A stretch of DNA of 64,000 nt from Pholiota molesta (taxonomy: Eukaryota; Basidiomycota; Agaricomycetes; Agaricales; Strophariaceae). Made by a program: the position numbers and the translations under genes. The notes below the pieces were generated by a model. That model saw only the letters and a list, made by a program, of their open reading frames with translations. It did no database searches and had not been told where the DNA came from. Location: contig JACGCK010000063.1 in NCBI GenBank assembly GCA_014925825.1, forward strand, positions 62,001-126,000, read 5' to 3'. Positions 1 to 64,000 of this stretch are shown piece after piece (positions within the stretch are counted from its first letter, which is position 1; each line of letters begins with the position of its first letter).

Positions 1-907
1 TCCTTGGAAAGTTTGCAAAAGCTTTACGAGTAGATTCTATTGTATTCTCTATCTTGTAGCCATACAATCCTATCCAACACTGTAAAATTGGATGAAATGT
101 GTGAAATACATTCCATAAAAGTCTTGTAATCCCAGAAAATATTCTAACCCAATCGAGATCAAACAGAAATTATTTTCTAGTAAGATTGTGGTACTTTGGC
201 AACGTTTGTATTGAAGTTGTAGCTATAATTCTAATATTCTTGTATGGGTACACAACATTTCTGAGGCATCAGAATGGGTCAAATAATCGTAACTACATTA
301 CAAGATGGATAGAAGTTTCTATCATGGTTTTCGCATACTTATTTATTTTTGGGCTGGAATCCATTATGTATGGATTATATTTAGGGAGACCTACGTATTA
401 AAACTGCTTTTTTGCTGATGAGTCTCATTGACATCGAGCAGTTACTTATCATCATTTGCAATTCACAATAATTACATGCAGATCTGATGCCTATTGATTC
501 AAATATGACATTAGAGACCAATTAGACAATTCAGATGAGCTCCAGGACGAAGAAGAAGCGTCCAACAAATTCTTAAGCAGGTTGAGTTATGCCATACTTA
601 GTACTTACTAATATTGGATCTTCAATCCAACCTCGTAGATAATTTCTCTACGTAGCACCTGGTAACAATCTCTGGATACTCAAAATTCTATGTAAGAAGC
701 TGCTTAAAAGCCCGTAAGTCCAATTCGTTATCATCCATTCCACAACAGAATGGAATCCCAACATCAAGACGTGCTTGCCAGTAATGCAACGGTTATTGTT
801 ATTGCAGAATGGATCGGCCACAGCCTGTATTCAGGATAGCACACCTGGCACACGCTCATGTGCGCCACCACACGCTGGAACACCCGCTGGACGCGCCCTC
901 GCCCACG
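1..907. other. AT-rich flank, no supported gene
   Basis: No convincing coding signal. A 71-codon hydrophobic open frame at 186-401 (+) has no recognisable family and no splice partners, so I do not call it. The minus strand beyond position 908 would have to hold the missing C-terminal part of the adjacent Hsp70-like gene, but I could not find the expected conserved exons there. Confidence 0.5.
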
Positions 908-2834
908 CTAACGCACCCTCGCCCTCGCCACCGCCACCGCGAAATAACTAAGGCTCATCCACAGGCCGACCAACACCACCTTTTTGATATCTAGATCAGA
1001 AATCGTCGTCGGATTGGTGCCAGGGGTGGATTCCGACACCCGTCTCCTGACCAGGTGATTGACGCGGAAAGATACAGCACCATCCGCGACGGCTTTATTG
1101 CTATTCAACGGGCAAGCGCCATATATTAGGGATCGCAAGGCATACAGCGAACGAGCAAAATTCGTACAATTGAGCATCTGGACGACTTATGTCCAGTCCC
1201 GTCGGGGAGAACTGCTCCTTCATTCGCGAAAATAGCCACTCGCTGGCGCCAAAGCCTCCAACAAGAAATACAGACTAAACAATGATTTTATCAAAGGATG
1301 CACAGCAGTTCAATGATTCTACATACGGATATTTCATTTTTGGCCGCCTGCAGCTGCCCGTTGATTGAATCGATGATGCATTGGACAGAAGGCTCGAAGA
1401 ACGAGGCGACGTCAGCCCTAAAAATATGTCATAATCATCGGACCAAATCACCATGGATGAATGTAATTTCCCTGACTTACCCAGCGAGCGTGAGTTGTCC
1501 TGATCGAATGTTAAGTGAAGGCTCTTTATCTTTGTTTTTCAGCGTATCAAACTTGATGTATTGGTTTTCTTCAGCACTGCGGAATCTCAACTTGGTCGTC
1601 TTATCAAAGCAGCGGGTGATACGAGGTACGTCTGCCAGAAAACGGGAATTCTTCAAAGATTCTAAATAAGTGAATAAACAACATAAATCGTGACGGCGAG
1701 TCGAAGGTGAAATACCTTCTAAGAATCGTTTAGCATTGCTCGTGACGAAAATTGATCCCTTAAAATGGCCTTTTTCGATCGTTTAGAAAAAGAAAGGAAC
1801 GAAGAATTGATATAAAACGTACACTCTGGAGGAGCAACTTCTTCGAACGAATCACTGCTTGGCGATGCTTTCTTGTATGTACTAATATCAATAGTACCTC
1901 CACCAGCATCGACGATGATGATGCCTTTCCCCTTCTAAACAACCTTATTAGCTAGCAGATCTCACAAAATTAAATCGTCTTTATACCTTAATAGCCTCGT
2001 TAGCCAATCCGTTTGAAATGCAGAAGTGCAAACTGGCTTCGCCCTCAGTAACAAAAGTAAGTCGTAAATGACCATTCCGAGTATCAGGGATAAGCCCCGC
2101 CATAACAGCGGCCTCGCGCATCATACCCAGCTGCGCGCCTTCCCATCCATTCGGGTGGGTGAGGACGAACTCCGCGCGGGGCAAAAGGTTCTTCCACAGC
2201 TCGGCGCCATATAAGTGCATCTGCTCGATATATATCTTCGCGCACTTGAGGAGATACCTCAGGAAATCGGCGAAGACGTCGATCACCGTCTTGCCTTCCG
2301 GCAGCGCGGGTATATCGTGCGTGGCATGCGCCGCTGACTTGGTCTCAGGCCGCATGTGCAGCTTGAACCTATTCAGCGGTCAGTATGGGAAGGTCGTGCT
2401 GGAGCCATGAATCGTTGTAAATACCATTTGGCCTTGACCCAGCGTTCAGGATCCGCGTCATTGTTTTCGAAACGAGGATGCAGTGCCTCGGCTCCAGCAG
2501 CCTGGAACTGGCCCTGCTTGTCATAAATGACAATGGTCGGGATTTTCGAATCACTCCCGGCGTCATCTTGAGCTGGGAACCTAAACAAGAGATAGAATCA
2601 GGTTAAACATTCCGTTATGCCTGCCAAAAAGTCAAAACATACCTCATTACCCCGCGGATCCCGGGGACTGCGCCGGGATCAAGAATACTTTATGCGGAGA
2701 TGTTAGAATCTTTTGCAAAAGGGAATGCGTCGCGTTAGAACGAACCAGTACGAAATGCCACTGAACGTGGTGCCGACATCAAAAGCAAGCACTAATTTGC
2801 GGGTCAGGCCGCTGTAAGGTGGCGGGGAGGACAT
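908..2834 (-). CDS. HSPA12-like Hsp70 protein, copy A, C-terminally shortened
   Basis: A multi-exon gene for a divergent Hsp70-fold ATPase of the HSPA12 type. The start is ATG at 2834, because it is followed at once by the phosphate-1 motif LAFDVGTTFSG. Later exons give KIPTIVIYD, FVLTHPNGWEG (exon around 1981-2350), the phosphate-2 motif VDAGGGTIDIS (around 1880-1930), FDKTTKLRF (around 1620) and the adenosine-binding motif VFLVGGFGAS (around 1250). All nucleotide-contact motifs look intact. After KAVADGAVSF the family sequence stops near RRVS and an unrelated tail of about 40 residues runs to a stop at 908. Copies B and C continue for another 170 residues or so. I estimate about 450 residues against about 600 for B and C. 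Either the C-terminus has been lost or the last exons are decayed. Family assignment is firm; function is unknown. Confidence 0.75.
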
Positions 2835-3777
2835 TGTGCGGCGTATCAAAGGAAGCAACCGAAAATGAGGAGGCAAAGAATATGGCGGTTCAACCAGTTA
2901 TATGCATGCATAAAGCGATCGGCATGCGTCGTACACGTTGGCGAAGTTGAGGGTGCATGTGTGTGCTGGCTCGCAGCGCCAGGCAGGCCTAGCAGAATCC
3001 TGGTGCAGGTCTCGCTACGCGGCCCATCCTCACGTTGTCGTACAATAAATCATTTATGCCTGGAAGCCCTCCCTGTGTCGACGTCCTATGGCGGCTATGC
3101 TACTGCCAGCTCGCGCGCCTTTCAGGAGCTCACCAGCGAGATTAATAACCAAATGCGTGGCCTGGCCCGTCTAATCACAAATTAGAGCATGTTTAGGATG
3201 CTAAGGTGTAGATACGCACCTCCACCTCATGTATTCGCGACACCATAACCAGCGGCTTGGCTGCAGGATGCACAACATTGACCTCTCTAACGGTCATCGC
3301 CGAAACCCATTCGGTCGTTCAAGATGGTCAATAGGCCAATAATAGGCAGCTTGTTGCGACCTGGAGATATATAAGATATGAGCTGAATATATAACCTAAA
3401 CTTGGAGGGACGCGCCATCGGAGGCTGAGCCAAAACCAAGCCAAAACTCGCCCCAACGAGAAAGCTTCGATATTTCTTGATAACGCCTGACTATGGAAGG
3501 CAAATAAACGAGTAGCGACGTTGCCCTTGTACCCATCCTCGAAGAGCTGTAGTAGTTCGTTGGATTTGGGAACTTTCAAAGACGTGATATGGAGATGGAG
3601 GTCAGACACAAAACGCGCGTCGCGTACAGGTCGCGTATGATCGTGCACGCGCTGACTAAGCGGCTGGAAATGATAGGAGCGTGCAAGGCGCGTGAGCTGG
3701 CGGCGGAGGCGTGCGTCGCATCTTTTTTGCACACCCTTTGGCACGAATCGTCCTCATTCATATATTCATATTTGATC
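2835..3777. other. Upstream region of Hsp70 copy A, no supported gene
   Basis: This holds the promoter side of Hsp70 copy A. Open frames of about 100-140 codons exist on both strands (2865-3185 plus, 3328-3744 minus), but their composition is not protein-like and they match no family I know. Confidence 0.4.
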
Positions 3778-4192
3778 CTACCATAAATTACATCCAAATC
3801 GTAAATCATACATATAAAGCACCAATCCAGTGCTGTAGATATTTATTCTTCCGCATCTACATTCGTCTAAGTCTTTAGCGCTCTCGCACCGTAAATTCTC
3901 TGCATAGCATTCAGCTGAAAAATAATATGGAGTCAAGATGAAGGTTTATGTGAACAAGCGAATTAATCGGAAGCGTACCCGCAACCTTGCATGATAATTT
4001 GCAGTCGTAGTCTTGCTGTGCCTCTCGAGCAGCAGTCAGAATATCCTTGAGAGGGATCTCGTGTTTGGGTTTTGGTGACGGGGTCAGACTTAGACATGTA
4101 GATAAAGGTGGTTGAAGACATCTTTAATAGTACTAAATTATGAACATAGAATTTTAAAGCAGCACCAGAATATCTTACTTCCACGGCGGCAT
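3778..4192 (-). CDS. Possible small cysteine-rich protein, three exons
   Basis: A tentative gene built from splice signals. ATG at 4192 gives MPPWK, and a GTAAGA donor joins an AAAG acceptor near 4134. A second exon reads HEIPLKDILTAAREAQQDYD, and a GTACGC donor near 3978 joins a TTTCAG acceptor near 3914. A third exon contains AECYAENLRCESAKDLDECR and stops at 3778. The frame stays open across both junctions, which supports the model. The predicted product is about 95 residues with several cysteines (pattern C..C....C....C....C.C). I recognise no family. It could equally be a fragment of a larger decayed gene. Confidence 0.3.
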
Positions 4193-4590
4193 AAGTACAT
4201 TATTGATGCGCGTTTTGGCAGGACTCAGATTTCAGAGCGAAAAAAAAATTAAGTTCATTATCGATACAGTGGTTATTTCGAGTTTCTTCCCTCTCAAAGG
4301 GGGCGTAATAATAATAGTAATAATTTAGCGGGGTGTCATAACGGGGTCGTTGCGGTAGAAGTACAGTGCATGATACAAGTCCAAAGAGAACACGAAAGGA
4401 AGAAAGCGAATGTGTTGTGTTGAGCCAAATTTAATGACCGTGGTGTTTGTAGAGTCTGTCTGCAAATCGAAGGGGATGCAGATGCAAATCTCGTCGGGGA
4501 ATTTCGGATAGGGAATGAGAACGCAGGTGCGTGGTAGGTTGTTTTCAGGTTGTAGACGGTTCAAGGGCTGGCGTGGTTTATGGACCGCGT

Positions 4591-5212
4591 CTAATGTCTT
4601 AGGATGCCCCATGCAGTGAGTGCGCCCCCGACAGCCAGCAGCGTGAAGATGGCGAGCGCGCATACACATCGCCGCGCCCACTTGACCTCCACCTCGCGGA
4701 GCGTCGCGATGATCGCCTGGCGCTCCTCCTCGGTCTTCTCCGGCATCCACGCGGGCGCCGCAGCATCCGCCGCGGTAGGCGGCTCGCGCAGCGGCGAGAA
4801 CAGAATAAACGCGCCGAAGATCCAGAATGGGGGAAACACTGCAATGAAACGGGACGAGGTGAGTAACTGTGGTGTGAGCACGAGGGAATGGGGCAGACGC
4901 ACGGAAGCCGAATTTGAAGAGGTACATCGCGAGCGTGAGGGGCTCGGGTGCGTGGAGGGTGTACCCCGGGAGCGGGATCGCCGCCTCCTCGTCGTAGGGC
5001 GGGGGCACGTCCGCGGAGAGGCTCTGCCGGCGCGCGGCGTCGTGGCGCGACTCGTGGGTGCGCGAGCTCGAAAGTGTGTAGCCGAAGCTGGCGTCCATTG
5101 GGTCGACCATGTGCGTCTCGGGCGCAGACCAGGTCGTGTGTGTCAGGCTCTGGGGTGGAGCTTCGATGGATGCGGATGCGAAGGATGTGGAAGCTGATGA
5201 GGATGCAGACAT
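4591..5212 (-). CDS. Small two-helix membrane protein, unknown function
   Basis: Two exons, 5212-4903 and 4838-4591, with a 64-base GT-AG intron. The spliced length is 185 residues. The N-terminal 80 residues are Ser/Thr-rich and contain a PPPYDEEAAIPLPGY motif, a possible WW-domain or ubiquitin-ligase contact (PPxY). A hydrophobic stretch reads LYLFKFGFLFPPFWIFGAFI across the splice junction. A charged EKTEEERQAIIATLREVEVK segment follows, then a C-terminal helix ending ALTAWGILRH. The layout suggests a cytosolic tail and two membrane spans. Conserved fungal proteins of this shape are known to me only as hypothetical. A short upstream ORF lies just before the start. Confidence 0.75.
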
Positions 5213-5231
5213 TGTCGATGTAGTTTAGCTT

Positions 5232-5309
5232 TCAAGAATTTGGATGCAGGGGAGATGTAGATGTGAGCTCGAAGTCGGCGGGCGGTAATTGGGCGAATAG
5301 TGAAGCCAT
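5232..5309 (-). promoter_or_regulatory. Upstream ORF before the membrane protein gene
   Basis: ATG at 5309 opens a 25-codon frame (MASLFAQLPPADFELTS...) that stops at 5232, about 19 bases before the start codon at 5212. If the transcript begins further upstream, this uORF would be translated first and could lower expression of the main frame. Transcription start is not known. Confidence 0.35.
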
Positions 5310-6072
5310 AGCAGTTGTTATTGTGCGGTTATATAGGGGGGCATGATAGTTCTGGGAAAGAGCAATCCACCTCCAATCCAACCAATTCCCGTTGCCATGG
5401 CCCAATTTGGGGAAACGAAATGCCAAATAGATGCAAGCATCGCCCACAAGAATTTGTAGGCCATTCAAGAGTCTTTTACGAAGAAAAAATACCCAAAAGG
5501 TAGTAACGTTGTAGATTAGAGTGTAAGTTTAGTTTCTGGAGTTTTTATTTAGGGAGAAGTGGAGTTGTCTCGCTGGGTGACGATAAATCAAGCCACTCAC
5601 CGTATCCAGTAATCCATCAAACCTACTATACAAGGTAATTCAGGTAGCTATTTTAGTCTGCCGAGCAACAATCCTGACGCGCAGTTCCCATAAAAGGCAG
5701 AAATTCGGTTCACTGTCTAATCCATCCACGCCTATCAAACTTGCACTCCAATCAATCGTGCAACCCAATCCTGCGTCTGTCGTCATCTATAGAATGATTC
5801 CGGTGAATGGATTGGTTTTAACTTTCTAGGTATATATGCGTGCAATCACATTGTTGTCGATGTAAATATCGACTGTACTTCTAGTAAAGCAGTCCGCACC
5901 ATGATCCAGTGCCCTTCTCAGTCATGTATGTTACATTGCCTGTTTCTGCCCCCTCAATCTAGTAGCCTTGTGGAATGCCCAGTTTCAATCAGTATAGTAA
6001 GTTATTTGTAAATTATATACATCTGTCAACTACCTTCTGTACTCCGCATTCAAGAATCAAGCCCGCAGGGCA
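5310..6072. other. Intergenic, no supported gene
   Basis: AT-rich upstream region of the membrane protein gene. No coding or RNA feature recognised. Confidence 0.5.
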
Positions 6073-6738
6073 TCAAGACCACCCACTCCCATCCATGTTC
6101 CGCAACACCAACACCCCCTCCTCCATTATCCGCACGACCTCCCAAACATGCCACGGATCCAAATACGCCGCAATACTCAGCTCCGCGCGCGCCGAGCGCT
6201 GGTCTGCGATCACCGACGGTCGCCCGCCTCAGCAGCGCGACCGTCCGGATACTTATTCGCGGTCGTCCGTGCGGGGCGCATGCGGGCGCGCACGACAAAC
6301 GGATCGAGGAACTCGATTGTGTGCACGGGAGGGGGCCCTTGTACAGGAGCACTGCGAGGCGCGGGAGGAACGGCGCGTCCGCGTCGGGGTGGAGCATGTC
6401 GAAGAAGGTGCAGCCGAGACCCCTGCCGTTGGGGTTGTCGATGTCGAGCCACAGGTGAATGGGAACCTCCTGAACCGTGTCGCGGATGTAGAGCTCGACT
6501 AAGCTGGTCTCTAGTACAACATATTGTTATTTGTGAGTTATCTGTTTTCGATTTCGCCAAGATTTCGCGTTGGTCACGTGATGATACTCAGAATATCCGC
6601 GGTGCATCCCTCGCGTTGCGTGAACTTGAGCATACACTCCTTCCCTCTTACCACCATGTTCCGACCCCTTACGCGCTCTTCCCACTCTAACGGCAAAGCT
6701 ATGAACTCGTCGACGAGATGTGTCCAGCCAAACAGCAT
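6073..6738 (-). pseudogene. Frameshifted F-box-type protein remnant
   Basis: ATG at 6738 follows a TAG that could also be a splice acceptor. The first exon reads MLFGWTHLVDEFIALPLEW and is joined by an intron (GTATCA near 6573 to CTAG near 6514) to KTSLVELYIRDTVQEVPIHL and FFDMLHPDADAPFLPRLAVL. Meaningful sequence then jumps frame near 6340 (HTIEFLDPFVVRARMRP) and again near 6215 (ADQRSARAELSIAAYLDPW), ending at a TGA at 6073. No GT-AG intron of normal size explains the jumps. The text resembles the leucine-rich end of basidiomycete F-box proteins. Two frameshifts point to a pseudogene or to sequencing errors. No F-box itself is visible. Confidence 0.5.
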
Positions 6739-7221
6739 CTACATCGATACCTCTTCCCATGCGCCCTAGCCCCTGGGGAACAATTACTGCCAATATCGGA
6801 CAACAATCGCGACCCAGCACAGGGAATATTCCAGGTCACGGAATCCCTTTAGCTGGTACAATGACGAAGATATCAAGGTACGTAATTCTGAGCTGCCAGA
6901 CTCTATCTGATCACATGAATATATGCGCTCACATCCAAGTCTTAGCGCCCATGATATAAGACAAACTTCATGTATGCCGGACACAAGACATATAGATCGC
7001 CATACAATGTATTCTGGGTACCCACGATTGATTTGAAGGGCTGAGGTATGTTTTTGATGAATATATGCGGTCAATCTGCTCACATTTGACTTCAGTGAGA
7101 CGGGCTCGAGACGGGCTGGCAGGGGCAGGTATGTCACCGTCCAAGAATGCATTGCTCATACAACTGACAAGACATACTACCATCCTAGTCAAATACATAC
7201 AATACATACACATGCCACATA
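6739..7221. other. Intergenic, no supported gene
   Basis: Nothing recognised between the F-box-type remnant and the 3' end of coiled-coil gene 1. Confidence 0.5.
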
Positions 7222-8638
7222 TCACAGAGGGCTCTCCGCGTCGCCGATAATGCTAGCAATACCAGAATACAGAACCACCTTCGGCTTCAACAACACCGAC
7301 TCCTTCCAATCGCCCCTCGCACTCGCAATCTTCTCCGCGCGAACAAGCCCGAGATCCGTTGTGCATAAAATCATCTCCTGCGCCGCCTCAGGGGACGACG
7401 ACGACGCGCCTATTGCATCGTCCATTGTCGCAGGGTTGAACTTGACATCAGGCGCGATGTAGAGCGCTTCCAGGTCGCACGACGTGATTCCTTCCCCGAT
7501 ATGCTTGTTCAGGTCCACAGCGAGCTTCATGACCACCGACACACGCCCCGCGAATCGGCCCACGATGCGCTCGTACAACATTTCTGGGCTGTCCTTGAGC
7601 CCTGCCGTTGTGAAGATGTTGGCGACCGCGCCGAGCATGTCGGAGGAGAGGTCTGGGTCGTGTGCGAGCATCCTCTGTAGGTGCTTTCGCGTCAATTGCC
7701 GCCACCTGCCCGACACGGCTTGTTCTTCTGATATAATGTGGTTAGTCAGAGATGTCTTTTGATTTTGAACTCTACTCACCTGTCTCTCGTACTCGCGCAT
7801 AGATCTCGCTCAGCATATGCTCGTCCTCCGGGGACTCGAACACCCACGACGAGATAATCCAATGTGTATACGCCGCCATACTCGCTTGCACCGCCAGCTG
7901 CACCAATATCGGATCTTCATGATGCTCCGAATTCTTCAACAGCTCCGCCATCCTCGGCCCCACCGTATCCTCCGCGCGCGCATATGCCTCCCTCGCCTCG
8001 TCCGACTCCTGCTCCTTCGCCTCTGCGTCGATCCGCTTCTCCTCAATCGTCAGCTCCTCCGTCATGCTCGCCGCAATCTGCATGATCTCCGAATTCAGAC
8101 TCTCCAGCAGCCCGACGACCTCGACGTTCGACAGCTGGTCCGCCTTGGTCAGGAACGCCTCCGCGCCGCGGAGCTCCGCCGTGCGCGTCTCGAGCAGCTG
8201 CGCGGTCTGCTGCTGCTCAGTCTTGGCGCGCTGGAGCTCGAGCGCGAGGTGCTTCTTCTGCGCCTCGAGGGACACGGTGCCAGTAGCCAGTGCACGGTGC
8301 GCGGTGCGGACGCTGTCCAGCTCCTCCTCGACGCGCCGCGCGTGCGTCAGCAGCCCCTCGATCTCTCGCTCCTGCGCCGCCGCCGCCGCCGCCTTCTCCT
8401 CCACCGCCGTCTGCGTCTCCTGGAGCGACCGGCTCAGGCGCTCGAGCGCCTCTTCGTGTTCTTTTGTCTGCGCGGCGGCGGCAGCGAGCGCGGCGGGGTC
8501 TGGTGCGGGCCGGGCGAGCCAGCCGTGCGGGACGGCGTGCTCCCAGAGTTGGCGTAGCTTGAACGCGCCGAAGAACGTCGCGACGGAGAGCCCGACGACG
8601 GCGAGCGAGGTGATGATAGGCGAGGGCGGCGACGTCAT
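7222..8638 (-). CDS. Coiled-coil paralogue 1, membrane-anchored
   Basis: Two exons, 8638-7780 and 7727-7222, joined by a 52-base GTGAGT...CAG intron; 454 residues. Residues 8-25 (ITSLAVVGLSVATFFGAF) form one hydrophobic helix, likely a membrane anchor. Residues 50-180 are an Ala/Glu/Gln-rich coiled coil. A helical domain follows (SLNSEIMQIAASMTEEL ... PILVQLAVQASMAAYTHWII) and ends with EIYARVRET at the splice. Exon 2 begins EEQAVSGRWRQLT and closes with LLKPKVVLYSGI. The last about 270 residues match coiled-coil paralogues 2 and 3, including the intron position. I recognise no named domain. Very GC-rich coding sequence produces long antisense open frames, which I ignore. Confidence 0.85.
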
Positions 8639-10722
8639 GGTGTCCGTCTTGGTGCGTGTCCCTTTCTCGTGTGGTGGGGCGGTGGTGGTGGGGTGTGGTT
8701 AAGGAGGGAGGGGCTCTGGGGGCGGCTGTGGCATTCCTATGCAGTCGCGACGCGGGCGAGGATGGCGCCTTTTGGGCTCTCTGCGCATGCGGGGGCGTGC
8801 GTGTCTGGGGGGCATGCGGCGGAAACGTGGGTGTTTGAGATGAGGGACGCTGCTGCGTCCCTCCCCTGGGCCTCGTGGGGTGGGCCCACCCCCTCTGCAT
8901 TCTACGCATCTCCCCTGGCAGGCATGGGCGTGGATGCGCTTTGCTGGTATTCGTGATTCAAGCGTTGCGGTGATGTTGATGGGCTAATTATAGCTGATGT
9001 GCACTACTCTGTTCTGGAAGAAGTGCGGCCAGCCTCCAGGCTGATGATCATCCTATATGCGTTACCGCACCCGCGCCCGTAAGTCCTGGTATCCCTTTTT
9101 CGGGTTCTAGGCGGTCTACAGACGCAGAACGAGTCAGCGATATGATGGATCTCAGCATCGCTGTCAGGACTTGGTGGCGGCCTGCGTTGGCGGTCGCCGG
9201 TTTATGTAACTCTCTTCTGGTCTTGGTGTGTCTGACTTTGGCAGGATCCGGCATGCGCATAAAGTATGATCGACGGATGTTCGATACATACGCGGGGTTG
9301 GGGGTGGAGATGGGTTTGGGCGTCCCTTGGGCGTCCCTTGACTGCGATAGCCTGCCCAGTCGTTCTTATCGGTGGTGGCGCCTTGAGATCCGTCGTCTGT
9401 CTACAGCCCGGCCCGCATCTCTCATGAGCCAGTGGAGTCCAGATTCGATGTACGGTGGTGTTGTACCATGCAGTCCCGCTGGGACCTTGAAGTTGAAGGA
9501 AGGTTCTTCCTTATGTTCTTTCCCAGGGCGGATGATGCCTTTCATTTCCTCTGCATAACTTATCCTTTCGCATCAGCAGCATCATCATCATCGTGCGTGT
9601 GCGCTGCGTTTGCACTGCGCGGATGATGATAACCCGTTGATGTCCTCGGGCGTTTCGGTGCTTCACAAATTATCTTTGTCGAGGATATGGTCCGTGTTTC
9701 GTGGCGTTTGCGACGGGGTATGTAGGCGCCGGCGCAGCTGCCTTGCCTCTTATCTGTTTCGTTCCGTTCTGGGTTGCGCAGGACTATGCTGTGTACCGCT
9801 TCCGCGGCAGGGCGTTCGTAGAGCGTTTATGGTAAAGATGGCAGTTGTATTCCGCCGGGAAGTCATCACCGACGGGGTGTGTAAAGGATGTCATGGACGA
9901 TAATGACATGACGTTACGCATTTGTGGGTTATGTGTTCACCATTTTTTAGTCTGGGGAAGTAATGTTTTTTCGGGCAGAACTTGCAAGCAAGTTACTAGC
10001 TTCCAACTTCTGAAATGAAGTTTGGAAACGGGGGAGTAATCTCGCCAGATGATGTCTTATAATGATCTCCCTGGAATTGGAATGGATGTAGACGCGCTTC
10101 GCTACTCGTGCTCTTACTTTTACCCGCATGCGATGATGTTGATGGACTACAGTAGCGATCTTTTGGATATTGTTTTGCACTCGAGCGTTGCTCGAGCGTC
10201 GTCATTGTCAATGGGTTGCAAATGTGGCCCATGGGTGGGTTGTGTCAAGTGGTTGAAACTTGAAGTCGAAGATGTCGTCTTAATGCCGTCGTATGCCCTG
10301 ATTGACTTTTCGATAGTGTTCAAACACAAATTGGTGAGTCAGTCGTAGATGTCCAAATCTTGGGCATGATTCTTTCATCGAAACTTTCATCAGGGAAAAC
10401 GAATCTCCTCAGGAAAATATTCCAGCGTAAAAGATAGCACGTGATGTTCTCAAAAGAGCATTTTACGCCAATTTTACGCGGTAACTTGGCGGTAACTTGC
10501 TGTAACTTGCCGTTGATATCCTGCTGAATTTTTTGCTCGACTTTTCCGACAACCATCGTCAAGGTCAAACTTCGTCCAGAAGTCGTTGATGAACTCTTTA
10601 CCCTCATGCTCCCCCAACTAACGGTACGCGCACCCGTGTTCTAGAATCATTTACAGTAAGTTAAATAACGCATGTCATGGGTGATAGTATATTAACATGA
10701 GAAATCAAAAGGTCCCGACAGT
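8639..10722. other. Two kilobases without a supported gene
   Basis: This holds the upstream region of coiled-coil gene 1 and the downstream region of coiled-coil gene 2. Several open frames of 60-140 codons occur on both strands, but none has recognisable motifs or splice logic. I see no element ends or terminal repeats. Confidence 0.4.
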
Positions 10723-13145
10723 TCAGAAGAGTGCTCCATGCAAAACGACCTTTGGCTTGAGCAAACTCTGCTCGGCATCCCCGCCCTGCTTCGCGATCTG
10801 GAGTCCCAGGCCAACGGTGCATACGACCTGTTCATCCAGCGCCACATCGAGCTTCGCGCCTTGCATCCTGTCCCCTGGGTGGAAGTCGTCTTCATTCGCC
10901 ATTCGGTCGGAATCGAACGCGAGGCCCGGCTCGGCGATGGTGCACTCGAGCTCGCCGGCAACGCTTGAGGCGGTGTATTTATTCAGGCGGAGCGCGAGGG
11001 CTGCGACCTCCGCGAGCTTGGGTGCGAAGCGGGCGAGGATATCATTGGCGGAGGTAGTGGAAGTGGTGCCGCTTGATTGCTGCGACTCCCAGCCGCAGAG
11101 ATGCAGAATTTTGGTGATCTCGTCGGCGAATAGGGCGACTATTTTTTGAGTAAGGTTGGGCGACGGAACACAGCTTTTGAGAGCCGCCTTTCGCCATTGG
11201 AACGCTTTTTCTGGACCATCTAGAAGTGCGGTTTATCTGATAAACGAAGGGTTCGAAGAATAGAAGAACCAAGCTTACCTGCTCCTCGAATCCTCTCGTG
11301 CAACGCCACCAGAAATCTCCCGTACTCCCACTCAACTGGATACCAAGAAGTGATGATGCGCATGCAAGATGCGATCAGGCATCCTTGGAGCGCCGTCTGG
11401 AGTCGTATGAAGAACGTGTTGCTGTCGTCGTCCGTGGACTGGACCCCGCGCGCCAGGGACGTGACAAGCTCTGTTCCAAGCAGCGTCTTTAGATTGGAGG
11501 CGAGCGCACGGCGACGATGATGGCCGCCGGCATCCCCGGCGGTGGCGACGAACCTCATAGCCATGCCCTCCAGCTGATCCGTCATCGACGCCGCGGTCTG
11601 GTAAATTTCGTCGTTCAAGAGCTTGATCGCGCGCACGGCGCTGTCGATGCGCGTTATCGTTACGCTTCCGCCGGTGCCGGTGCCGCCGTACCCGCGAGCG
11701 ACGCTGGGCGGTCGGTTGAGGCCCCTGCCTGCCTGGTCCTCGCTCGCCTGCTGTCGGAGCTGATCAACGAGCATACGGTTCTCTCGTTCCGTTGCGTTGA
11801 GGTTGTTTTGCAGGTTGATAAGCTGCGTGGCCATGTACTCGTTCCCGCTTTCCAGCCTTGCGATGTGTCCGTCTTTCTCCTCGACCTGCGCTGCGGATTC
11901 TCCGATGACGTCGTCGTGCCGCGAGAGCTGCTGCTCGAGATCGCGGTTGCGTGCGTCGGCCTCGCGCGCCTGTTCTTGCGCCTCGTTCATCTTGCGCTCC
12001 AGGCGCCGGATGCGGTCGTCTTGCGCATTGAGCTTGGTGGTTAGCTGGCGAACCTGCTCCTGGAGCTCGACGGTTTTCTCGGCCTGCTCCTTGAGCTCGG
12101 CGGTTCTTTCGACCTGCTCCTGCAGCTCGACGGTTTTCTCGTCGTGCTCCGTGCGCTCGAGCGCGAGGATGTCCTGTAGGCGGCGGGCCTCGTTGGCGCC
12201 TGCAGCCTCCGAGTGTGCGAGAGCTTCGCGAAGGTCGTCGTTTTCCATCTTGAGTTTATTGATCTGGGACTCCGCTGCTTTGGCGTTGGCCGTGAGGGTG
12301 TTGAGCGCCTGTGATTTAAGTTTGATCTCTGCCTGAGAGTTGTTTAGAGCTGCCTCCAGTTCCTGTGCGTGTATCTGCGCTCGGTCTTGCTCTGCTTTCG
12401 CTTCGCGCGCATACATCTGTGCCCGGTCTCGTTCCTCTTCCAGGTCCTGTGAGCGTTTATGCGCCCTGTCCCTTTCATCCTCCGCTTCCTGTGCGCGGAG
12501 CTGGGCTCTGTCCAGCTCGTCGTCCAGTTCCTGCGCATGCATCTGCACTCGGTCTCGTTCCTCTTCTACCTCTCGCGTGCGCGTCTGCGCCCTGTCTCGA
12601 TCGTCCCACAGCTGCTCCAGCTCTTCCTTCTGCTTCTGGATCGTCTCTTCGAGCGCCTTTGTTGCCGCATCTGTTTCAACGGCCAAAATCTCTGTTTGTT
12701 TATCCTTCGGAAGATCGCCGGAGTGTTCGAGCTGCGTCCATTCGTCGGACGGTTTTGGCTCTGGAGGGGATACTACGGTATAGCCAGACTCCTCCGCATG
12801 GTCGTCTTTGCCGTCGCCGGCACTCCTTTCGGGTTTCGAAGGGAGGTTGGGATGGAGGTTCTCGGCGAGGGGGGTGCGGTAGTACGAGGATGCAGATTCG
12901 GTATCAGAGGATATTTCGACTATGGAATCTGCTCTGGGCTCTGCGGTCTTTGGGGTGGATGATGGGGATGGGGATGAGGATGGGGATTGTGGATTGATCG
13001 CAACGACGTTGGAGAGCTTGGAGGATGGGTTCTTGGGGACGTCTTTCTCTCCGGGAAGTGAAACAAGGCTCCCGGTGGATCCGAGACGCTTGCTGCGACT
13101 GCGGCCTTTGCCTAGAAATTTGGATACGGAGAACAGTGTTGACAT
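10723..13145 (-). CDS. Coiled-coil paralogue 2, long coil
   Basis: Two exons, 13145-11279 and 11219-10723, with a 59-base GTAAGC...CTAG intron; 787 residues. The N-terminal 150 residues are Ser/Pro-rich and basic at the start (MSTLFSVSKFLGKGRSRSKR). Residues 160-470 form a long coiled coil with imperfect short repeats of the type AQELDDELDRAQLRAQEAED. The conserved tail starts near LLNDEIYQTAASMTDQLEGM and ends HERIRGAD at the splice. Exon 2 closes with SLLKPKVVLHGALF. The tail, intron position and terminal KPKVVL motif match paralogues 1 and 3. There is no membrane helix, so this copy is probably soluble. It shares an upstream block with the divergent Hsp70 pair B/C. Function unknown. Confidence 0.85.
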
Positions 13146-13303
13146 CAGGAGGGATGAGATATCTGCGACGGGTGAATCGATGCTTGAGGTGGCTGGGGAA
13201 GGAGGGCGAGTAGAAAAGTATTATGTGGCTGCAGGAGAACCTAGCGGTGTTTGACGAACGAGCTAAATGAGCGAGCCTCCACCAGGGTGCTTGTCATGCA
13301 GAC

Positions 13304-13411
13304 AAAGGCCTGTTCTTTACATGTTTGGGCCCAACGTGGTTGGGCATGAGGTTAGTGGATGGGTGATGCAGCACGCCGGATGATGTCTGCACAGGTTGCA
13401 TGCAAGGTGAC
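13304..13411. promoter_or_regulatory. Upstream block shared with Hsp70 B/C promoter
   Basis: About 160-270 bases upstream of coiled-coil gene 2. It carries the same ordered words as 17876-17961: a CTGTTCTT word, then GTTTGGGC, AACGTGGT, a GGATG word and GCTGCATGC or TTGCATGC. The match is interrupted but runs about 90 bases. It may be a shared control region or simply duplicated DNA. Confidence 0.45.
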
Positions 13412-13858
13412 CAGTGTTTCACGGTCACTGCGTGGTGTGATTGATACCTGGAATACTAGCGGTGAGTCTCATTGTGCTCGTTATTTTATGATCGTTCAAA
13501 TGTTCAAGTATTGAATTCTACTTTTCTTGGGCTCGACTTAACCCCAGTACCTGCGTTGAATATCTTCTATTTCCTCTTCAGAAGGTTGTATAATTTCATT
13601 ATGTTGGCGATTGGTGTGTCAGTTAGACTTTATGATCTCCGCGTTAACGACTTCCTATTTATAGAATTCGAAGGTATCTACGATATCGTGGATAGGCTGG
13701 TGTCCGCTGACGACTAATTATAACTGTTCATCCACGTCCAAGTTCCAACCGGGTTTTTGCGCCTACTACATCACGATTCGATGATAGCAAACCAATGATG
13801 GATCCCGAACAGATTCTTCCCCCGAGGTGGCTGATAAAACTCATCTTTGATTGCACAG
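13412..13858. other. Intergenic before Hsp70 relics
   Basis: An 81-codon frame at 13472-13717 (+) has no known motif and is not called. No other feature seen. Confidence 0.4.
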
Positions 13859-13970
13859 AACATCGAAAAAAGGCAAGCATTAACTTCGTCGTCCGAGACG
13901 TGGTATCATCGTTCTAACTCTCGATTTTAGGAGTGAGGCGAAGATCATTTACGACCCAGAGGCCCAATAA
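13859..13970 (+). pseudogene. Relic of the last two Hsp70-like exons
   Basis: The sequence reads NIEKR, a short intron, then SEAKIIYDPEAQ and a TAA at 13968. This corresponds to the last two exons of Hsp70 copy C (NVEKR, SEAKLVYDPDTTNDR, ending at 20699). The intron would need a GC donor in place of GT. No preceding Hsp70 exons are attached, so this is a stranded 3' end. Confidence 0.6.
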
Positions 13971-14009
13971 GGCAGGTATTGTACTTAGAAAATTTTGGTT
14001 GTACCAGCT

Positions 14010-14320
14010 CCTAAACTCTTTCATTTCGTTGATCTGAGTATTCTATAAACCGATATCCTATAAGCTTTCCCTTGGTAATGCGAAAGAGGTTGTGAGATAC
14101 AGTACTTTATGTAGGAAGAATGACATCGAATGCTCCTGGGATACGCTTTGTGGCCGAACTTGAGATGTAGGAGGTCGAGCTACGTTCGCAGTGATCCGCC
14201 CTTTTAGGATCGTGGATAATGTCATAAGTCGTTCCATATGTAACCTTCGAGATTCTGCTTCGCATGAAGTTGTCTGACTAGATAGAAAGAGCCGTACGGA
14301 ACCATTGGATACCGCACTAT
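14010..14320 (-). pseudogene. Relic of an internal Hsp70-like exon
   Basis: About 310 bases align along their length with 15481-15770 of Hsp70 copy B. That region encodes the exon from NGSVSFYLDRFVRSRIAKIT to FDVILPKV and the start of the next exon. This copy carries stops and indels. It lies beside the plus-strand relic and in the opposite orientation, so the fragments have been rearranged. Confidence 0.65.
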
Positions 14321-14663
14321 CTGCTGAATTCAGTTAGAGTCTCTGATCTCCGTTAAACCTTGTTTTATAGCTTCTACCAAATAATAAAAGGTATGTGATT
14401 ATTTATGCACGCTCGATATCGCGAATCACTTCTCCATCTGAATAGTCGTCGGTCTTGTAAGTATACCTATAGGCTATAATATGGACTCCGCTGAGGATGG
14501 GTGTAACAGACGCATTATGGACTACTTAACCCAACACAAAAATCAACAAAAGGTTGTCCCAAGTCGCTGTCATTGTCGTCCCAATCGATTTAGCACAGAA
14601 CAAATAAATTCAAGATGGCCGCTTTCGTCGCCTTGCACTTATGCTCACCTATACATTCACACT

Positions 14664-14755
14664 ATGACATCCCGCGATCTGCGTACAAGGTTCAGAGTCC
14701 TCGGCGAAAGCTCGTCTTTCCCTTCAATGTATTAACGTAGGGTATTGTAAACGAG
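14664..14755 (+). pseudogene. Relic of an Hsp70-like first exon
   Basis: The stretch from ATG at 14664 through CGAAAGCTCGTCTTTCCCTT matches the first exon of Hsp70 copy C (18071-18162), which encodes RKLVLALDVG. A small deletion and a stop (SMY then TAA) interrupt the phosphate-1 loop, so it cannot be functional. Confidence 0.6.
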
Positions 14756-14922
14756 TCTATGTTCGTAAGGTATTATCAAAACAGTCTTTTTTCCAGAAAT
14801 GAAGGAAATGAATCGATCAAAATTCAAACATGAATGCACGCAACAAGAAGGTGACCAAAGTTTCGACAACAAAAGGCCAGTAACAATTTGCAATAGGAAT
14901 TATTCCAGCTGATTGACGCAAA

Positions 14923-17518
14923 TCATAAAGCATAATCAGCTGGATGAGGGTCGTAAATAATCTTCGCTGGACTCCTAAAAGAATGAAATAAGGAACCAGT
15001 CATCTCAATCTAGGAACATGCGAAAAAGACATCCAATGCCCACGGATAATGCGTACCTTTTTTCGATACCCTGTATAACGAAAGACAAGTCGCGAATTTG
15101 ATCAGGAATTTGTTATTTTCAAGCATGTGCATAGAAAGACTACGCACCCCTTCCTTCCAAGCCACTTGTGCCTTCAACTCTGTTAGCCCAAACAGTAGCA
15201 CGATATCAAAATTTGCCTGATAGTAGAATCCGCCTTCCTGGGCTCCGTACTTCGGAAGCCTTACCCTCGGCAGAACCGAGACGTTGACGTCAATAGAGCA
15301 CAATGTGGTGTAATTATCTGGAATATTGATCGTATTGCAGCTATAGCATATATAAGGATGGAGGCTTACTTTTATCTACGTCCTTCCATTTCGGCTGAGC
15401 AACGGATCCCCGATAGCACGAGATTACCATTGTAATGTTCATCAAGTCGTCCACCGAATCCGCTTCATTGACGTATGGTCTCCTAAACTCTTTGGTCTCT
15501 TGGACCTGCGTATTCTATAAACGAATATCCTATAAACATAATTGCGGAAGAACTTGTGAGGTACAGCACCTTAGGAAGGATGACGTCAAACGCATCCCTG
15601 ATACGTACATGGCCCGACGTCGCGAAGTAGGATGTCGCTAAACGTTGGCGGTGATCTGCTTTGCTGGGGTCATAGCCGATGTCGCACGTCACCCCGTATG
15701 TAATTTTTGCAATTCTGCTTCGCACAAAGCGGTCTAGATAGAAAGAGACGGAACCATTGGATACCGCCTTATTTCTATCATAAAGACATTAACAGTGGAG
15801 TTTAGAAGAGGTGTTGAAAGTGACACGAACACATGATTTTCAGGACGCAGCACTTTCAAGCCGGCAGAACTGAGCGCAGCATGTACCGTATTGAACATGT
15901 AATTGCTGGCGGCAAAGCCTCCTACAAGGACAACGTGCTATAGATGAGAAACTTTGAGAAATAGCCCAGAGGATATGCGAACATACAGGCAGAACTCACG
16001 GAAATAGGTTTAAGTGCGGTATTCTTTTGATCTATCGCAGTCTTGATGATGCAATCGATTGAAGGCTTGAAAAAAGACGCGATATCCGGCCTGAGAATCA
16101 TTGATGGTGTTTAAAGGGGATTCGTTGAAGGTTAGTCAACAGCGCAAGGAGGTACGCACCCCAGCAATTTAAGTTGGCCAAAACGAATGTTGTGGCCAGC
16201 ATCGTTGTCTCTAGTAGAACCAAACTTGATGTATTGAGCGTCTTCTGCGTTTTTGAACCACATTTTCGTAGTCTTGTCAAAGCAACGAACGATATGATCG
16301 ACATCGTCAGCAAAAGGAGAATCAGCGAGATATTCTAAGTGTTTGCGAGAGGGATGAGAGAAACAAATATGGATGTTACAGGGAAATTACGAACTCTCAA
16401 GGAACTTCTGAGCATACAGGTTGACGAAGACAGAGCCGTGAAAGTGACCTAAACCATGATCAGACATTAAATTATAGAGAAGTTCTGGGAAGACAAATGA
16501 CTGACATTGGGGAGGCGCCACTTCTTCAAACGTCTCCTTTGATGCGGATATATTCCTGCTGTACGAACTGATATCAATAGTGCCACCTCCCGCATCAACG
16601 ATCACTACTCCGTCACCATTCTGTAGAACTTTCCAGTAAGCCTCGCTGGCAAAGAATTAGCACGCTAGAGAACACACCTTCATTGCGCCATCCGGAAGCC
16701 CGTTCTGGATGGCAAAGTGGAGACTGGCCTCTCCCTCAGTGACGAATGAGAGCCGCGCATGCCCGGCGGGGGTGTCTGGAATCAGTTTCGCAAGAACAGC
16801 AGCTTTGCGCATCTCAGACTGTTGCGCGCCTTCCCAGCCATTGGGATGGGACAGCACAAAGTCGATCTGTCCCTTCAGAGATGCCCATAGATCGACACCA
16901 TTCGCATGCGCTTCCTGAATGTAGCTGGATGCGCATTCGAAGAGGTAGGCCAGGAAGTCGGCGAAGACCTCGACAACCGTTTTGTTGAGCGGCAGCGGCG
17001 GGATGCCATCACCCACCTCTCTTCCAGCTCCGGGGATAACTGTTGATCGTAGGTGAAGTTTGAACCTGTAGACATGTTGCGCACACCGTCAGTATTTCGT
17101 CTTTCATGACGACGTTCTACGCACCACTCAGCCTTGACCCACTGCTCCTCCTCTGCTTGCGCATAGATTACTTCACTCGCTGCTTCAGCGCCGACAGCGC
17201 GTACCTTCCCACTTCGATCATAGTAGACGATAGTTGGAATCTTCGATGCACCATTGACATGCTCGTGGGCAGGGAACCTAACTGCCCGTTAACACGGACA
17301 CGTCAAACAGATGCTCTTCGCGCGTCAACTGCTGACCTCGTTACACCCTTGATTTCTGGTACGCGTCCTGGGTCAAGCACGCTATCACAGGCTCTGTTCA
17401 GCGCCCATCGCAGTCAGCGAGCAACGTACCTGTATGATATACCACTGTACGTGGTTCCAACATCAAAGGCAAGGACGAGCTTTCGGCGCGGACCCTTATA
17501 CGCAGACCTGGATGCCAT
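14923..17518 (-). CDS. HSPA12-like Hsp70 protein, copy B, full length
   Basis: About 13 exons; roughly 600 residues, near the size of animal HSPA12 proteins. ATG at 17518 gives RKLVLAFDVGTTYSGISY with an intact phosphate-1 loop. Further exons give KIPTIVYYDRSGKV, FVLSHPNGWEGAQ, VDAGGGTIDISSY (phosphate 2, near 16600), HFHGSVFVNLYAQ, FDKTTKMWF, HVVLVGGFAASNYMF (adenosine motif, near 15915), VSFYLDRFVRSRIAKITYGV, CYRGSVAQPKWKDV and a last exon SPAKIIYDPHPADYAL with its stop at 14923. All expected blocks are present and in frame across short introns. It is divergent with copy C over a 550-base shared upstream region. The likely role is an ATP-dependent chaperone or a chaperone-like sensor; the substrate is unknown. 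Confidence 0.8.
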
Positions 17519-18070
17519 AGTGTAAGTAACTGTCAGAAATTAGAACAACGCCAACCACAATAATAAATGAATTCTATTAGCGCGCGCGTCATGTGATTAA
17601 TAATTAAACGAAAACGCAAATCACTCATTGTCAACTTGAACTTGCCACTCTTCGTCAATGCCCTTGCAACTTTGTCCTAACAAATCTAGTCAATGTTGAA
17701 CCAAACTAAAGGGCGGAACCCACTTCTATATGTCTGAAGCAATCGACAGTCGTCTGCGATGACGCCACTGAAATCACGACATTAACAACAGCCGCAGCAA
17801 TGGACGACAAGCGCGAATACACCAAACCACACCGTCAGTGAACGACAGAACCGCAGCGAAGTTTTCACGCAGAAGAAGGGCTGTTCTTGACGGGTTTGGG
17901 CTGAACGTGGTGTGCCATAATACTGGATGTTGGTCTGCAGAGGCTGCATGCGAGCCTTCAGCTTGAGGTGAAGGCGTGCAAGATCTATTTCGAGCATGGC
18001 TGATATAGAGAATTTTCTTATCAGTCTATAAGATGACCATGCTCGCTGCCTCCCTTTCCCAGGATTTTCT
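17519..18070. promoter_or_regulatory. Divergent promoter of Hsp70 copies B and C
   Basis: The 552 bases separate two start codons pointing away from each other. The part at 17876-17961 resembles 13304-13411 upstream of coiled-coil gene 2, which suggests common control or duplication. No heat-shock element array (repeated nGAAn) was obvious by eye. Confidence 0.5.
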
Positions 18071-20699
18071 ATGATGGTCTCTCAGTCTGCGTATATTGGT
18101 CCTCACCGAAAGCTCGTTCTTGCCCTTGATGTTGGAATTACGTATAGTGGAATATCGTACAGGTGCGCAGTTGGCTAATAGCGCTGTATGCAGCGCCAGC
18201 ATGCTGATGAGGACCCGACTGCAGCGTCCTCGATCCTACGCAGGTGCCGGAAATTAAAGGCGTAACAAGGTCAGTAAATGGTGCTCAAAAAACGTATATT
18301 TGAGGAGGCATGCTAACGAGGAGAGCTGCTAGATTCCCTGGCCATGAACACATCAGTGATGCATCGAAGATCCCCACTATCATCTACTACGATCGCAATG
18401 GGAAGGTACAAGCAGCGGGCGCTGAAGCCATGAGAGAGGGCATCTATGAGCAAGCAGAGGACGAGCAATGGGTCAAGGCCGAGTTGTGCGTGAAGTAGTT
18501 ATATCACTATCAAGGACGAACGTTAATGGTGCATATTTTCGTGTTTGCAGGTTCAAACTTCACCTCCGATCGCGAGTGGGCCCCGGCGCAGGAAGAGAAG
18601 TCAGCAACGATATCCCACCTTTGCCTCCCAACAAGACTGTCGTCGAAGTCTTCGCCGACTTCCTAGCGTACCTCCTCGAATGCGCGTCGAGCTTTATCAA
18701 GGACACATATGCGAACGGCGTCGACCTTTGGTCCTCTGTGAAGGATCAAACCGATTTTGTGCTATCCCACCCTAACGGCTGGGAAGGTACACCACAATCT
18801 GAGATGCGTAGGGCTGCAGTCCTCGCGGGCCTCATTCCAGATACCACCGCCGGACACGCGCGCCTGTCGTTTATCACAGAAGGAGAGGCCATTCTACACT
18901 TTGCTATTCAGAATGGGCTCCCGGCAGAAGCGATGAAGGTACGTCTCCAAGTTTAGATCTACCATTCACTGGACTTCGGAGTTGATGTGATCTTTACAGA
19001 CAGGTGACGGCGTCGTGATCGTCGATGCGGGAGAAAATACTATTGACGTCAGTTCATATGGCAAGAACACGTTAGCATACAAGGAAACATTTGAAGAGGT
19101 TGCTGCTCCCCAATGTAAGGTGGCTACTTTTTGTAATCTCTATGAATGCAAATCTGATCGCACTTCAGGTCATCTCCATGGTTCTGTCTTTGTTAGCATC
19201 CACGCCCGCCTATTCCTTGGAAGTTCGTCATTTCTTTGAAACATCTGCTCGCATTTTCTCATCCTGATCTCTGCTCAGACTACCTGGCTGGATCTCCCTT
19301 TGCTGACGATATCGAACATATCGTGCGCTGCTTCGATAAGACCACGAAACTACGATTCAGAAACGAAGAAGAAACGCAATACGTCAAGTTCGGTAAGACC
19401 AGAGACAATGACCCCAGCTACAGCATCCGCTTCGGACAGCTCAAACTCCTAGGGTCCGTTCCCTCTAATCTTTCGCTGTCAACTGTTCTCATCTAATTAT
19501 TCTGTATGATCTCTAGGACAGATGTCGCATTGTTCTTCCAGCCTTCCATCGACTGTATCGTCAAGGCCGTGCTCGATCATAAACGGACTGCACGCAACCC
19601 TATTACCGTCAGTGTGTCTCTCATATCTTCGCACATTCCACAGCTTGTCTGACTGAGCCATGTGATATAGCACGTCGTTCTTGTAGGAGGCTTTGGCGCG
19701 AGCGATTATATGTTCAACAAAGTACACGCTGCGCTGGCGCCTGCCGGTCTGAACATCCTCCGCCCGGAAAGTCATGTGTCAGTTGTTTCCTCCATTATCC
19801 TCGTGCTGCTTGTTTTGACCTTGCTTTTCCAACAGAAACAAAGCGGTATCAGATGGTGCTATCTCCTTCTACCTTGCCCACTATGTGCGAACCAGAGTGG
19901 CCAAGATCACGTACGGGAACTTCTATAATATCCAGTACAACCCCGACGCGCCAGACCACCGCGAACGGTCCTCAAAGGTCTACATCTCGGCAAATGGCCT
20001 CAAGTATCTTCCTGATAAGTTCGACCTGATTCTGCCAAAGGTCTGCATCCCACCGAATTTTCTGTGTTTAACAGGAATAGCGTTCATGAGGTGAGGGTTT
20101 CCAGAATACCCAGATCTCGGAGACGATCGAATGTAGGCGCTCTTGTCACTGGAACAAAAATTCAATAAGCGAATTCAAGACAATGTCGCTTCCTCTTTGG
20201 TGCTATCGTGGGCCCTTGGCTGTGCCGCAATGGAAGGACGAGGATCCGCGTAAGGCTAACTATCACTCTCAACTGACCTTTCACTTTGATGAAAAATATT
20301 CACCGACGGATTGACTGATTTCTTTGCACATAGAGAACTTCACCAAACTGTGCTCGATTGTTGCTGATCTCTCGCATCTGCCACTGAAGTCGAAGAAGAA
20401 AATAGCGGGCTCGGGCATGTTTTATAGGATGGATTTTGACATCGTGCTGTTGTTTGGGTTGGCGGAGCCGAAGGCGCAGATTGCATGGAAGGAAGGGGTG
20501 AGTGGTGTTTTCTGTATTCCGGGAAGACACTGGGAGGTGCTGATCGAATCTCAAATCTGCTTTCATCTTTCATTTCATATAGAACGTTGAGAAAAGGTAT
20601 GTGAATTGGGTTTTATTGTGATGTTTATGTGTTCTCATTGTTCGTTCTAGGAGTGAGGCTAAGCTCGTGTACGATCCCGATACCACTAATGATCGATGA
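18071..20699 (+). CDS. HSPA12-like Hsp70 protein, copy C, altered ATP motif
   Basis: About 14 exons, with exon 1 at 18071-18162 and exon 2 at 18225-18269; roughly 600 residues. Blocks follow copy B: RKLVLALDVGITYSGISY, KIPTIIYYDRNGKVQAAG, FVLSHPNGWEGTPQ, HLHGSVFVSIHARLF, FDKTTKLRF, HVVLVGGFGASDYMF, SFYLAHYVRTRVAKITYGN, and SEAKLVYDPDTTNDR with the stop at 20697-20699. The phosphate-2 loop reads DAGENTIDVSSY (19021-19060) where copies A, B and D have DAGGGTID. The two central glycines are replaced by Glu-Asn. Phosphate 1 has DVGITYSG in place of DVGTTYSG. Reading frames are otherwise open, so the gene may encode an ATP-hydrolysis-impaired or non-hydrolysing paralogue. Confidence 0.8.
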
Positions 20700-20944
20700 T
20701 ACTGCTTAAGTGTCGAATATGCCCCCAGTCTTGGTATATATTAATATAATTGATGTTATTGTTTCGAAACATTGAGTTTTTTTTTTCTTTCTTTCTTGTG
20801 GATGTACCAACATTTTGACTTCCGATAGAGTAAACTATGGACTAGGGGCCTACGTGGTCGGTTGGTGGTCGGAACAACGTCGGAACGGCCTTTGTATTGG
20901 GATGCTTTCATCACCATTTGGTTTTAGTTTAGGACACTGATATA

Positions 20945-23819
20945 TTACGATGTTCGGTACGCCTGGAGCTCCTTGCCCCGGATCTCCGACAGGTTTCGGT
21001 AGTCCTCGAGCTCGCGCTGCACGTTCAGGAGCTCGTTCTGCAGTGTCGTCGCGTTCTCGCGGTGCCGGAGGCGGTCCTGGTCGATCTCGCGGTTCGCGTG
21101 TTTCAGATGGAGGTTGTCGCTCTCGGCGCGCTTTAGATCGCTCTGTAGGCGCTGGTTGTCAGCGAGGAACACCTGCGCGCCCGTGAGCTCCTTGCCCCGG
21201 ATCTCCGACAGGTTGCGGTAGTCCTCGAGCTCGCGCTGCACGTTCCGGAGCTCGTTCTGCAGCGTCGCCGCGTTCTCGCGGTGCCGGAGGCGCTCCAGGT
21301 CGTCCTCGCGGATCGCGTGTTTCAGGTGGAGGTTGTCGCTCTCGGCGCGCTTTAGATCGCTCTGTAGGCGCTGGTTGTCAGCGAGGAACACCTGCGCGCC
21401 CATGAGCTCCTTGCCCCGGATCTCCGACAGGTTGCGGTAGTCCTCGAGCTCGCGCTGCACGTTCCGGAGCTCGTTCTGCAGCGTCGCCGCGTTCTCGCGG
21501 TGCCGGAGGCGCTCCAGGTCGTCCTCGCGGATCGCGTGTTTCAGGTGGAGGTTGTCGCTCTCGGCGCGCTTTAGATCGCTCTGTAGGCGCTGGTTGTCAG
21601 CGAGGAACACCTGCGCGCCCATGAGCTCCTTGCCCCGGATCTCCGACAGGTTGCGGTAGTCCTCGAGCTCGCGCTGCACGTTCAGGAGCTCGTTCTGCAG
21701 CGTCGCCGCATTCTCGCGGTACCGGAGGCGCTCCTGGTCGATCTCGCGGTTCGCGTGCTTCAGGTGGCGGTTGTCGCTCTCGGCGCGCTTCAGGTCACTC
21801 TGCAGGCGCTGGTGGTCAGCAAGGAGCCGGTGGTACTTTTCCTCGCGGGCTGGATCGGAGGACGAGGTAGATGAAGGCAGAAATTTTCCTAGGTATCTAG
21901 CTCGACTAGAATCAGGTCCGGAGAGGCTACTATGAGGAGGAACGGGAGGAGGTTCTTTAGCATTGGAAGCCGGGCGCGGCTCGCGAGGGTGGCCGTCTTG
22001 TCTACCTGCACTACCCCCAGCTGCAGCTGATAATGTAGGCTTCGAAACTCTGCTTTGCACAAAGTGGTCCAGATAGAAGGAGACGGCACCGTCCGATACT
22101 GCTTTACTTCTGTTCAAGGGAAAATGTGAGTAATGTCAAGAAGAGACGCTGTAGTAACGGCACAAACACATGGCTGTCAGGCCGGAGGACGTTGAAGCCG
22201 GCGGGCTCGAGCGCAGCGTGGACCAGATTGAACATGTAATTGTTGGCGGCAAAGCCTCCTACAAGAACAACATGCTAAAGAGGACACAGTATGATACATC
22301 TGTGAAATATGAAAATATACAGGGCAGCCACTAACAGAGATTGGTTTGGCCGAGGTCGTTTTTTGATCCATCACGGCGTTGATAATACAGTCAATAGAAG
22401 GCTTGAAAAACGATGCCACATCCATCCTGGGCATTGTTTAGGCGGTAATCATTGAAAAGGCGAAAAGAAACGTACCCCAGCAGCTTAAGCTGTCCGAAAC
22501 GAATGTTATAGGCAGCATCATTGTCTCTGGTAGAACCAAACTTGATGTATTGATCATCTTCCGCAATTATGAACCGCTGTTTCGTAGTCTTATCAAAGCA
22601 GTGAACGATGTGGTCGATATCGTCAACAAAGGGGGATTCAGCCAGATAGTCTACGTGGTCACGACCATGATTAATGAAGCAACTGCGAAACGTATGAGGA
22701 AGTTACGAACTCTGAAGGAACTGACGAGCGTGGATGGTGACGAATACAGACCCATAAAAATGAGCTAGATCAGGATTAGATTTAAATTTTTAGATAAGTA
22801 GTAGGAAAGACAACTGACATCGGGGAGGTGCCATTTCTTCAAACACGGCCTTTGATGCTGATACATTCCTGCTATACGAACCGACATCAATAGTACCTCC
22901 TCCTGCATCGACAATTATCACACCGTCACCGTTCTGTGCAACATCCTAGTAAGCTTCGCGGCAACGCAGAGCGTGTTTGAAGGCGTACCTTCATCGCGCC
23001 CTCTGGGAGCCCATTCTGGATAGCAAAGTGCAGACTGGCCTCTCCCTCGGTGACGAACGAGAGCCGCGCATGTCCGACGGACGTATCTGGGATGAGTCCC
23101 CCACGAACAGCAGCTTTGCGCATCTCTGACTGCTCTGTGCCCTCCCAGCCGTTGGGGTGCGACAGCACGAAGTCGATCTCGTCCTTCACGGATGCCCAGA
23201 GGACAGCGCCGTTCGCATGCGTCTCCTGAATGTAGCTTGACGCACATTTGAAGAGGTAGGCCAGGAAGTCGGCGAAGACCTCGACGACTGTCTTGTTGAG
23301 TGGCAGGGGCTGGACCTCTGATAGTAGGTGGAGTTTGAACCTGTTGCCATGTCGCGTACACCGTCAGCATGTCGTCTTTGATCAAGTTGAAGACGTTCTA
23401 CGCACCACTCGACCTTGACCCATTTCTCCTCCTCTGCCTGCACATAGATGACTTCGCTCGCGGCTTCGGCACCGACAGCTCGTATCTTCCCACTTTGATC
23501 ATAGTAGACGATAGTCGGGATCTTCGATGCGCCATTGACTTGCTCTTGCGCAGGGAATCTAAACGTTCCACGTCAACACGACCGCATCGACTAGCCAACC
23601 TCAGAGCGCCACTAGAGCCACTTAACTTACCTAGTTACACCCTTGATTTCCGGTACTTCCCCTGGATCAAGCACGCTACAAGAGGATGCTAATCAGTTTA
23701 GCGCCCATCGTCGCAATGAATAATGCCTACCTGTACGATATACCACTGTATGAAGTTCCAATATCAAAGGCGAGGACGAGCTTTTGGCGACGACCCTTAT
23801 ACGCAGACCGGGATGGCAT
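20945..23819 (-). CDS. Hsp70-like ATPase domain fused to repeated coiled coil (copy D)
   Basis: About 10 exons, roughly 770 residues. ATG at 23819 gives RQKLVLAFDIGTSYSGISY, then KIPTIVYYDQSGKIRAVG, FVLSHPNGWEGTEQ, VDAGGGTIDVGSY and HVVLVGGFAANNYMF, so the ATPase core looks intact. Exon 4 lacks about 12 residues (IPGAGREV...) seen in copy B. The last exon (about 22113-20945) starts SKAVSDGAVSFYLDHFVQSR. It changes near 22033 from Hsp70 sequence to AAGGSAGRQDGHPREPRPAS, which matches the proline-rich linker of coiled-coil gene 3. Four 73-residue coiled-coil repeats follow, then LQAYRTS and a stop at 20945. The Hsp70 C-terminus and the conserved tail of the coiled-coil family are both absent. 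The fusion lies within one open exon, so it is genomic and not a gene-model artefact. Assembly error is the main alternative. Confidence 0.8.
20967..21842 (-). repeat. Four tandem 219-bp coding repeats
   Basis: The word AGCTCCTTGCCCCGGATCTC recurs at 20967, 21186, 21405 and 21624, exactly 219 bases apart. Each unit encodes 73 residues including QRLQSDLKRAESDN and LEDYRNLSEIRGKEL. The two middle units appear identical by eye; the outer units differ at a few positions. Because 219 is a multiple of three, unit number can change without a frameshift. The donor-like gene at 24195-26170 has a single copy (around 25190-25390). Confidence 0.95.
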
Positions 23820-24194
23820 AGTGCAGATGTATGGGAAAGCCAGGGGGTGAAGGCGGCCATCCTATTTTTGTTCGCACCGTGCTATGTAGTAAGATCATTG
23901 TGGGCGACTTACATATGTTAGGTGATCAGAACGGCCTTTTTATTAGGATGATCGCAAGATGATCGCCTCATATTATTGTCCACCCCTTTTCTATTCACAA
24001 TCATCCTCAGCAGTCGCTCAGCCGAGTCTAAGTATACGCGATGGTAGACTTACCAGGTGCAAACATAGTGATTCGCGCTATCGATGAGACAATATGAAGA
24101 AATCCGAATACAAGCCAATCAGACCAATGTCCATGGCGTTCCCAAACCAGTGCAAAATATTCTACAATCATGACCCAGTCCTTTGCCTTGTGCA
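23820..24194. other. Upstream region of Hsp70 copy D
   Basis: No gene. A stretch near 23925-23955 (GAACGGCCTTT then a TATTAGGATG word) resembles 20880-20915 between the 3' ends of copies C and D (GAACGGCCTTT then TATTGGGATG). This suggests local duplication around this Hsp70 gene. Confidence 0.4.
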
Positions 24195-26170
24195 TCACTC
24201 GGCATGGGGAGTGCTTTTGCTCTTTTTCGGTCTACTAGGCGCGCTGGCCGGCTGCAGCAGCTCCTGCAGAGTGGACTGCAGGATGACCTTGGGCAATAGG
24301 ACGATGCGGGCCGCACCGCTGCGTGCCCCGCGCGACGACACATCGCACAGCCCAATGCCTGCAGTGCCGAGAATAGCCCCACCACCACCGCCGCCGCCGC
24401 CCCCACCGCCATCCTTCTTCCGCCGCCCGTCGTCCAGCGCATCCTCCATGCACTGCGGGTCGAATGGCGCCCCAGGGGCAGGGCAGTACACCTCGATGTC
24501 GGCCGATGTGAAGTGCTCACCGAGCGCGATGCGGATATCGAGGATCGCCTTGAAGATGGGCTTGAGCTGCTGCTCGAATGTGCTGGCCTTGTCCGGGCTG
24601 GAGAGCCCCCAGCCGGCGATGCCCATGATGTGTTGCAGGTTGTTGGTAAAGTCCCGCGTCCAGTTGTCCGATGAGGGGCGCGTGAGCGCATGCGTTATCG
24701 CCCGCCAGCGGCCTGATACAGCTTGTTCTTCTGTATGACGTTAAATTAGAAGGAGTTGTGCTCGTTAGCGGTGGTCTTGGAGGAGCAAAATGAAAATTTA
24801 CTACCTTTGCGTCTGATCTCTCCATAAGTGTTGCTCAAAAAATTGTTTATCTCTTCCGAGCCCTCATGCCAGCGCTCGATTTTTGCGCTGCAGAATTTCG
24901 CAAAATACATCTGCATGACGAGTTGCACGAGGATGGGATTAGGCTCTGGCTCGCTCGCAGTACTGACAAGTACCCTGGCAGCAGGCTCGCCGATCAGCGT
25001 ACACGTTGCATGGTACACGCTCTGCATTTCCGCTTCCGACTTCCACTGGGGCTGCATATGCATCAGCGAATCGGCGAACCACGCCGCCGCTTGGAAGGCC
25101 TCCTCATTGAGATCGCCGACCTTCTGGCTGAGCTCCGACGCCGAGAGCAGGTCCGCCTTGGTCAGGAACACCTGCGCGCCCATGAGCTCCTTGCCCCGGA
25201 TCTCCGACAGGTTGCGGTAGTCCTCGAGCTCGCGCTGCACGTTGCGGAGCTCGTTCTGCAGCGTCGCCGCGTTCTCGCGGTACCGGAGGCGCTCCTGGTC
25301 GATCTCGCGGTTCGCGTGCTTCAGGTGGCGGTTGTCGCTCTCGGCGCGCTTCAGGTCGCTCTGCAGGCGCTGGTTGTCAGCAAAGAGCCGGTGATATTCT
25401 TCTGTCGCTTTATCGCGGGCTGGATCAGGGGTCGAGGTAGATAAAGACATGAATTTTCCTAGGTATCTAGTACTGAGGCTTGGCATTCGACTGGAATCAG
25501 GTCCGGGGCGGCTACTATGAAGAGGAACTGCTTGAGCATTGGAAGCCGAGCGCGGCTCGCGAGGGAGGCCGGCTTGTCTGCCTGCACTACCCCCGGTTGC
25601 AGCTGCATGGTCAGCCTGCGATGCTTGGGATCTCGAAGTTGTATTGGATTGCTGTTTCTGTTCGGGCACTGGCGAATCTAGCTCAAAGAAATCTTCCTCC
25701 TCTGATGAATTCGACATTTGCGGGGGCAACGTCGACGGAGTCTGGGCGCTTGCCCTCGCAGAACTTGAACGGGCATCGTCTGTGGGTCTGTGGGTCTGTC
25801 GCGGGGGTAGAACATCGACAGAGGAATGCATGCGCGCCGAATCCCCCTGATCTCTGTGACGCGGGTTATCCTCCGTGTCGCGCCTGTACGTCGAGGACCT
25901 GTTTGGATCCCGCTCTTTCGTAGTTGTAGAGGAGCCTCCATGTCGATCACCACGCTCATGGTGCCCTGTACCTTGAGGTGTCAAAGGTCGGGGTTCGTTA
26001 AGGTTTCCACCATCGTTCAGAGTCGGTTTAGGTGGCTTTGGAGGTGGCCGATTATCAATAGAGTGAGAATGGGCATGCGACGAAGCATAGTTCGCGGGCT
26101 CAGCCTCATGTAACCTGGACGCCATGGTTCTACTGGAATCAATGTCCGGCGCGGCGTTGGAAGCAGGCAT
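24195..26170 (-). CDS. Coiled-coil paralogue 3, proline-rich N-terminus
   Basis: Two exons, 26170-24805 and 24730-24195, with a 74-base GTAGTA...CAG intron; 633 residues. Residues 1-240 are disordered, rich in Pro, Ser and His (PPPKPPKP). A short coiled coil follows (QRLQSDLKRAESDN ... LEDYRNLSEIRGKEL) and is nearly identical to the repeats in Hsp70 copy D. The conserved family tail comes next: EEAFQAAAWFADSL, PILVQLVMQMYFAKF, GEIRRK at the splice, EEQAVSGRWRAIT, then LLPKVILQSTLQELL. A run of about 12 glycines interrupts the tail near 24370-24410, encoded by a simple GC-rich triplet repeat. The EEQAVSGRWR motif at the exon 2 start is shared exactly with paralogue 1. Function unknown. Confidence 0.85.
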
Positions 26171-26368
26171 GGGTTGCGGTTGGATGACCAGTGGAGGCGG
26201 AGAAGGTCGTGGTGGGAAGTAAGAGCCTCATTGATAGTATAGGCGCTTATTTGGACTGTTCGTCCCTGCGAAAGGCTGTTCAACGGCAGCGCCGAATTAC
26301 AGTTCGATGATCAATTAATCGCTGATCATCAAGATAAGATTTAGATAAGGCTCATTGGATGTTCAGGC

Positions 26369-26390
26369 CATGGTTGGACGTCCAACCATG
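26369..26390. promoter_or_regulatory. Perfect 22-bp palindrome upstream of coiled-coil gene 3
   Basis: Half-site CATGGTTGGAC is followed directly by its exact reverse complement, about 200 bases upstream of the start at 26170. It has the form of a binding site for a dimeric regulator. No factor is known to me for this word. Confidence 0.5.
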
Positions 26391-26617
26391 TTCTAATGCC
26401 CATCGCTAATCATGCTGTCGACGAAGGCTTATAGCGTGATAAAAAGCTAATAATTATTGCGAATGATTGTCCAGTGAGCAGCAATGAAGAGTAACATGAT
26501 GGCTAGGTGGATTAATTAAGATCGGGACAAGGATGCCTCAGGTATACATACTACAGGATCGTGGGGGTGGTGGTTATCAATATTGGAACATAATGCTTGG
26601 GTTGGGGGGGAAGGGTA

Positions 26618-29600
26618 TTAATTATGGGTATATTGGCTTCCATTTTCGAATGATGGTTCGTCGTCATGTGAGTCGTGCATGGGTTCATAGGTTTCTTCTT
26701 CCTCCTCCTCTTCGTCCTCTTCTAAGATGGCGGAATCGACATCGACATCGTCTTCAGAATGTGGCTCCTCTCCTTCAGGATCGGCATCGGCGAAGAGGAA
26801 ATGGAACTAGCAGAAGATTTAGCTTCCTTGCTCGTTGGTTCAGAAAATTGCAGATACGAACATGGGTAATAAGGGCCTTGACTAGTTTATGAGAAAGTCC
26901 CATATTATTCAAGATCATCACGAAATCGTTCTGAGGCGCCCTCAAAAGATTAGGGCTGAAGACGATAGCCAACGCTTCGGCGGTCATATGGTTGTATTCC
27001 TCATAATCTGTGACCCTACAAGACATTCAGAACCAATAAAGAAACACTTCCAGAATGCAACGTACTTGTCAAGATGCTCTGATACTCGGCGAAGAATATC
27101 AAAGTTAGGTTGAGGAAGGGCTTGAATGACGTTGCGAATGCTAATCAGGCGGTCATCCAGATTTTCTTGTCCTGCAGGGTAATTGAGCAACAGGCATTGA
27201 AATCTATGGAATCAACGTACTCATTGCTTCCATCACATCGTGGTAAGAAGATGGCGGAAATACTGGTTCTGGAAGGACACGGAACCAAGATTTGACCAAG
27301 TCGCAGAGAGCATGGACGTCTGTCGTTGGTCTGATAGGATGTTCACCCCTGTTGTATGCCTCTTTGAGAGCGTTAATTTCTGTGGAGGCGCCAGCAATTC
27401 GGTCTGATGGCGTAACATTAGGATCAACTTGATTGTATAAGGGAGAGCAGAGATATAGGGACGTACATATGCCGACTTCGTTCAAACCGCGGGCTTCTAT
27501 CTCAGCCAGGCATTCCTCAATTATTACAGGAACAGTTCCAGGCGGAATATGTTCGCCACCAGCCTCTCTTCGTAACAGAAATTCGAGTTCGACAGCAAAG
27601 ACTATAGAAAGCTTATCAGACAATGACAAGCTCAAGATTGCAACATAACTTACCAGCTTTGGGATCGCGCGAAGCAACAATTGGGTGGTGGTGAATATGA
27701 TCAGCAATCTGGGGTTTGGGAGAATTGCCAAGGTATGTAAGGCGCCGTTTCGCAGCTATCTTCGTGACACGAGAGATAGTTTCGAGCCATTTCGTCATCT
27801 CGCGCTTACTGGTAGCCTGCAGGAGATAATGGCCGCCGTCTTCGGTATCAAGCTGGAAAGTATATGATCGCTCGTTGTTGATGAACTGCGCAACTTGCGC
27901 ATCCATGACGCTGAGCACGAGAGACGGTTTTCCGGTCGACGAGAAATCCAGCTTCGAGGGGGTCCGCCTGAGGCCAGTGGATGGTGCAGTATCGGAAACG
28001 AAAGCACTGGAAATAGGTCGCATGAAATTCAAAAACGCCGACATACTCTTCTTATTGCGGTGCTGCTTCTGCGCGCTCGAGAGGGGTTTACGCGGTCGCA
28101 TGGCTTTGTTGAGCAAATCATCACGGCGTTCATTCTTGCTTTGTTCCTGAAGCTTTTCCCTCTGGAGACGTGTTCGGAGCGCTTTATCTCGGCGATTCTT
28201 CTCGATCTGGATGGCCACGACCTTGTTAAACGGTCGTATAGCCTTCTTGGTCGACCCTCCGCTCATACTTGGCGTCGCGGCCTCCCTAAATGCCTCTTCC
28301 TTGATGCCGCGATGATCGAACTGTAGGTTAAGGACCTCCTTCTCAATGTTATTGAGACGTTCGAAGCCACGTCTATGGACTTCTTCTGATGCAGCGTTTT
28401 TGCGAGCTGATGGAAGACAAGACGATTTGCTGATCAGATTACAGAGATGCCTAAGACAGAAATTAGATTACACCCGAATACCACTAGATCTTCTCGAATT
28501 GTACTGACCTGCGTTTATCGAAATTTACGAGGCTTTGGCCTTCGTGAGAAGAAGCCTCTATGATATCTGGCGTAGCAATAATTTCCAGCATACGTTCCAA
28601 GAGCCACCCCATGTCTACTGTTAACGAATCCACTGACGATGTTGATTGCACATAGGGGCGATGCAACAATGCAGCTAGAGATTCACAAGAGGCACCTCGG
28701 CCAATGGCGATACCCTGCCATGCGCGATGATGCATGCGACTCTCTACACTCAACAGAGCGGAGGTCGCTACCGCCTCGACAAATGACCGCACGCATGGCT
28801 GATCCATCAACTGAGGCGTCGAAGGCGTCTCCGTATTTCGCAATCGAGCGACCTCTATCACCTGCACAAGGAGCTCCATGCGGGCCTGTCTTGCACGCAG
28901 GCCGATTCGAGGAGCCACCAGCTTGGCCACGAGCCATTTGCGTATGATTGCATAAGCTCGGATGCAGCTGCGCACGCCGGGTGGAAGTAGTCGATACAAC
29001 GCATCTTGCGTCAACTCGGAGATTAGAGACGACGGCTCGACCTCTTGTATATGGGTATAGATGGTTTGGATCTCGACTAGCTCTTCGATAGACCCGGCGT
29101 CCCGAGATGAGAACCAGCCCGTGCGATCTGAGCTCTGCACTTCGAGTAGATCCGCAGTTATATAAAGGTCCTATCCACATTATTAGAGATACTACAGAAA
29201 AAGAACGTGTAAAATGGACATACCTCCTGAGTGACGTTACTGAATGCTGCGCTGAACATCCCATCTAAATTTTCCACGAAGCTTTCGGGATCCATTCGGT
29301 CAAAATCAGGTGGGTCTCGGGTACTGATATTGCGCGTTCGCGCGCCCCTGCTGGGTTGGGATCGCTGGTGTAGTCCATGAGAAATAGTAGGTCGCATAGT
29401 CTGTGATGTGAAAGTCGACTTCACAGATCGCAACGTTTCGGTTAACGATTCCCAAGCCTTTTGGACAGCCGGAGCGCCGAGCATCGTAGATTTGAAGACG
29501 AGATGATCTGAACGACTCTCCAAAAATGTACGGACAGCATGATACAGTTGAACATCATCTAAGATGTCTTGCGCACCGCCGCCGATCGTCAGCCACTCCT

Positions 29601-32600
29601 TGATCGTGACTAGAACTTCGCTCCGTTTATCTGCTACCAAGAGATAGTCGGCGATCGACGGAGAGCCACCCAGTGGTTGCGAGGTGATGTAGATCTTGCG
29701 TAAAAGCTGAAGAAACGGTAAGAATGTTGTCGAAGCAGTAACAAGAAGAAAAAATACCTCAAAGAAGACAACAGGGGTGACAAAACTGCGATATACATTC
29801 CACCATACACGAGAAAATTCCGTACGGTCCACCACCAATTCGCGAGTCATGCCTTCTCGAAGAGACATTTCGCCATTGTCGTCCGCAACGGAAACAGACA
29901 TATTCTCCAGGCCATGCACGAGGATACTGACCAAGTTGTTTAGGGTTCCAGCTTGAACGACTACCCGAAGTGGTGGGTCAGATGAGGGCTCAACCGTGAC
30001 GAAGTTTGCGCGATTGAGGTGCGAGACGGAGGGTAGAGAACTGCGGCGAGCCATGCTGGTTTTCCGCTCCAATCCTTGAGACGAACTGGGCTTTACGCGG
30101 ATGGACGGGTTCCGACTCAAAGATTTCTCTGTGCCTTGTTCGATAGAGGAGCTCGGAGGACGTGATGGTGCCCGAGACGACGGCCGGGAATTAGGAGCGG
30201 ACTCGAATCCTCCACTTTGCACTATTAGCAAAAGATTGCCGTTGTATACCGAAATTGCCGTGCCGCCATGGCCCATAATAAGCCGCTTGGTGAAATCTTG
30301 ATTGGAATCAAGACTCTGGAGTTGACGACCTGCCTCCTGGCGAAGTTGAGCATCGAGACTTCGCAGGTATTGAAAATCGGCCGTTTCGCTGTCGAGTCGG
30401 GCCCTGACGAGCTTCGATCTGTCCACCAGAGTCAGCGTTGGGAGTGGGTCGGGGAAGAGCAACGGTAGCAAAGATGTAGAATGGGCCTGAATGGAATTTG
30501 CCTTAGTCCAGAAGTGCGGCTCGAAAAGACCTCGCCGACGAGGCTCTGCGGCGAGAGAGAGAGACATAAACTGTTCCACCCTATCGAAAATCAGTAAAGA
30601 TTCTGCTTAGAAAAAAAACAGAGAAGGATAAACTCACCTTTGCATTTTGACAGCCAGGCCACTCATACCACCTCCTTCGACAGCCATTTCCCGCCAGAAA
30701 GCGACCAACTTGCGTACGTCATCGCTTATCTCGTTCTCGGCCACATACGTCTTTCGCGGGCATAGCAGGAAGGTCCTCCTGAAATCCTCGAATAAGGATC
30801 TTGCTCGTGAAATGCCGTCCATCTGTAACATCGAATCAGCAGGTTCCACACGTGCTTTCGCCAACTCTTCCATCGCGCGCGCTTTGACGTCGCCTCCCCA
30901 AGGTGTCACTTGCGGATGCCCGACGGTCGCAGTAGCAGCGTCGTGTCCGAAATGCGACCAGGATTCGATTGCCGCGAGTGCTTGCAGATTGACGCGTTTC
31001 CACGCCTTGTCCAGACGAGCGACGGGCCGCGAGCAAAGGGCAGCCGATATCGCGCGCCACGAACACTCATCGCCCGCTGCACGGCACAGCTCGCCCACGC
31101 GCGCCCAGACGGAGATCAGCTCCGAGCGCGAATGCGTCCGCGACGTCTGCTGGCTACTCGGGTCTTCTGACCGGCGTCCAGGCGAGTTCGGAGGTGGGTT
31201 GGCGTAGCTTTGCCCGCTCGAGGTGTCCGCGCCCAGGATTTGCAAGAGCAGGAGCTTCGTCAACCAATGTGGATGGTCGTCGCTGCCGAAGAGAGATAGG
31301 AGATGGGAGGAGAAATCCGGCGACTGCTCCTCTTGTTCCTCTTTGGAGATGTCGCTGCCGAGAATAGATTCGGCGCTGATGTTGTCAGGGCACTGGTCCA
31401 TAATCGAACGATGGAAAAACGTCAAGCTTCTTGCGAGTAGATGAGGGTCGAAATACAAGAGCATGTCGCGCGTCAGACCCTCCTCCTTCAACGCAGCCCA
31501 CGGCGATCGGCTGCCAGGAGGTGCCAAACCACCTCTTGGCGAAGTTGGGTGGTCCATCCTATACTCTTGGTCCTTTGGAAGAAATAGAGCATCCATCAGC
31601 GAAATCGTTTTGTCGGCGTCGTCAGGTCGAGGCGAAAAGGTGTTGATATTAGGAGAATCACTGCCCACAGTTACAGAAAGGTTGTAAACGGCTTGCGTAG
31701 ATGGTGATGTTGTCAACGTTGGAGGACCGCCGGCGTCTTGCGCACTGAGAGATGCATCTGGAATTGTGTCGCGTTTCCACTCGTCCCACCCAGAAACATC
31801 AACAGGTTGGCCATGGTATCGAAGGTATTCATTCGCAAGCCTGGCGACACGTATTTTCGCGTCTTCGCGAGCATCTTCCTCGGCTCCGCTGACAAGGTAG
31901 GAGCAGCACCTCAAAAACTCGGCCTCAAACGTCTGTCGGCCCACAATCGACGGGATGGAACAGATAACGGACGACGCAAAGTCATGCCACCGAGCTTGCT
32001 CGCTCGCTTTCAGACTAGCATCGTCGTCCTGCGAAGCCTCGGCTGTATCCTCGGATGGCGGCGTCGTCAGAAGCGTCGTCGCAAAGACGGCTTCGTGAAT
32101 GAGGGCTTCAAACGTCCCCTTCTCGATCATTCCAGCGTCATCACGAAATAAATCAGGGTGCGTTCGCCTGCCCCAATAAGCCCTCTTCTTCCTGCCCACC
32201 GCGCTAACGTTGCCATCTTCCCGCCCCTTGGCTTTGCGAGCTCGTCCAGAGGCGTCCCAGTCCTCCGCGAGGTTGGCTGACACGTCGGAGTTATTGGGCT
32301 CTTCGTCTTCTTCGTCGGTGGGAGGGACGAGCCCAACAGGAAATAGTTCCTTGATCGCGTTCGCCCTATCGCCTGGAGGCTTGTAGAAATACAGTTTAGA
32401 CCCTTTGAGTTCTAGCTTGAAGGGCTTCCAGCCCTTCGATAGTGACACGCTAGCGGCGTGGTTGAAGTTCGGTGGTACATCCGCTAGGCGGTTGATGAAT
32501 CCGCTGTGGAACACGATCTGAGAGGACCGTTTCGGGTCAGGAATGTCTTCCTCCAGGTGCTCCGGCTCCGGTTCGATGATGGTTGGAGGTGGAAGGAGAG

Positions 32601-33650
32601 TCGTAACGCGGTTGTTTGTTGGACTAGGGGAAACAGGTGTATTGTCGTGCGCAGGCCTGTTGTTCAGACCACCGAAACCGAAACCAAAGGCGGCTCGGGT
32701 GGGGGTGCCATGAATGGGTTGGTCGAATTCTCGCACGTCGTGTTCGCGATCATTTGAACGTTGAGGGCTCGGTGGATACCGTGGGCTAGCGAGTTTCGAT
32801 GGCAGTTTAGGGGTAAAGGAATGGGATCGTGAGTGAACGTGCGTCGGAGATGCAGATCTGGGAATCTGTATTTTGTCCGGAGAGGTGGTGGATATTGAGA
32901 TGGCCATGGGCGGAAGGGTCGAACTTCGAGGGGGAGAAACGGATGGTGAGATTTTGGGGAATGGATGTCGACCATTGGCCGTGCTTTGTGGCGAAGATGG
33001 ACTAGCAGGAGAGGCGATACTGGCATTGCTGTCGCTACGTCCTCGATATTCTGCGATACGCTCTTGAAAAGATGCTTTTACCGGCGAAAAGTTGGTATGC
33101 GTATGCGAGACATTGTTTAGATCATCTGCTGACTTCGACCATCCTCTGCGCGAAATATTGCGCAAGTCTCCAAGGCCTCCATGCGTTGCCGTGGTCGGGC
33201 TTGAAGGATTGCTAGGTGTGTGAAACCTAGGGATTTCCGTAGACTTCTGCGGCCTTGCAGACAGATCGAGGACCGAGCTGAAGAAGTGGGTGGGGCACAA
33301 GATGAGTCCACAGTCGGAATATTGCACGGAGAAAGTGAATGAAAAGACGGGAAATGCACTCACCGACTGCCTGCGCCCGCATATGTTTCCAAAATGGGTC
33401 TTGGATCAGTGGGTCGCGATATCGTGTGTTTCCTTCCTCCACTGCTCACACTCGGCCGCGAATCCGCAATCGGTGGCGAAGGCTTCGGATTTGACGCGCT
33501 ACGACTGAACCATTTGGCTGGCTTCGTCAAGAATTGTGTAAATCCAGAGGAAGGGGAGACAGAGCGTGGTTGTGAGCTGGACGAGGCGTTTGGGGTCAAG
33601 GAATCCGGTGGGCTGAGCGAGTTCGGTTGAACGCCACGTCTTGGGGCCAT
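26618..33650 (-). CDS. BEM2: BEM2-like RhoGAP with PH and RasGEF-like domains
   Basis: A large multi-exon gene, roughly 2,000 residues. ATG at 33650 opens a basic Ser/Pro-rich region (exon 1 ends near 33366; exon 2 starts near 33277). A PH-like stretch reads WKPFKLELKGSKLYFYKPPG (around 32400). A RasGEF N-terminal-like segment follows (MIEKGTFEALIHEAVFATTL), then RasGEF-like helical regions across 28.5-31.5 kb. A second PH domain lies at 27.75-27.95 kb (RSYTFQLDTEDGGHYLLQAT). The RhoGAP domain follows from about 27.6 kb, with the arginine-finger motif GIYRIAG reconstituted across an intron near 27440. The end is an acidic tail (ILEEDEEEEEEETYEP), stop at 26618, reached by a GTTCGT...CTAG intron. 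This order matches yeast Bem2, which inactivates Rho-type GTPases in cell polarity and wall growth. The family call is strong; whether the RasGEF-like part is catalytic is unlikely but untested. Confidence 0.85.
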
Positions 33651-35586
33651 GCGTTGCGGTTTGTCCGTCGTCGTGGGTGGAAAAGGAGGTTCAAAGGGGC
33701 AGAAGGAAAATGTGTGTTCGTATGATTGGCGTCAAAGTGTTGGAATGGCGGCCTACTGGGATAATCAGAGGTTAGCCGTTGGATAGAAGAGAAAGCCACG
33801 TACTGTGAATGATTATGGGCTAGTTGTACAGGCGAAAAGGGTACAGATCGTGATAGAGCATAACCCAGTCATGGGTGATGGGGTTAAAGAAAAGTTGTAA
33901 GGTTGTATAAACAAATCGGCTTATTTGGTCCGTCAAATCTATTTCTCGTCAGATTCGCCTCCGACTCTCCTGACAGCTGTTCGCTCTGATAATGTGCTGG
34001 TTTCCTCGTCCAAAGAGTCCATTCCCAAATTATTGGGTCTTTCCTGGTCTTTCCCATTGGCAATTTTACTTCGAACGCTTATTATTATAGCAGCATGGAA
34101 CTCTACATGCACTGGCACGCGCCTCGCACCGCAATGTGGAGTCTGAGCAGACTGGGGAAGCCCAAAATAATGGGGTTCACCGCTTTTGTACATAACATCC
34201 ACGTTCGTGGCAGATCCGGGTTTTCGATATTCATGTGTAAACGTTGTAAGTCAAATACATCAGCTTCGTATCAAATCTGGAGCGGAAATCACTAAATTAG
34301 GACGTATAGAAAACAAATATAGCGACTACCCGCAGATCTAGAACAGCTAGGTACACCTACAAGCCTACAACCGCATTGACCTTCAACGATGAAAAAAAAC
34401 TCGCTATGGGCTCAAAAAGAATATGCAGCAGAAATAATTATCTCTGGAAGACAACCTCGCGTCCACCTCAACTCCCTAACGCCTGATTGATGTGGAGCAA
34501 CTGCCAATTGACAATACCATCTGTCTGGAAGATCAAATGTACACTTGATGCTGCACACACATGTATATATGACTGAATACGGCAGAAGGTCATCAGAATT
34601 CACCTCAACACGAAGCCAAATCTACATTTCAATCGCAGAAGGTGTTTCGCTTGCGATATAATATCCCGAATCCGTAGTAAGGAACGACGGCGAATAATGA
34701 TAGGTATATATGCATTAGCCTAAATATTTAATCGAGCTTCAGTCCAAGTATCATTTTCGTCTCAGGCGAGCAGAGGCAGGCAAAAGCCTGCAGAAGCGTC
34801 ATGTAGGTACACCTCTGATGTCGATCATTAAGTACATCCATCATCGACATCCGTGAGCCAGCCTGGCGCTAATATTAGAATCTACTGAAGTCTGGACCAC
34901 TACTTGAAACACATTTCAGGCTTTCGATTAACAGATTTTGCGGTTCCTCGCAGTATATCTTTCATGTTAAGACCTTTCTCTTCCCCGGGCACTTCAATAG
35001 CACTGGTTAGGCGCTGGATATCTAATACAGTACGAACGTACTTCTATAGTCACCTGCAATTTACCTCCTACGATTATCATACGACTTGATTTCCACTGAG
35101 AAATTTGATCTATATGGTATAAATGTATGCTGCGCATTGCAGCATCAAAGCAGACATCATATCAGCGAATTCTATTGAATTAGCTTCGCGTTCGGCTTAG
35201 AGGAGAACCCTCAAATCCATATGTTTAGATCTAGACATCCTCGTAGATTAGAAAAGGCCGGTTGTACACGAGCTGCTCTCGTTTTCTCACACACGACAAG
35301 TGTCGAGAACCAATAGACAGTTCTGTCGCGAGAGTTGCGTATAATTAAAGATTTGAGCGTAAATTTGGAGGCCGAATGATATTTTCCGTCTGCTGAGCAT
35401 CCTTGGACCTCTTTCAAAAGGAAAGTACAAAGGCTCACTGGAGATTAAGGGCCGTGCGTACCTACGTAATGAAATAGGCGCCAGCGCCCAGGCACAAATC
35501 CTTATTCGGGTTTGGGGAAATGAAATTGGTTTGATGGGTCAATGTTCAACGTTCACCAACGGCAAACCTTGACGCAAGTATAACCT
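33651..35586. other. Intergenic, AT-rich, no supported gene
   Basis: This is the upstream region of the BEM2-like gene and the downstream region of the F-box gene. No coding, RNA or mobile feature recognised. Confidence 0.5.
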
Positions 35587-37290
35587 TCAATACACCGTAA
35601 GGAGCGCGCGTACCTTTGTGAGAGCAATGACTGCATCCCAGTCCACCTGCGCGTCTCTCCCATATTCGAACATCCACTCGCCTCCAACGCCACACAGGTT
35701 GGGAAAGACGCGCTTCAAAAACCCCGCGAGCGCCTCTTTCTGTGCCTCGCGTTCTGGTGCCCTCCCATTCCCAACATACAAGTACGTTATGTCCTTTTTG
35801 ACAGGTGTCGCTGCCGACAACGGCGGCGGGTCGTTTCTGGCGTCGAACGGCACCACGAAGTCCTCTAGGTGGGGACATTTGGTGAGGAGGTTTAGAATTC
35901 CGACGAGGGTCACGGAGGGCGGGAGGCCCCAGCCAATCCTAGATCCTAATTGGAGACGACGAAGTTGCGGCCATGCTTTGGCCATGGCTTGTATGTCTGT
36001 ATCGCGCAGATCAAACGCACGAGGCATATCAATTTCCACAGTAATTAAATTGGGAAATGCCAACAGAGGCGCGAGGGCAAGGCCATCTATAATAGCATCC
36101 ATCCTCAGCCGAGTAAAATTGTGCGTTTCCTCTGGTGCGTGTTTCATTGTGAATCGGTGCAAGGTGTCAAGATTTTGTCCGTCATTCAGAGCCAGAAGCA
36201 AATTATTCAGTGTGCTTGCTGTAGGAATGGTAGTGTGATGCAGGACAATATTTCGGAGGAAAAGTGGCCGCATATGCTCGAATAGCTTGACGAGGTCTGG
36301 AAAATTGCTTTCAAACAATTCCAAGTGCTGTAATCCCGAAAACGGTGACTTGATCGTGTATTCAACTGGACCGGTTAAGGCTTCAAGGATATCCTGAGCC
36401 GTATTGGCCGTCTGTAGCTTATACAGCCTGCGCTGTGAAGCTAGATGTCGGATTGCATCCGAGGTCAAGACATAGGACCCGCAGGACAGACTCCGCAGCT
36501 CTAGCAGCCGGGGAAGAATCGTGGACAGAGATAGCAATTCACGAGTTTCGAAGATGCTTTGGGCATTGGGGTCGTGTGGTGGAGGGATGTATGATGACGG
36601 AATGAGCTCGAGCACTTCTATGTGCGGTCCAAGTCTTCCTAACAAACCGAACATGGTTTCGGATTCCTTGTTACCTAAATCGCCCCAATGCATCGAGAAG
36701 CTCCTTATTTTCGACTCCAAAAAAATGGTAATACAAAGCAGGGACGTCCAGGGCATAACGCCGACAAACTCCAAGTGCTGGAGATTCGGGAACAGAGGCC
36801 CCCGGATCTCTTTTCTGACTTGAGTGGAGATGGGGACCAAAGCTGCCAGATCCCTGTCAATGGTTTCATTTCGCCAATGAGTGCTTCTTGCATCGGGGAC
36901 ATGTGAGATCCGTCTAATACGTCCTGCGTAACTCGAGAATGTGCGCAAGCTGTCGGCTGACAAGTCGTGAATTTTTGACTAAAACGTGAATAGATGTATT
37001 GTTGAATGGTGAGCGATAAGCGCAAAATTAACAAATCACTCTGGAACACTTGCAATGATATCGTCGAAGTCAAAATTACCGGGATTTTCCTGAGCAGGCG
37101 GTAGAGTCTTGATCAGCGGACCAAGGTTGCCCTGTGTGTGCCACAAAATATCCAACGCCGTCTCTTTAAATCCTTGGCATGTTAGCGCTAGAGCTAGCAG
37201 ATCTTTTGCTGCGTGTGTTCCAGGAGGACGGTAAAACGTTGCTTTGAAGATCAGGTCGAGGATATCTGGCTGTTCCAGACATCGATGCAT
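35587..37290 (-). CDS. F-box/leucine-rich-repeat protein
   Basis: ATG at 37290 gives MHRCLEQPDILDLIFKATF, the usual opening of basidiomycete F-box proteins. It continues LLALALTCQGFKETALDILW. An intron between about 37050 and 36982 joins the long second exon (SKIHDLSADSLRTFSSYAGR onward), whose exact donor is uncertain. The rest holds irregular leucine-rich repeats such as LFPNLQHLEFVGVM, FSGLQHLELFES and WPQLRRLQLGSRIGW. The end reads EWMFEYGRDAQVDWDAVIAL with a stop at 35587, or splices into a small last exon I could not place. The likely role is substrate receptor of an SCF ubiquitin ligase. About 520 residues. Confidence 0.75.
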
Positions 37291-37702
37291 AATAGTTGGT
37301 TCTGAAAGGGTTTCTCGCAAGTTTCGAGCGATAATTGCCAAATAATTGCCTTTCGATATTTGGCAGATCGCAGGCACGTGTAAGCTGCTTCCATTAATCC
37401 TGTCGCCGTGTCGGTGGAAACAATAAATCGACATACAACGATCCAACTTGATCCAATGATAAGAAGAGAATACTAATCATATAATGCAGAAACTCGTACT
37501 GACTAATTACAAGCCTAGTTCGACATGAGAGCATTGGAGAAATTAAGTACAAATGTAGGGCTTTTACTACAATGGTGATACAATTCTAACCAATCAACAA
37601 ATCCCAAACGAACATCAACTCCAAGAAACCTACAAACCTCTACCTATTCAATTGCACCTACTTTCGTGTCCTGGTTCAATAACACATTCGCTATAAATGT
37701 AC
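37291..37702. other. Short intergenic between two F-box genes
   Basis: An open frame continues upstream of 37290 to 37446 but has no F-box family look, so I treat it as 5' untranslated. Nothing else seen. Confidence 0.4.
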
Positions 37703-40101
37703 TTACTCGTAGCACAAAATAAATATCCTGCCGGTCTTATCAGAAAGAATAATCGCGCCCTGCGACTGGTCGATATTGATCGTCTCCACTGTGCCCAGGT
37801 CCAGCTCGGGCGGAGACTCCAGCGTGCGCACCTCCGCCTCCTTCGCCGTCCCGCGCTCGACCCCAAACTCCTCGCTGAACGGCGGGAAGGTGACGAACCG
37901 CAGACACTTCGGGTCCTTCTCGTTGGGGCCGTCCGGCCGCATCCCGCGCTTGTCTTCCTCGTTCTCGACGTATTCCACCCACACGGCGTGCCCAAAGTCC
38001 ACTGCGACGAGCGGGCGCGGCCGCTCGGACATGCCGTCCCCGTCGTCCTCCTCCGGGCCGTCGAAGACGCGCACCACCTCGAACGGGGTGCTCACGTACC
38101 ACAGGTGCATGAGCGCGTCGTCCCGCGCACTCTCCGACAGAGATGCGCATTTCTTCGGTAGCTCTTGCTCGTCCTCGGCGGGGCCTTTTCCTTTGGCCGC
38201 TTTCTCTTTCTCCTGGTCATCGATTAAAGGGAAGACGCCGTCGCCCCACTCGGCATGGTCGATGGGCACCCGGAAGTAGTGTTGCGCAAGGACGAACCGC
38301 GTGCGATGTGTTTGTGGATCGTGTGCGGCGAGGAGCACCACAGTGCAGCTCACACGGGGAATATTTGGCAGGCTGGGCCACCATTGGCGCACGAAGTGCG
38401 CACTTTCAGGGTACCAAGGCGGGAATGGGTATGGATTGGGGTTATCCAGGCTCGCTGCGGTTGGTATAATAGAAGACGTTGAAGAAGAAGAAAGCGAGGA
38501 CGAAGATGAGGACGAAGATGATGGAGATGATGAGAGCATGGTCGATGATTGTTGCGACGATCCAACGTCGCCGTTTTGTATTGGGATCCCAGAAGGCATG
38601 GGGATGTAAGAGTCTTGGAAATCAGTATCATCCGAGTTGTCTCGAGGATCAGTGTCGAGATCAGGTTCAGAGTCAGTCATATCTGGATATAATGGGAAAG
38701 TGAATTTTTTCTTGAGCGTCCGGGCAGGAAAAACCCGCTTTGAGATGACAGGCGTTGAACGGGGATGAGACAGTTTGGTGATGTATGTGCGTAGGAGAGA
38801 GAGAGGGTAAAAATATTGATAAGCCGCATCACTTTCTTCGCAATGTATTACGATATATTGGTCGTATAGGATGCAAGACCAATTCGAGGACATGACCTAG
38901 AACAACTGTCAGATTGGCATAGCGACGAAGTTGAAGGAGACTCACGCATTCAATTCCTGTGTCTATGAAGACGTATTCCTTCTTATTCCAGTCTGGAAGC
39001 GCGTACAGCCCGATCGTATTGGATGTTGAGACCCAGATAAATGCAGACAATAATCTTTCCGCCGGGTCAAGGAGGAAAACGTTCATTACTACACCAGTGG
39101 TGCGAAATCCAGTGACATGAGAGAAAACAGGAGGGTTTATAGAGCTTTCTCCCGAAGGTCCATCGGAGAAAGTTAATCGCATGAGCACGAATTCCATGAC
39201 CCTATCGTCATCATAACTAGGAAACATGAATATGGGTCAAAGAGAGAGTTTATAAAGAAAAAAGAGACACGCACGATCCTGTCAAAACCTTCGCCATCGT
39301 GAAAAACACGGTCCTTTCCTCGAATTCGACTCTGCACTTCCATAGTTCCCATCTAGCGCCAGGATTCCATTCCGCGAGGCATACGTCCGCCTGCACATCC
39401 CAGCACACAACCTTTCCGCTCTTGGTGGCGCATAAAGTATAACTGGACGTGATCGGGGAGAGCCAGTCGACTTCCTCTCCCGGCGGAGCGCTCACGATCT
39501 TGTACCATTTGTGGCCCTCCTCTTTAACATTGGCTGCCAGACGGCCCGTCGGCGACACGTCCATGTAGTTGGAGTGTGAATTGATTCCGGTCGTATATGG
39601 CTCTGGGGCGATGGGTCGAGGGGCGCGATTACGCCAGGCCGTCTCGTAGTGTGCTGCCTTGTTGACTGACTGAATGAGGCTTTCTGTACTGAGATCCGAC
39701 AGCCGCTGGAAGCCTTTCAAAGGTAAGGCTCGACATCGTCGAAGGAGATCGTTGGCGAGTTTGCGATATACTGGGCGAGTGGTGGATGCATCGTATAGAG
39801 ATTTGCAAGTCTAAACGACAGGGGGTTAGCTATAGTTCAACTGAATCCCAAGCCAGAAGAGCGTTCCCATAGTTTAGCGGCGACGCCACTTGAGATTTTC
39901 CGCATAGAAATCATAGAAACTCACCAAATGCAAAGCGTGTACATCGCGAAGGTCCAGATATGTCGCGATGTTGAGCAGTAGATCGTACGGAAGAGTGCCG
40001 AGGCCCATTTCTCCTTCTATGGCTTTGGTTCCTTTGGGTATTTCTGGAGAGATTGAACGCACGCCCAACATATATGTACTACTCAGACGAAGAAATGCCA
40101 C
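37703..40101 (-). CDS. F-box protein with long C-terminal domain
   Basis: Four exons or so. The F-box reads MGLGTLPYDLLLNIATYLDL then DVHALHL|TCKSLYDAS across an intron (about 39925 to 39813). The second exon has WYKIVSAPPGEEVDWLSPI and SGKVVCWDVQADVCLAEW, which look like WD/beta-propeller-like strands. The third has FVLMRLTFSDGPSGE and VFLLDPAERLLSAFIWVST. The long last exon carries a Ser-rich run (around 38470-38540) and ends QGAIILSDKTGRIFILCYE with the stop at 37703. F-box followed by a propeller-like region of this kind is common in Agaricomycetes. The start could be 40101 or the later Met before GLGTLPYD. Probable SCF ligase adaptor; the target is unknown. Confidence 0.75.
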
Positions 40102-41267
40102 AGAAAACAGAATACAACGGATTTCCCAAGCTTCGGAATCGACGATGACTCGTGCAGCCCTGGCCTAAATTAGATCGCAGTGAGTTCCAGGCTCCGTCGA
40201 GGGGCGTTGGCTGCTGAGCTTCCAGGCTTCGGCGTCGATTGACGAAGGATTCCGCCAGTCGTGGACAACGACTGAGAGAGTAAGAGGCCAAGATGCACGT
40301 CGGAGCCACCAAGTAGTACGACGACGAGCACAGCCGTTGATCTCGGCTCCTCGCGGTGATCTTGCCGCTTAACACAAGCCACAACATCTCATTCACCTCT
40401 TGTATCCTCCATTCCGTCGAAACAACACGGCTCGTCTTATCCGGTCAATATTAGAGCGCATAAAAAGGCCACGGACATGATACTGGCATGTTTTCATCAG
40501 GCCTTTCTCGGTGGCCACGATTGGCAGAACTGGAACCCTGGTCTTTTGTCGCGTGGTTCAAATGCTCTGAACTTCAAACTATGACCCTACACCGTATACG
40601 TTCTCCTGGGGTTGGTATATATGTACCGATTATACTGGCTTTGCGTCTGTGGAACACTGAAAGCTTGGGCTAAACGGCGGGATAATTATCTGGGCTAATT
40701 TGGTACCATTTGACACTAGATGCTTTCCTTGTGAATTGATTGTCCGGCAACTCCTTACGCGGTGCGCACGACGACGGGCGCTCTATTGGAATTCAAAAAG
40801 TATCTCGACCTCGGCGAACTTTCTGCAGCACGCAACACGTATCTAATCTAAAAATTAAGCTCGATGCATTAATTTGACACTTGACAAGCAGGATTCCAAA
40901 TTCCCAGCGAGTAAAGCACAGTCTAGATCCATCATCGAAAAATACTGCGCTAAATTCATGCTTCTCGACCAATGACTTGGGGCTTCTTGCATCCCTGCCG
41001 TGCTTATAGGCAAATGGCTACAACAGGACGCAATAAAGGTTTCTTTGACCCCCTTCTCTTACGACAGCATTGGTCAATTCCGTCATAGATCACATCTTAA
41101 AGGCTTCTTTTCTTGGATATATTCCACTTGCAAGTTTGGAAAGGGTTGTATTCTTCTCTCTCCGGTCTAATTTCCGAGAGGCTACACGGTATAAAAGCTT
41201 GCTCGTATCCTCTACTTCAACAGCCACTATTACTCCAAGGCCCGAGTTTTCTGTTCTACTCTTTATC
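40102..41267. other. Intergenic, no supported gene
   Basis: Upstream regions of the F-box gene and, on the other side, of the secreted barrel protein gene. No coding feature I can support. Confidence 0.5.
41190..41196 (+). promoter_or_regulatory. TATA box of the secreted barrel protein gene
   Basis: TATAAAA lies 72-78 bases upstream of the ATG at 41268, a normal spacing for a highly expressed fungal gene. Confidence 0.55.
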
Positions 41268-41936
41268 ATGAAAATTTTCTGTCAAGGATTCCTCCTGCTC
41301 TCTTTCAGCCTTGTTTCGAGCATGGCACAAATGCATGGCACTGGAGATTGTAAGTTTTTCTTCTTCTTCATAACCTTTAGTCGAACGGGCTAATCTAAAT
41401 GCATTATCCCTATTTATCAGTATTCAACTTTGTCCCAGGACTCGGAGCCTGTGGAAATACCAACAACAGCGAACAGATCGTCGCTTCAGTCTCAACCGCA
41501 GTTTTTAGTAAATTTCCGTGCGTACTAGTATTCTCCAGCGACATCGAAACAACCGTTATTGACATCCCTATTTTTCCAGAGGAGCCACTGCAAACCCAAA
41601 CAAGTATGGATCTACGCCAATATTCCTTTCTTACGCTAATATCTTCTGCCTCCACCTCAAAGAAACCCGATATGCCAGCACAAAATCCTCATTGTTTGTG
41701 AGTACTACTATCTGTTAGGTGTTGGTTTTCATTTGTGGACACAACAAGTTGATATCGCAACTGTTTTCATCTTCGATTTAGCTGGAAAAAAGAATGTCAC
41801 TGCTTCCATCGTTGACTTCTTCGCCTCGGAGTCGAAGAACGACGCCAACAATGTCGGCTTATCGTCGTCTGGCTTCGACAAGTTTGCGAATGAGAGTGAT
41901 GGGATCGTTCCGAATGTGACGTGGTCGATAATTTAG
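41268..41936 (+). CDS. Small secreted double-psi beta-barrel (RlpA/barwin-like) protein
   Basis: ATG at 41268 gives a signal peptide, MKIFCQGFLLLSFSLVSSMA, with cleavage likely near MAQ. Exon 1 ends at 41349 (GTAAGT donor) and exon 2 runs 41421-41517, reading FNFVPGLGACGNTNNSEQIV. The GLGACG.TN motif is typical of fungal double-psi barrel proteins. Small exons then give PGATANPN and a later one gives GKKNVTASIVDFFASES and GLSSSGFDKFANESDGIVPN, ending VTWSII at 41936. The middle exons (41580-41700) are not fully resolved. The usual VDRCPGC segment appears here as VDFFASE, so disulphide cysteines may be missing. Such proteins act on or bind cell-wall polymers or plant surfaces; a specific role cannot be told. 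Confidence 0.65.
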
Positions 41937-42217
41937 GTCTTGGTAGTATTCATCGCGACTTGGGAGTGATACGAGAACCAGTAAAATGTTATTCACTTGT
42001 TTCTGATTTCTTTTTCAGTCAACGGCTGGACAAACCTCTCCCCCCCAGTGAATAATGTCACGTGGATATATCGACCCCTGATCAACGTTGCAGTCGCCTT
42101 GCTCCTCTCTTATCTACTACTTACTGCCTCAAAGCCGCATTCGAATCGTCCAATCCAAACCCTGTTCATCTTTTGTATACACATCCATAAACTTGAAAAA
42201 CCGTAATACCAACAGTA

Positions 42218-44174
42218 ATGGGGAAATCAAAGAACAAAGGGTTCAAGATGGCCGTACGTCTGGAGACTACGTTTACCTACGATATGATTGACAATATATG
42301 CTCAAAATGAGTGTTTTCAAGAAAAAAAAGGTCGCGCCTGAGAAGTTCCTAGTAGTAGTCAATCCATGGGGATTGAGTCAGAGAGGTGATTTTAGCACCT
42401 CCGATGTCAATAACATCGGCGCCTGGTTCGAATTTATGCTCCGGGCGGACCACCCTGGCGTGGGCATCCAAGCCATGTACTACCAAAGAACAGTTAGTTG
42501 TCTATACTATCTGCGCTGTATCGAGCTGATCAATATTTCTGTCAGCATAGGAATATCATCGTTGAATTGCCACGGGAGGTCAAGGATATCACCAACTACC
42601 TCGGTCGACATTACTACTCCCAATTCCTGACGCATTCTCCTCTCTCTGAGAAGTATGCAGATATATACGAGTACAAGTACTCGCTCCACGGAGATCCAGG
42701 CGAAAAAAGCGAGTTTACCAGTTTATAAAACACACAGTGCAAATGCTCTGCTAACCTTCACGACAGACTGGTCCATTGGATACCCCAGTTACAAAGAGAT
42801 ACCTCCAGGAATCCCACTCGCAAACCCCTACCCTTGCCCCGGTACCGCTGGTGCACCCCCGATCGATGTTGCGGACTACGCATATCCCATTCCACCACTC
42901 GTTTATGAACGTCGCATAGAGAGGCTTGCATCTGAATTGCAAACAAAAGCTGCCGCTGCCGCGACTGCCAATGCTCATCACTCTGCATTTTCATCAATCC
43001 CAGACTCATCCCTTTCTTCTGGTTCAGTGAAAAATGAAGCGCCATCGAGCAGTCCTCTGGAGAAAGGGAAGGGGAAAATGATAGATCCACCGTCTCTTCC
43101 GATTATTCCCGTAAGAATTCTGGACGCTGTGGGCTCATGGTTGATTTACTGATTAGACGCATACATTAGGAATCTGCATTTACACAGCATTATCCTCCAG
43201 AACATCTCACTACAAAGCTGAGAGGACCGATTATCGATCGTGCAGAAGCGACTTCGTCGATCGTAAAGAAAATGGATCCATACGAAGAGGGTATGCAGAC
43301 GTTTCTTGCAATGCATCAACAATATCACTTTTCGCCCTAATTATGTTACTTTAGACGAATTAGCGGCGCAATCTCTTGCTTTTACCCAGAGAGATATAAA
43401 AGACGAAGCAGAAGATTTCTTATTTTCTCTCATTGGTCAGCCCAAAGAGGAGGAGGACGAAAAGCCTCGACTCTCCCCTGACGTCGGCGAAGGTATATGA
43501 ATAATAATTTTACTTGGATATTGAGGCTAGAACGACCTGATTTCAGACGACTACGAGCCTTCAACGGAGCTGTTGGCGATGTTCGGAACACTTCCGCCCG
43601 GGCTGGATACCGACCCCATCCCACACGACGACGATCCGAACGATGAATTCGATGTCAAGGTGAAGCCGGAACCTATGGAAGAGGCAATGCCAGGTGCGCA
43701 TTCCGTGCTTTCGTATCACTGAAATAAAAGCTTAGGTTCGGATCAGATTATCAACCTTCCGAAGAACTGTTGGAAACTCTACAGGGTTTCCTTACCTCCC
43801 AACCGGATGACTCTCAACAAGCTCCGTATATCAAAAACGAATTCCAAGACTCTTATATTAGTACGTCCCATCGCCTCCTCGCACTTTGATATAATTTCGA
43901 ACACGAATATACCTACGACTGCCTCACAGATCCACCGGTGAAATCTGAGCCCATGGACGACGACCGAGCATTCGATTTCCAGTCGAGAGACTATCGACAA
44001 GGGGCGTCAAGAGACCCTCGAGCCCGACGAGAAGAGCCATGTAAGTCGGCGAACTTTACTAATGTGCCACACGTCTGATCTCTCTTCATAGGCAACGTGC
44101 CTGTAAGCAAGAGACGTTACTCGCCAACTCATTATGGCATTTCGAAACGTGTCAAGATGGAGGACGACGCCTGA
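42218..44174 (+). CDS. Unknown protein rich in SUMO-consensus-like motifs
   Basis: About 9 exons. ATG at 42218 gives MGKSKNKGFKMA, spliced to KKKVAPEKFLVVVNPWGLSQ. Later exons give MLRADHPGVGIQAMYYQRT, IIVELPREVKDITNYLGRHY, SEKYADIY|DANALLTFTTDW, VTLDELAAQSLAFTQRDIKD and YEPSTELLAMFGTLPPGLDT. The C-terminal half is acidic and repeats short lysine motifs (VKPEP, IKNEF, VKSEP, VKMED), each fitting the hydrophobic-Lys-x-Glu/Asp SUMO consensus. The end is basic, SKRRYSPTHYGISKRVKMED, a possible nuclear signal, with TGA at 44172. I recognise no family. A nuclear regulatory protein is a fair inference from composition only. Confidence 0.65.
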
Positions 44175-44444
44175 ATAATTATCTTCACCTTCGATATCTC
44201 GCCAATGTACAATGTTACGATCAACACTTACTTTACTGTCCTTGCGACCATTCAATACTTATTCAGTACTCAGTAACGAATCTTCAACCCAAAGTTTACT
44301 TCAACATGGAAGATGTTATTCAAAAGATATTGGAAATATTCGACAAGATACGTGGCAGACATTTATAGGGCCCTTTTGGCCATCAGACAAGAAAATTCGA
44401 GAGAAGAAACACATCTAGTCTATAGCAGACTTGGAAGCCATCAT

Positions 44445-46290
44445 TTACCAAATCCTGGTGTCCAGGAGCAAATCAGTATTGCCCTCCAAGCCAATGCAGG
44501 CCTTCAGGAAACTCTCCAGGGCATTGCGCTGCCTGTTGAGACTGTTCACGACCTCAGTGCCTGCAATAAAACCCATAAGCGATTACCGTTCGTGAACGGA
44601 GCAGCAGTAAGTGTAAGCTTACCAGGCTTGACGAGCGGCGCCTTGAGCATGTACGAGAGCAGGGAGAGCACGGAGTACAACGGCGCGAAGTCCTTCTGCT
44701 CGCCGACCTTGCGGTACTTGACGCGCGTCAAGAGCTCGCAAAGGATGGCCAAGTCCAAGATGAGCGGGGTGGCAAGAAGGGAATCCTAAAAATATACAGC
44801 AGTTGAGCATTGTGCACCATGATACCCAAAGAAGAAGTGACCGACCTCGCACTCGTTGAAGATGTTGATGGTGGAGCGCCCGCCGCAGAAGATCTCAGAG
44901 TAGTACTCGTCGATGGCGCGCTTGGAGTCGCCAACCGCGGGGACATACTTGATGACAACAATATGGTCCGGGTGCTCGCCCTTGCCGACGGCGCCGCCCT
45001 TCGCGCCGACCGCAGGCGCCTTGTACAGGAGGCGGTTCGCGTCGACCATGTCGTCGACGACGCTGCTCTTGCTGATCTCCTTGCTCTTGAACTGCGCCTC
45101 CGCGGACAGGTTGTGCCCGTCGTTGTTGCCGAGGTGGTTGTACGAGGCGATGGAGAGCGGCTTGATGCCGGCGTTCACGAGGAACTCGGCGAGCACGGAC
45201 TTGAGCTTGGTCTGCCCGGACTTCAGGTCGTCGCCGCCGATGAACGACTGCTGGCGCTCCGCGAGCTGGATGACACCGGGAACGAAGGTGTTCTGCGGAG
45301 CGCCATTGATGAACGGCTCGCCCTCGAGGATAGCGGCCACAGCGAAGACGGTGGAAGGGGAGACCTCAGAGTGGGACGTCTTGATCGCGTTGAGGAGGTT
45401 GTCCGCAGTGTCGTTGACGCCGGGGATGAGGTCCGCGTAGCGCTCGGTGTTGGCCGTCCAGAAGACGACGACGCGGTCCAAGCCGTGATCCTGCTTGAAC
45501 TTGCGGATATCAGCGCGGATGTGGTCGAGGTGCGCCTGCTTGTCGTTTCCAGGGATGAGGTTGTCGGCGCGCGCTTCCTGGTTGGCGGCGATGAAATCGG
45601 GGTAGTAGATGGAAGGAAGAGGCTTTCCGAGGAGCGCCATGTGGGGAGCAACTTGGCGCTGGAGGTCATAGTCCAAGACCTGAGCGCGCTCCATGGCCTT
45701 GTCCATAGAGACGCCGGAGATATCCCAACCACCGAGGACGAGGTCGTTGGGGTGCACCATGGGAAGGACATCAGAGATGGGAACGTGGACCTCCTTTCCA
45801 GAGCCGGGTTCAGTGCCGATGCGCACAGTGGACGCGCGAAGGACGGAGCCGATGTAGTTGGGCTGCTGGATGCCGGATTTGGTGTGCCAGATGATATTGT
45901 GACGGTTGGCGAGGATCGTCGCGCACAACGTGGAACCGTTGTTGCCGCCGAGGCCAATCATCATCAATCTGCAGACTCGATGTCAAGACACGTGGAATGG
46001 CGATCAGAAGAGAATAGTACGAACCCAGTCTTAGACACGGTGCGTTTGGTCTGGAATTCATATTCCTGCACGGTCGGCTTGACAAGGAAGTGACCTTCGG
46101 TGACGGTGACTTCAGAACCGCGGTTGGCAAACTTGGCGGTGATGTGTTCGTTCGAGTAGGACGTGTTCTCGGACTCGACGGTGATCGAGTGGGGACGACG
46201 AACAGCGGTGGGGTGGATGGGGAGCACTGATTCGAGTTCAGCCTCAGGGGTGTTGTACCCAGAGGTGTTGGTGGACAGGATAGGTGCCAT
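44445..46290 (-). CDS. INO1: Inositol-3-phosphate synthase
   Basis: Four exons: 46290-46025, 45968-44846, 44785-44623 and 44560-44445, giving exactly 555 residues, near the yeast length. It converts glucose 6-phosphate to inositol 3-phosphate with NAD+, the first step to inositol and phosphatidylinositol. The NAD-binding loop [13 protein letters not shown] sits at the start of exon 2. Other family blocks are [62 protein letters not shown] and the catalytic region [10 protein letters not shown]...[18 protein letters not shown]. The end is DLLLDTRIW. Intron 1 uses a GTTCGT donor. A long antisense open frame opposite exon 2 is a composition artefact. Confidence 0.97.
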
Positions 46291-49200
46291 TTAGATAATA
46301 TTTGTGACCGACGGTTGCAGGAATAAAATCAGAAAGAAATCAAAAATCCGGCGGAGGTGTGCTTGTTGCCTCTATGAGAGTTGTGGGAGCTGCAGAGGTT
46401 GTTCGAGTACATGCAAAATTTGCAAGTAATCCTAGATGAGGTAGGGGTGGCCGAAACCGACGAGAGGGTGCGACGCGAGAGGTGGAAGTTGGTTACTGAA
46501 ACAAAGAGCCAAAGGGGGGCGCTTTTATAGGTGTTTGGGCGAGAGGGACGTGGGTGTGCACGAGGGGATTGTGGTAGAACGCAAAAGGGTGCGGGTTTGT
46601 CCGCCACGGTGTCAACCGCATTTATGTCACAATCTTTCGAAGTCCGGCCACCGAAATTTCGAATCGTACGATCAGAAACGGATCCAATATCCCGGTACAA
46701 TGAAGACAAATGATTAGATTCCTCAAAGCAATTGATAAGATTCACGCTGCCTGTACGGCTACAATCCCTTCACTAATCGTTGAGAAACCTAACTCAGTGA
46801 GCAAAAATAACTCTGACTGTTATCTACTTATAAGTCCAACACATTTCCAGATAAATTTAGACTCTTTCGCATCGCAAATCGCAAAAAAAAAGAAACCCAC
46901 GTCTGTCGAAAGGCGTTTTATAAACGAGACATGTGCTTCACCATGCGTCTCGGCAGAACGTGGGCGGAAGTTGAAATATTCGGCATCGAGATACCCATCA
47001 GCGGATGCTGTGATTAGCGGTTGGCTGCTGCACTCGGTTGCAGATTGCAGCATCTAGAACTGAGAAGAAATGACGTTCATCCTCCCTGGTTTGTGGATTT
47101 AGGGTGACGATAACGTCTTGCGCCACCTCCCGAAGGTGATAAATACAGGACTGCCTTTCATATTGCTGCTCCCCAAAAAATTGTTGTGTAAGCGCAGGTA
47201 AGCGCGCTGAATTGTCCAAACCGCCGCGACTCGAAATCAGCAACCCCATAATAATATAAGTAACGTGCGGAGGATGTTCCATACAAAATTATCTCGTCAT
47301 CTTAACTTTCTAAAGGCATCGAAAAATCCGATCAGTACATGTCCGAGGTTTTACCGTCTCAAGAAATAAGTGAAACAGTCGAATATTGAATATTCCTTTT
47401 GGATTCAGCATATCCGATGAGATATCCAAAGATTTTCGAGCCAACTCCAACCCAACTCCACACATTATTTTTGAAATTCGAAGATGCACCAAGGCGAGAA
47501 AAAGAGGGAGTGTTTTCGGATTTTCGGGCTTTTCATGCGTGAAAAACGCACAGACTAACCCGTCTAGAACCAGAAGTCCAAAGAGATAGTGCACGACTTG
47601 CAACACCATCCCCAGTCGCGACACACGCACGTCAGATCCTCGTGTTCATATCGCAGGGCTGCGTTATCTAATCGCTTTCTCCCAAGACGTTGTAATAACA
47701 TGCCCATTGGCAAGCAAAGGAGCGGATTCCTGTCGTTCTTCTGAGCCTCATGTATTGATAGAAGAACAAAGCCGTATCGGTAGACGCCACAATGAAATAC
47801 AATACGCATGAAATTCTAAAGACTGTCTCAGGAAGTCTAAATACTGCAGCTAGAACTAGTATATGTGCTAATCGACTCGGAAAGAAGCTGATATGTTGGG
47901 ACCAGAGTATAGATTAGCGTGGCCGAACTTGTCTCGAGAACAGAAATGTGGCGTAATTCTCCTTAAGGTTGGATCTTCATGAATTCAGTGTCTGCTACGG
48001 CCCGTGGGGTATGTGGTGGGAGTGGGGGTGCCACAAATTTAATTTACTACAATAGAGGATCGTCGATGATTGACAGTGATCACAACAATTGACATGTTCT
48101 ATATATGCAACTTAGAGAAAAACTCAGCGTGTTATGTCGTCGTGAATAAATTCAGTACAAGATAAAATACGTCAGACGCTCTTTGTAACGGAGCGTCACT
48201 GCAGATTTGAGTAAGGAACGTCGACGGCCTTGTAAAACGATGCCGAAACTGCCCAGACTCACTCCAAGACGGCTACTTCTCCAGCGCGCCTTCCCCTGCA
48301 TAAAACTAGCGTGCGGCGCGGCGAATCCCTGTGTGGAGAATAGAGATTATAGTGCGCAGTTGCCTTGAGGCTCCTTGAGGTCGCTTAACAAGGTGCGGCG
48401 TGCGCTGTGGGCTCAGTTGTACATATATTCTTGATCACGGTCAGCGGTACTGGTGGCCAGTCTATCATCGAAGGGCCAGTAGAATGCTCAAAAATTGGGG
48501 CTCTAATTTTGAAGTAAGCCTTGTTCGGACCGCGCCTTAAAAAGTGAGCGCACGCTCACTATATGTGTCGTTTTTGTGTCTTATCAGTTTCTGTGAACGA
48601 GAAACATACATGGAGACAACGAGCAGAAACGTGTTTCCCAAGCATGACAGTATCCTCATCTAGTCATTATTTTGGTGTTTTGGGGTCAAGATGATTGGGA
48701 TCACCGCATGGAACCAACTTCTTTCAGGTCGAAGCCAGTTAGTCTATTCGCATTAAGATAGCATATCTAATCTTCGGGGATTGAGATCGCATTGCAAAAT
48801 TGAAAGCGTGAGCTAAACCCAAGCTAACATTCTGACGAACGTTGTCCTGTGTTTTGTGAATTTATGAGATATGGTAACCTTTGCTCACGTTCCTCGTAGA
48901 ACTTGCACAAGAAATTATCGGCCCCTGGGAACATGATGCAATAGGTACACCCGTCAACCGAGCAGGAATTCGCGCAAATCCCAGATCGTGTCCAACATCA
49001 GCGCTTGCCGAACACGCTGCAGAGTGTGGTGGAATCACCATTTCGCTAAAGCCATTCCAGAACGTCCGAATGGGCCTCGTTGCGGGATCGCGTCGGGTGC
49101 GCTCAACAGACTGTGTAACCATAATGAAAAAAAGTCGTTGTTTCGGTGATATCGGTGGAATAGGAAAGAGCGATGGACTTACATCATGGAAATAGGACCA

Positions 49201-50500
49201 CCGATTCTCGTACTTATCCACAAAACACCCCAACTGGAATTTGACGGCACGCGGAACAGTAAATTCGAACTCGACTAGGAATTGATTATCCAGAGCAGCG
49301 GAAAGCCGAGTCAGAGGTGGGGTACTTGTAAGATGACGATTGCATCCGTCCAGGGATGGCTGTCATCGTGGTGGATTACGCGCATTTCTAAACGTTTGGT
49401 GGCGAATTATAAATTACCACAGTGCGAAGGTTCGCCAGTATTTGCAAGACTTGTGTGTCTTTCTTCAACTTTCCATTTGGACGAACGCCGTCCTAGGAGA
49501 TGTGCATAGCAATACGTACAGGAAACTGCTGTTCACAGTTTCACTCGCCCTGCGGAAAGAAAAGTTCCGAGGGTGGGTAGAGACATTGTCATGAGATCAA
49601 GACCAAGCAATTTTCGGGGGTCGAGACTCGAGCACAACGGCAAGTTGGCGCGTAGCAGTCTACTAGCAGACGTAGCGACCGAGTAACCCAAAATTCAAGC
49701 GCAGCGCTTGCGTTGCATGAAATCCTCGTGCGGGAAATTGCCAAGCAGTCATAAGCCGATAACTCCTAGAACTTCCAAAAAATTTGGTGTCACCGAGCTC
49801 GTCGAACCCGTCCTCATCCGACCCAAATCTAACCCCTCTAAAATTGGGCATCGACCCTATAAACAGTTTAGTCATCCATATCCTGAACGTATATACGTTT
49901 ATCGCCAGCATCTTTGGGCACGCTGCGATTATACAGCGCACGGTGGGCGTGAGATGAAGACAGACCTTGTAGCTTGACTAGAATCATCGAAACCGAGATA
50001 AGAGCGTTTCTCATCAATATATAGACGATGAAAGCGACATCCCGATTCTCCATTCCGTCACGTTTAGATTTCAGAGGAGCCCCATGGAAAACTCAGGCAG
50101 AGGTTCAGATAACAGCCTAGGTCACGGAAGAATCTGCGGATTGATATCCTAAGAGCGGTATTGAAGAGATTCTGCAAGGGAGAGACTCTGGATAGGTCGG
50201 CCACTGTGAGTCAACTGCGAGCTTGCTGCGAGCAAACTGCGAGTCACGATAGAATTGCGACGAGCTCAGCTCCAATCACCAGAGAAAAGCATTGTCACGT
50301 CCGCAAGAAAGATAAATTATTCATAGACGAGGAATGCCCGTAAATTTGGAGACCCAGGTTCATTATGGTTGGGAGCAAGTTGGGAGTGAAAAATGAAGTC
50401 CACCGCCAGGTCTAGAGCATGCATTTAAAACAAGCGCAAACAAAAACTTCTAACCTCGTCCTGCTGGAACCCGCTCACCACGCTCCGGCCAGCGCCCTCG
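46291..50500. other. Four kilobases with no confident gene
   Basis: The first part holds the INO1 upstream region. Around 48860-49530 on the minus strand there are coding-like pieces with plausible splice sites, such as DGVRPNGKLKKDTQVLQILA, VEFEFTVPRAVKFQLGCFVD and KYENRWSYFHD followed by GTAAGT. I could not join them into one frame, and no family is recognised. A decayed or poorly modelled gene is likely there. The rest shows short open frames only and no terminal repeats or RNA genes. Confidence 0.4.
46523..46529 (-). promoter_or_regulatory. Probable TATA box of INO1
   Basis: TATAAAA on the minus strand, 233 bases upstream of the start codon. The spacing implies a long 5' leader of around 200 bases. 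Confidence 0.4.
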
Positions 50501-52327
50501 ATGTTCTCTATTCTCTCTAGGACGATCCCCCGTCGCGCACTGGCTCAGCCAGTGCGCTTTATGGCCCAAAAGACACCATCTAACAAAAACCTCAAGTCGA
50601 AGGCTCAGCCCGCACCCACACCTGAGACCAAGAAGACACCAGCGGAGGCACCCAAGGCCGCACGCGAACCAGCACCGGAAACAACGCCTGAACCAACGCT
50701 CGAGCAGGCACCTACGCCTTCATCAGCTGTAGCGTCTCTTGATTTCTCGCCGCCGGAACCGGAGGAACCAAAAACCACCGGAGCCAAGTCGTCAAAAGGC
50801 TCGCTGTCGACGAACGAACGGAAACGGCGGTTTATGAGTCGAGTTTTCCTTGCTGTGCTCGGGCTGGGTTTCACGGCGCAGGCCATTTACATGGGACGCG
50901 AATGGGAGGAAGATGAGTTGAAGACTAAGAAAATGGTGCGCGGCCATATTTATTGCTTTGCTGATATGCCACCTGACCGCCAAACCAGAAACCTGAGGAT
51001 GTGCCTACAACGCGCTGGGGACGAATGAAAGAGCGCTTCTCATCCTTATTTGCTGTAAGACGCGCCACTCCTACATAATGTTCACCAAGTAACTTGTGTA
51101 CAGTATTTCAGCGAACCTGCCTGGCCCGAACTCCTTCCCCCACCCGCTCCTCCTCCGCATCAAAAGCCTTACACTCTCTTACTCTCCCTTGACGACCTTC
51201 TAATTACATCAACATGGGATGTGAGTGGCACGTCGAGCTTCCGTGGTCTTGTGCTGACTTATAACAGCGCCATCATGGCTGGCGAACCGCAAAACGACCA
51301 GGTGTCGACTACTTCCTGGCCTATATCTCGCAATTCTATGAAGTTGTCATCTTCACCACCCAACCGTCCTATGTATGTACAATCTAAGATTTTGCGAATC
51401 AAGCTAACAGCCTCCAGACCGCAAACCCTATTCTAGACAAACTGGACAGATACGGATTCTTCATCACATATCGTCTCTGCCGGGAGGCCACCCACATGGT
51501 AGACGGAAAAATCGTCAAGGTGTGTAGTTTGAAGTCATACGTTTTCTTTGATTAACTCTCCATCAGGACTTATCCTACTTGAACCGCGACCTATCAAAAG
51601 TAATCATATTAGACACCGACCCTGAGCACGTTGCAAAGGATCCCGACAATGCTATTATCCTGCCCAAGTGGAAGGGCGATCCCAAAGATAAGGGCCTCAT
51701 TGCTATCATTCCCTTCCTCGAATGTGCGTACACACCCTACACTTCTCTTTCGACTACTGACGGTGTTTGGTTTAGCCATTGCCATCTACAAGCCCCAAGA
51801 CGTGCGCCGCGTTATCAAGGCCTACGCCGGAAAGGACATCCCTCTGGAATACGCCAAGGTCGAAGCTGAGATGAAGGCGCGGCACATCGCGGAATGGAAA
51901 GAGAAGAAGGGCAAGAAACCATCAGGCGGCTTCTCGTTCGGCTCCCTCGTTGGACTATCCAGCGTACGTCACCGTCTCTCCCTCCCTTTTTCGCTTCTTA
52001 ACTTCTTCCTCCCATTAGTCTCCATCACATCCTAAAGACCAGCCACCGCCAACGTACCTCGAGATGAAGCGCCAGGAAGCGCAGGAGCACTACCGCAACG
52101 AGATGAAGTACCTCCAGGAGAACCGCGAGGAGCTCGAGCGCCTGCTCGCGCAGGACCAGGCGGCGATGGCGGCGCAGGTGCCCGGCACGCTCTGGGAGGC
52201 GATGGACCAGTTCCGCGGCGTTGCGCCCCCGCCCGCTGGCGCGCCGAGCCCCGGCTCAGCGGAGCCGGCAGGGAAGGGCGCTGAGGGTGGTGCTGCTCCT
52301 GCGGCGGCGGCGAAGCAGAAGGCGTAG
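50501..52327 (+). CDS. TIM50: Mitochondrial import inner-membrane translocase subunit TIM50
   Basis: About 8 exons. The start [20 protein letters not shown] is a typical mitochondrial presequence (Arg-rich, no acid residues). A Pro/Ala/Thr-rich stretch follows, then one membrane helix, [20 protein letters not shown]. The intermembrane-space domain is the FCP1-like fold: [56 protein letters not shown] and [15 protein letters not shown]. The phosphatase DxDxT nucleophile motif is degenerate (SLDDLL), as in yeast Tim50, so it is a receptor and not an enzyme. The tail has [20 protein letters not shown] and an Ala/Pro-rich end. It receives presequence proteins from the TOM complex and passes them to TIM23. 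Confidence 0.93.
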
Positions 52328-52964
52328 ACTGCGGGCCATTCCTGTTTGGCGTCGCAGGCGGTTGCGAGGCGAGACTACTACACATTCGCGCAAGGCATTG
52401 CGTGTATTTATACTTACTCATTCATACGCTACTCACATACATCCCGGTCACTCGGGCGCACCCCTCCTCATTAGCTTGTTTAATATCTCAAGGATTTTAA
52501 TTAGTGCATACGAATCCGGCCGCACGTAAAGGATGAAATAGAGGTACTAATACATGGTCACGTCGTGAATGTGCCAATGAGCGTTGACTCCGTGCGTAGG
52601 TCGTTGCTTAGGATGTCCTGGAATTTGAGCGTTGGCAGACCAGCAAGTGAGCAATGTGCGGAGAGAGCGCCCAATTTGATAAGCGCCCATTGCTATGATT
52701 CGATCTTCTCATGCTGATTTCGACAGCGGAAGTCGAGGTATTGATATCGAGAACTAAAAGTGAACTATAACACAGAGTCTTGTCGCACTTCAAACTCAAG
52801 AAACCTTCCAAATTCTATAAATCGCAATGCAGGTCCATTTCCACGACCAAGGAAAAGAAGTCCTACACAAATTTTACATTGATCAATTATTCCAGCCACG
52901 CGCCCCTCCAACAGCTACACACTGAACACCAACACGCTCAGCGCATCGGTAGGTCATCAGGCAT
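52328..52964. other. Convergent 3' flank of TIM50 and CBM1 gene
   Basis: The two neighbouring genes end here facing each other. No further feature recognised. Confidence 0.5.
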
Positions 52965-53586
52965 CTATTGGCCGTTGAGGTTGCATTGGGAGTACCCTAA
53001 GAAAAAAAAATGAAGAAGAGTGACGGTCAGGCTATGTGTTCAAAACTAACAGAATAAGAGGGCGTCGGATGGGACAGGACTTACAGTCGGAGAACTTATG
53101 GCAGTAAGCGTTTTTGGGGCACCGGGTCGTTCCTTTGTAGTAAAAACCACCGCCTGAACGCAAAAAAAAAAAGGAAAAGGAACGAGAAGTTGATCAGTCT
53201 TTTGCAACGACCGCGAGAAGAAAAAAAGGAGGCGACGACGTACATTGACCCCAGAGAACCTGCGTACCCTGATCATGGTCATGGTCATGGTCGTGGTCGT
53301 GGTCGTGGTCATGATCGTGGTCGTGGTCATGGTCGTGGTCGTGGTCGTGATCATGGTCATGGTCGTGGTCGTGGTCATGGTCATGATCGTGATCATTGTC
53401 AGGCCCCCACCTGCCACCGTCTCCTGCGCCAGCGCTCTTAGAAGGGGCCGGAGGCATGCCGCTGGAGGACCGGGCAGGAGGCGGCGGCCCCTGGCCCTGG
53501 GGTCCCTGTCCGCCGTCCGCAGCGACCTGCGCGACGGGCATAAGGGCACAGAACGCGAGGAAGAGCAAGTTCGTGGTCAATTTCAT
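52965..53586 (-). CDS. Secreted CBM1 protein with His-Asp repeat linker
   Basis: Three exons, 53586-53244, 53153-53085 and 52996-52965, total 444 bases and 147 residues in perfect frame. Residues 1-23 (MKLTTNLLFLAFCALMPVAQ...) are a signal peptide. A Gly/Pro/Ser stretch follows, then about 21 alternating Asp-His pairs (around residues 64-108). The last part is a fungal cellulose-binding module: VLWGQCGGFYYKGTTRCPKN, then AYCHKFSDWYSQCNLNG, with four cysteines and aromatic residues in CBM1 positions. No catalytic domain exists, so the protein would be a metal-binding linker tethered to cellulose or chitin. CBM1 linkers are normally Ser/Thr/Pro-rich, which makes this one odd. Its role is unknown. 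Confidence 0.9.
53266..53396 (-). repeat. Hexanucleotide-type repeat encoding (Asp-His)n
   Basis: About 21 six-base units, each GTCATG or GTCGTG on the plus strand with some ATC variants, read on the minus strand as His and Asp codons. Both His codons and both Asp codons are used in a mixed order, so the tract is not a pure microsatellite and the protein pattern seems kept by selection. Confidence 0.9.
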
Positions 53587-53707
53587 GGTGAGGTTGTGGT
53601 AAGAAGAATGCGGGTGGTTGGAAGGACTAGTAACGCAGCGCAGCTGGTACTTGGTATAGATGCGTTTGGGTGGTGGGATTGATGAGGAGATAGGGCAGGC
53701 GGTGGGG

Positions 53708-53715
53708 TTTTTATA
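53708..53715 (-). promoter_or_regulatory. TATA box of the CBM1 His-Asp gene
   Basis: TATAAAAA on the minus strand, about 125 bases upstream of the ATG at 53586. Confidence 0.5.
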
Positions 53716-54032
53716 GGCGCTCATGGGCTGGCCGTTCGCGGCTACGTTGAGAAACGGGCGAGACTCGTCTGACCTTATGTTGGCCTGGGTTATGTCGTTA
53801 AAGACTAGTTTGCGTCGTTGGGTTTTGGGTCTCCTATTGGAGGCGTATTTATGACGATTTCCAAGAATTTCTTTGCTGGAACAAGAACCAGAGATTGGCG
53901 CCCTACAATGTCACCTATTTATAGAAATAGTTTGAGGTGGTGACTATATTTTCAGGAAGTTCAAGCTCACTCATTCTTTCGTACCATACGAGTAGCGCAC
54001 TATATCATACTAAATAGTTGGGTTATATTACT
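53716..54032. other. Upstream region of CBM1 His-Asp gene
   Basis: About 300 bases with no coding feature, between this promoter and the 3' end of the DUF2855 gene. Confidence 0.5.
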
Positions 54033-55443
54033 CTACAATCTCGACAACAAGTGGGGTTCAGCGTCCCACATGCTCCAGATGAGGCCTTTATCAGGCCCCA
54101 AGCCTTCGCTCGAGAGCCGCTGATACGCTGCTTGGACTGCTGCAGCGCCATATGTGCGCTCCAGTTGGACCCAGCCAGGACAGTCTTGCATCAGCTCCTT
54201 CCACGCCTGATTTTGGCGGCTGAAAATCTCCGTAACGGGAATTTGGTGCCGTCGGACGTCCAGCCATTCGGGCATGAAGAAGTTCTCCACTTTAGGGGGG
54301 AAGGGAGAGGAGGAAGGGGTGATCTCGTTCGCTATCGGCTTCGTATCGACTGCGCTCGCGCCCCAGTCTATTGACTTGGCTTCGGTCGACGAAGGGGAGA
54401 GTGTGGTGATGCCGAGAGCGACGCTTGCCACTACTCTGCCTGTGTACGGAGAAGCGAAATGCGCGTTGATCGCGCTGTTCACGGTGTCGTTTCCCGCAAC
54501 GTCCACATAAAACCATTTGTTGTCCGGCTTGCCATGGAAAGATGCTGCCGAGGTGAAAGAGCCGTATTCAAGCACTTCGTCGTACAGTCCGAGTTTCTTC
54601 GTAAACTCCAAGTTCTTTTTGGACGTCAGACCGATTATTTTTGTGTTTTTGTCAGTTTCACCTCGTCGAACGCGTTTTCCGATAACATACGCTAGACAGA
54701 ACGCTGTCTTGGAAGAAGCAGATGATATGAGCACTGTGGAGACGCCGCCCCGGTAGCCAGACGCGTGCAGCCAATCTTCGAACCAGTAAGATGTCCAGAA
54801 TAGGGGTCGATACAACATGGTGAGGTCCTCAACAACAGGGGTAGGAGTATATTGTGGGTCGTTTGCACAGCGCAGGATTTGATTGTACGGCCGTCGATCT
54901 GAGAGCAAAATTTACTAATCATTTATTATGGATAAAGTTGGTCTCTCACCTGCTGGTAGATGTGGCCGTGGTACGTAAAACGCGAATTTGTTGACATCAT
55001 TTGACGACACGGGAAGCAGCAAGTACCGCGTGGGCGCGAGGTACCCATAGACGCGCTCGCCCTCTTGCAGTTTTGGGTGCGACGACTTGGCGATGATACC
55101 GAAGCCCCAGACAGGGATCAGCCCATGCGTTCGCGGCGACACAGCGCCATCCGCGGACTCTGGTGCGGGATGAAAGTCAAAGTATCTGTGCAGGAAATCA
55201 GCAACGTCCTCAGCGGCTAACGTAACGTCCATACCGAAAATGGGGGTGTTCTCCGAGCGCTTGATACGTGACATTGTTTGCAGAGAATCCAAAGCGGTCT
55301 ACCTTGACGAGGACATGGTTTGGCGGACATTGGAGGGGAACTGGGGATGCGGTTATCACTGGTGTTTGTGGGTTCTGGCCCGATATTGAGCGTGGAGAAC
55401 AGAGGGTCACGTTCAACTCTGAGTGATTGGAAACCTTGGCCAT
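54033..55443 (-). CDS. DUF2855 family protein
   Basis: Three exons. The start is taken at 55443 (MAKVSNHSELNVTLC), although an in-frame Met exists at 55539. Early blocks are CPPNHVLVKVDRFGFSANNV, FDFHPAPESADGAVSPRTHG and LIPVWGFGIIAKSSHPKLQE, resembling the N-terminal fold of medium-chain alcohol dehydrogenases. The last exon has MLYRPLFWTSYWFEDWLHAS, STVLISSASSKTAFCLAYVI and KIIGLTSKKNLEFTKKLGLY, a Rossmann-like half. It ends WSMWDAEPHLLSRL at 54033. About 430 residues. DUF2855 proteins are common in fungi and bacteria and have no assigned reaction; an oxidoreductase-like role is inferred from fold. Confidence 0.85.
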
Positions 55444-55809
55444 TTTGGCACCAGGGCTTATGAACGTTGGAAAGAAACTGATTGATAGTCGTAGCAATAA
55501 GAGGGGTTCTTCACAAGGACCAAAATGTTCAACGTTCAATGATTTGCTATTTATATTTTGGTACCGGCACGAGAGACCCGGAGCCGGTTATGGTCAGGCC
55601 TTGGCGTACCTCGTACTCCGGAGGAGAAAGTTGCGGTGCTCACTTATTTAGCCTCTGAAACTTGAATTGAAACTTGAATCGAAGTGAATATCATCGTCAC
55701 TTCTATCCTTAACGACTATTTCGACTTGGGTGTTTCAATCGTCATCATGAACGAATGTGTAATTGTATCGCATATATTCGAGAGGAACCCAAACTCAGTA
55801 TCGAATATC
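55444..55809. other. Upstream region of DUF2855 gene
   Basis: The word AATGTTCAACGTTCA lies at 55524-55538, about 85 bases before the start codon. It recurs exactly at 35541-35555, and a related inverted form is at 58244-58266. Otherwise no feature. Confidence 0.35.
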
Positions 55810-57505
55810 TTACCATATCGTATTGCCAAGGACGGTCTGCCCAATTTCCTGTCCAAAGAACACGTTTGCATAAGCTACAATTGGGCAGGTAGCGTCAACA
55901 CTAGTTCGCATAACGAGATAGTAGAAATTGACTTACTGCTCGGATGGTAGTTATTTCTATAATTTAAACAGTCAATGTTGACCGAATGTTGACTTTTAAA
56001 AGTTCGTGAAGAGGATGCAGCACTTACCCCCAGAACATCGTGGCTGCCGATCCGTACGAGGTGGCGTCTTGGAAGCCATACGTGCCTGGCGAGTTGAGGA
56101 TGGTGTTGAATTGGGTGTTGGCGTCCCACAAGAACGTGGTGACCTAGGTCATCGATGGGTGGTGTGTCTCCAGAAAGAGAAGTATTCAAAATGTACGTAC
56201 CCCAGTGTTGTTCGCCTGGAACTGCGCAATTTTAGTTGCGAGACGACTATTGAAGTCAAGGATGACAGCCTTTTCAGTGGCCTGGGCCGAAGCCGCCTGA
56301 GCCAGCATCTGAATAACGTTTATTATCTGTGTATCCGACCAGCAATACAGGACATACCATAGGAGAGCGATCGATTGGGGGAACGTTGCCCCAGAGGAAG
56401 TTCCTTGCGCCAGCATTGTACTAGATATCATATGAGCATACTTTTATGGGTGAAAGGAACCTGACGCACTAATTTTTGAATAAGAGCGAATTCAGCATTG
56501 AGGAGAGTGTCGGAGAACCTAGTATTGAACGACATCGTCAGAGCAAGCCGGAGTTAAAGAATGAATCCACCATACGCTCCACGATCTCCAGACGCGTAGT
56601 AACTATTTCCGATATCATTAACGCCGATCCAAACCGAGAACAGCGAGTTCGCGCTCGTCCACGGCGTCGACGCCGGCTTGGAAGCAGCAGTGCTCAAGAA
56701 CTCGTTCACCTGGTCGGTCACGGAAAGCACCGTGGTCTCATACGGAGCAACGAGGGTGGCGTCGATGGTCGCTCCTCCGTAGGCGTAGTTGTACGTGTAG
56801 ATGAGGGACTTGTTGTTGGTGGCCGTGAGGTATCCGACCCAGTTGGCGCCGCCGGTGGCGCTGTAGCCGGGGAAGGGAGGGTTACCGATAGGGTTGGCGG
56901 CGTTCGGAAGAGTGCTAGTGTCATTGAAGCCAGTCTGGGAGTAAGAGTCTCCGCTGTGATATGCACCAATGTAAGTTTATTCCAAAAAGAACAAGGAATG
57001 GAGATGACGTGACGTACAAGTTGAACCAGTAGTTGGCCTTGCTGGCACCGGTCGGAGAAGGCGTAGAGCTAGTCGCGGTTGAGGTTGTCGTTTTCGGGGT
57101 TGTAGTGGTCGTCGTAGTCGGTTTTGTAGTAGTCGTGGTAGTGCTCGCCGCTCCGGGTAAACACTGGCTATAGTCTGACACCGAGTGTCAGCATTTATCT
57201 CAGAGACAGTAGCCACTTGAAAAACTGACATGCGTTCGAGAATGTACATACAGAGCTATAAAGCGCGTATTCAGAACCGATGTTTGATAGCAAAGAAATC
57301 GAGAGGATTTTACCCAGAAACGCAAGTGGTTGCTCCCGTCCAGCCTGTACCACCACCTAAAGAAAAATGAGTAAATCTGATTCAGTATGTAATGTCTTTT
57401 CGCCTTACATTGACCCCATATTGGGGACTGAGCAGAAACAACAGGCAAGAGCCAGAGCAAAGCAGAAGCCAAAGAAACCGAAGATGCACGAATCATTTGG
57501 GGCAA
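55810..57505 (-). CDS. CBM1-linked GDSL acetylesterase, CE16 type
   Basis: About 10 exons. The start MPQMIRASSVSLASALLWLL is a signal peptide ending near VSA; a Met three codons later is also possible. The CBM1 is split over small exons: SPIWGQC, GGGTGWTGATTCVSG, SVCTFSN and YSQCLPGAAS. A Thr/Ser/Pro linker follows. The catalytic domain begins FNL then GDSYSQTGFNDTSTLPNAAN, where Ser of GDSY is the nucleophile. Later blocks are NWVGYLTATNNKSLIYTYNY, VWIGVNDIGNSYY, LWGNVPPIDRSPM and, in the last exons, NNYHPS with the catalytic His, ending GQTVLGNTIW at 55810. CE16 enzymes remove acetyl groups from short xylo- or other oligosaccharides. Part of a wood-polysaccharide degrading set. Confidence 0.88.
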
Positions 57506-58350
57506 AGATTATCAGCGGGAAGTTGTTCAATCGAGGGTCGTCACATATATAGTGGTTGCAAAATGGCAAGCGGGAGTAATGCGAGGCGTCGTGATCATCG
57601 TCAGGTGGATTCAACTAGCGCGAAATGCCCGTATGCTGATACATGGTCCAGAGGAAGGCTCCGGAAATCATCCGAGTTCCAAAACCGTTGAACGTGAACA
57701 TGACGGATAAAAGTGAGGCCAGACTAAGTTTGATAGTTAAATTTCCTAAGGTGGTAAGTATCAGATTGTGGCTGAACAGTTTTGTACATTATAGATCTGG
57801 CATTTCATAGTCAAAACTAAAGTAGAACGGTGTATATTGTTGCGTTGAACAGACCTAATTTGCCGAATTTTACCATTCCTGCAGCGAATTGGCAGCGAAG
57901 CTCTTCTTTTCCAGAATTCACCCTGTCTTGCACCGATATATGGCCGTGCCAGTCTTCCCAGACCTACACAGGCCCGGTGGGTACTGGTTCGTAACATCTT
58001 ATACCTAAAGGAAGGCTCAGGAGGCTTCAAGGAAAGTTAGCACAGCACGTACGGACCTGTACGGACTCAGGAGCCTGGAAGATCATGCACACTTGCTCAA
58101 AGCGCTCAACACTTGCTTTCTGCGGCGCTGAATTGGTGAGCGCATCCTAGGAGGTTCGCCTACGTTGAGCATAAAAAAGCATAGGGAGACAATGAAGTTA
58201 GCGACATCAAGTTAATGTCGTCTAGACTGCATGAGGCTCAGAAACGTTGAACGCTGTTGAACGTTCGCTTGGCAATGACTGGCACATTTAACCTGAGCGA
58301 GGGTTAGGGCTTATTCACGTGACAGCGCGTGCTAGCCGTTCGTCAGGAAT
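57506..58350. other. Upstream region of the acetylesterase, no other gene
   Basis: The first about 100 bases include a TATATA stretch near 57546 that could serve the acetylesterase promoter. The rest shows no supported feature. Confidence 0.45.
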
Positions 58351-58585
58351 TCTCCCGGGTACAACGTTTTTAGGCCGCGTTGGTGCGTTGGACCGGCGCT
58401 TGTCCAACCCACATATGTAGAAAAATTCTGTGCTGCAAATTGTAAATATGTTTTGAAAAAAACTTATTTATCGCCGACGAGCTGCCTAGCTATGCCAATA
58501 ATTCCTTTACCCTGAACGAATATGCGCTTATCCCAATCGGAATTGGCGCTGGATATTTATAGAAAAGACGAGTGTACTATGTGCA
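58351..58585 (-). pseudogene. Collapsed duplicate of the adjacent small secreted protein gene
   Basis: Two segments line up with the gene at 58817-59326. Bases 58351-58385 (GTACAACGTTTTTAGGCCGC) match its exon 2 at 58894-58918. Bases 58420-58585 match its upstream DNA at 59636-59790 (shared words ATATGTTTTGAAAA, GACGAGCTGCCT and CGGAATTGGCGC). The coding part between them is missing. This looks like a tandem copy reduced by deletion. Confidence 0.6.
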
Positions 58586-58816
58586 AACCGCCACAACGGC
58601 TGCCGCGCTTGCCCAAGTGTTGCTGGCCTAAAAAATGAGCCTTAGATTCTCACAAACAGCCTTATAGTTAGGGGTGACTCAGGGCACATCTCTAACATGA
58701 ACGATACGGTGCAGTTCACGAAATAGGATCTAAATGATGAATTGGCAAATACAAACAATATTTTGAAACAATCTCGGAAACACGAAAAAGAATCGCAGCC
58801 CCTCCGACCAACTCGC

Positions 58817-59326
58817 TCAAATAGCAATTTTGGGAGTGGCATGGCGCTTAGACTTCTTGAGGTAAGCCTTGTCAGCCGCGCCGTCCGGAATCCCGCGTAC
58901 AACATTCTGAGGCCGCGTTGGAAGGGGAGCATGTGCTTTATACCGATTCTTGTTCATGCCAGCCACTGGTACCGCATTCGTCGGGCACAACCCCGCATCG
59001 TGATCCTGTACCAGTACTCCAGTCGTCTGGTATAGTCATATAAGATTTGAGCATTAATCTGGAACCACTCTCATAGACTGATAGATATAACATACCATGG
59101 AGTAGGTGCAGAAGAAGTCATTAGGATTCTCCCCGGGGACGGCTGGGTACGAGCAGAAGATGGGGTTCGTGGTCACATCGCTCTCTCCGAGGGGAAACCC
59201 GCCATTATCCTGAGGGGGACAGGTATATGTAGTTGGGACCCCCGATGGACTGTCACGCGCATGAATGAGAACTGCCATGCTGATAAGGAAGGCGAAGAAG
59301 TTGAAGTTTAATATGTGGCGGGTCAT
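58817..59326 (-). CDS. Small secreted protein with four mature cysteines
   Basis: Two exons, 59326-59096 and 59026-58817, giving exactly 146 residues. The first 23 residues (MTRHILNFNFFAFLISMAVL...) are a signal peptide. The mature part has YTCPPQDNGGFPLG, IFCSYPAVPGENPNDFFCTY and HDAGLCPTNAVPVAG, four cysteines in all, then a basic tail YLKKSKRHATPKIAI. No enzyme motif is seen. Size, signal peptide and cysteines fit the class of small secreted fungal proteins, whose roles vary. A collapsed duplicate lies just downstream. Confidence 0.75.
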
Positions 59327-59417
59327 GGCTTGTCGGTGATTATTTTTGATGGGTAGCTAAGGCGTCTTTGAGGAGGCGAGGATGAGATGTAATTAACAAG
59401 CGCAGCTCGGGGAGGTA

Positions 59418-59423
59418 CTTATA
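59418..59423 (-). promoter_or_regulatory. TATA box of the small secreted protein gene
   Basis: TATAAG on the minus strand, about 95 bases upstream of the ATG at 59326. Confidence 0.45.
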
Positions 59424-59635
59424 GATGCCTTGAATCCCTGTCAGCCATAGGATAAACAAAATCGTCAGGCAAGGGGCGGGCAGAATCCTGATTTGTGTCA
59501 ACCTTTTTTTTTTTGTCCGCCGCTTTCCTACCAACTGGTGCAGGCATGTACGGCCCTATTATGAGTGACCCTGATAGCGCACTGGCACACAACAATCTCG
59601 GTGCGGCTCTGATTTCTAATCGACGTTGGGAGAGC

Positions 59636-59790
59636 AATTCTGTGCATATTTTAGATATGTTTTGAAAACTTCATTCATCGCTGACGAGCTGCCTCGGAGT
59701 GTCAATCGTTACTTTACATTAGGCGAATACGCGCCAATCACGATCGGAATTGGCGCCAGATATTTATTTATAGACAAGTCCGCAAGGACA
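59636..59790. repeat. Upstream segment duplicated at 58420-58585
   Basis: About 155 bases upstream of the small secreted protein gene that recur, diverged, at 58420-58585 in the same orientation. See the collapsed duplicate entry. The remaining DNA up to 60076 has no supported feature. Confidence 0.65.
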
Positions 59791-60076
59791 CGAAGTACGT
59801 GAATACTTCGTTTCCCCATGGAACGTTGGTATTGTACTTGAAGATATTGCAATTTCAATATATGGGGAGGATTAGCACTGCTTGTTTATATTGGAGTAAC
59901 CACATTTTACAATGAATTGTACATGTAGACCCAGCTGGGCCTGCCATAATAATTATAAGCCACGAAAAAAGCTCTGAAAAAGAGATTGAGGCGAAAAGTA
60001 CAATATTTGTAGTTCCTAAGAGATTTCGTAAAGATAGACGCAGTACGTGTAGAAGAGATCGTGAAAAGGAGTAATC

Positions 60077-62002
60077 CTAGAATCGATTACCAGACGAAAG
60101 AATGGATGGGGCATACTTTAGATGAGGATCAGCCGTATGACGACCGTACTCGGGTGGCATTTCATTCACAGCACTCTCTTCCGCTACCTGCGCTCCGCCT
60201 CTGAGCTGAGAGGCGCGGGGAACATAAGTCGGTGCACGAGAGTGGGTAGACATGGGCCGATGATGTGATCGCGAATTCATTGATGACGGCGCTACTGAAT
60301 CTGCATCCTCATCATTTGGCGGGAATGGTCTTTTAATATCCGCAGGATATTCTGATAGACTCGTGCCTAATTCACTTGGTGGGTTTGGCAGCATTGGGGT
60401 TGTGCGTGGTTCTGTAGAACGATGTCTTTGGACGGAGCGTCGTGGAGGAGTCATTGACTCATGGGGTATTGCGGGAACTTCTGATATGAGCGTTGTAGCT
60501 GTTGTTGGTGTTAATGGAATGGAGGTTACTGTGGGAGAAGAAGGCATCGAGGACGATCCGCCAAACCGCGAAGGTGATGAACCTTTCAATGGAGTTGTCG
60601 GATAGTCGCGGGAATAGTGTCGTCCGACGAAATATGATTTCGAGGGTGCTCGCTTTCGATTTTGTACCTTGAAAAATATGAAGCAACCGAGGAATCCTGC
60701 TATCAAGCCCACCACAATTCCTCCTGCGCTTGCACCAATGACAACCTTCTCGAAAAGTGCCTTGCTTCTGTATGGAGATCGTCAGCTGGGATACTTCCGG
60801 CGAACACTGAAAGACTCACATCATTCCCGGCGCAAAGCATTGATTGCCGCCTAATCCACCAACGCTCATCGGTCCATTTGCCCACATCTGACCATCAGCG
60901 CTCGAAAGAAGCAGGAAGAACTGGAATCCAACAGGCTACGCTAGGGTCAGCAGCTGTTGCAAACTTTTTGTTCATTGTATTGACGACGTACCAGCGCCAC
61001 CTGCCAGTTTATGGCGTCCTTCGTCGATGACGTGAGATTGAATGGAGGGTGTGAAATGGGAGCAACCTGCCACAGGGTCTCTTAAATTGTGGTCAAACGA
61101 TGAAATCAATTGCACATACCGTCAACGTGTAAGGAGGATTTCCGGATTGAGGTGTCACCGAGAGCGTCTCGCACTTAGGAGGGAAATGGGAATACCAATT
61201 ATTTCACGGAGAATTGACTAGGACAGTAAATTGCGTACCTGATTAATTTGACTGTTTTGAAACATGGCACCGTTCGGGACTGTTGCTGAAACCGTTAAAG
61301 CGGTAGGTGGAACAGGTAGCTGACACGTTGGGCTGGTGGTCGTTGTGTTAGGAATGACGGTGTACGTAGTTTGGCAACCTCCGGAGGCACCGTTAGTGTC
61401 GAACTTGTACCGGCGTGTTAAATGGGCGGTTTCATATGAAGAACTCTCACTCACCATGCAAATCTGGTACTGCGTATTTGGGAGGAATGGCATATCCCAG
61501 TCCTGTGAACAAAGCAAATACATTATTTTAAGTCTTCTCCTTCTGCGACGAATGCTTCACGAACCATAGTCGGCCCAAAACCTGCGCTAATAATGTATGG
61601 CACAGAGGATGTTGAGCTGTAGACTTGCATGAAATATGGCGCGACGGGAGAAGGACTAATGATGAAGTTTAGCACCCACATCAAATGATTTAGTATTTAA
61701 AGTGAACGACGCACCCAGTCTCATTATTAGTTCTGCCCCATGATAGATGTATTCGCTCGCACTGGCTCGTTATAGGGATTGGGAATGAGCGATTGGGCTG
61801 GATATGATTGAATTCGAATCCCTATGGAATGAAATACCGAGACGTCAGCGTCAACATTTAAAGAAGAGGAAATAGAAAATGCTAATGTTAGGCTTACAGG
61901 ATTCAGATAAGGAACGGCAGTGGCATTAGCGCCTTGAAGGGAGTGAACAAAGACCAGAATGGTCAACGCGAGATTGGGGGGAAGGAAAGCGAGGCACCTC
62001 AT
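60077..62002 (-). CDS. Single-pass surface membrane protein, unknown ligand
   Basis: About 8 exons. ATG at 62002 gives a signal peptide, MRCLAFLPPNLALTILVFVH, then a Thr/Ser/Pro-rich ectodomain with IRIQSYPAQSLIPNPYNEPV, WDMPFLPNTQYQICMV, SGGCQTTYTVIPNTTTTSPT, CQLPVPPTALTVSATVPNGA, PPFNLTSSTKDAINWQVAL, FQFFLLLSSADGQMWANGPM and GGLGGNQCFAPGM. A membrane helix follows (VIGASAGGIVVGLIAGFLGC, continuing FIFF), then a basic stop-transfer KVQNRKR and a disordered Pro/Ser/Arg tail of about 190 residues, ending SSGNRF. Similar proteins are frequent in Agaricomycetes and unnamed. A wall-sensor or receptor-like role is inference from topology. Confidence 0.75.
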
Positions 62003-64000
62003 CGCTCTCAGCAGAACAAGCTAACGAGAATAGCTGGGCGACGTCGGGAGAGCTTGTGGAGATGTCAGGAAAGGTTTATAACATATACAAACCTCAAGTT
62101 TGTGGATGCGATTTTGTCAGAAAGGGGTGAAACTTGATTGATATGATGAGACTAGATCTACACACAAGCAACGCCTTCGCTCTTACCTCTTCCCCGGAAG
62201 AATTCAGACCGACCGAATCGCTATACGTGTTGAAAGAAAGAAGGTCAATGCTATGTTTCAGGCAGTCGTCCGTCAACTACTTATCTTGTGCCCAGCATGG
62301 GATAATAGAAGAGAATGCTGAGTTAGAGAGCATGCAGACTGTCCCCAAAGGCGTCCTTCTCCGGCTTCAACGCGGCGGCGATCAATTGGACATGACAAGC
62401 GTGTGCAGGGATGATGATGAATTGTGATGGGACCAACTTGGGCAAATCATTACAATTCAAAAGTGCACAGCATTTGGGTCGATTTTGGGTTGAAACCGAC
62501 ACGCTGCGTATCAGCAATGAATAGCACGGAATCCAGCATGGATGACTAGATAAGTTTACTTCTGACTACCTGTTCTCTAAGAGCCTCAATTATTCTCTCA
62601 TTCTCTGACATGGGTCATTGTAGACACTCTGTAGGCACGTTGCAACAACCATATCTGTCAAGAAATGATGTCTCTGAGAAATAATTCAAGAGTCGCTATT
62701 TTGCCATATCTTGGGCGCTCCGGAGATCCTTACCATGTGATGCCGTGTTAATATTGGGACACAGTTCGGTGTAGTGGCAAATCATATGTTTTGGCTATGC
62801 ACCAAACATGCGGGGAGAATGTAGTTTCAGATCCGCTGGCTGCAGCTCAGAAGCTTATGGCTATCCTCGAGCTTCCAATAGACGCGTACATTGCCTTGGG
62901 CGTCTTTGGTAAATTAATGAGAGCAAGCTTTCCATCCATCCTGATGACTCTGAAAGACCTAGACATCAATAAGGCTCAGTAATCGTTTTCTTCATTTCCG
63001 GATTATCTATCACTAATCCTGCGTTAATTATAAGTCTAGATAACAGCATCTTCGAGTTAATGATGTAACGGATCGCAATGGACGAGACAAATAATCAAGG
63101 TTCTATCCGTGCTGATATATGATAGCTATAAATTTGGTATATATAGATGACCGTCCAGCCCATGGTATAACCCACAGGATCAATGTAGTCATGAGAAGGA
63201 TAAGAGCGTTTTTGGAGCTGCGGACGTTTATCAGACCTCAGATACACTGGCAACAGCGTAAAAGGATACTGCCCCCAGTGATAGAGAATATTGTCCACTA
63301 GACTGTTACAATACTTGTAAACTTTCAGGTTCCCAGAGTCCATGCATAGATACTGAGCTTATAGTACCTACTACCAGAGGTAGCGTCGTTATTTTCGGCT
63401 ACTGAATACTGTTGATCTATCATCTCCACTTGATTTCCGCACTGATTTGTCCTGGATAGATGTAAGGATGGTATATATATGGCACATCGTGCACACATGT
63501 GGGAGCTTTGAAAAGTAAGTAAACAGTATTTCCTAAGGAGCATTCTGATGCTCCTTCCTATGCATGATCATTATGCTGCACGCAAATATCTCAGCTATAA
63601 TAAAGACGAGATTGCGCATAGCAGACGCTCCCAAAGGTATAACAAATGGTCTACTTTGACGTGTCCTATGACTGATGCTCCTATGGGCTTCTGTGAACAG
63701 GCTTCCAAGACTTGTACCGCCTGGAGACACATGGACTGCATATCATTGCGTCGGCACTGTCGCTGAGCGCGAGCGCCGCGATTATCACCATTTCCGCCGC
63801 CAACCAGCCTGTCACATTTAATCCAAGAAAAAAAATCTTGAGTGCTTAAATTCTTGGCGTCGCTCGAGGAGCAGCTGATATCTTCCATCGGCAGAAGTTA
63901 TAGCACCACAAGGACAGATGTCGAGCGGTGGCATCATTGGGCCGTTTTGAACCCTAATTGGGAACCTCGAGCGCCCAAACGGGTAAGCGCGCGCACGGGA
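62003..64000. other. Two kilobases without a supported gene
   Basis: Short open frames (for example 62791-62982 plus and 63595-63888 minus) have no family resemblance or splice context. No tRNA or repeat pair recognised. Confidence 0.45.

What the first reader, a model, noticed from the sequence alone, without database searches (positions are those of the whole stretch)
908..26170. A fast-evolving Hsp70-like plus coiled-coil gene cluster, possible undescribed system
Four HSPA12-like Hsp70 genes and three coiled-coil paralogues sit within 25 kb, with broken copies between them. One gene physically joins the two families, and an upstream block is shared between a coiled-coil gene and the Hsp70 B/C pair. 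The gene set has an ATPase with intact motifs, one with altered motifs, a membrane-anchored coil and a soluble coil. That pattern of duplication, fusion and decay is typical of recognition or conflict loci. I infer a chaperone-switch with coiled-coil partners, perhaps in allorecognition or defence.
Basis: partly seen in the sequence, partly recalled or inferred. Interest (0 to 1): 0.85.

Follow-up and report, generated by a model that had tools for sequence, protein, structure and literature searches.

The report
Mushroom Hsp70 and linked coil partner
Mushroom genomes carry an unusual branch of Hsp70 chaperone genes close to, and sometimes fused with, an undescribed family of coiled-coil proteins, which suggests that the two form a dedicated chaperone-partner pair.

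Summary
The window (Pholiota molesta) has four HSPA12-like Hsp70 genes and three coiled-coil genes sharing a ~260-residue C-terminal "tail", all with clean splice models. hspD joins both families; its allele on contig C110 reads as one Hsp70-coil-tail protein of 822 aa.

The sample favours relatives of this cluster; 14 other species with listed Hsp70s had no tail hit. Hsp70-coil-tail chains also occur in three other genera; some may be merged gene models.

"Fast-evolving recognition locus" is not supported: allelic dN/dS is 0.12-0.45.

The parts
908..2834 (-). hspA: HSPA12-like Hsp70, 10 exons, 469 aa; ATP motifs intact, C-terminal part missing (ends in unrelated residues)
   Evidence: gene model; allele on C110 intact with the same end, dN/dS 0.13
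7222..8638 (-). coil1: N-terminal membrane segment + long coil + conserved tail, 454 aa; close relatives in many mushroom species
   Evidence: 100% to BJ912DRAFT_906612 [Pholiota molesta]; model pLDDT 85.6
10723..13145 (-). coil2: long soluble coil + tail, 787 aa; the C110 allele has a one-base length difference that breaks the frame
13291..13340 (.). 50-bp block upstream of coil2 shared with the hspB/hspC promoter region (80% identity)
13925..14730 (.). pieces of a broken Hsp70 copy (14008-14315 like hspB 15480-15767; 14648-14730 like the first exons of hspB and hspD; 13925-13957 like 14948-14980)
14923..17518 (-). hspB: complete HSPA12-like Hsp70, 14 exons, 597 aa, ATP motifs intact
   Evidence: 99% to BJ912DRAFT_1145353
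17862..17911 (.). partner of the 50-bp block, between the divergent hspB and hspC
18071..20699 (+). hspC: complete HSPA12-like Hsp70, 14 exons, 595 aa, both phosphate loops altered (DVGIT, DAGENT); also altered in the C110 allele
20945..23819 (-). hspD: fusion of an Hsp70 nucleotide-binding part (residues 1-420) with coil3-derived coil, 781 aa, no tail; its allele on C110 has coil and full tail (822 aa)
20966..21825 (-). tandem 73-residue (219-nt) coil units inside hspD, four copies; P0240, a 95% identical protein of another source, has two
24195..26170 (-). coil3: soluble coil + tail, 633 aa; nearest relative of the hspD coil

Best explanation
The locus encodes a two-part chaperone machine of mushroom-forming fungi: HSPA12-type Hsp70 ATPases plus a dedicated family of partner proteins made of a coiled coil and a conserved globular tail. 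Shown: both families, their intact reading frames, their linkage in many species, and at least one Hsp70-coil-tail fused gene that reads as intact. Inferred: the coil-tail protein oligomerises by its coil and docks on the Hsp70 nucleotide-binding domain by its tail; coil1 does this at a membrane, coil2 and coil3 in solution, the hspD allele as one chain, and hspC, with altered ATP loops, acts as a slow or non-hydrolysing regulatory copy. The most specific mechanism I would bet on is that the tail works like GrpE, opening the nucleotide-binding domain and speeding ADP release (about 0.2 on its own). The confidence below is for the dedicated-partner claim, not for the GrpE-like step.
Confidence: 0.5

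Rival explanations
1. Plain inherited synteny in a duplication-prone cluster: the two families are old neighbours, tandem copying and unequal exchange make chimeras such as hspD, and the proteins have no joint function.
For: The hspD coil is nearest to the adjacent coil3; relics and repeats abound; joined chains elsewhere may also arise where both families already sit together.
Against: A second locus with other branches of both families (C589) is also linked; the joined allele is intact and its Hsp70 part is constrained; the joined state is scattered over the Hsp70 tree (at least three gains or losses forced).
Confidence: 0.27
2. The coil-tail proteins are clients or cargo of the HSPA12-like Hsp70s, not regulators: a self-assembling coil scaffold kept soluble or remodelled by its own Hsp70.
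For: Long coils and soluble paralogues; linkage and fusion fit a private client as well as a co-chaperone.
Against: In joined chains the Hsp70 C-terminal part, which should hold clients, is missing wholly (window hspD, P0239) or in part (C110 allele, P0236), and the coil or coil-tail follows in its place, though P0238 keeps nearly all of it; the tail is the conserved part.
Confidence: 0.13
3. Recognition or conflict locus: chaperone switch plus coiled-coil sensors in allorecognition or defence.
For: Tandem copies, relics, a haplotype difference at hspD (tail absent or present; coil repeat number four against two in P0240) and a left flank (C586:37.2-41.1 kb) for which no match above 87% over 556 bp was found elsewhere in the assembly.
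Against: Six allele pairs 93-99% identical in protein and under purifying selection; coil1 relatives in many species; no toxin, NLR, HET or pore family at a cut-off in the scanned proteins. The missing left-flank allele may be an assembly gap.
Confidence: 0.1

Closest known systems
HSPA12 (Hsp70-12) branch of the Hsp70 superfamily
   Same: Divergent Hsp70 nucleotide-binding domain with DxGTT and GGGT loops, weakly like DnaK; several relatives are named 'Heat shock 70 kDa protein 12A/B' in the public records. The metazoan branch is described as the least conserved (PMC12692333, passages).
   Different: No coil-tail partner is mentioned in the passages read (PMC13149161, PMC12692333); here it is multi-copy, tandem, linked and sometimes fused to a coil-tail family.
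GrpE / Mge1 nucleotide exchange factors
   Same: Order of long helix, helical bundle and terminal beta domain (GrpE outline recalled); 1dkg_A and 9a81_A are the top rows of the VIA-align second look; genetic association with an Hsp70.
   Different: No sequence relation found; the tail bundle is larger, with eight helices; a fungal nuclear family beside the genome's own GrpE-family gene at C444/C327; Foldseek sees no relation.
Cytosolic Hsp70 exchange factors of eukaryotes (BAG, HspBP1/Fes1, Hsp110)
   Same: Would be the functional analogues (recalled; BAG and HSP110 named in passages of PMC13149161).
   Different: No such Pfam family among the matches of the coil ORFs, coil2, P0001 or the tail P0031 at E<=1.
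Fungal allorecognition loci (HET/NLR and others; recalled)
   Same: Tandem copies, relics, haplotype differences.
   Different: No such domain found in the scanned proteins; purifying selection between alleles.

Membership tests
Hsp70 superfamily | Nucleotide-binding domain related to DnaK | tested here: met
   Profile of 30 relatives against the PDB: DnaK E 2.1e-6, profile positions 227-405. Single proteins reach no Pfam cut-off; NCBIfam HscA is weak, E 7e-5 for P0116, far below its cut-off.
Hsp70 superfamily | Phosphate loops DxGTT and GGGT | tested here: met
   Intact in hspA and hspB; hspD has GTS in the first loop; hspC altered in both. 109 of the 120 listed relatives keep D[AC]GGGT.
HSPA12 branch | Closer to HSPA12 than to canonical Hsp70 | tested here: inconclusive
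   Public names '12A/12B' on several relatives and weak likeness to DnaK; no HSPA12 model or animal HSPA12 sequence was compared.
HSPA12 branch | ATPase activity without a canonical peptide-binding domain | not testable with these tools
   Needs biochemistry; the Hsp70 C-terminal part was not folded here.
GrpE nucleotide exchange factors | Match to the GrpE family profile (PF01025) | tested here: not met
   No GrpE among the Pfam matches at E<=1 of five coil ORFs or of coil2, P0001, P0031 and P0239; the PF01025 search of the genome finds only C444 and C327.
GrpE nucleotide exchange factors | GrpE fold (helical bundle plus beta wing) | tested here: inconclusive
GrpE nucleotide exchange factors | Speeds ADP release from an Hsp70 | not testable with these tools
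   Assay proposed under the next steps.
Fungal allorecognition system | High allelic divergence or diversifying selection | tested here: not met
   dN/dS 0.12-0.45 for the six gene pairs scored, coil2 not scorable; only two haplotypes, so balancing selection in populations is untested.
Fungal allorecognition system | Known effector or sensor domain (HET, NLR, toxin) | tested here: not met
   Pfam scans of cluster ORFs and proteins; divergent domains could be missed, and the other genes of the cluster were not all scanned.

The most novel reading that the evidence does not exclude
The coil-tail family is a GrpE-like nucleotide exchange factor of the eukaryotic cytosol and membranes, evolved as a private partner of HSPA12-type Hsp70s in mushroom-forming fungi, with natural single-chain exchanger-Hsp70 fusions.
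Probability: 0.2. Interest if true: 0.87.

Novelty: new variant of a known kind. Interest (0 to 1): 0.67.

Why it matters
HSPA12-like Hsp70s are numerous (one query hits 1,422 proteins; the named ones among the 120 listed are mushroom-forming fungi) and, as far as the searches named in Tried and rejected show, have no described partner there. A linked and sometimes fused partner family turns 'what do these Hsp70s do?' into a question for two proteins and one assay, in a laboratory mushroom such as Coprinopsis cinerea, where a tail gene (CC1G_06037) and an Hsp70 (CC1G_14089) lie on one 3.6-Mb contig. If the tail proves to be an exchange factor, it would be a new route to controlling an Hsp70 and might point to missing partners of animal HSPA12A/B.

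Tried and rejected
Tried, led nowhere: Pfam, NCBIfam and PADLOC for tail and Hsp70s (only weak coil or Hsp70-like matches below the cut-offs; PADLOC gives no cut-off, best E 3e-4 for the coil of coil1); Foldseek against PDB and viral models; VIA-align on the full coil1 model, where long-helix and bestrophin rows lead; profile search of the PDB with the tail alignment, coil matches only in the 60 of 222 shown; hhalign against GrpE (probability 0.1%; 27 of 80 sequences used, Neff 1.3).

Considered and rejected: simple pseudogene cluster (frames and splice sites intact in both haplotypes except coil2 on C110); a broad shared upstream module (only 50 bp); 'fast-evolving' genes.

Dropped before counts: 16 species with a tail hit but no Hsp70 among the listed 120 were left out of the 20; 14 species with a listed Hsp70 but no tail hit likewise; three further tail rows (P0099, P0113, P0115) were left out, one of which (P0099) shares its contig with a listed Hsp70; hits from other assemblies of a species (P0171, P0193) were not paired; the window's own species was excluded; coil2 was left out of the dN/dS range because the C110 copy is out of frame; unnamed rows were not used. 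Same contig was inferred from equal contig length within a species. Genome size 40 Mb is assumed. In the trees P0237 was left out of the Hsp70 tree and P0241 out of the tail tree, and P0239 has a very long branch in both.

Literature: ten searches of the PMC library. 'HSPA12' with Agaricomycetes, with Basidiomycota and with Coprinopsis gave no paper; five locus tags of relatives gave none. Other papers were seen as listings with abstract starts; passages were seen in PMC13149161 and PMC12692333. Most subscription papers and bioRxiv are not held, so 'undescribed' means not found there.
Full report
WHAT IS THERE. The window is G000:C586:62001-126000 of a 65.6-Mb assembly. coil1 is 100% identical to BJ912DRAFT_906612 of Pholiota molesta. 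I modelled seven genes by hand from the sequence: hspA, coil1, coil2, hspB, hspC, hspD and coil3. All splice with GT-AG introns and have no internal stop. hspB and hspC have 14 exons and run the full length of the family; hspA and hspD lack the C-terminal part, hspA ending in unrelated residues and hspD in coil. A profile of 30 relatives finds DnaK in the PDB (E 2e-6), while single sequences reach no Pfam cut-off. The three coil proteins share a tail of about 260 residues without a Pfam family.

HAPLOTYPES. The assembly holds a second haplotype. C110 is colinear with the window in blocks of 92-97% identity (one 315-bp block 83%) from 7.5 kb left of it to 32.6 kb, where my reading of C110 stopped. 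The four Hsp70 genes (hspD up to its coil), coil1 and coil3 keep their frames there; dN/dS is 0.13 (hspA), 0.24 (B), 0.45 (C), 0.15 (D, Hsp70 part), 0.12 (coil1) and 0.32 (coil3). coil2 on C110 has a one-base length difference and was not scored. hspC has altered ATP loops on both haplotypes. The large difference is the end of hspD: in the window it is four near-identical 73-residue coil units and a stop; on C110 it is one coil and the whole tail, 822 residues in frame across two further introns. P0240, a 244-residue protein from another source (2,576-base contig), has the window type with two units, so the locus appears to vary in nature.

LINKAGE. In the own genome, tail sequences sit at the C586/C110/C434 cluster, at C589/C228 (an Hsp70 lies about 7 kb away on C589), in a C1/C34 remnant (Hsp70 pieces within 1 kb) and, weakly, at C171/C623 with no Hsp70 in the 10 kb read. 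The Hsp70 at C179 has no tail gene in the 10 kb read. In other species I used contig length as a fingerprint: of 20 species with a tail hit and at least one Hsp70 among the 120 listed, 17 have both on one contig, 1.3 expected; for tail contigs under 0.7 Mb it is 10 of 12, 0.3 expected (genome size 40 Mb assumed). Locus tags put them within ten numbers of each other in Panaeolus, Hypsizygus and Candolleomyces, and Crucibulum has a tail paralogue and an Hsp70 on a 4,494-bp contig. Two cautions: the Hsp70 list is ranked by likeness to hspB and so favours relatives of this cluster, and 14 species with listed Hsp70s had no tail hit (three of them gave joined chains); that search sees only proteins of a set length range sharing exact words.

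FUSIONS. A profile search led by the C110 joined protein returned seven proteins. P0201 is the public (shorter) model of the same allele and P0240 the two-unit form; the other five (P0236, P0237, P0238, P0239, P0241) join an Hsp70 to coil-tail sequence in Candolleomyces, Coprinellus and Leucoagaricus, P0241 in the reverse order with part of the tail. By profile, the Hsp70 part ends at position 430 in the window hspD, 429 in Leucoagaricus P0239, about 510 in the C110 allele (where the match overlaps the coil), 521 in P0236 and 578 in P0238, of 595. On the Hsp70 tree the joined state needs four gains or losses, at least three forced by well-supported branches (12 of 500 shuffles as low); on the tail tree four, two forced (140 of 500). 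P0237, P0238 and P0241 could be merged gene models; that would still make the genes neighbours. A Laccaria relative, P0226, has a coil before the Hsp70 (my reading of the sequence).

MECHANISM. Most likely the coil-tail protein is a dedicated partner acting on the nucleotide-binding domain. Shown: linkage, a joined allele that reads as intact, constraint, a confidently predicted globular tail. Inferred: binding, oligomerisation, membrane tethering by coil1, regulation by hspC, nucleotide exchange. In the window hspD and in P0239 the coil or coil-tail stands where the Hsp70's own C-terminal part should be, which speaks for a working arm rather than a client.

The partner idea stands. The recognition or defence idea has little behind it: purifying selection, coil1 relatives in many species, no effector family at a cut-off. 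The parts of the locus that do vary lie at the end of hspD and in the left flank outside the window.

NOVELTY. Hsp70 plus co-chaperone is a known kind of system; this partner family, its linkage and its fusions were not found in ten literature searches (listed in Tried and rejected). Hence a new variant of a known kind, with a bolder reading (a GrpE-like exchanger for HSPA12-type Hsp70s) at 0.2.

Noticed in passing
G000:C586:48537-51012 (about 11-13.5 kb left of the window): A palindromic element of about 2.5 kb, matching itself on both strands at 98%, with copies at 97-99% on C133, C35, C61 and C101; probably a young mobile element inside the extended cluster.
   Followed up: no
G000:C586:37200-41100: No match above 87% over 556 bp was found elsewhere in the assembly, while the tail gene beside it is 98% to C434; either a haplotype-specific stretch or an assembly gap.
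   Followed up: partly
window 13291-13340 and 17862-17911: The 50-bp block upstream of coil2 and between hspB/hspC is kept in both haplotypes; a possible shared regulatory element.
   Followed up: partly
window 27616-33405 (-): ORFs with a PH domain (27616-28467) and a RasGEF domain (30634-33405) next to coil3; ordinary signalling genes.
   Followed up: no
window 53194-54911 (-): DUF2855 ORF (54033-54911, E 2e-61) and a ZIP-transporter match below its cut-off beside it.
   Followed up: no
P0137 (Pisolithus) and P0157 (Imleria), no window coordinates: Gene models of about 1,000 aa that read as two HSPA12-like Hsp70s head to tail; merged neighbours or true double Hsp70s.
   Followed up: no
P0239 (Leucoagaricus), no window coordinates: Besides hspC, this joined Hsp70 also has a changed phosphate loop (NVGEGT), so loss of the ATP motif may have happened more than once.
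   Followed up: no
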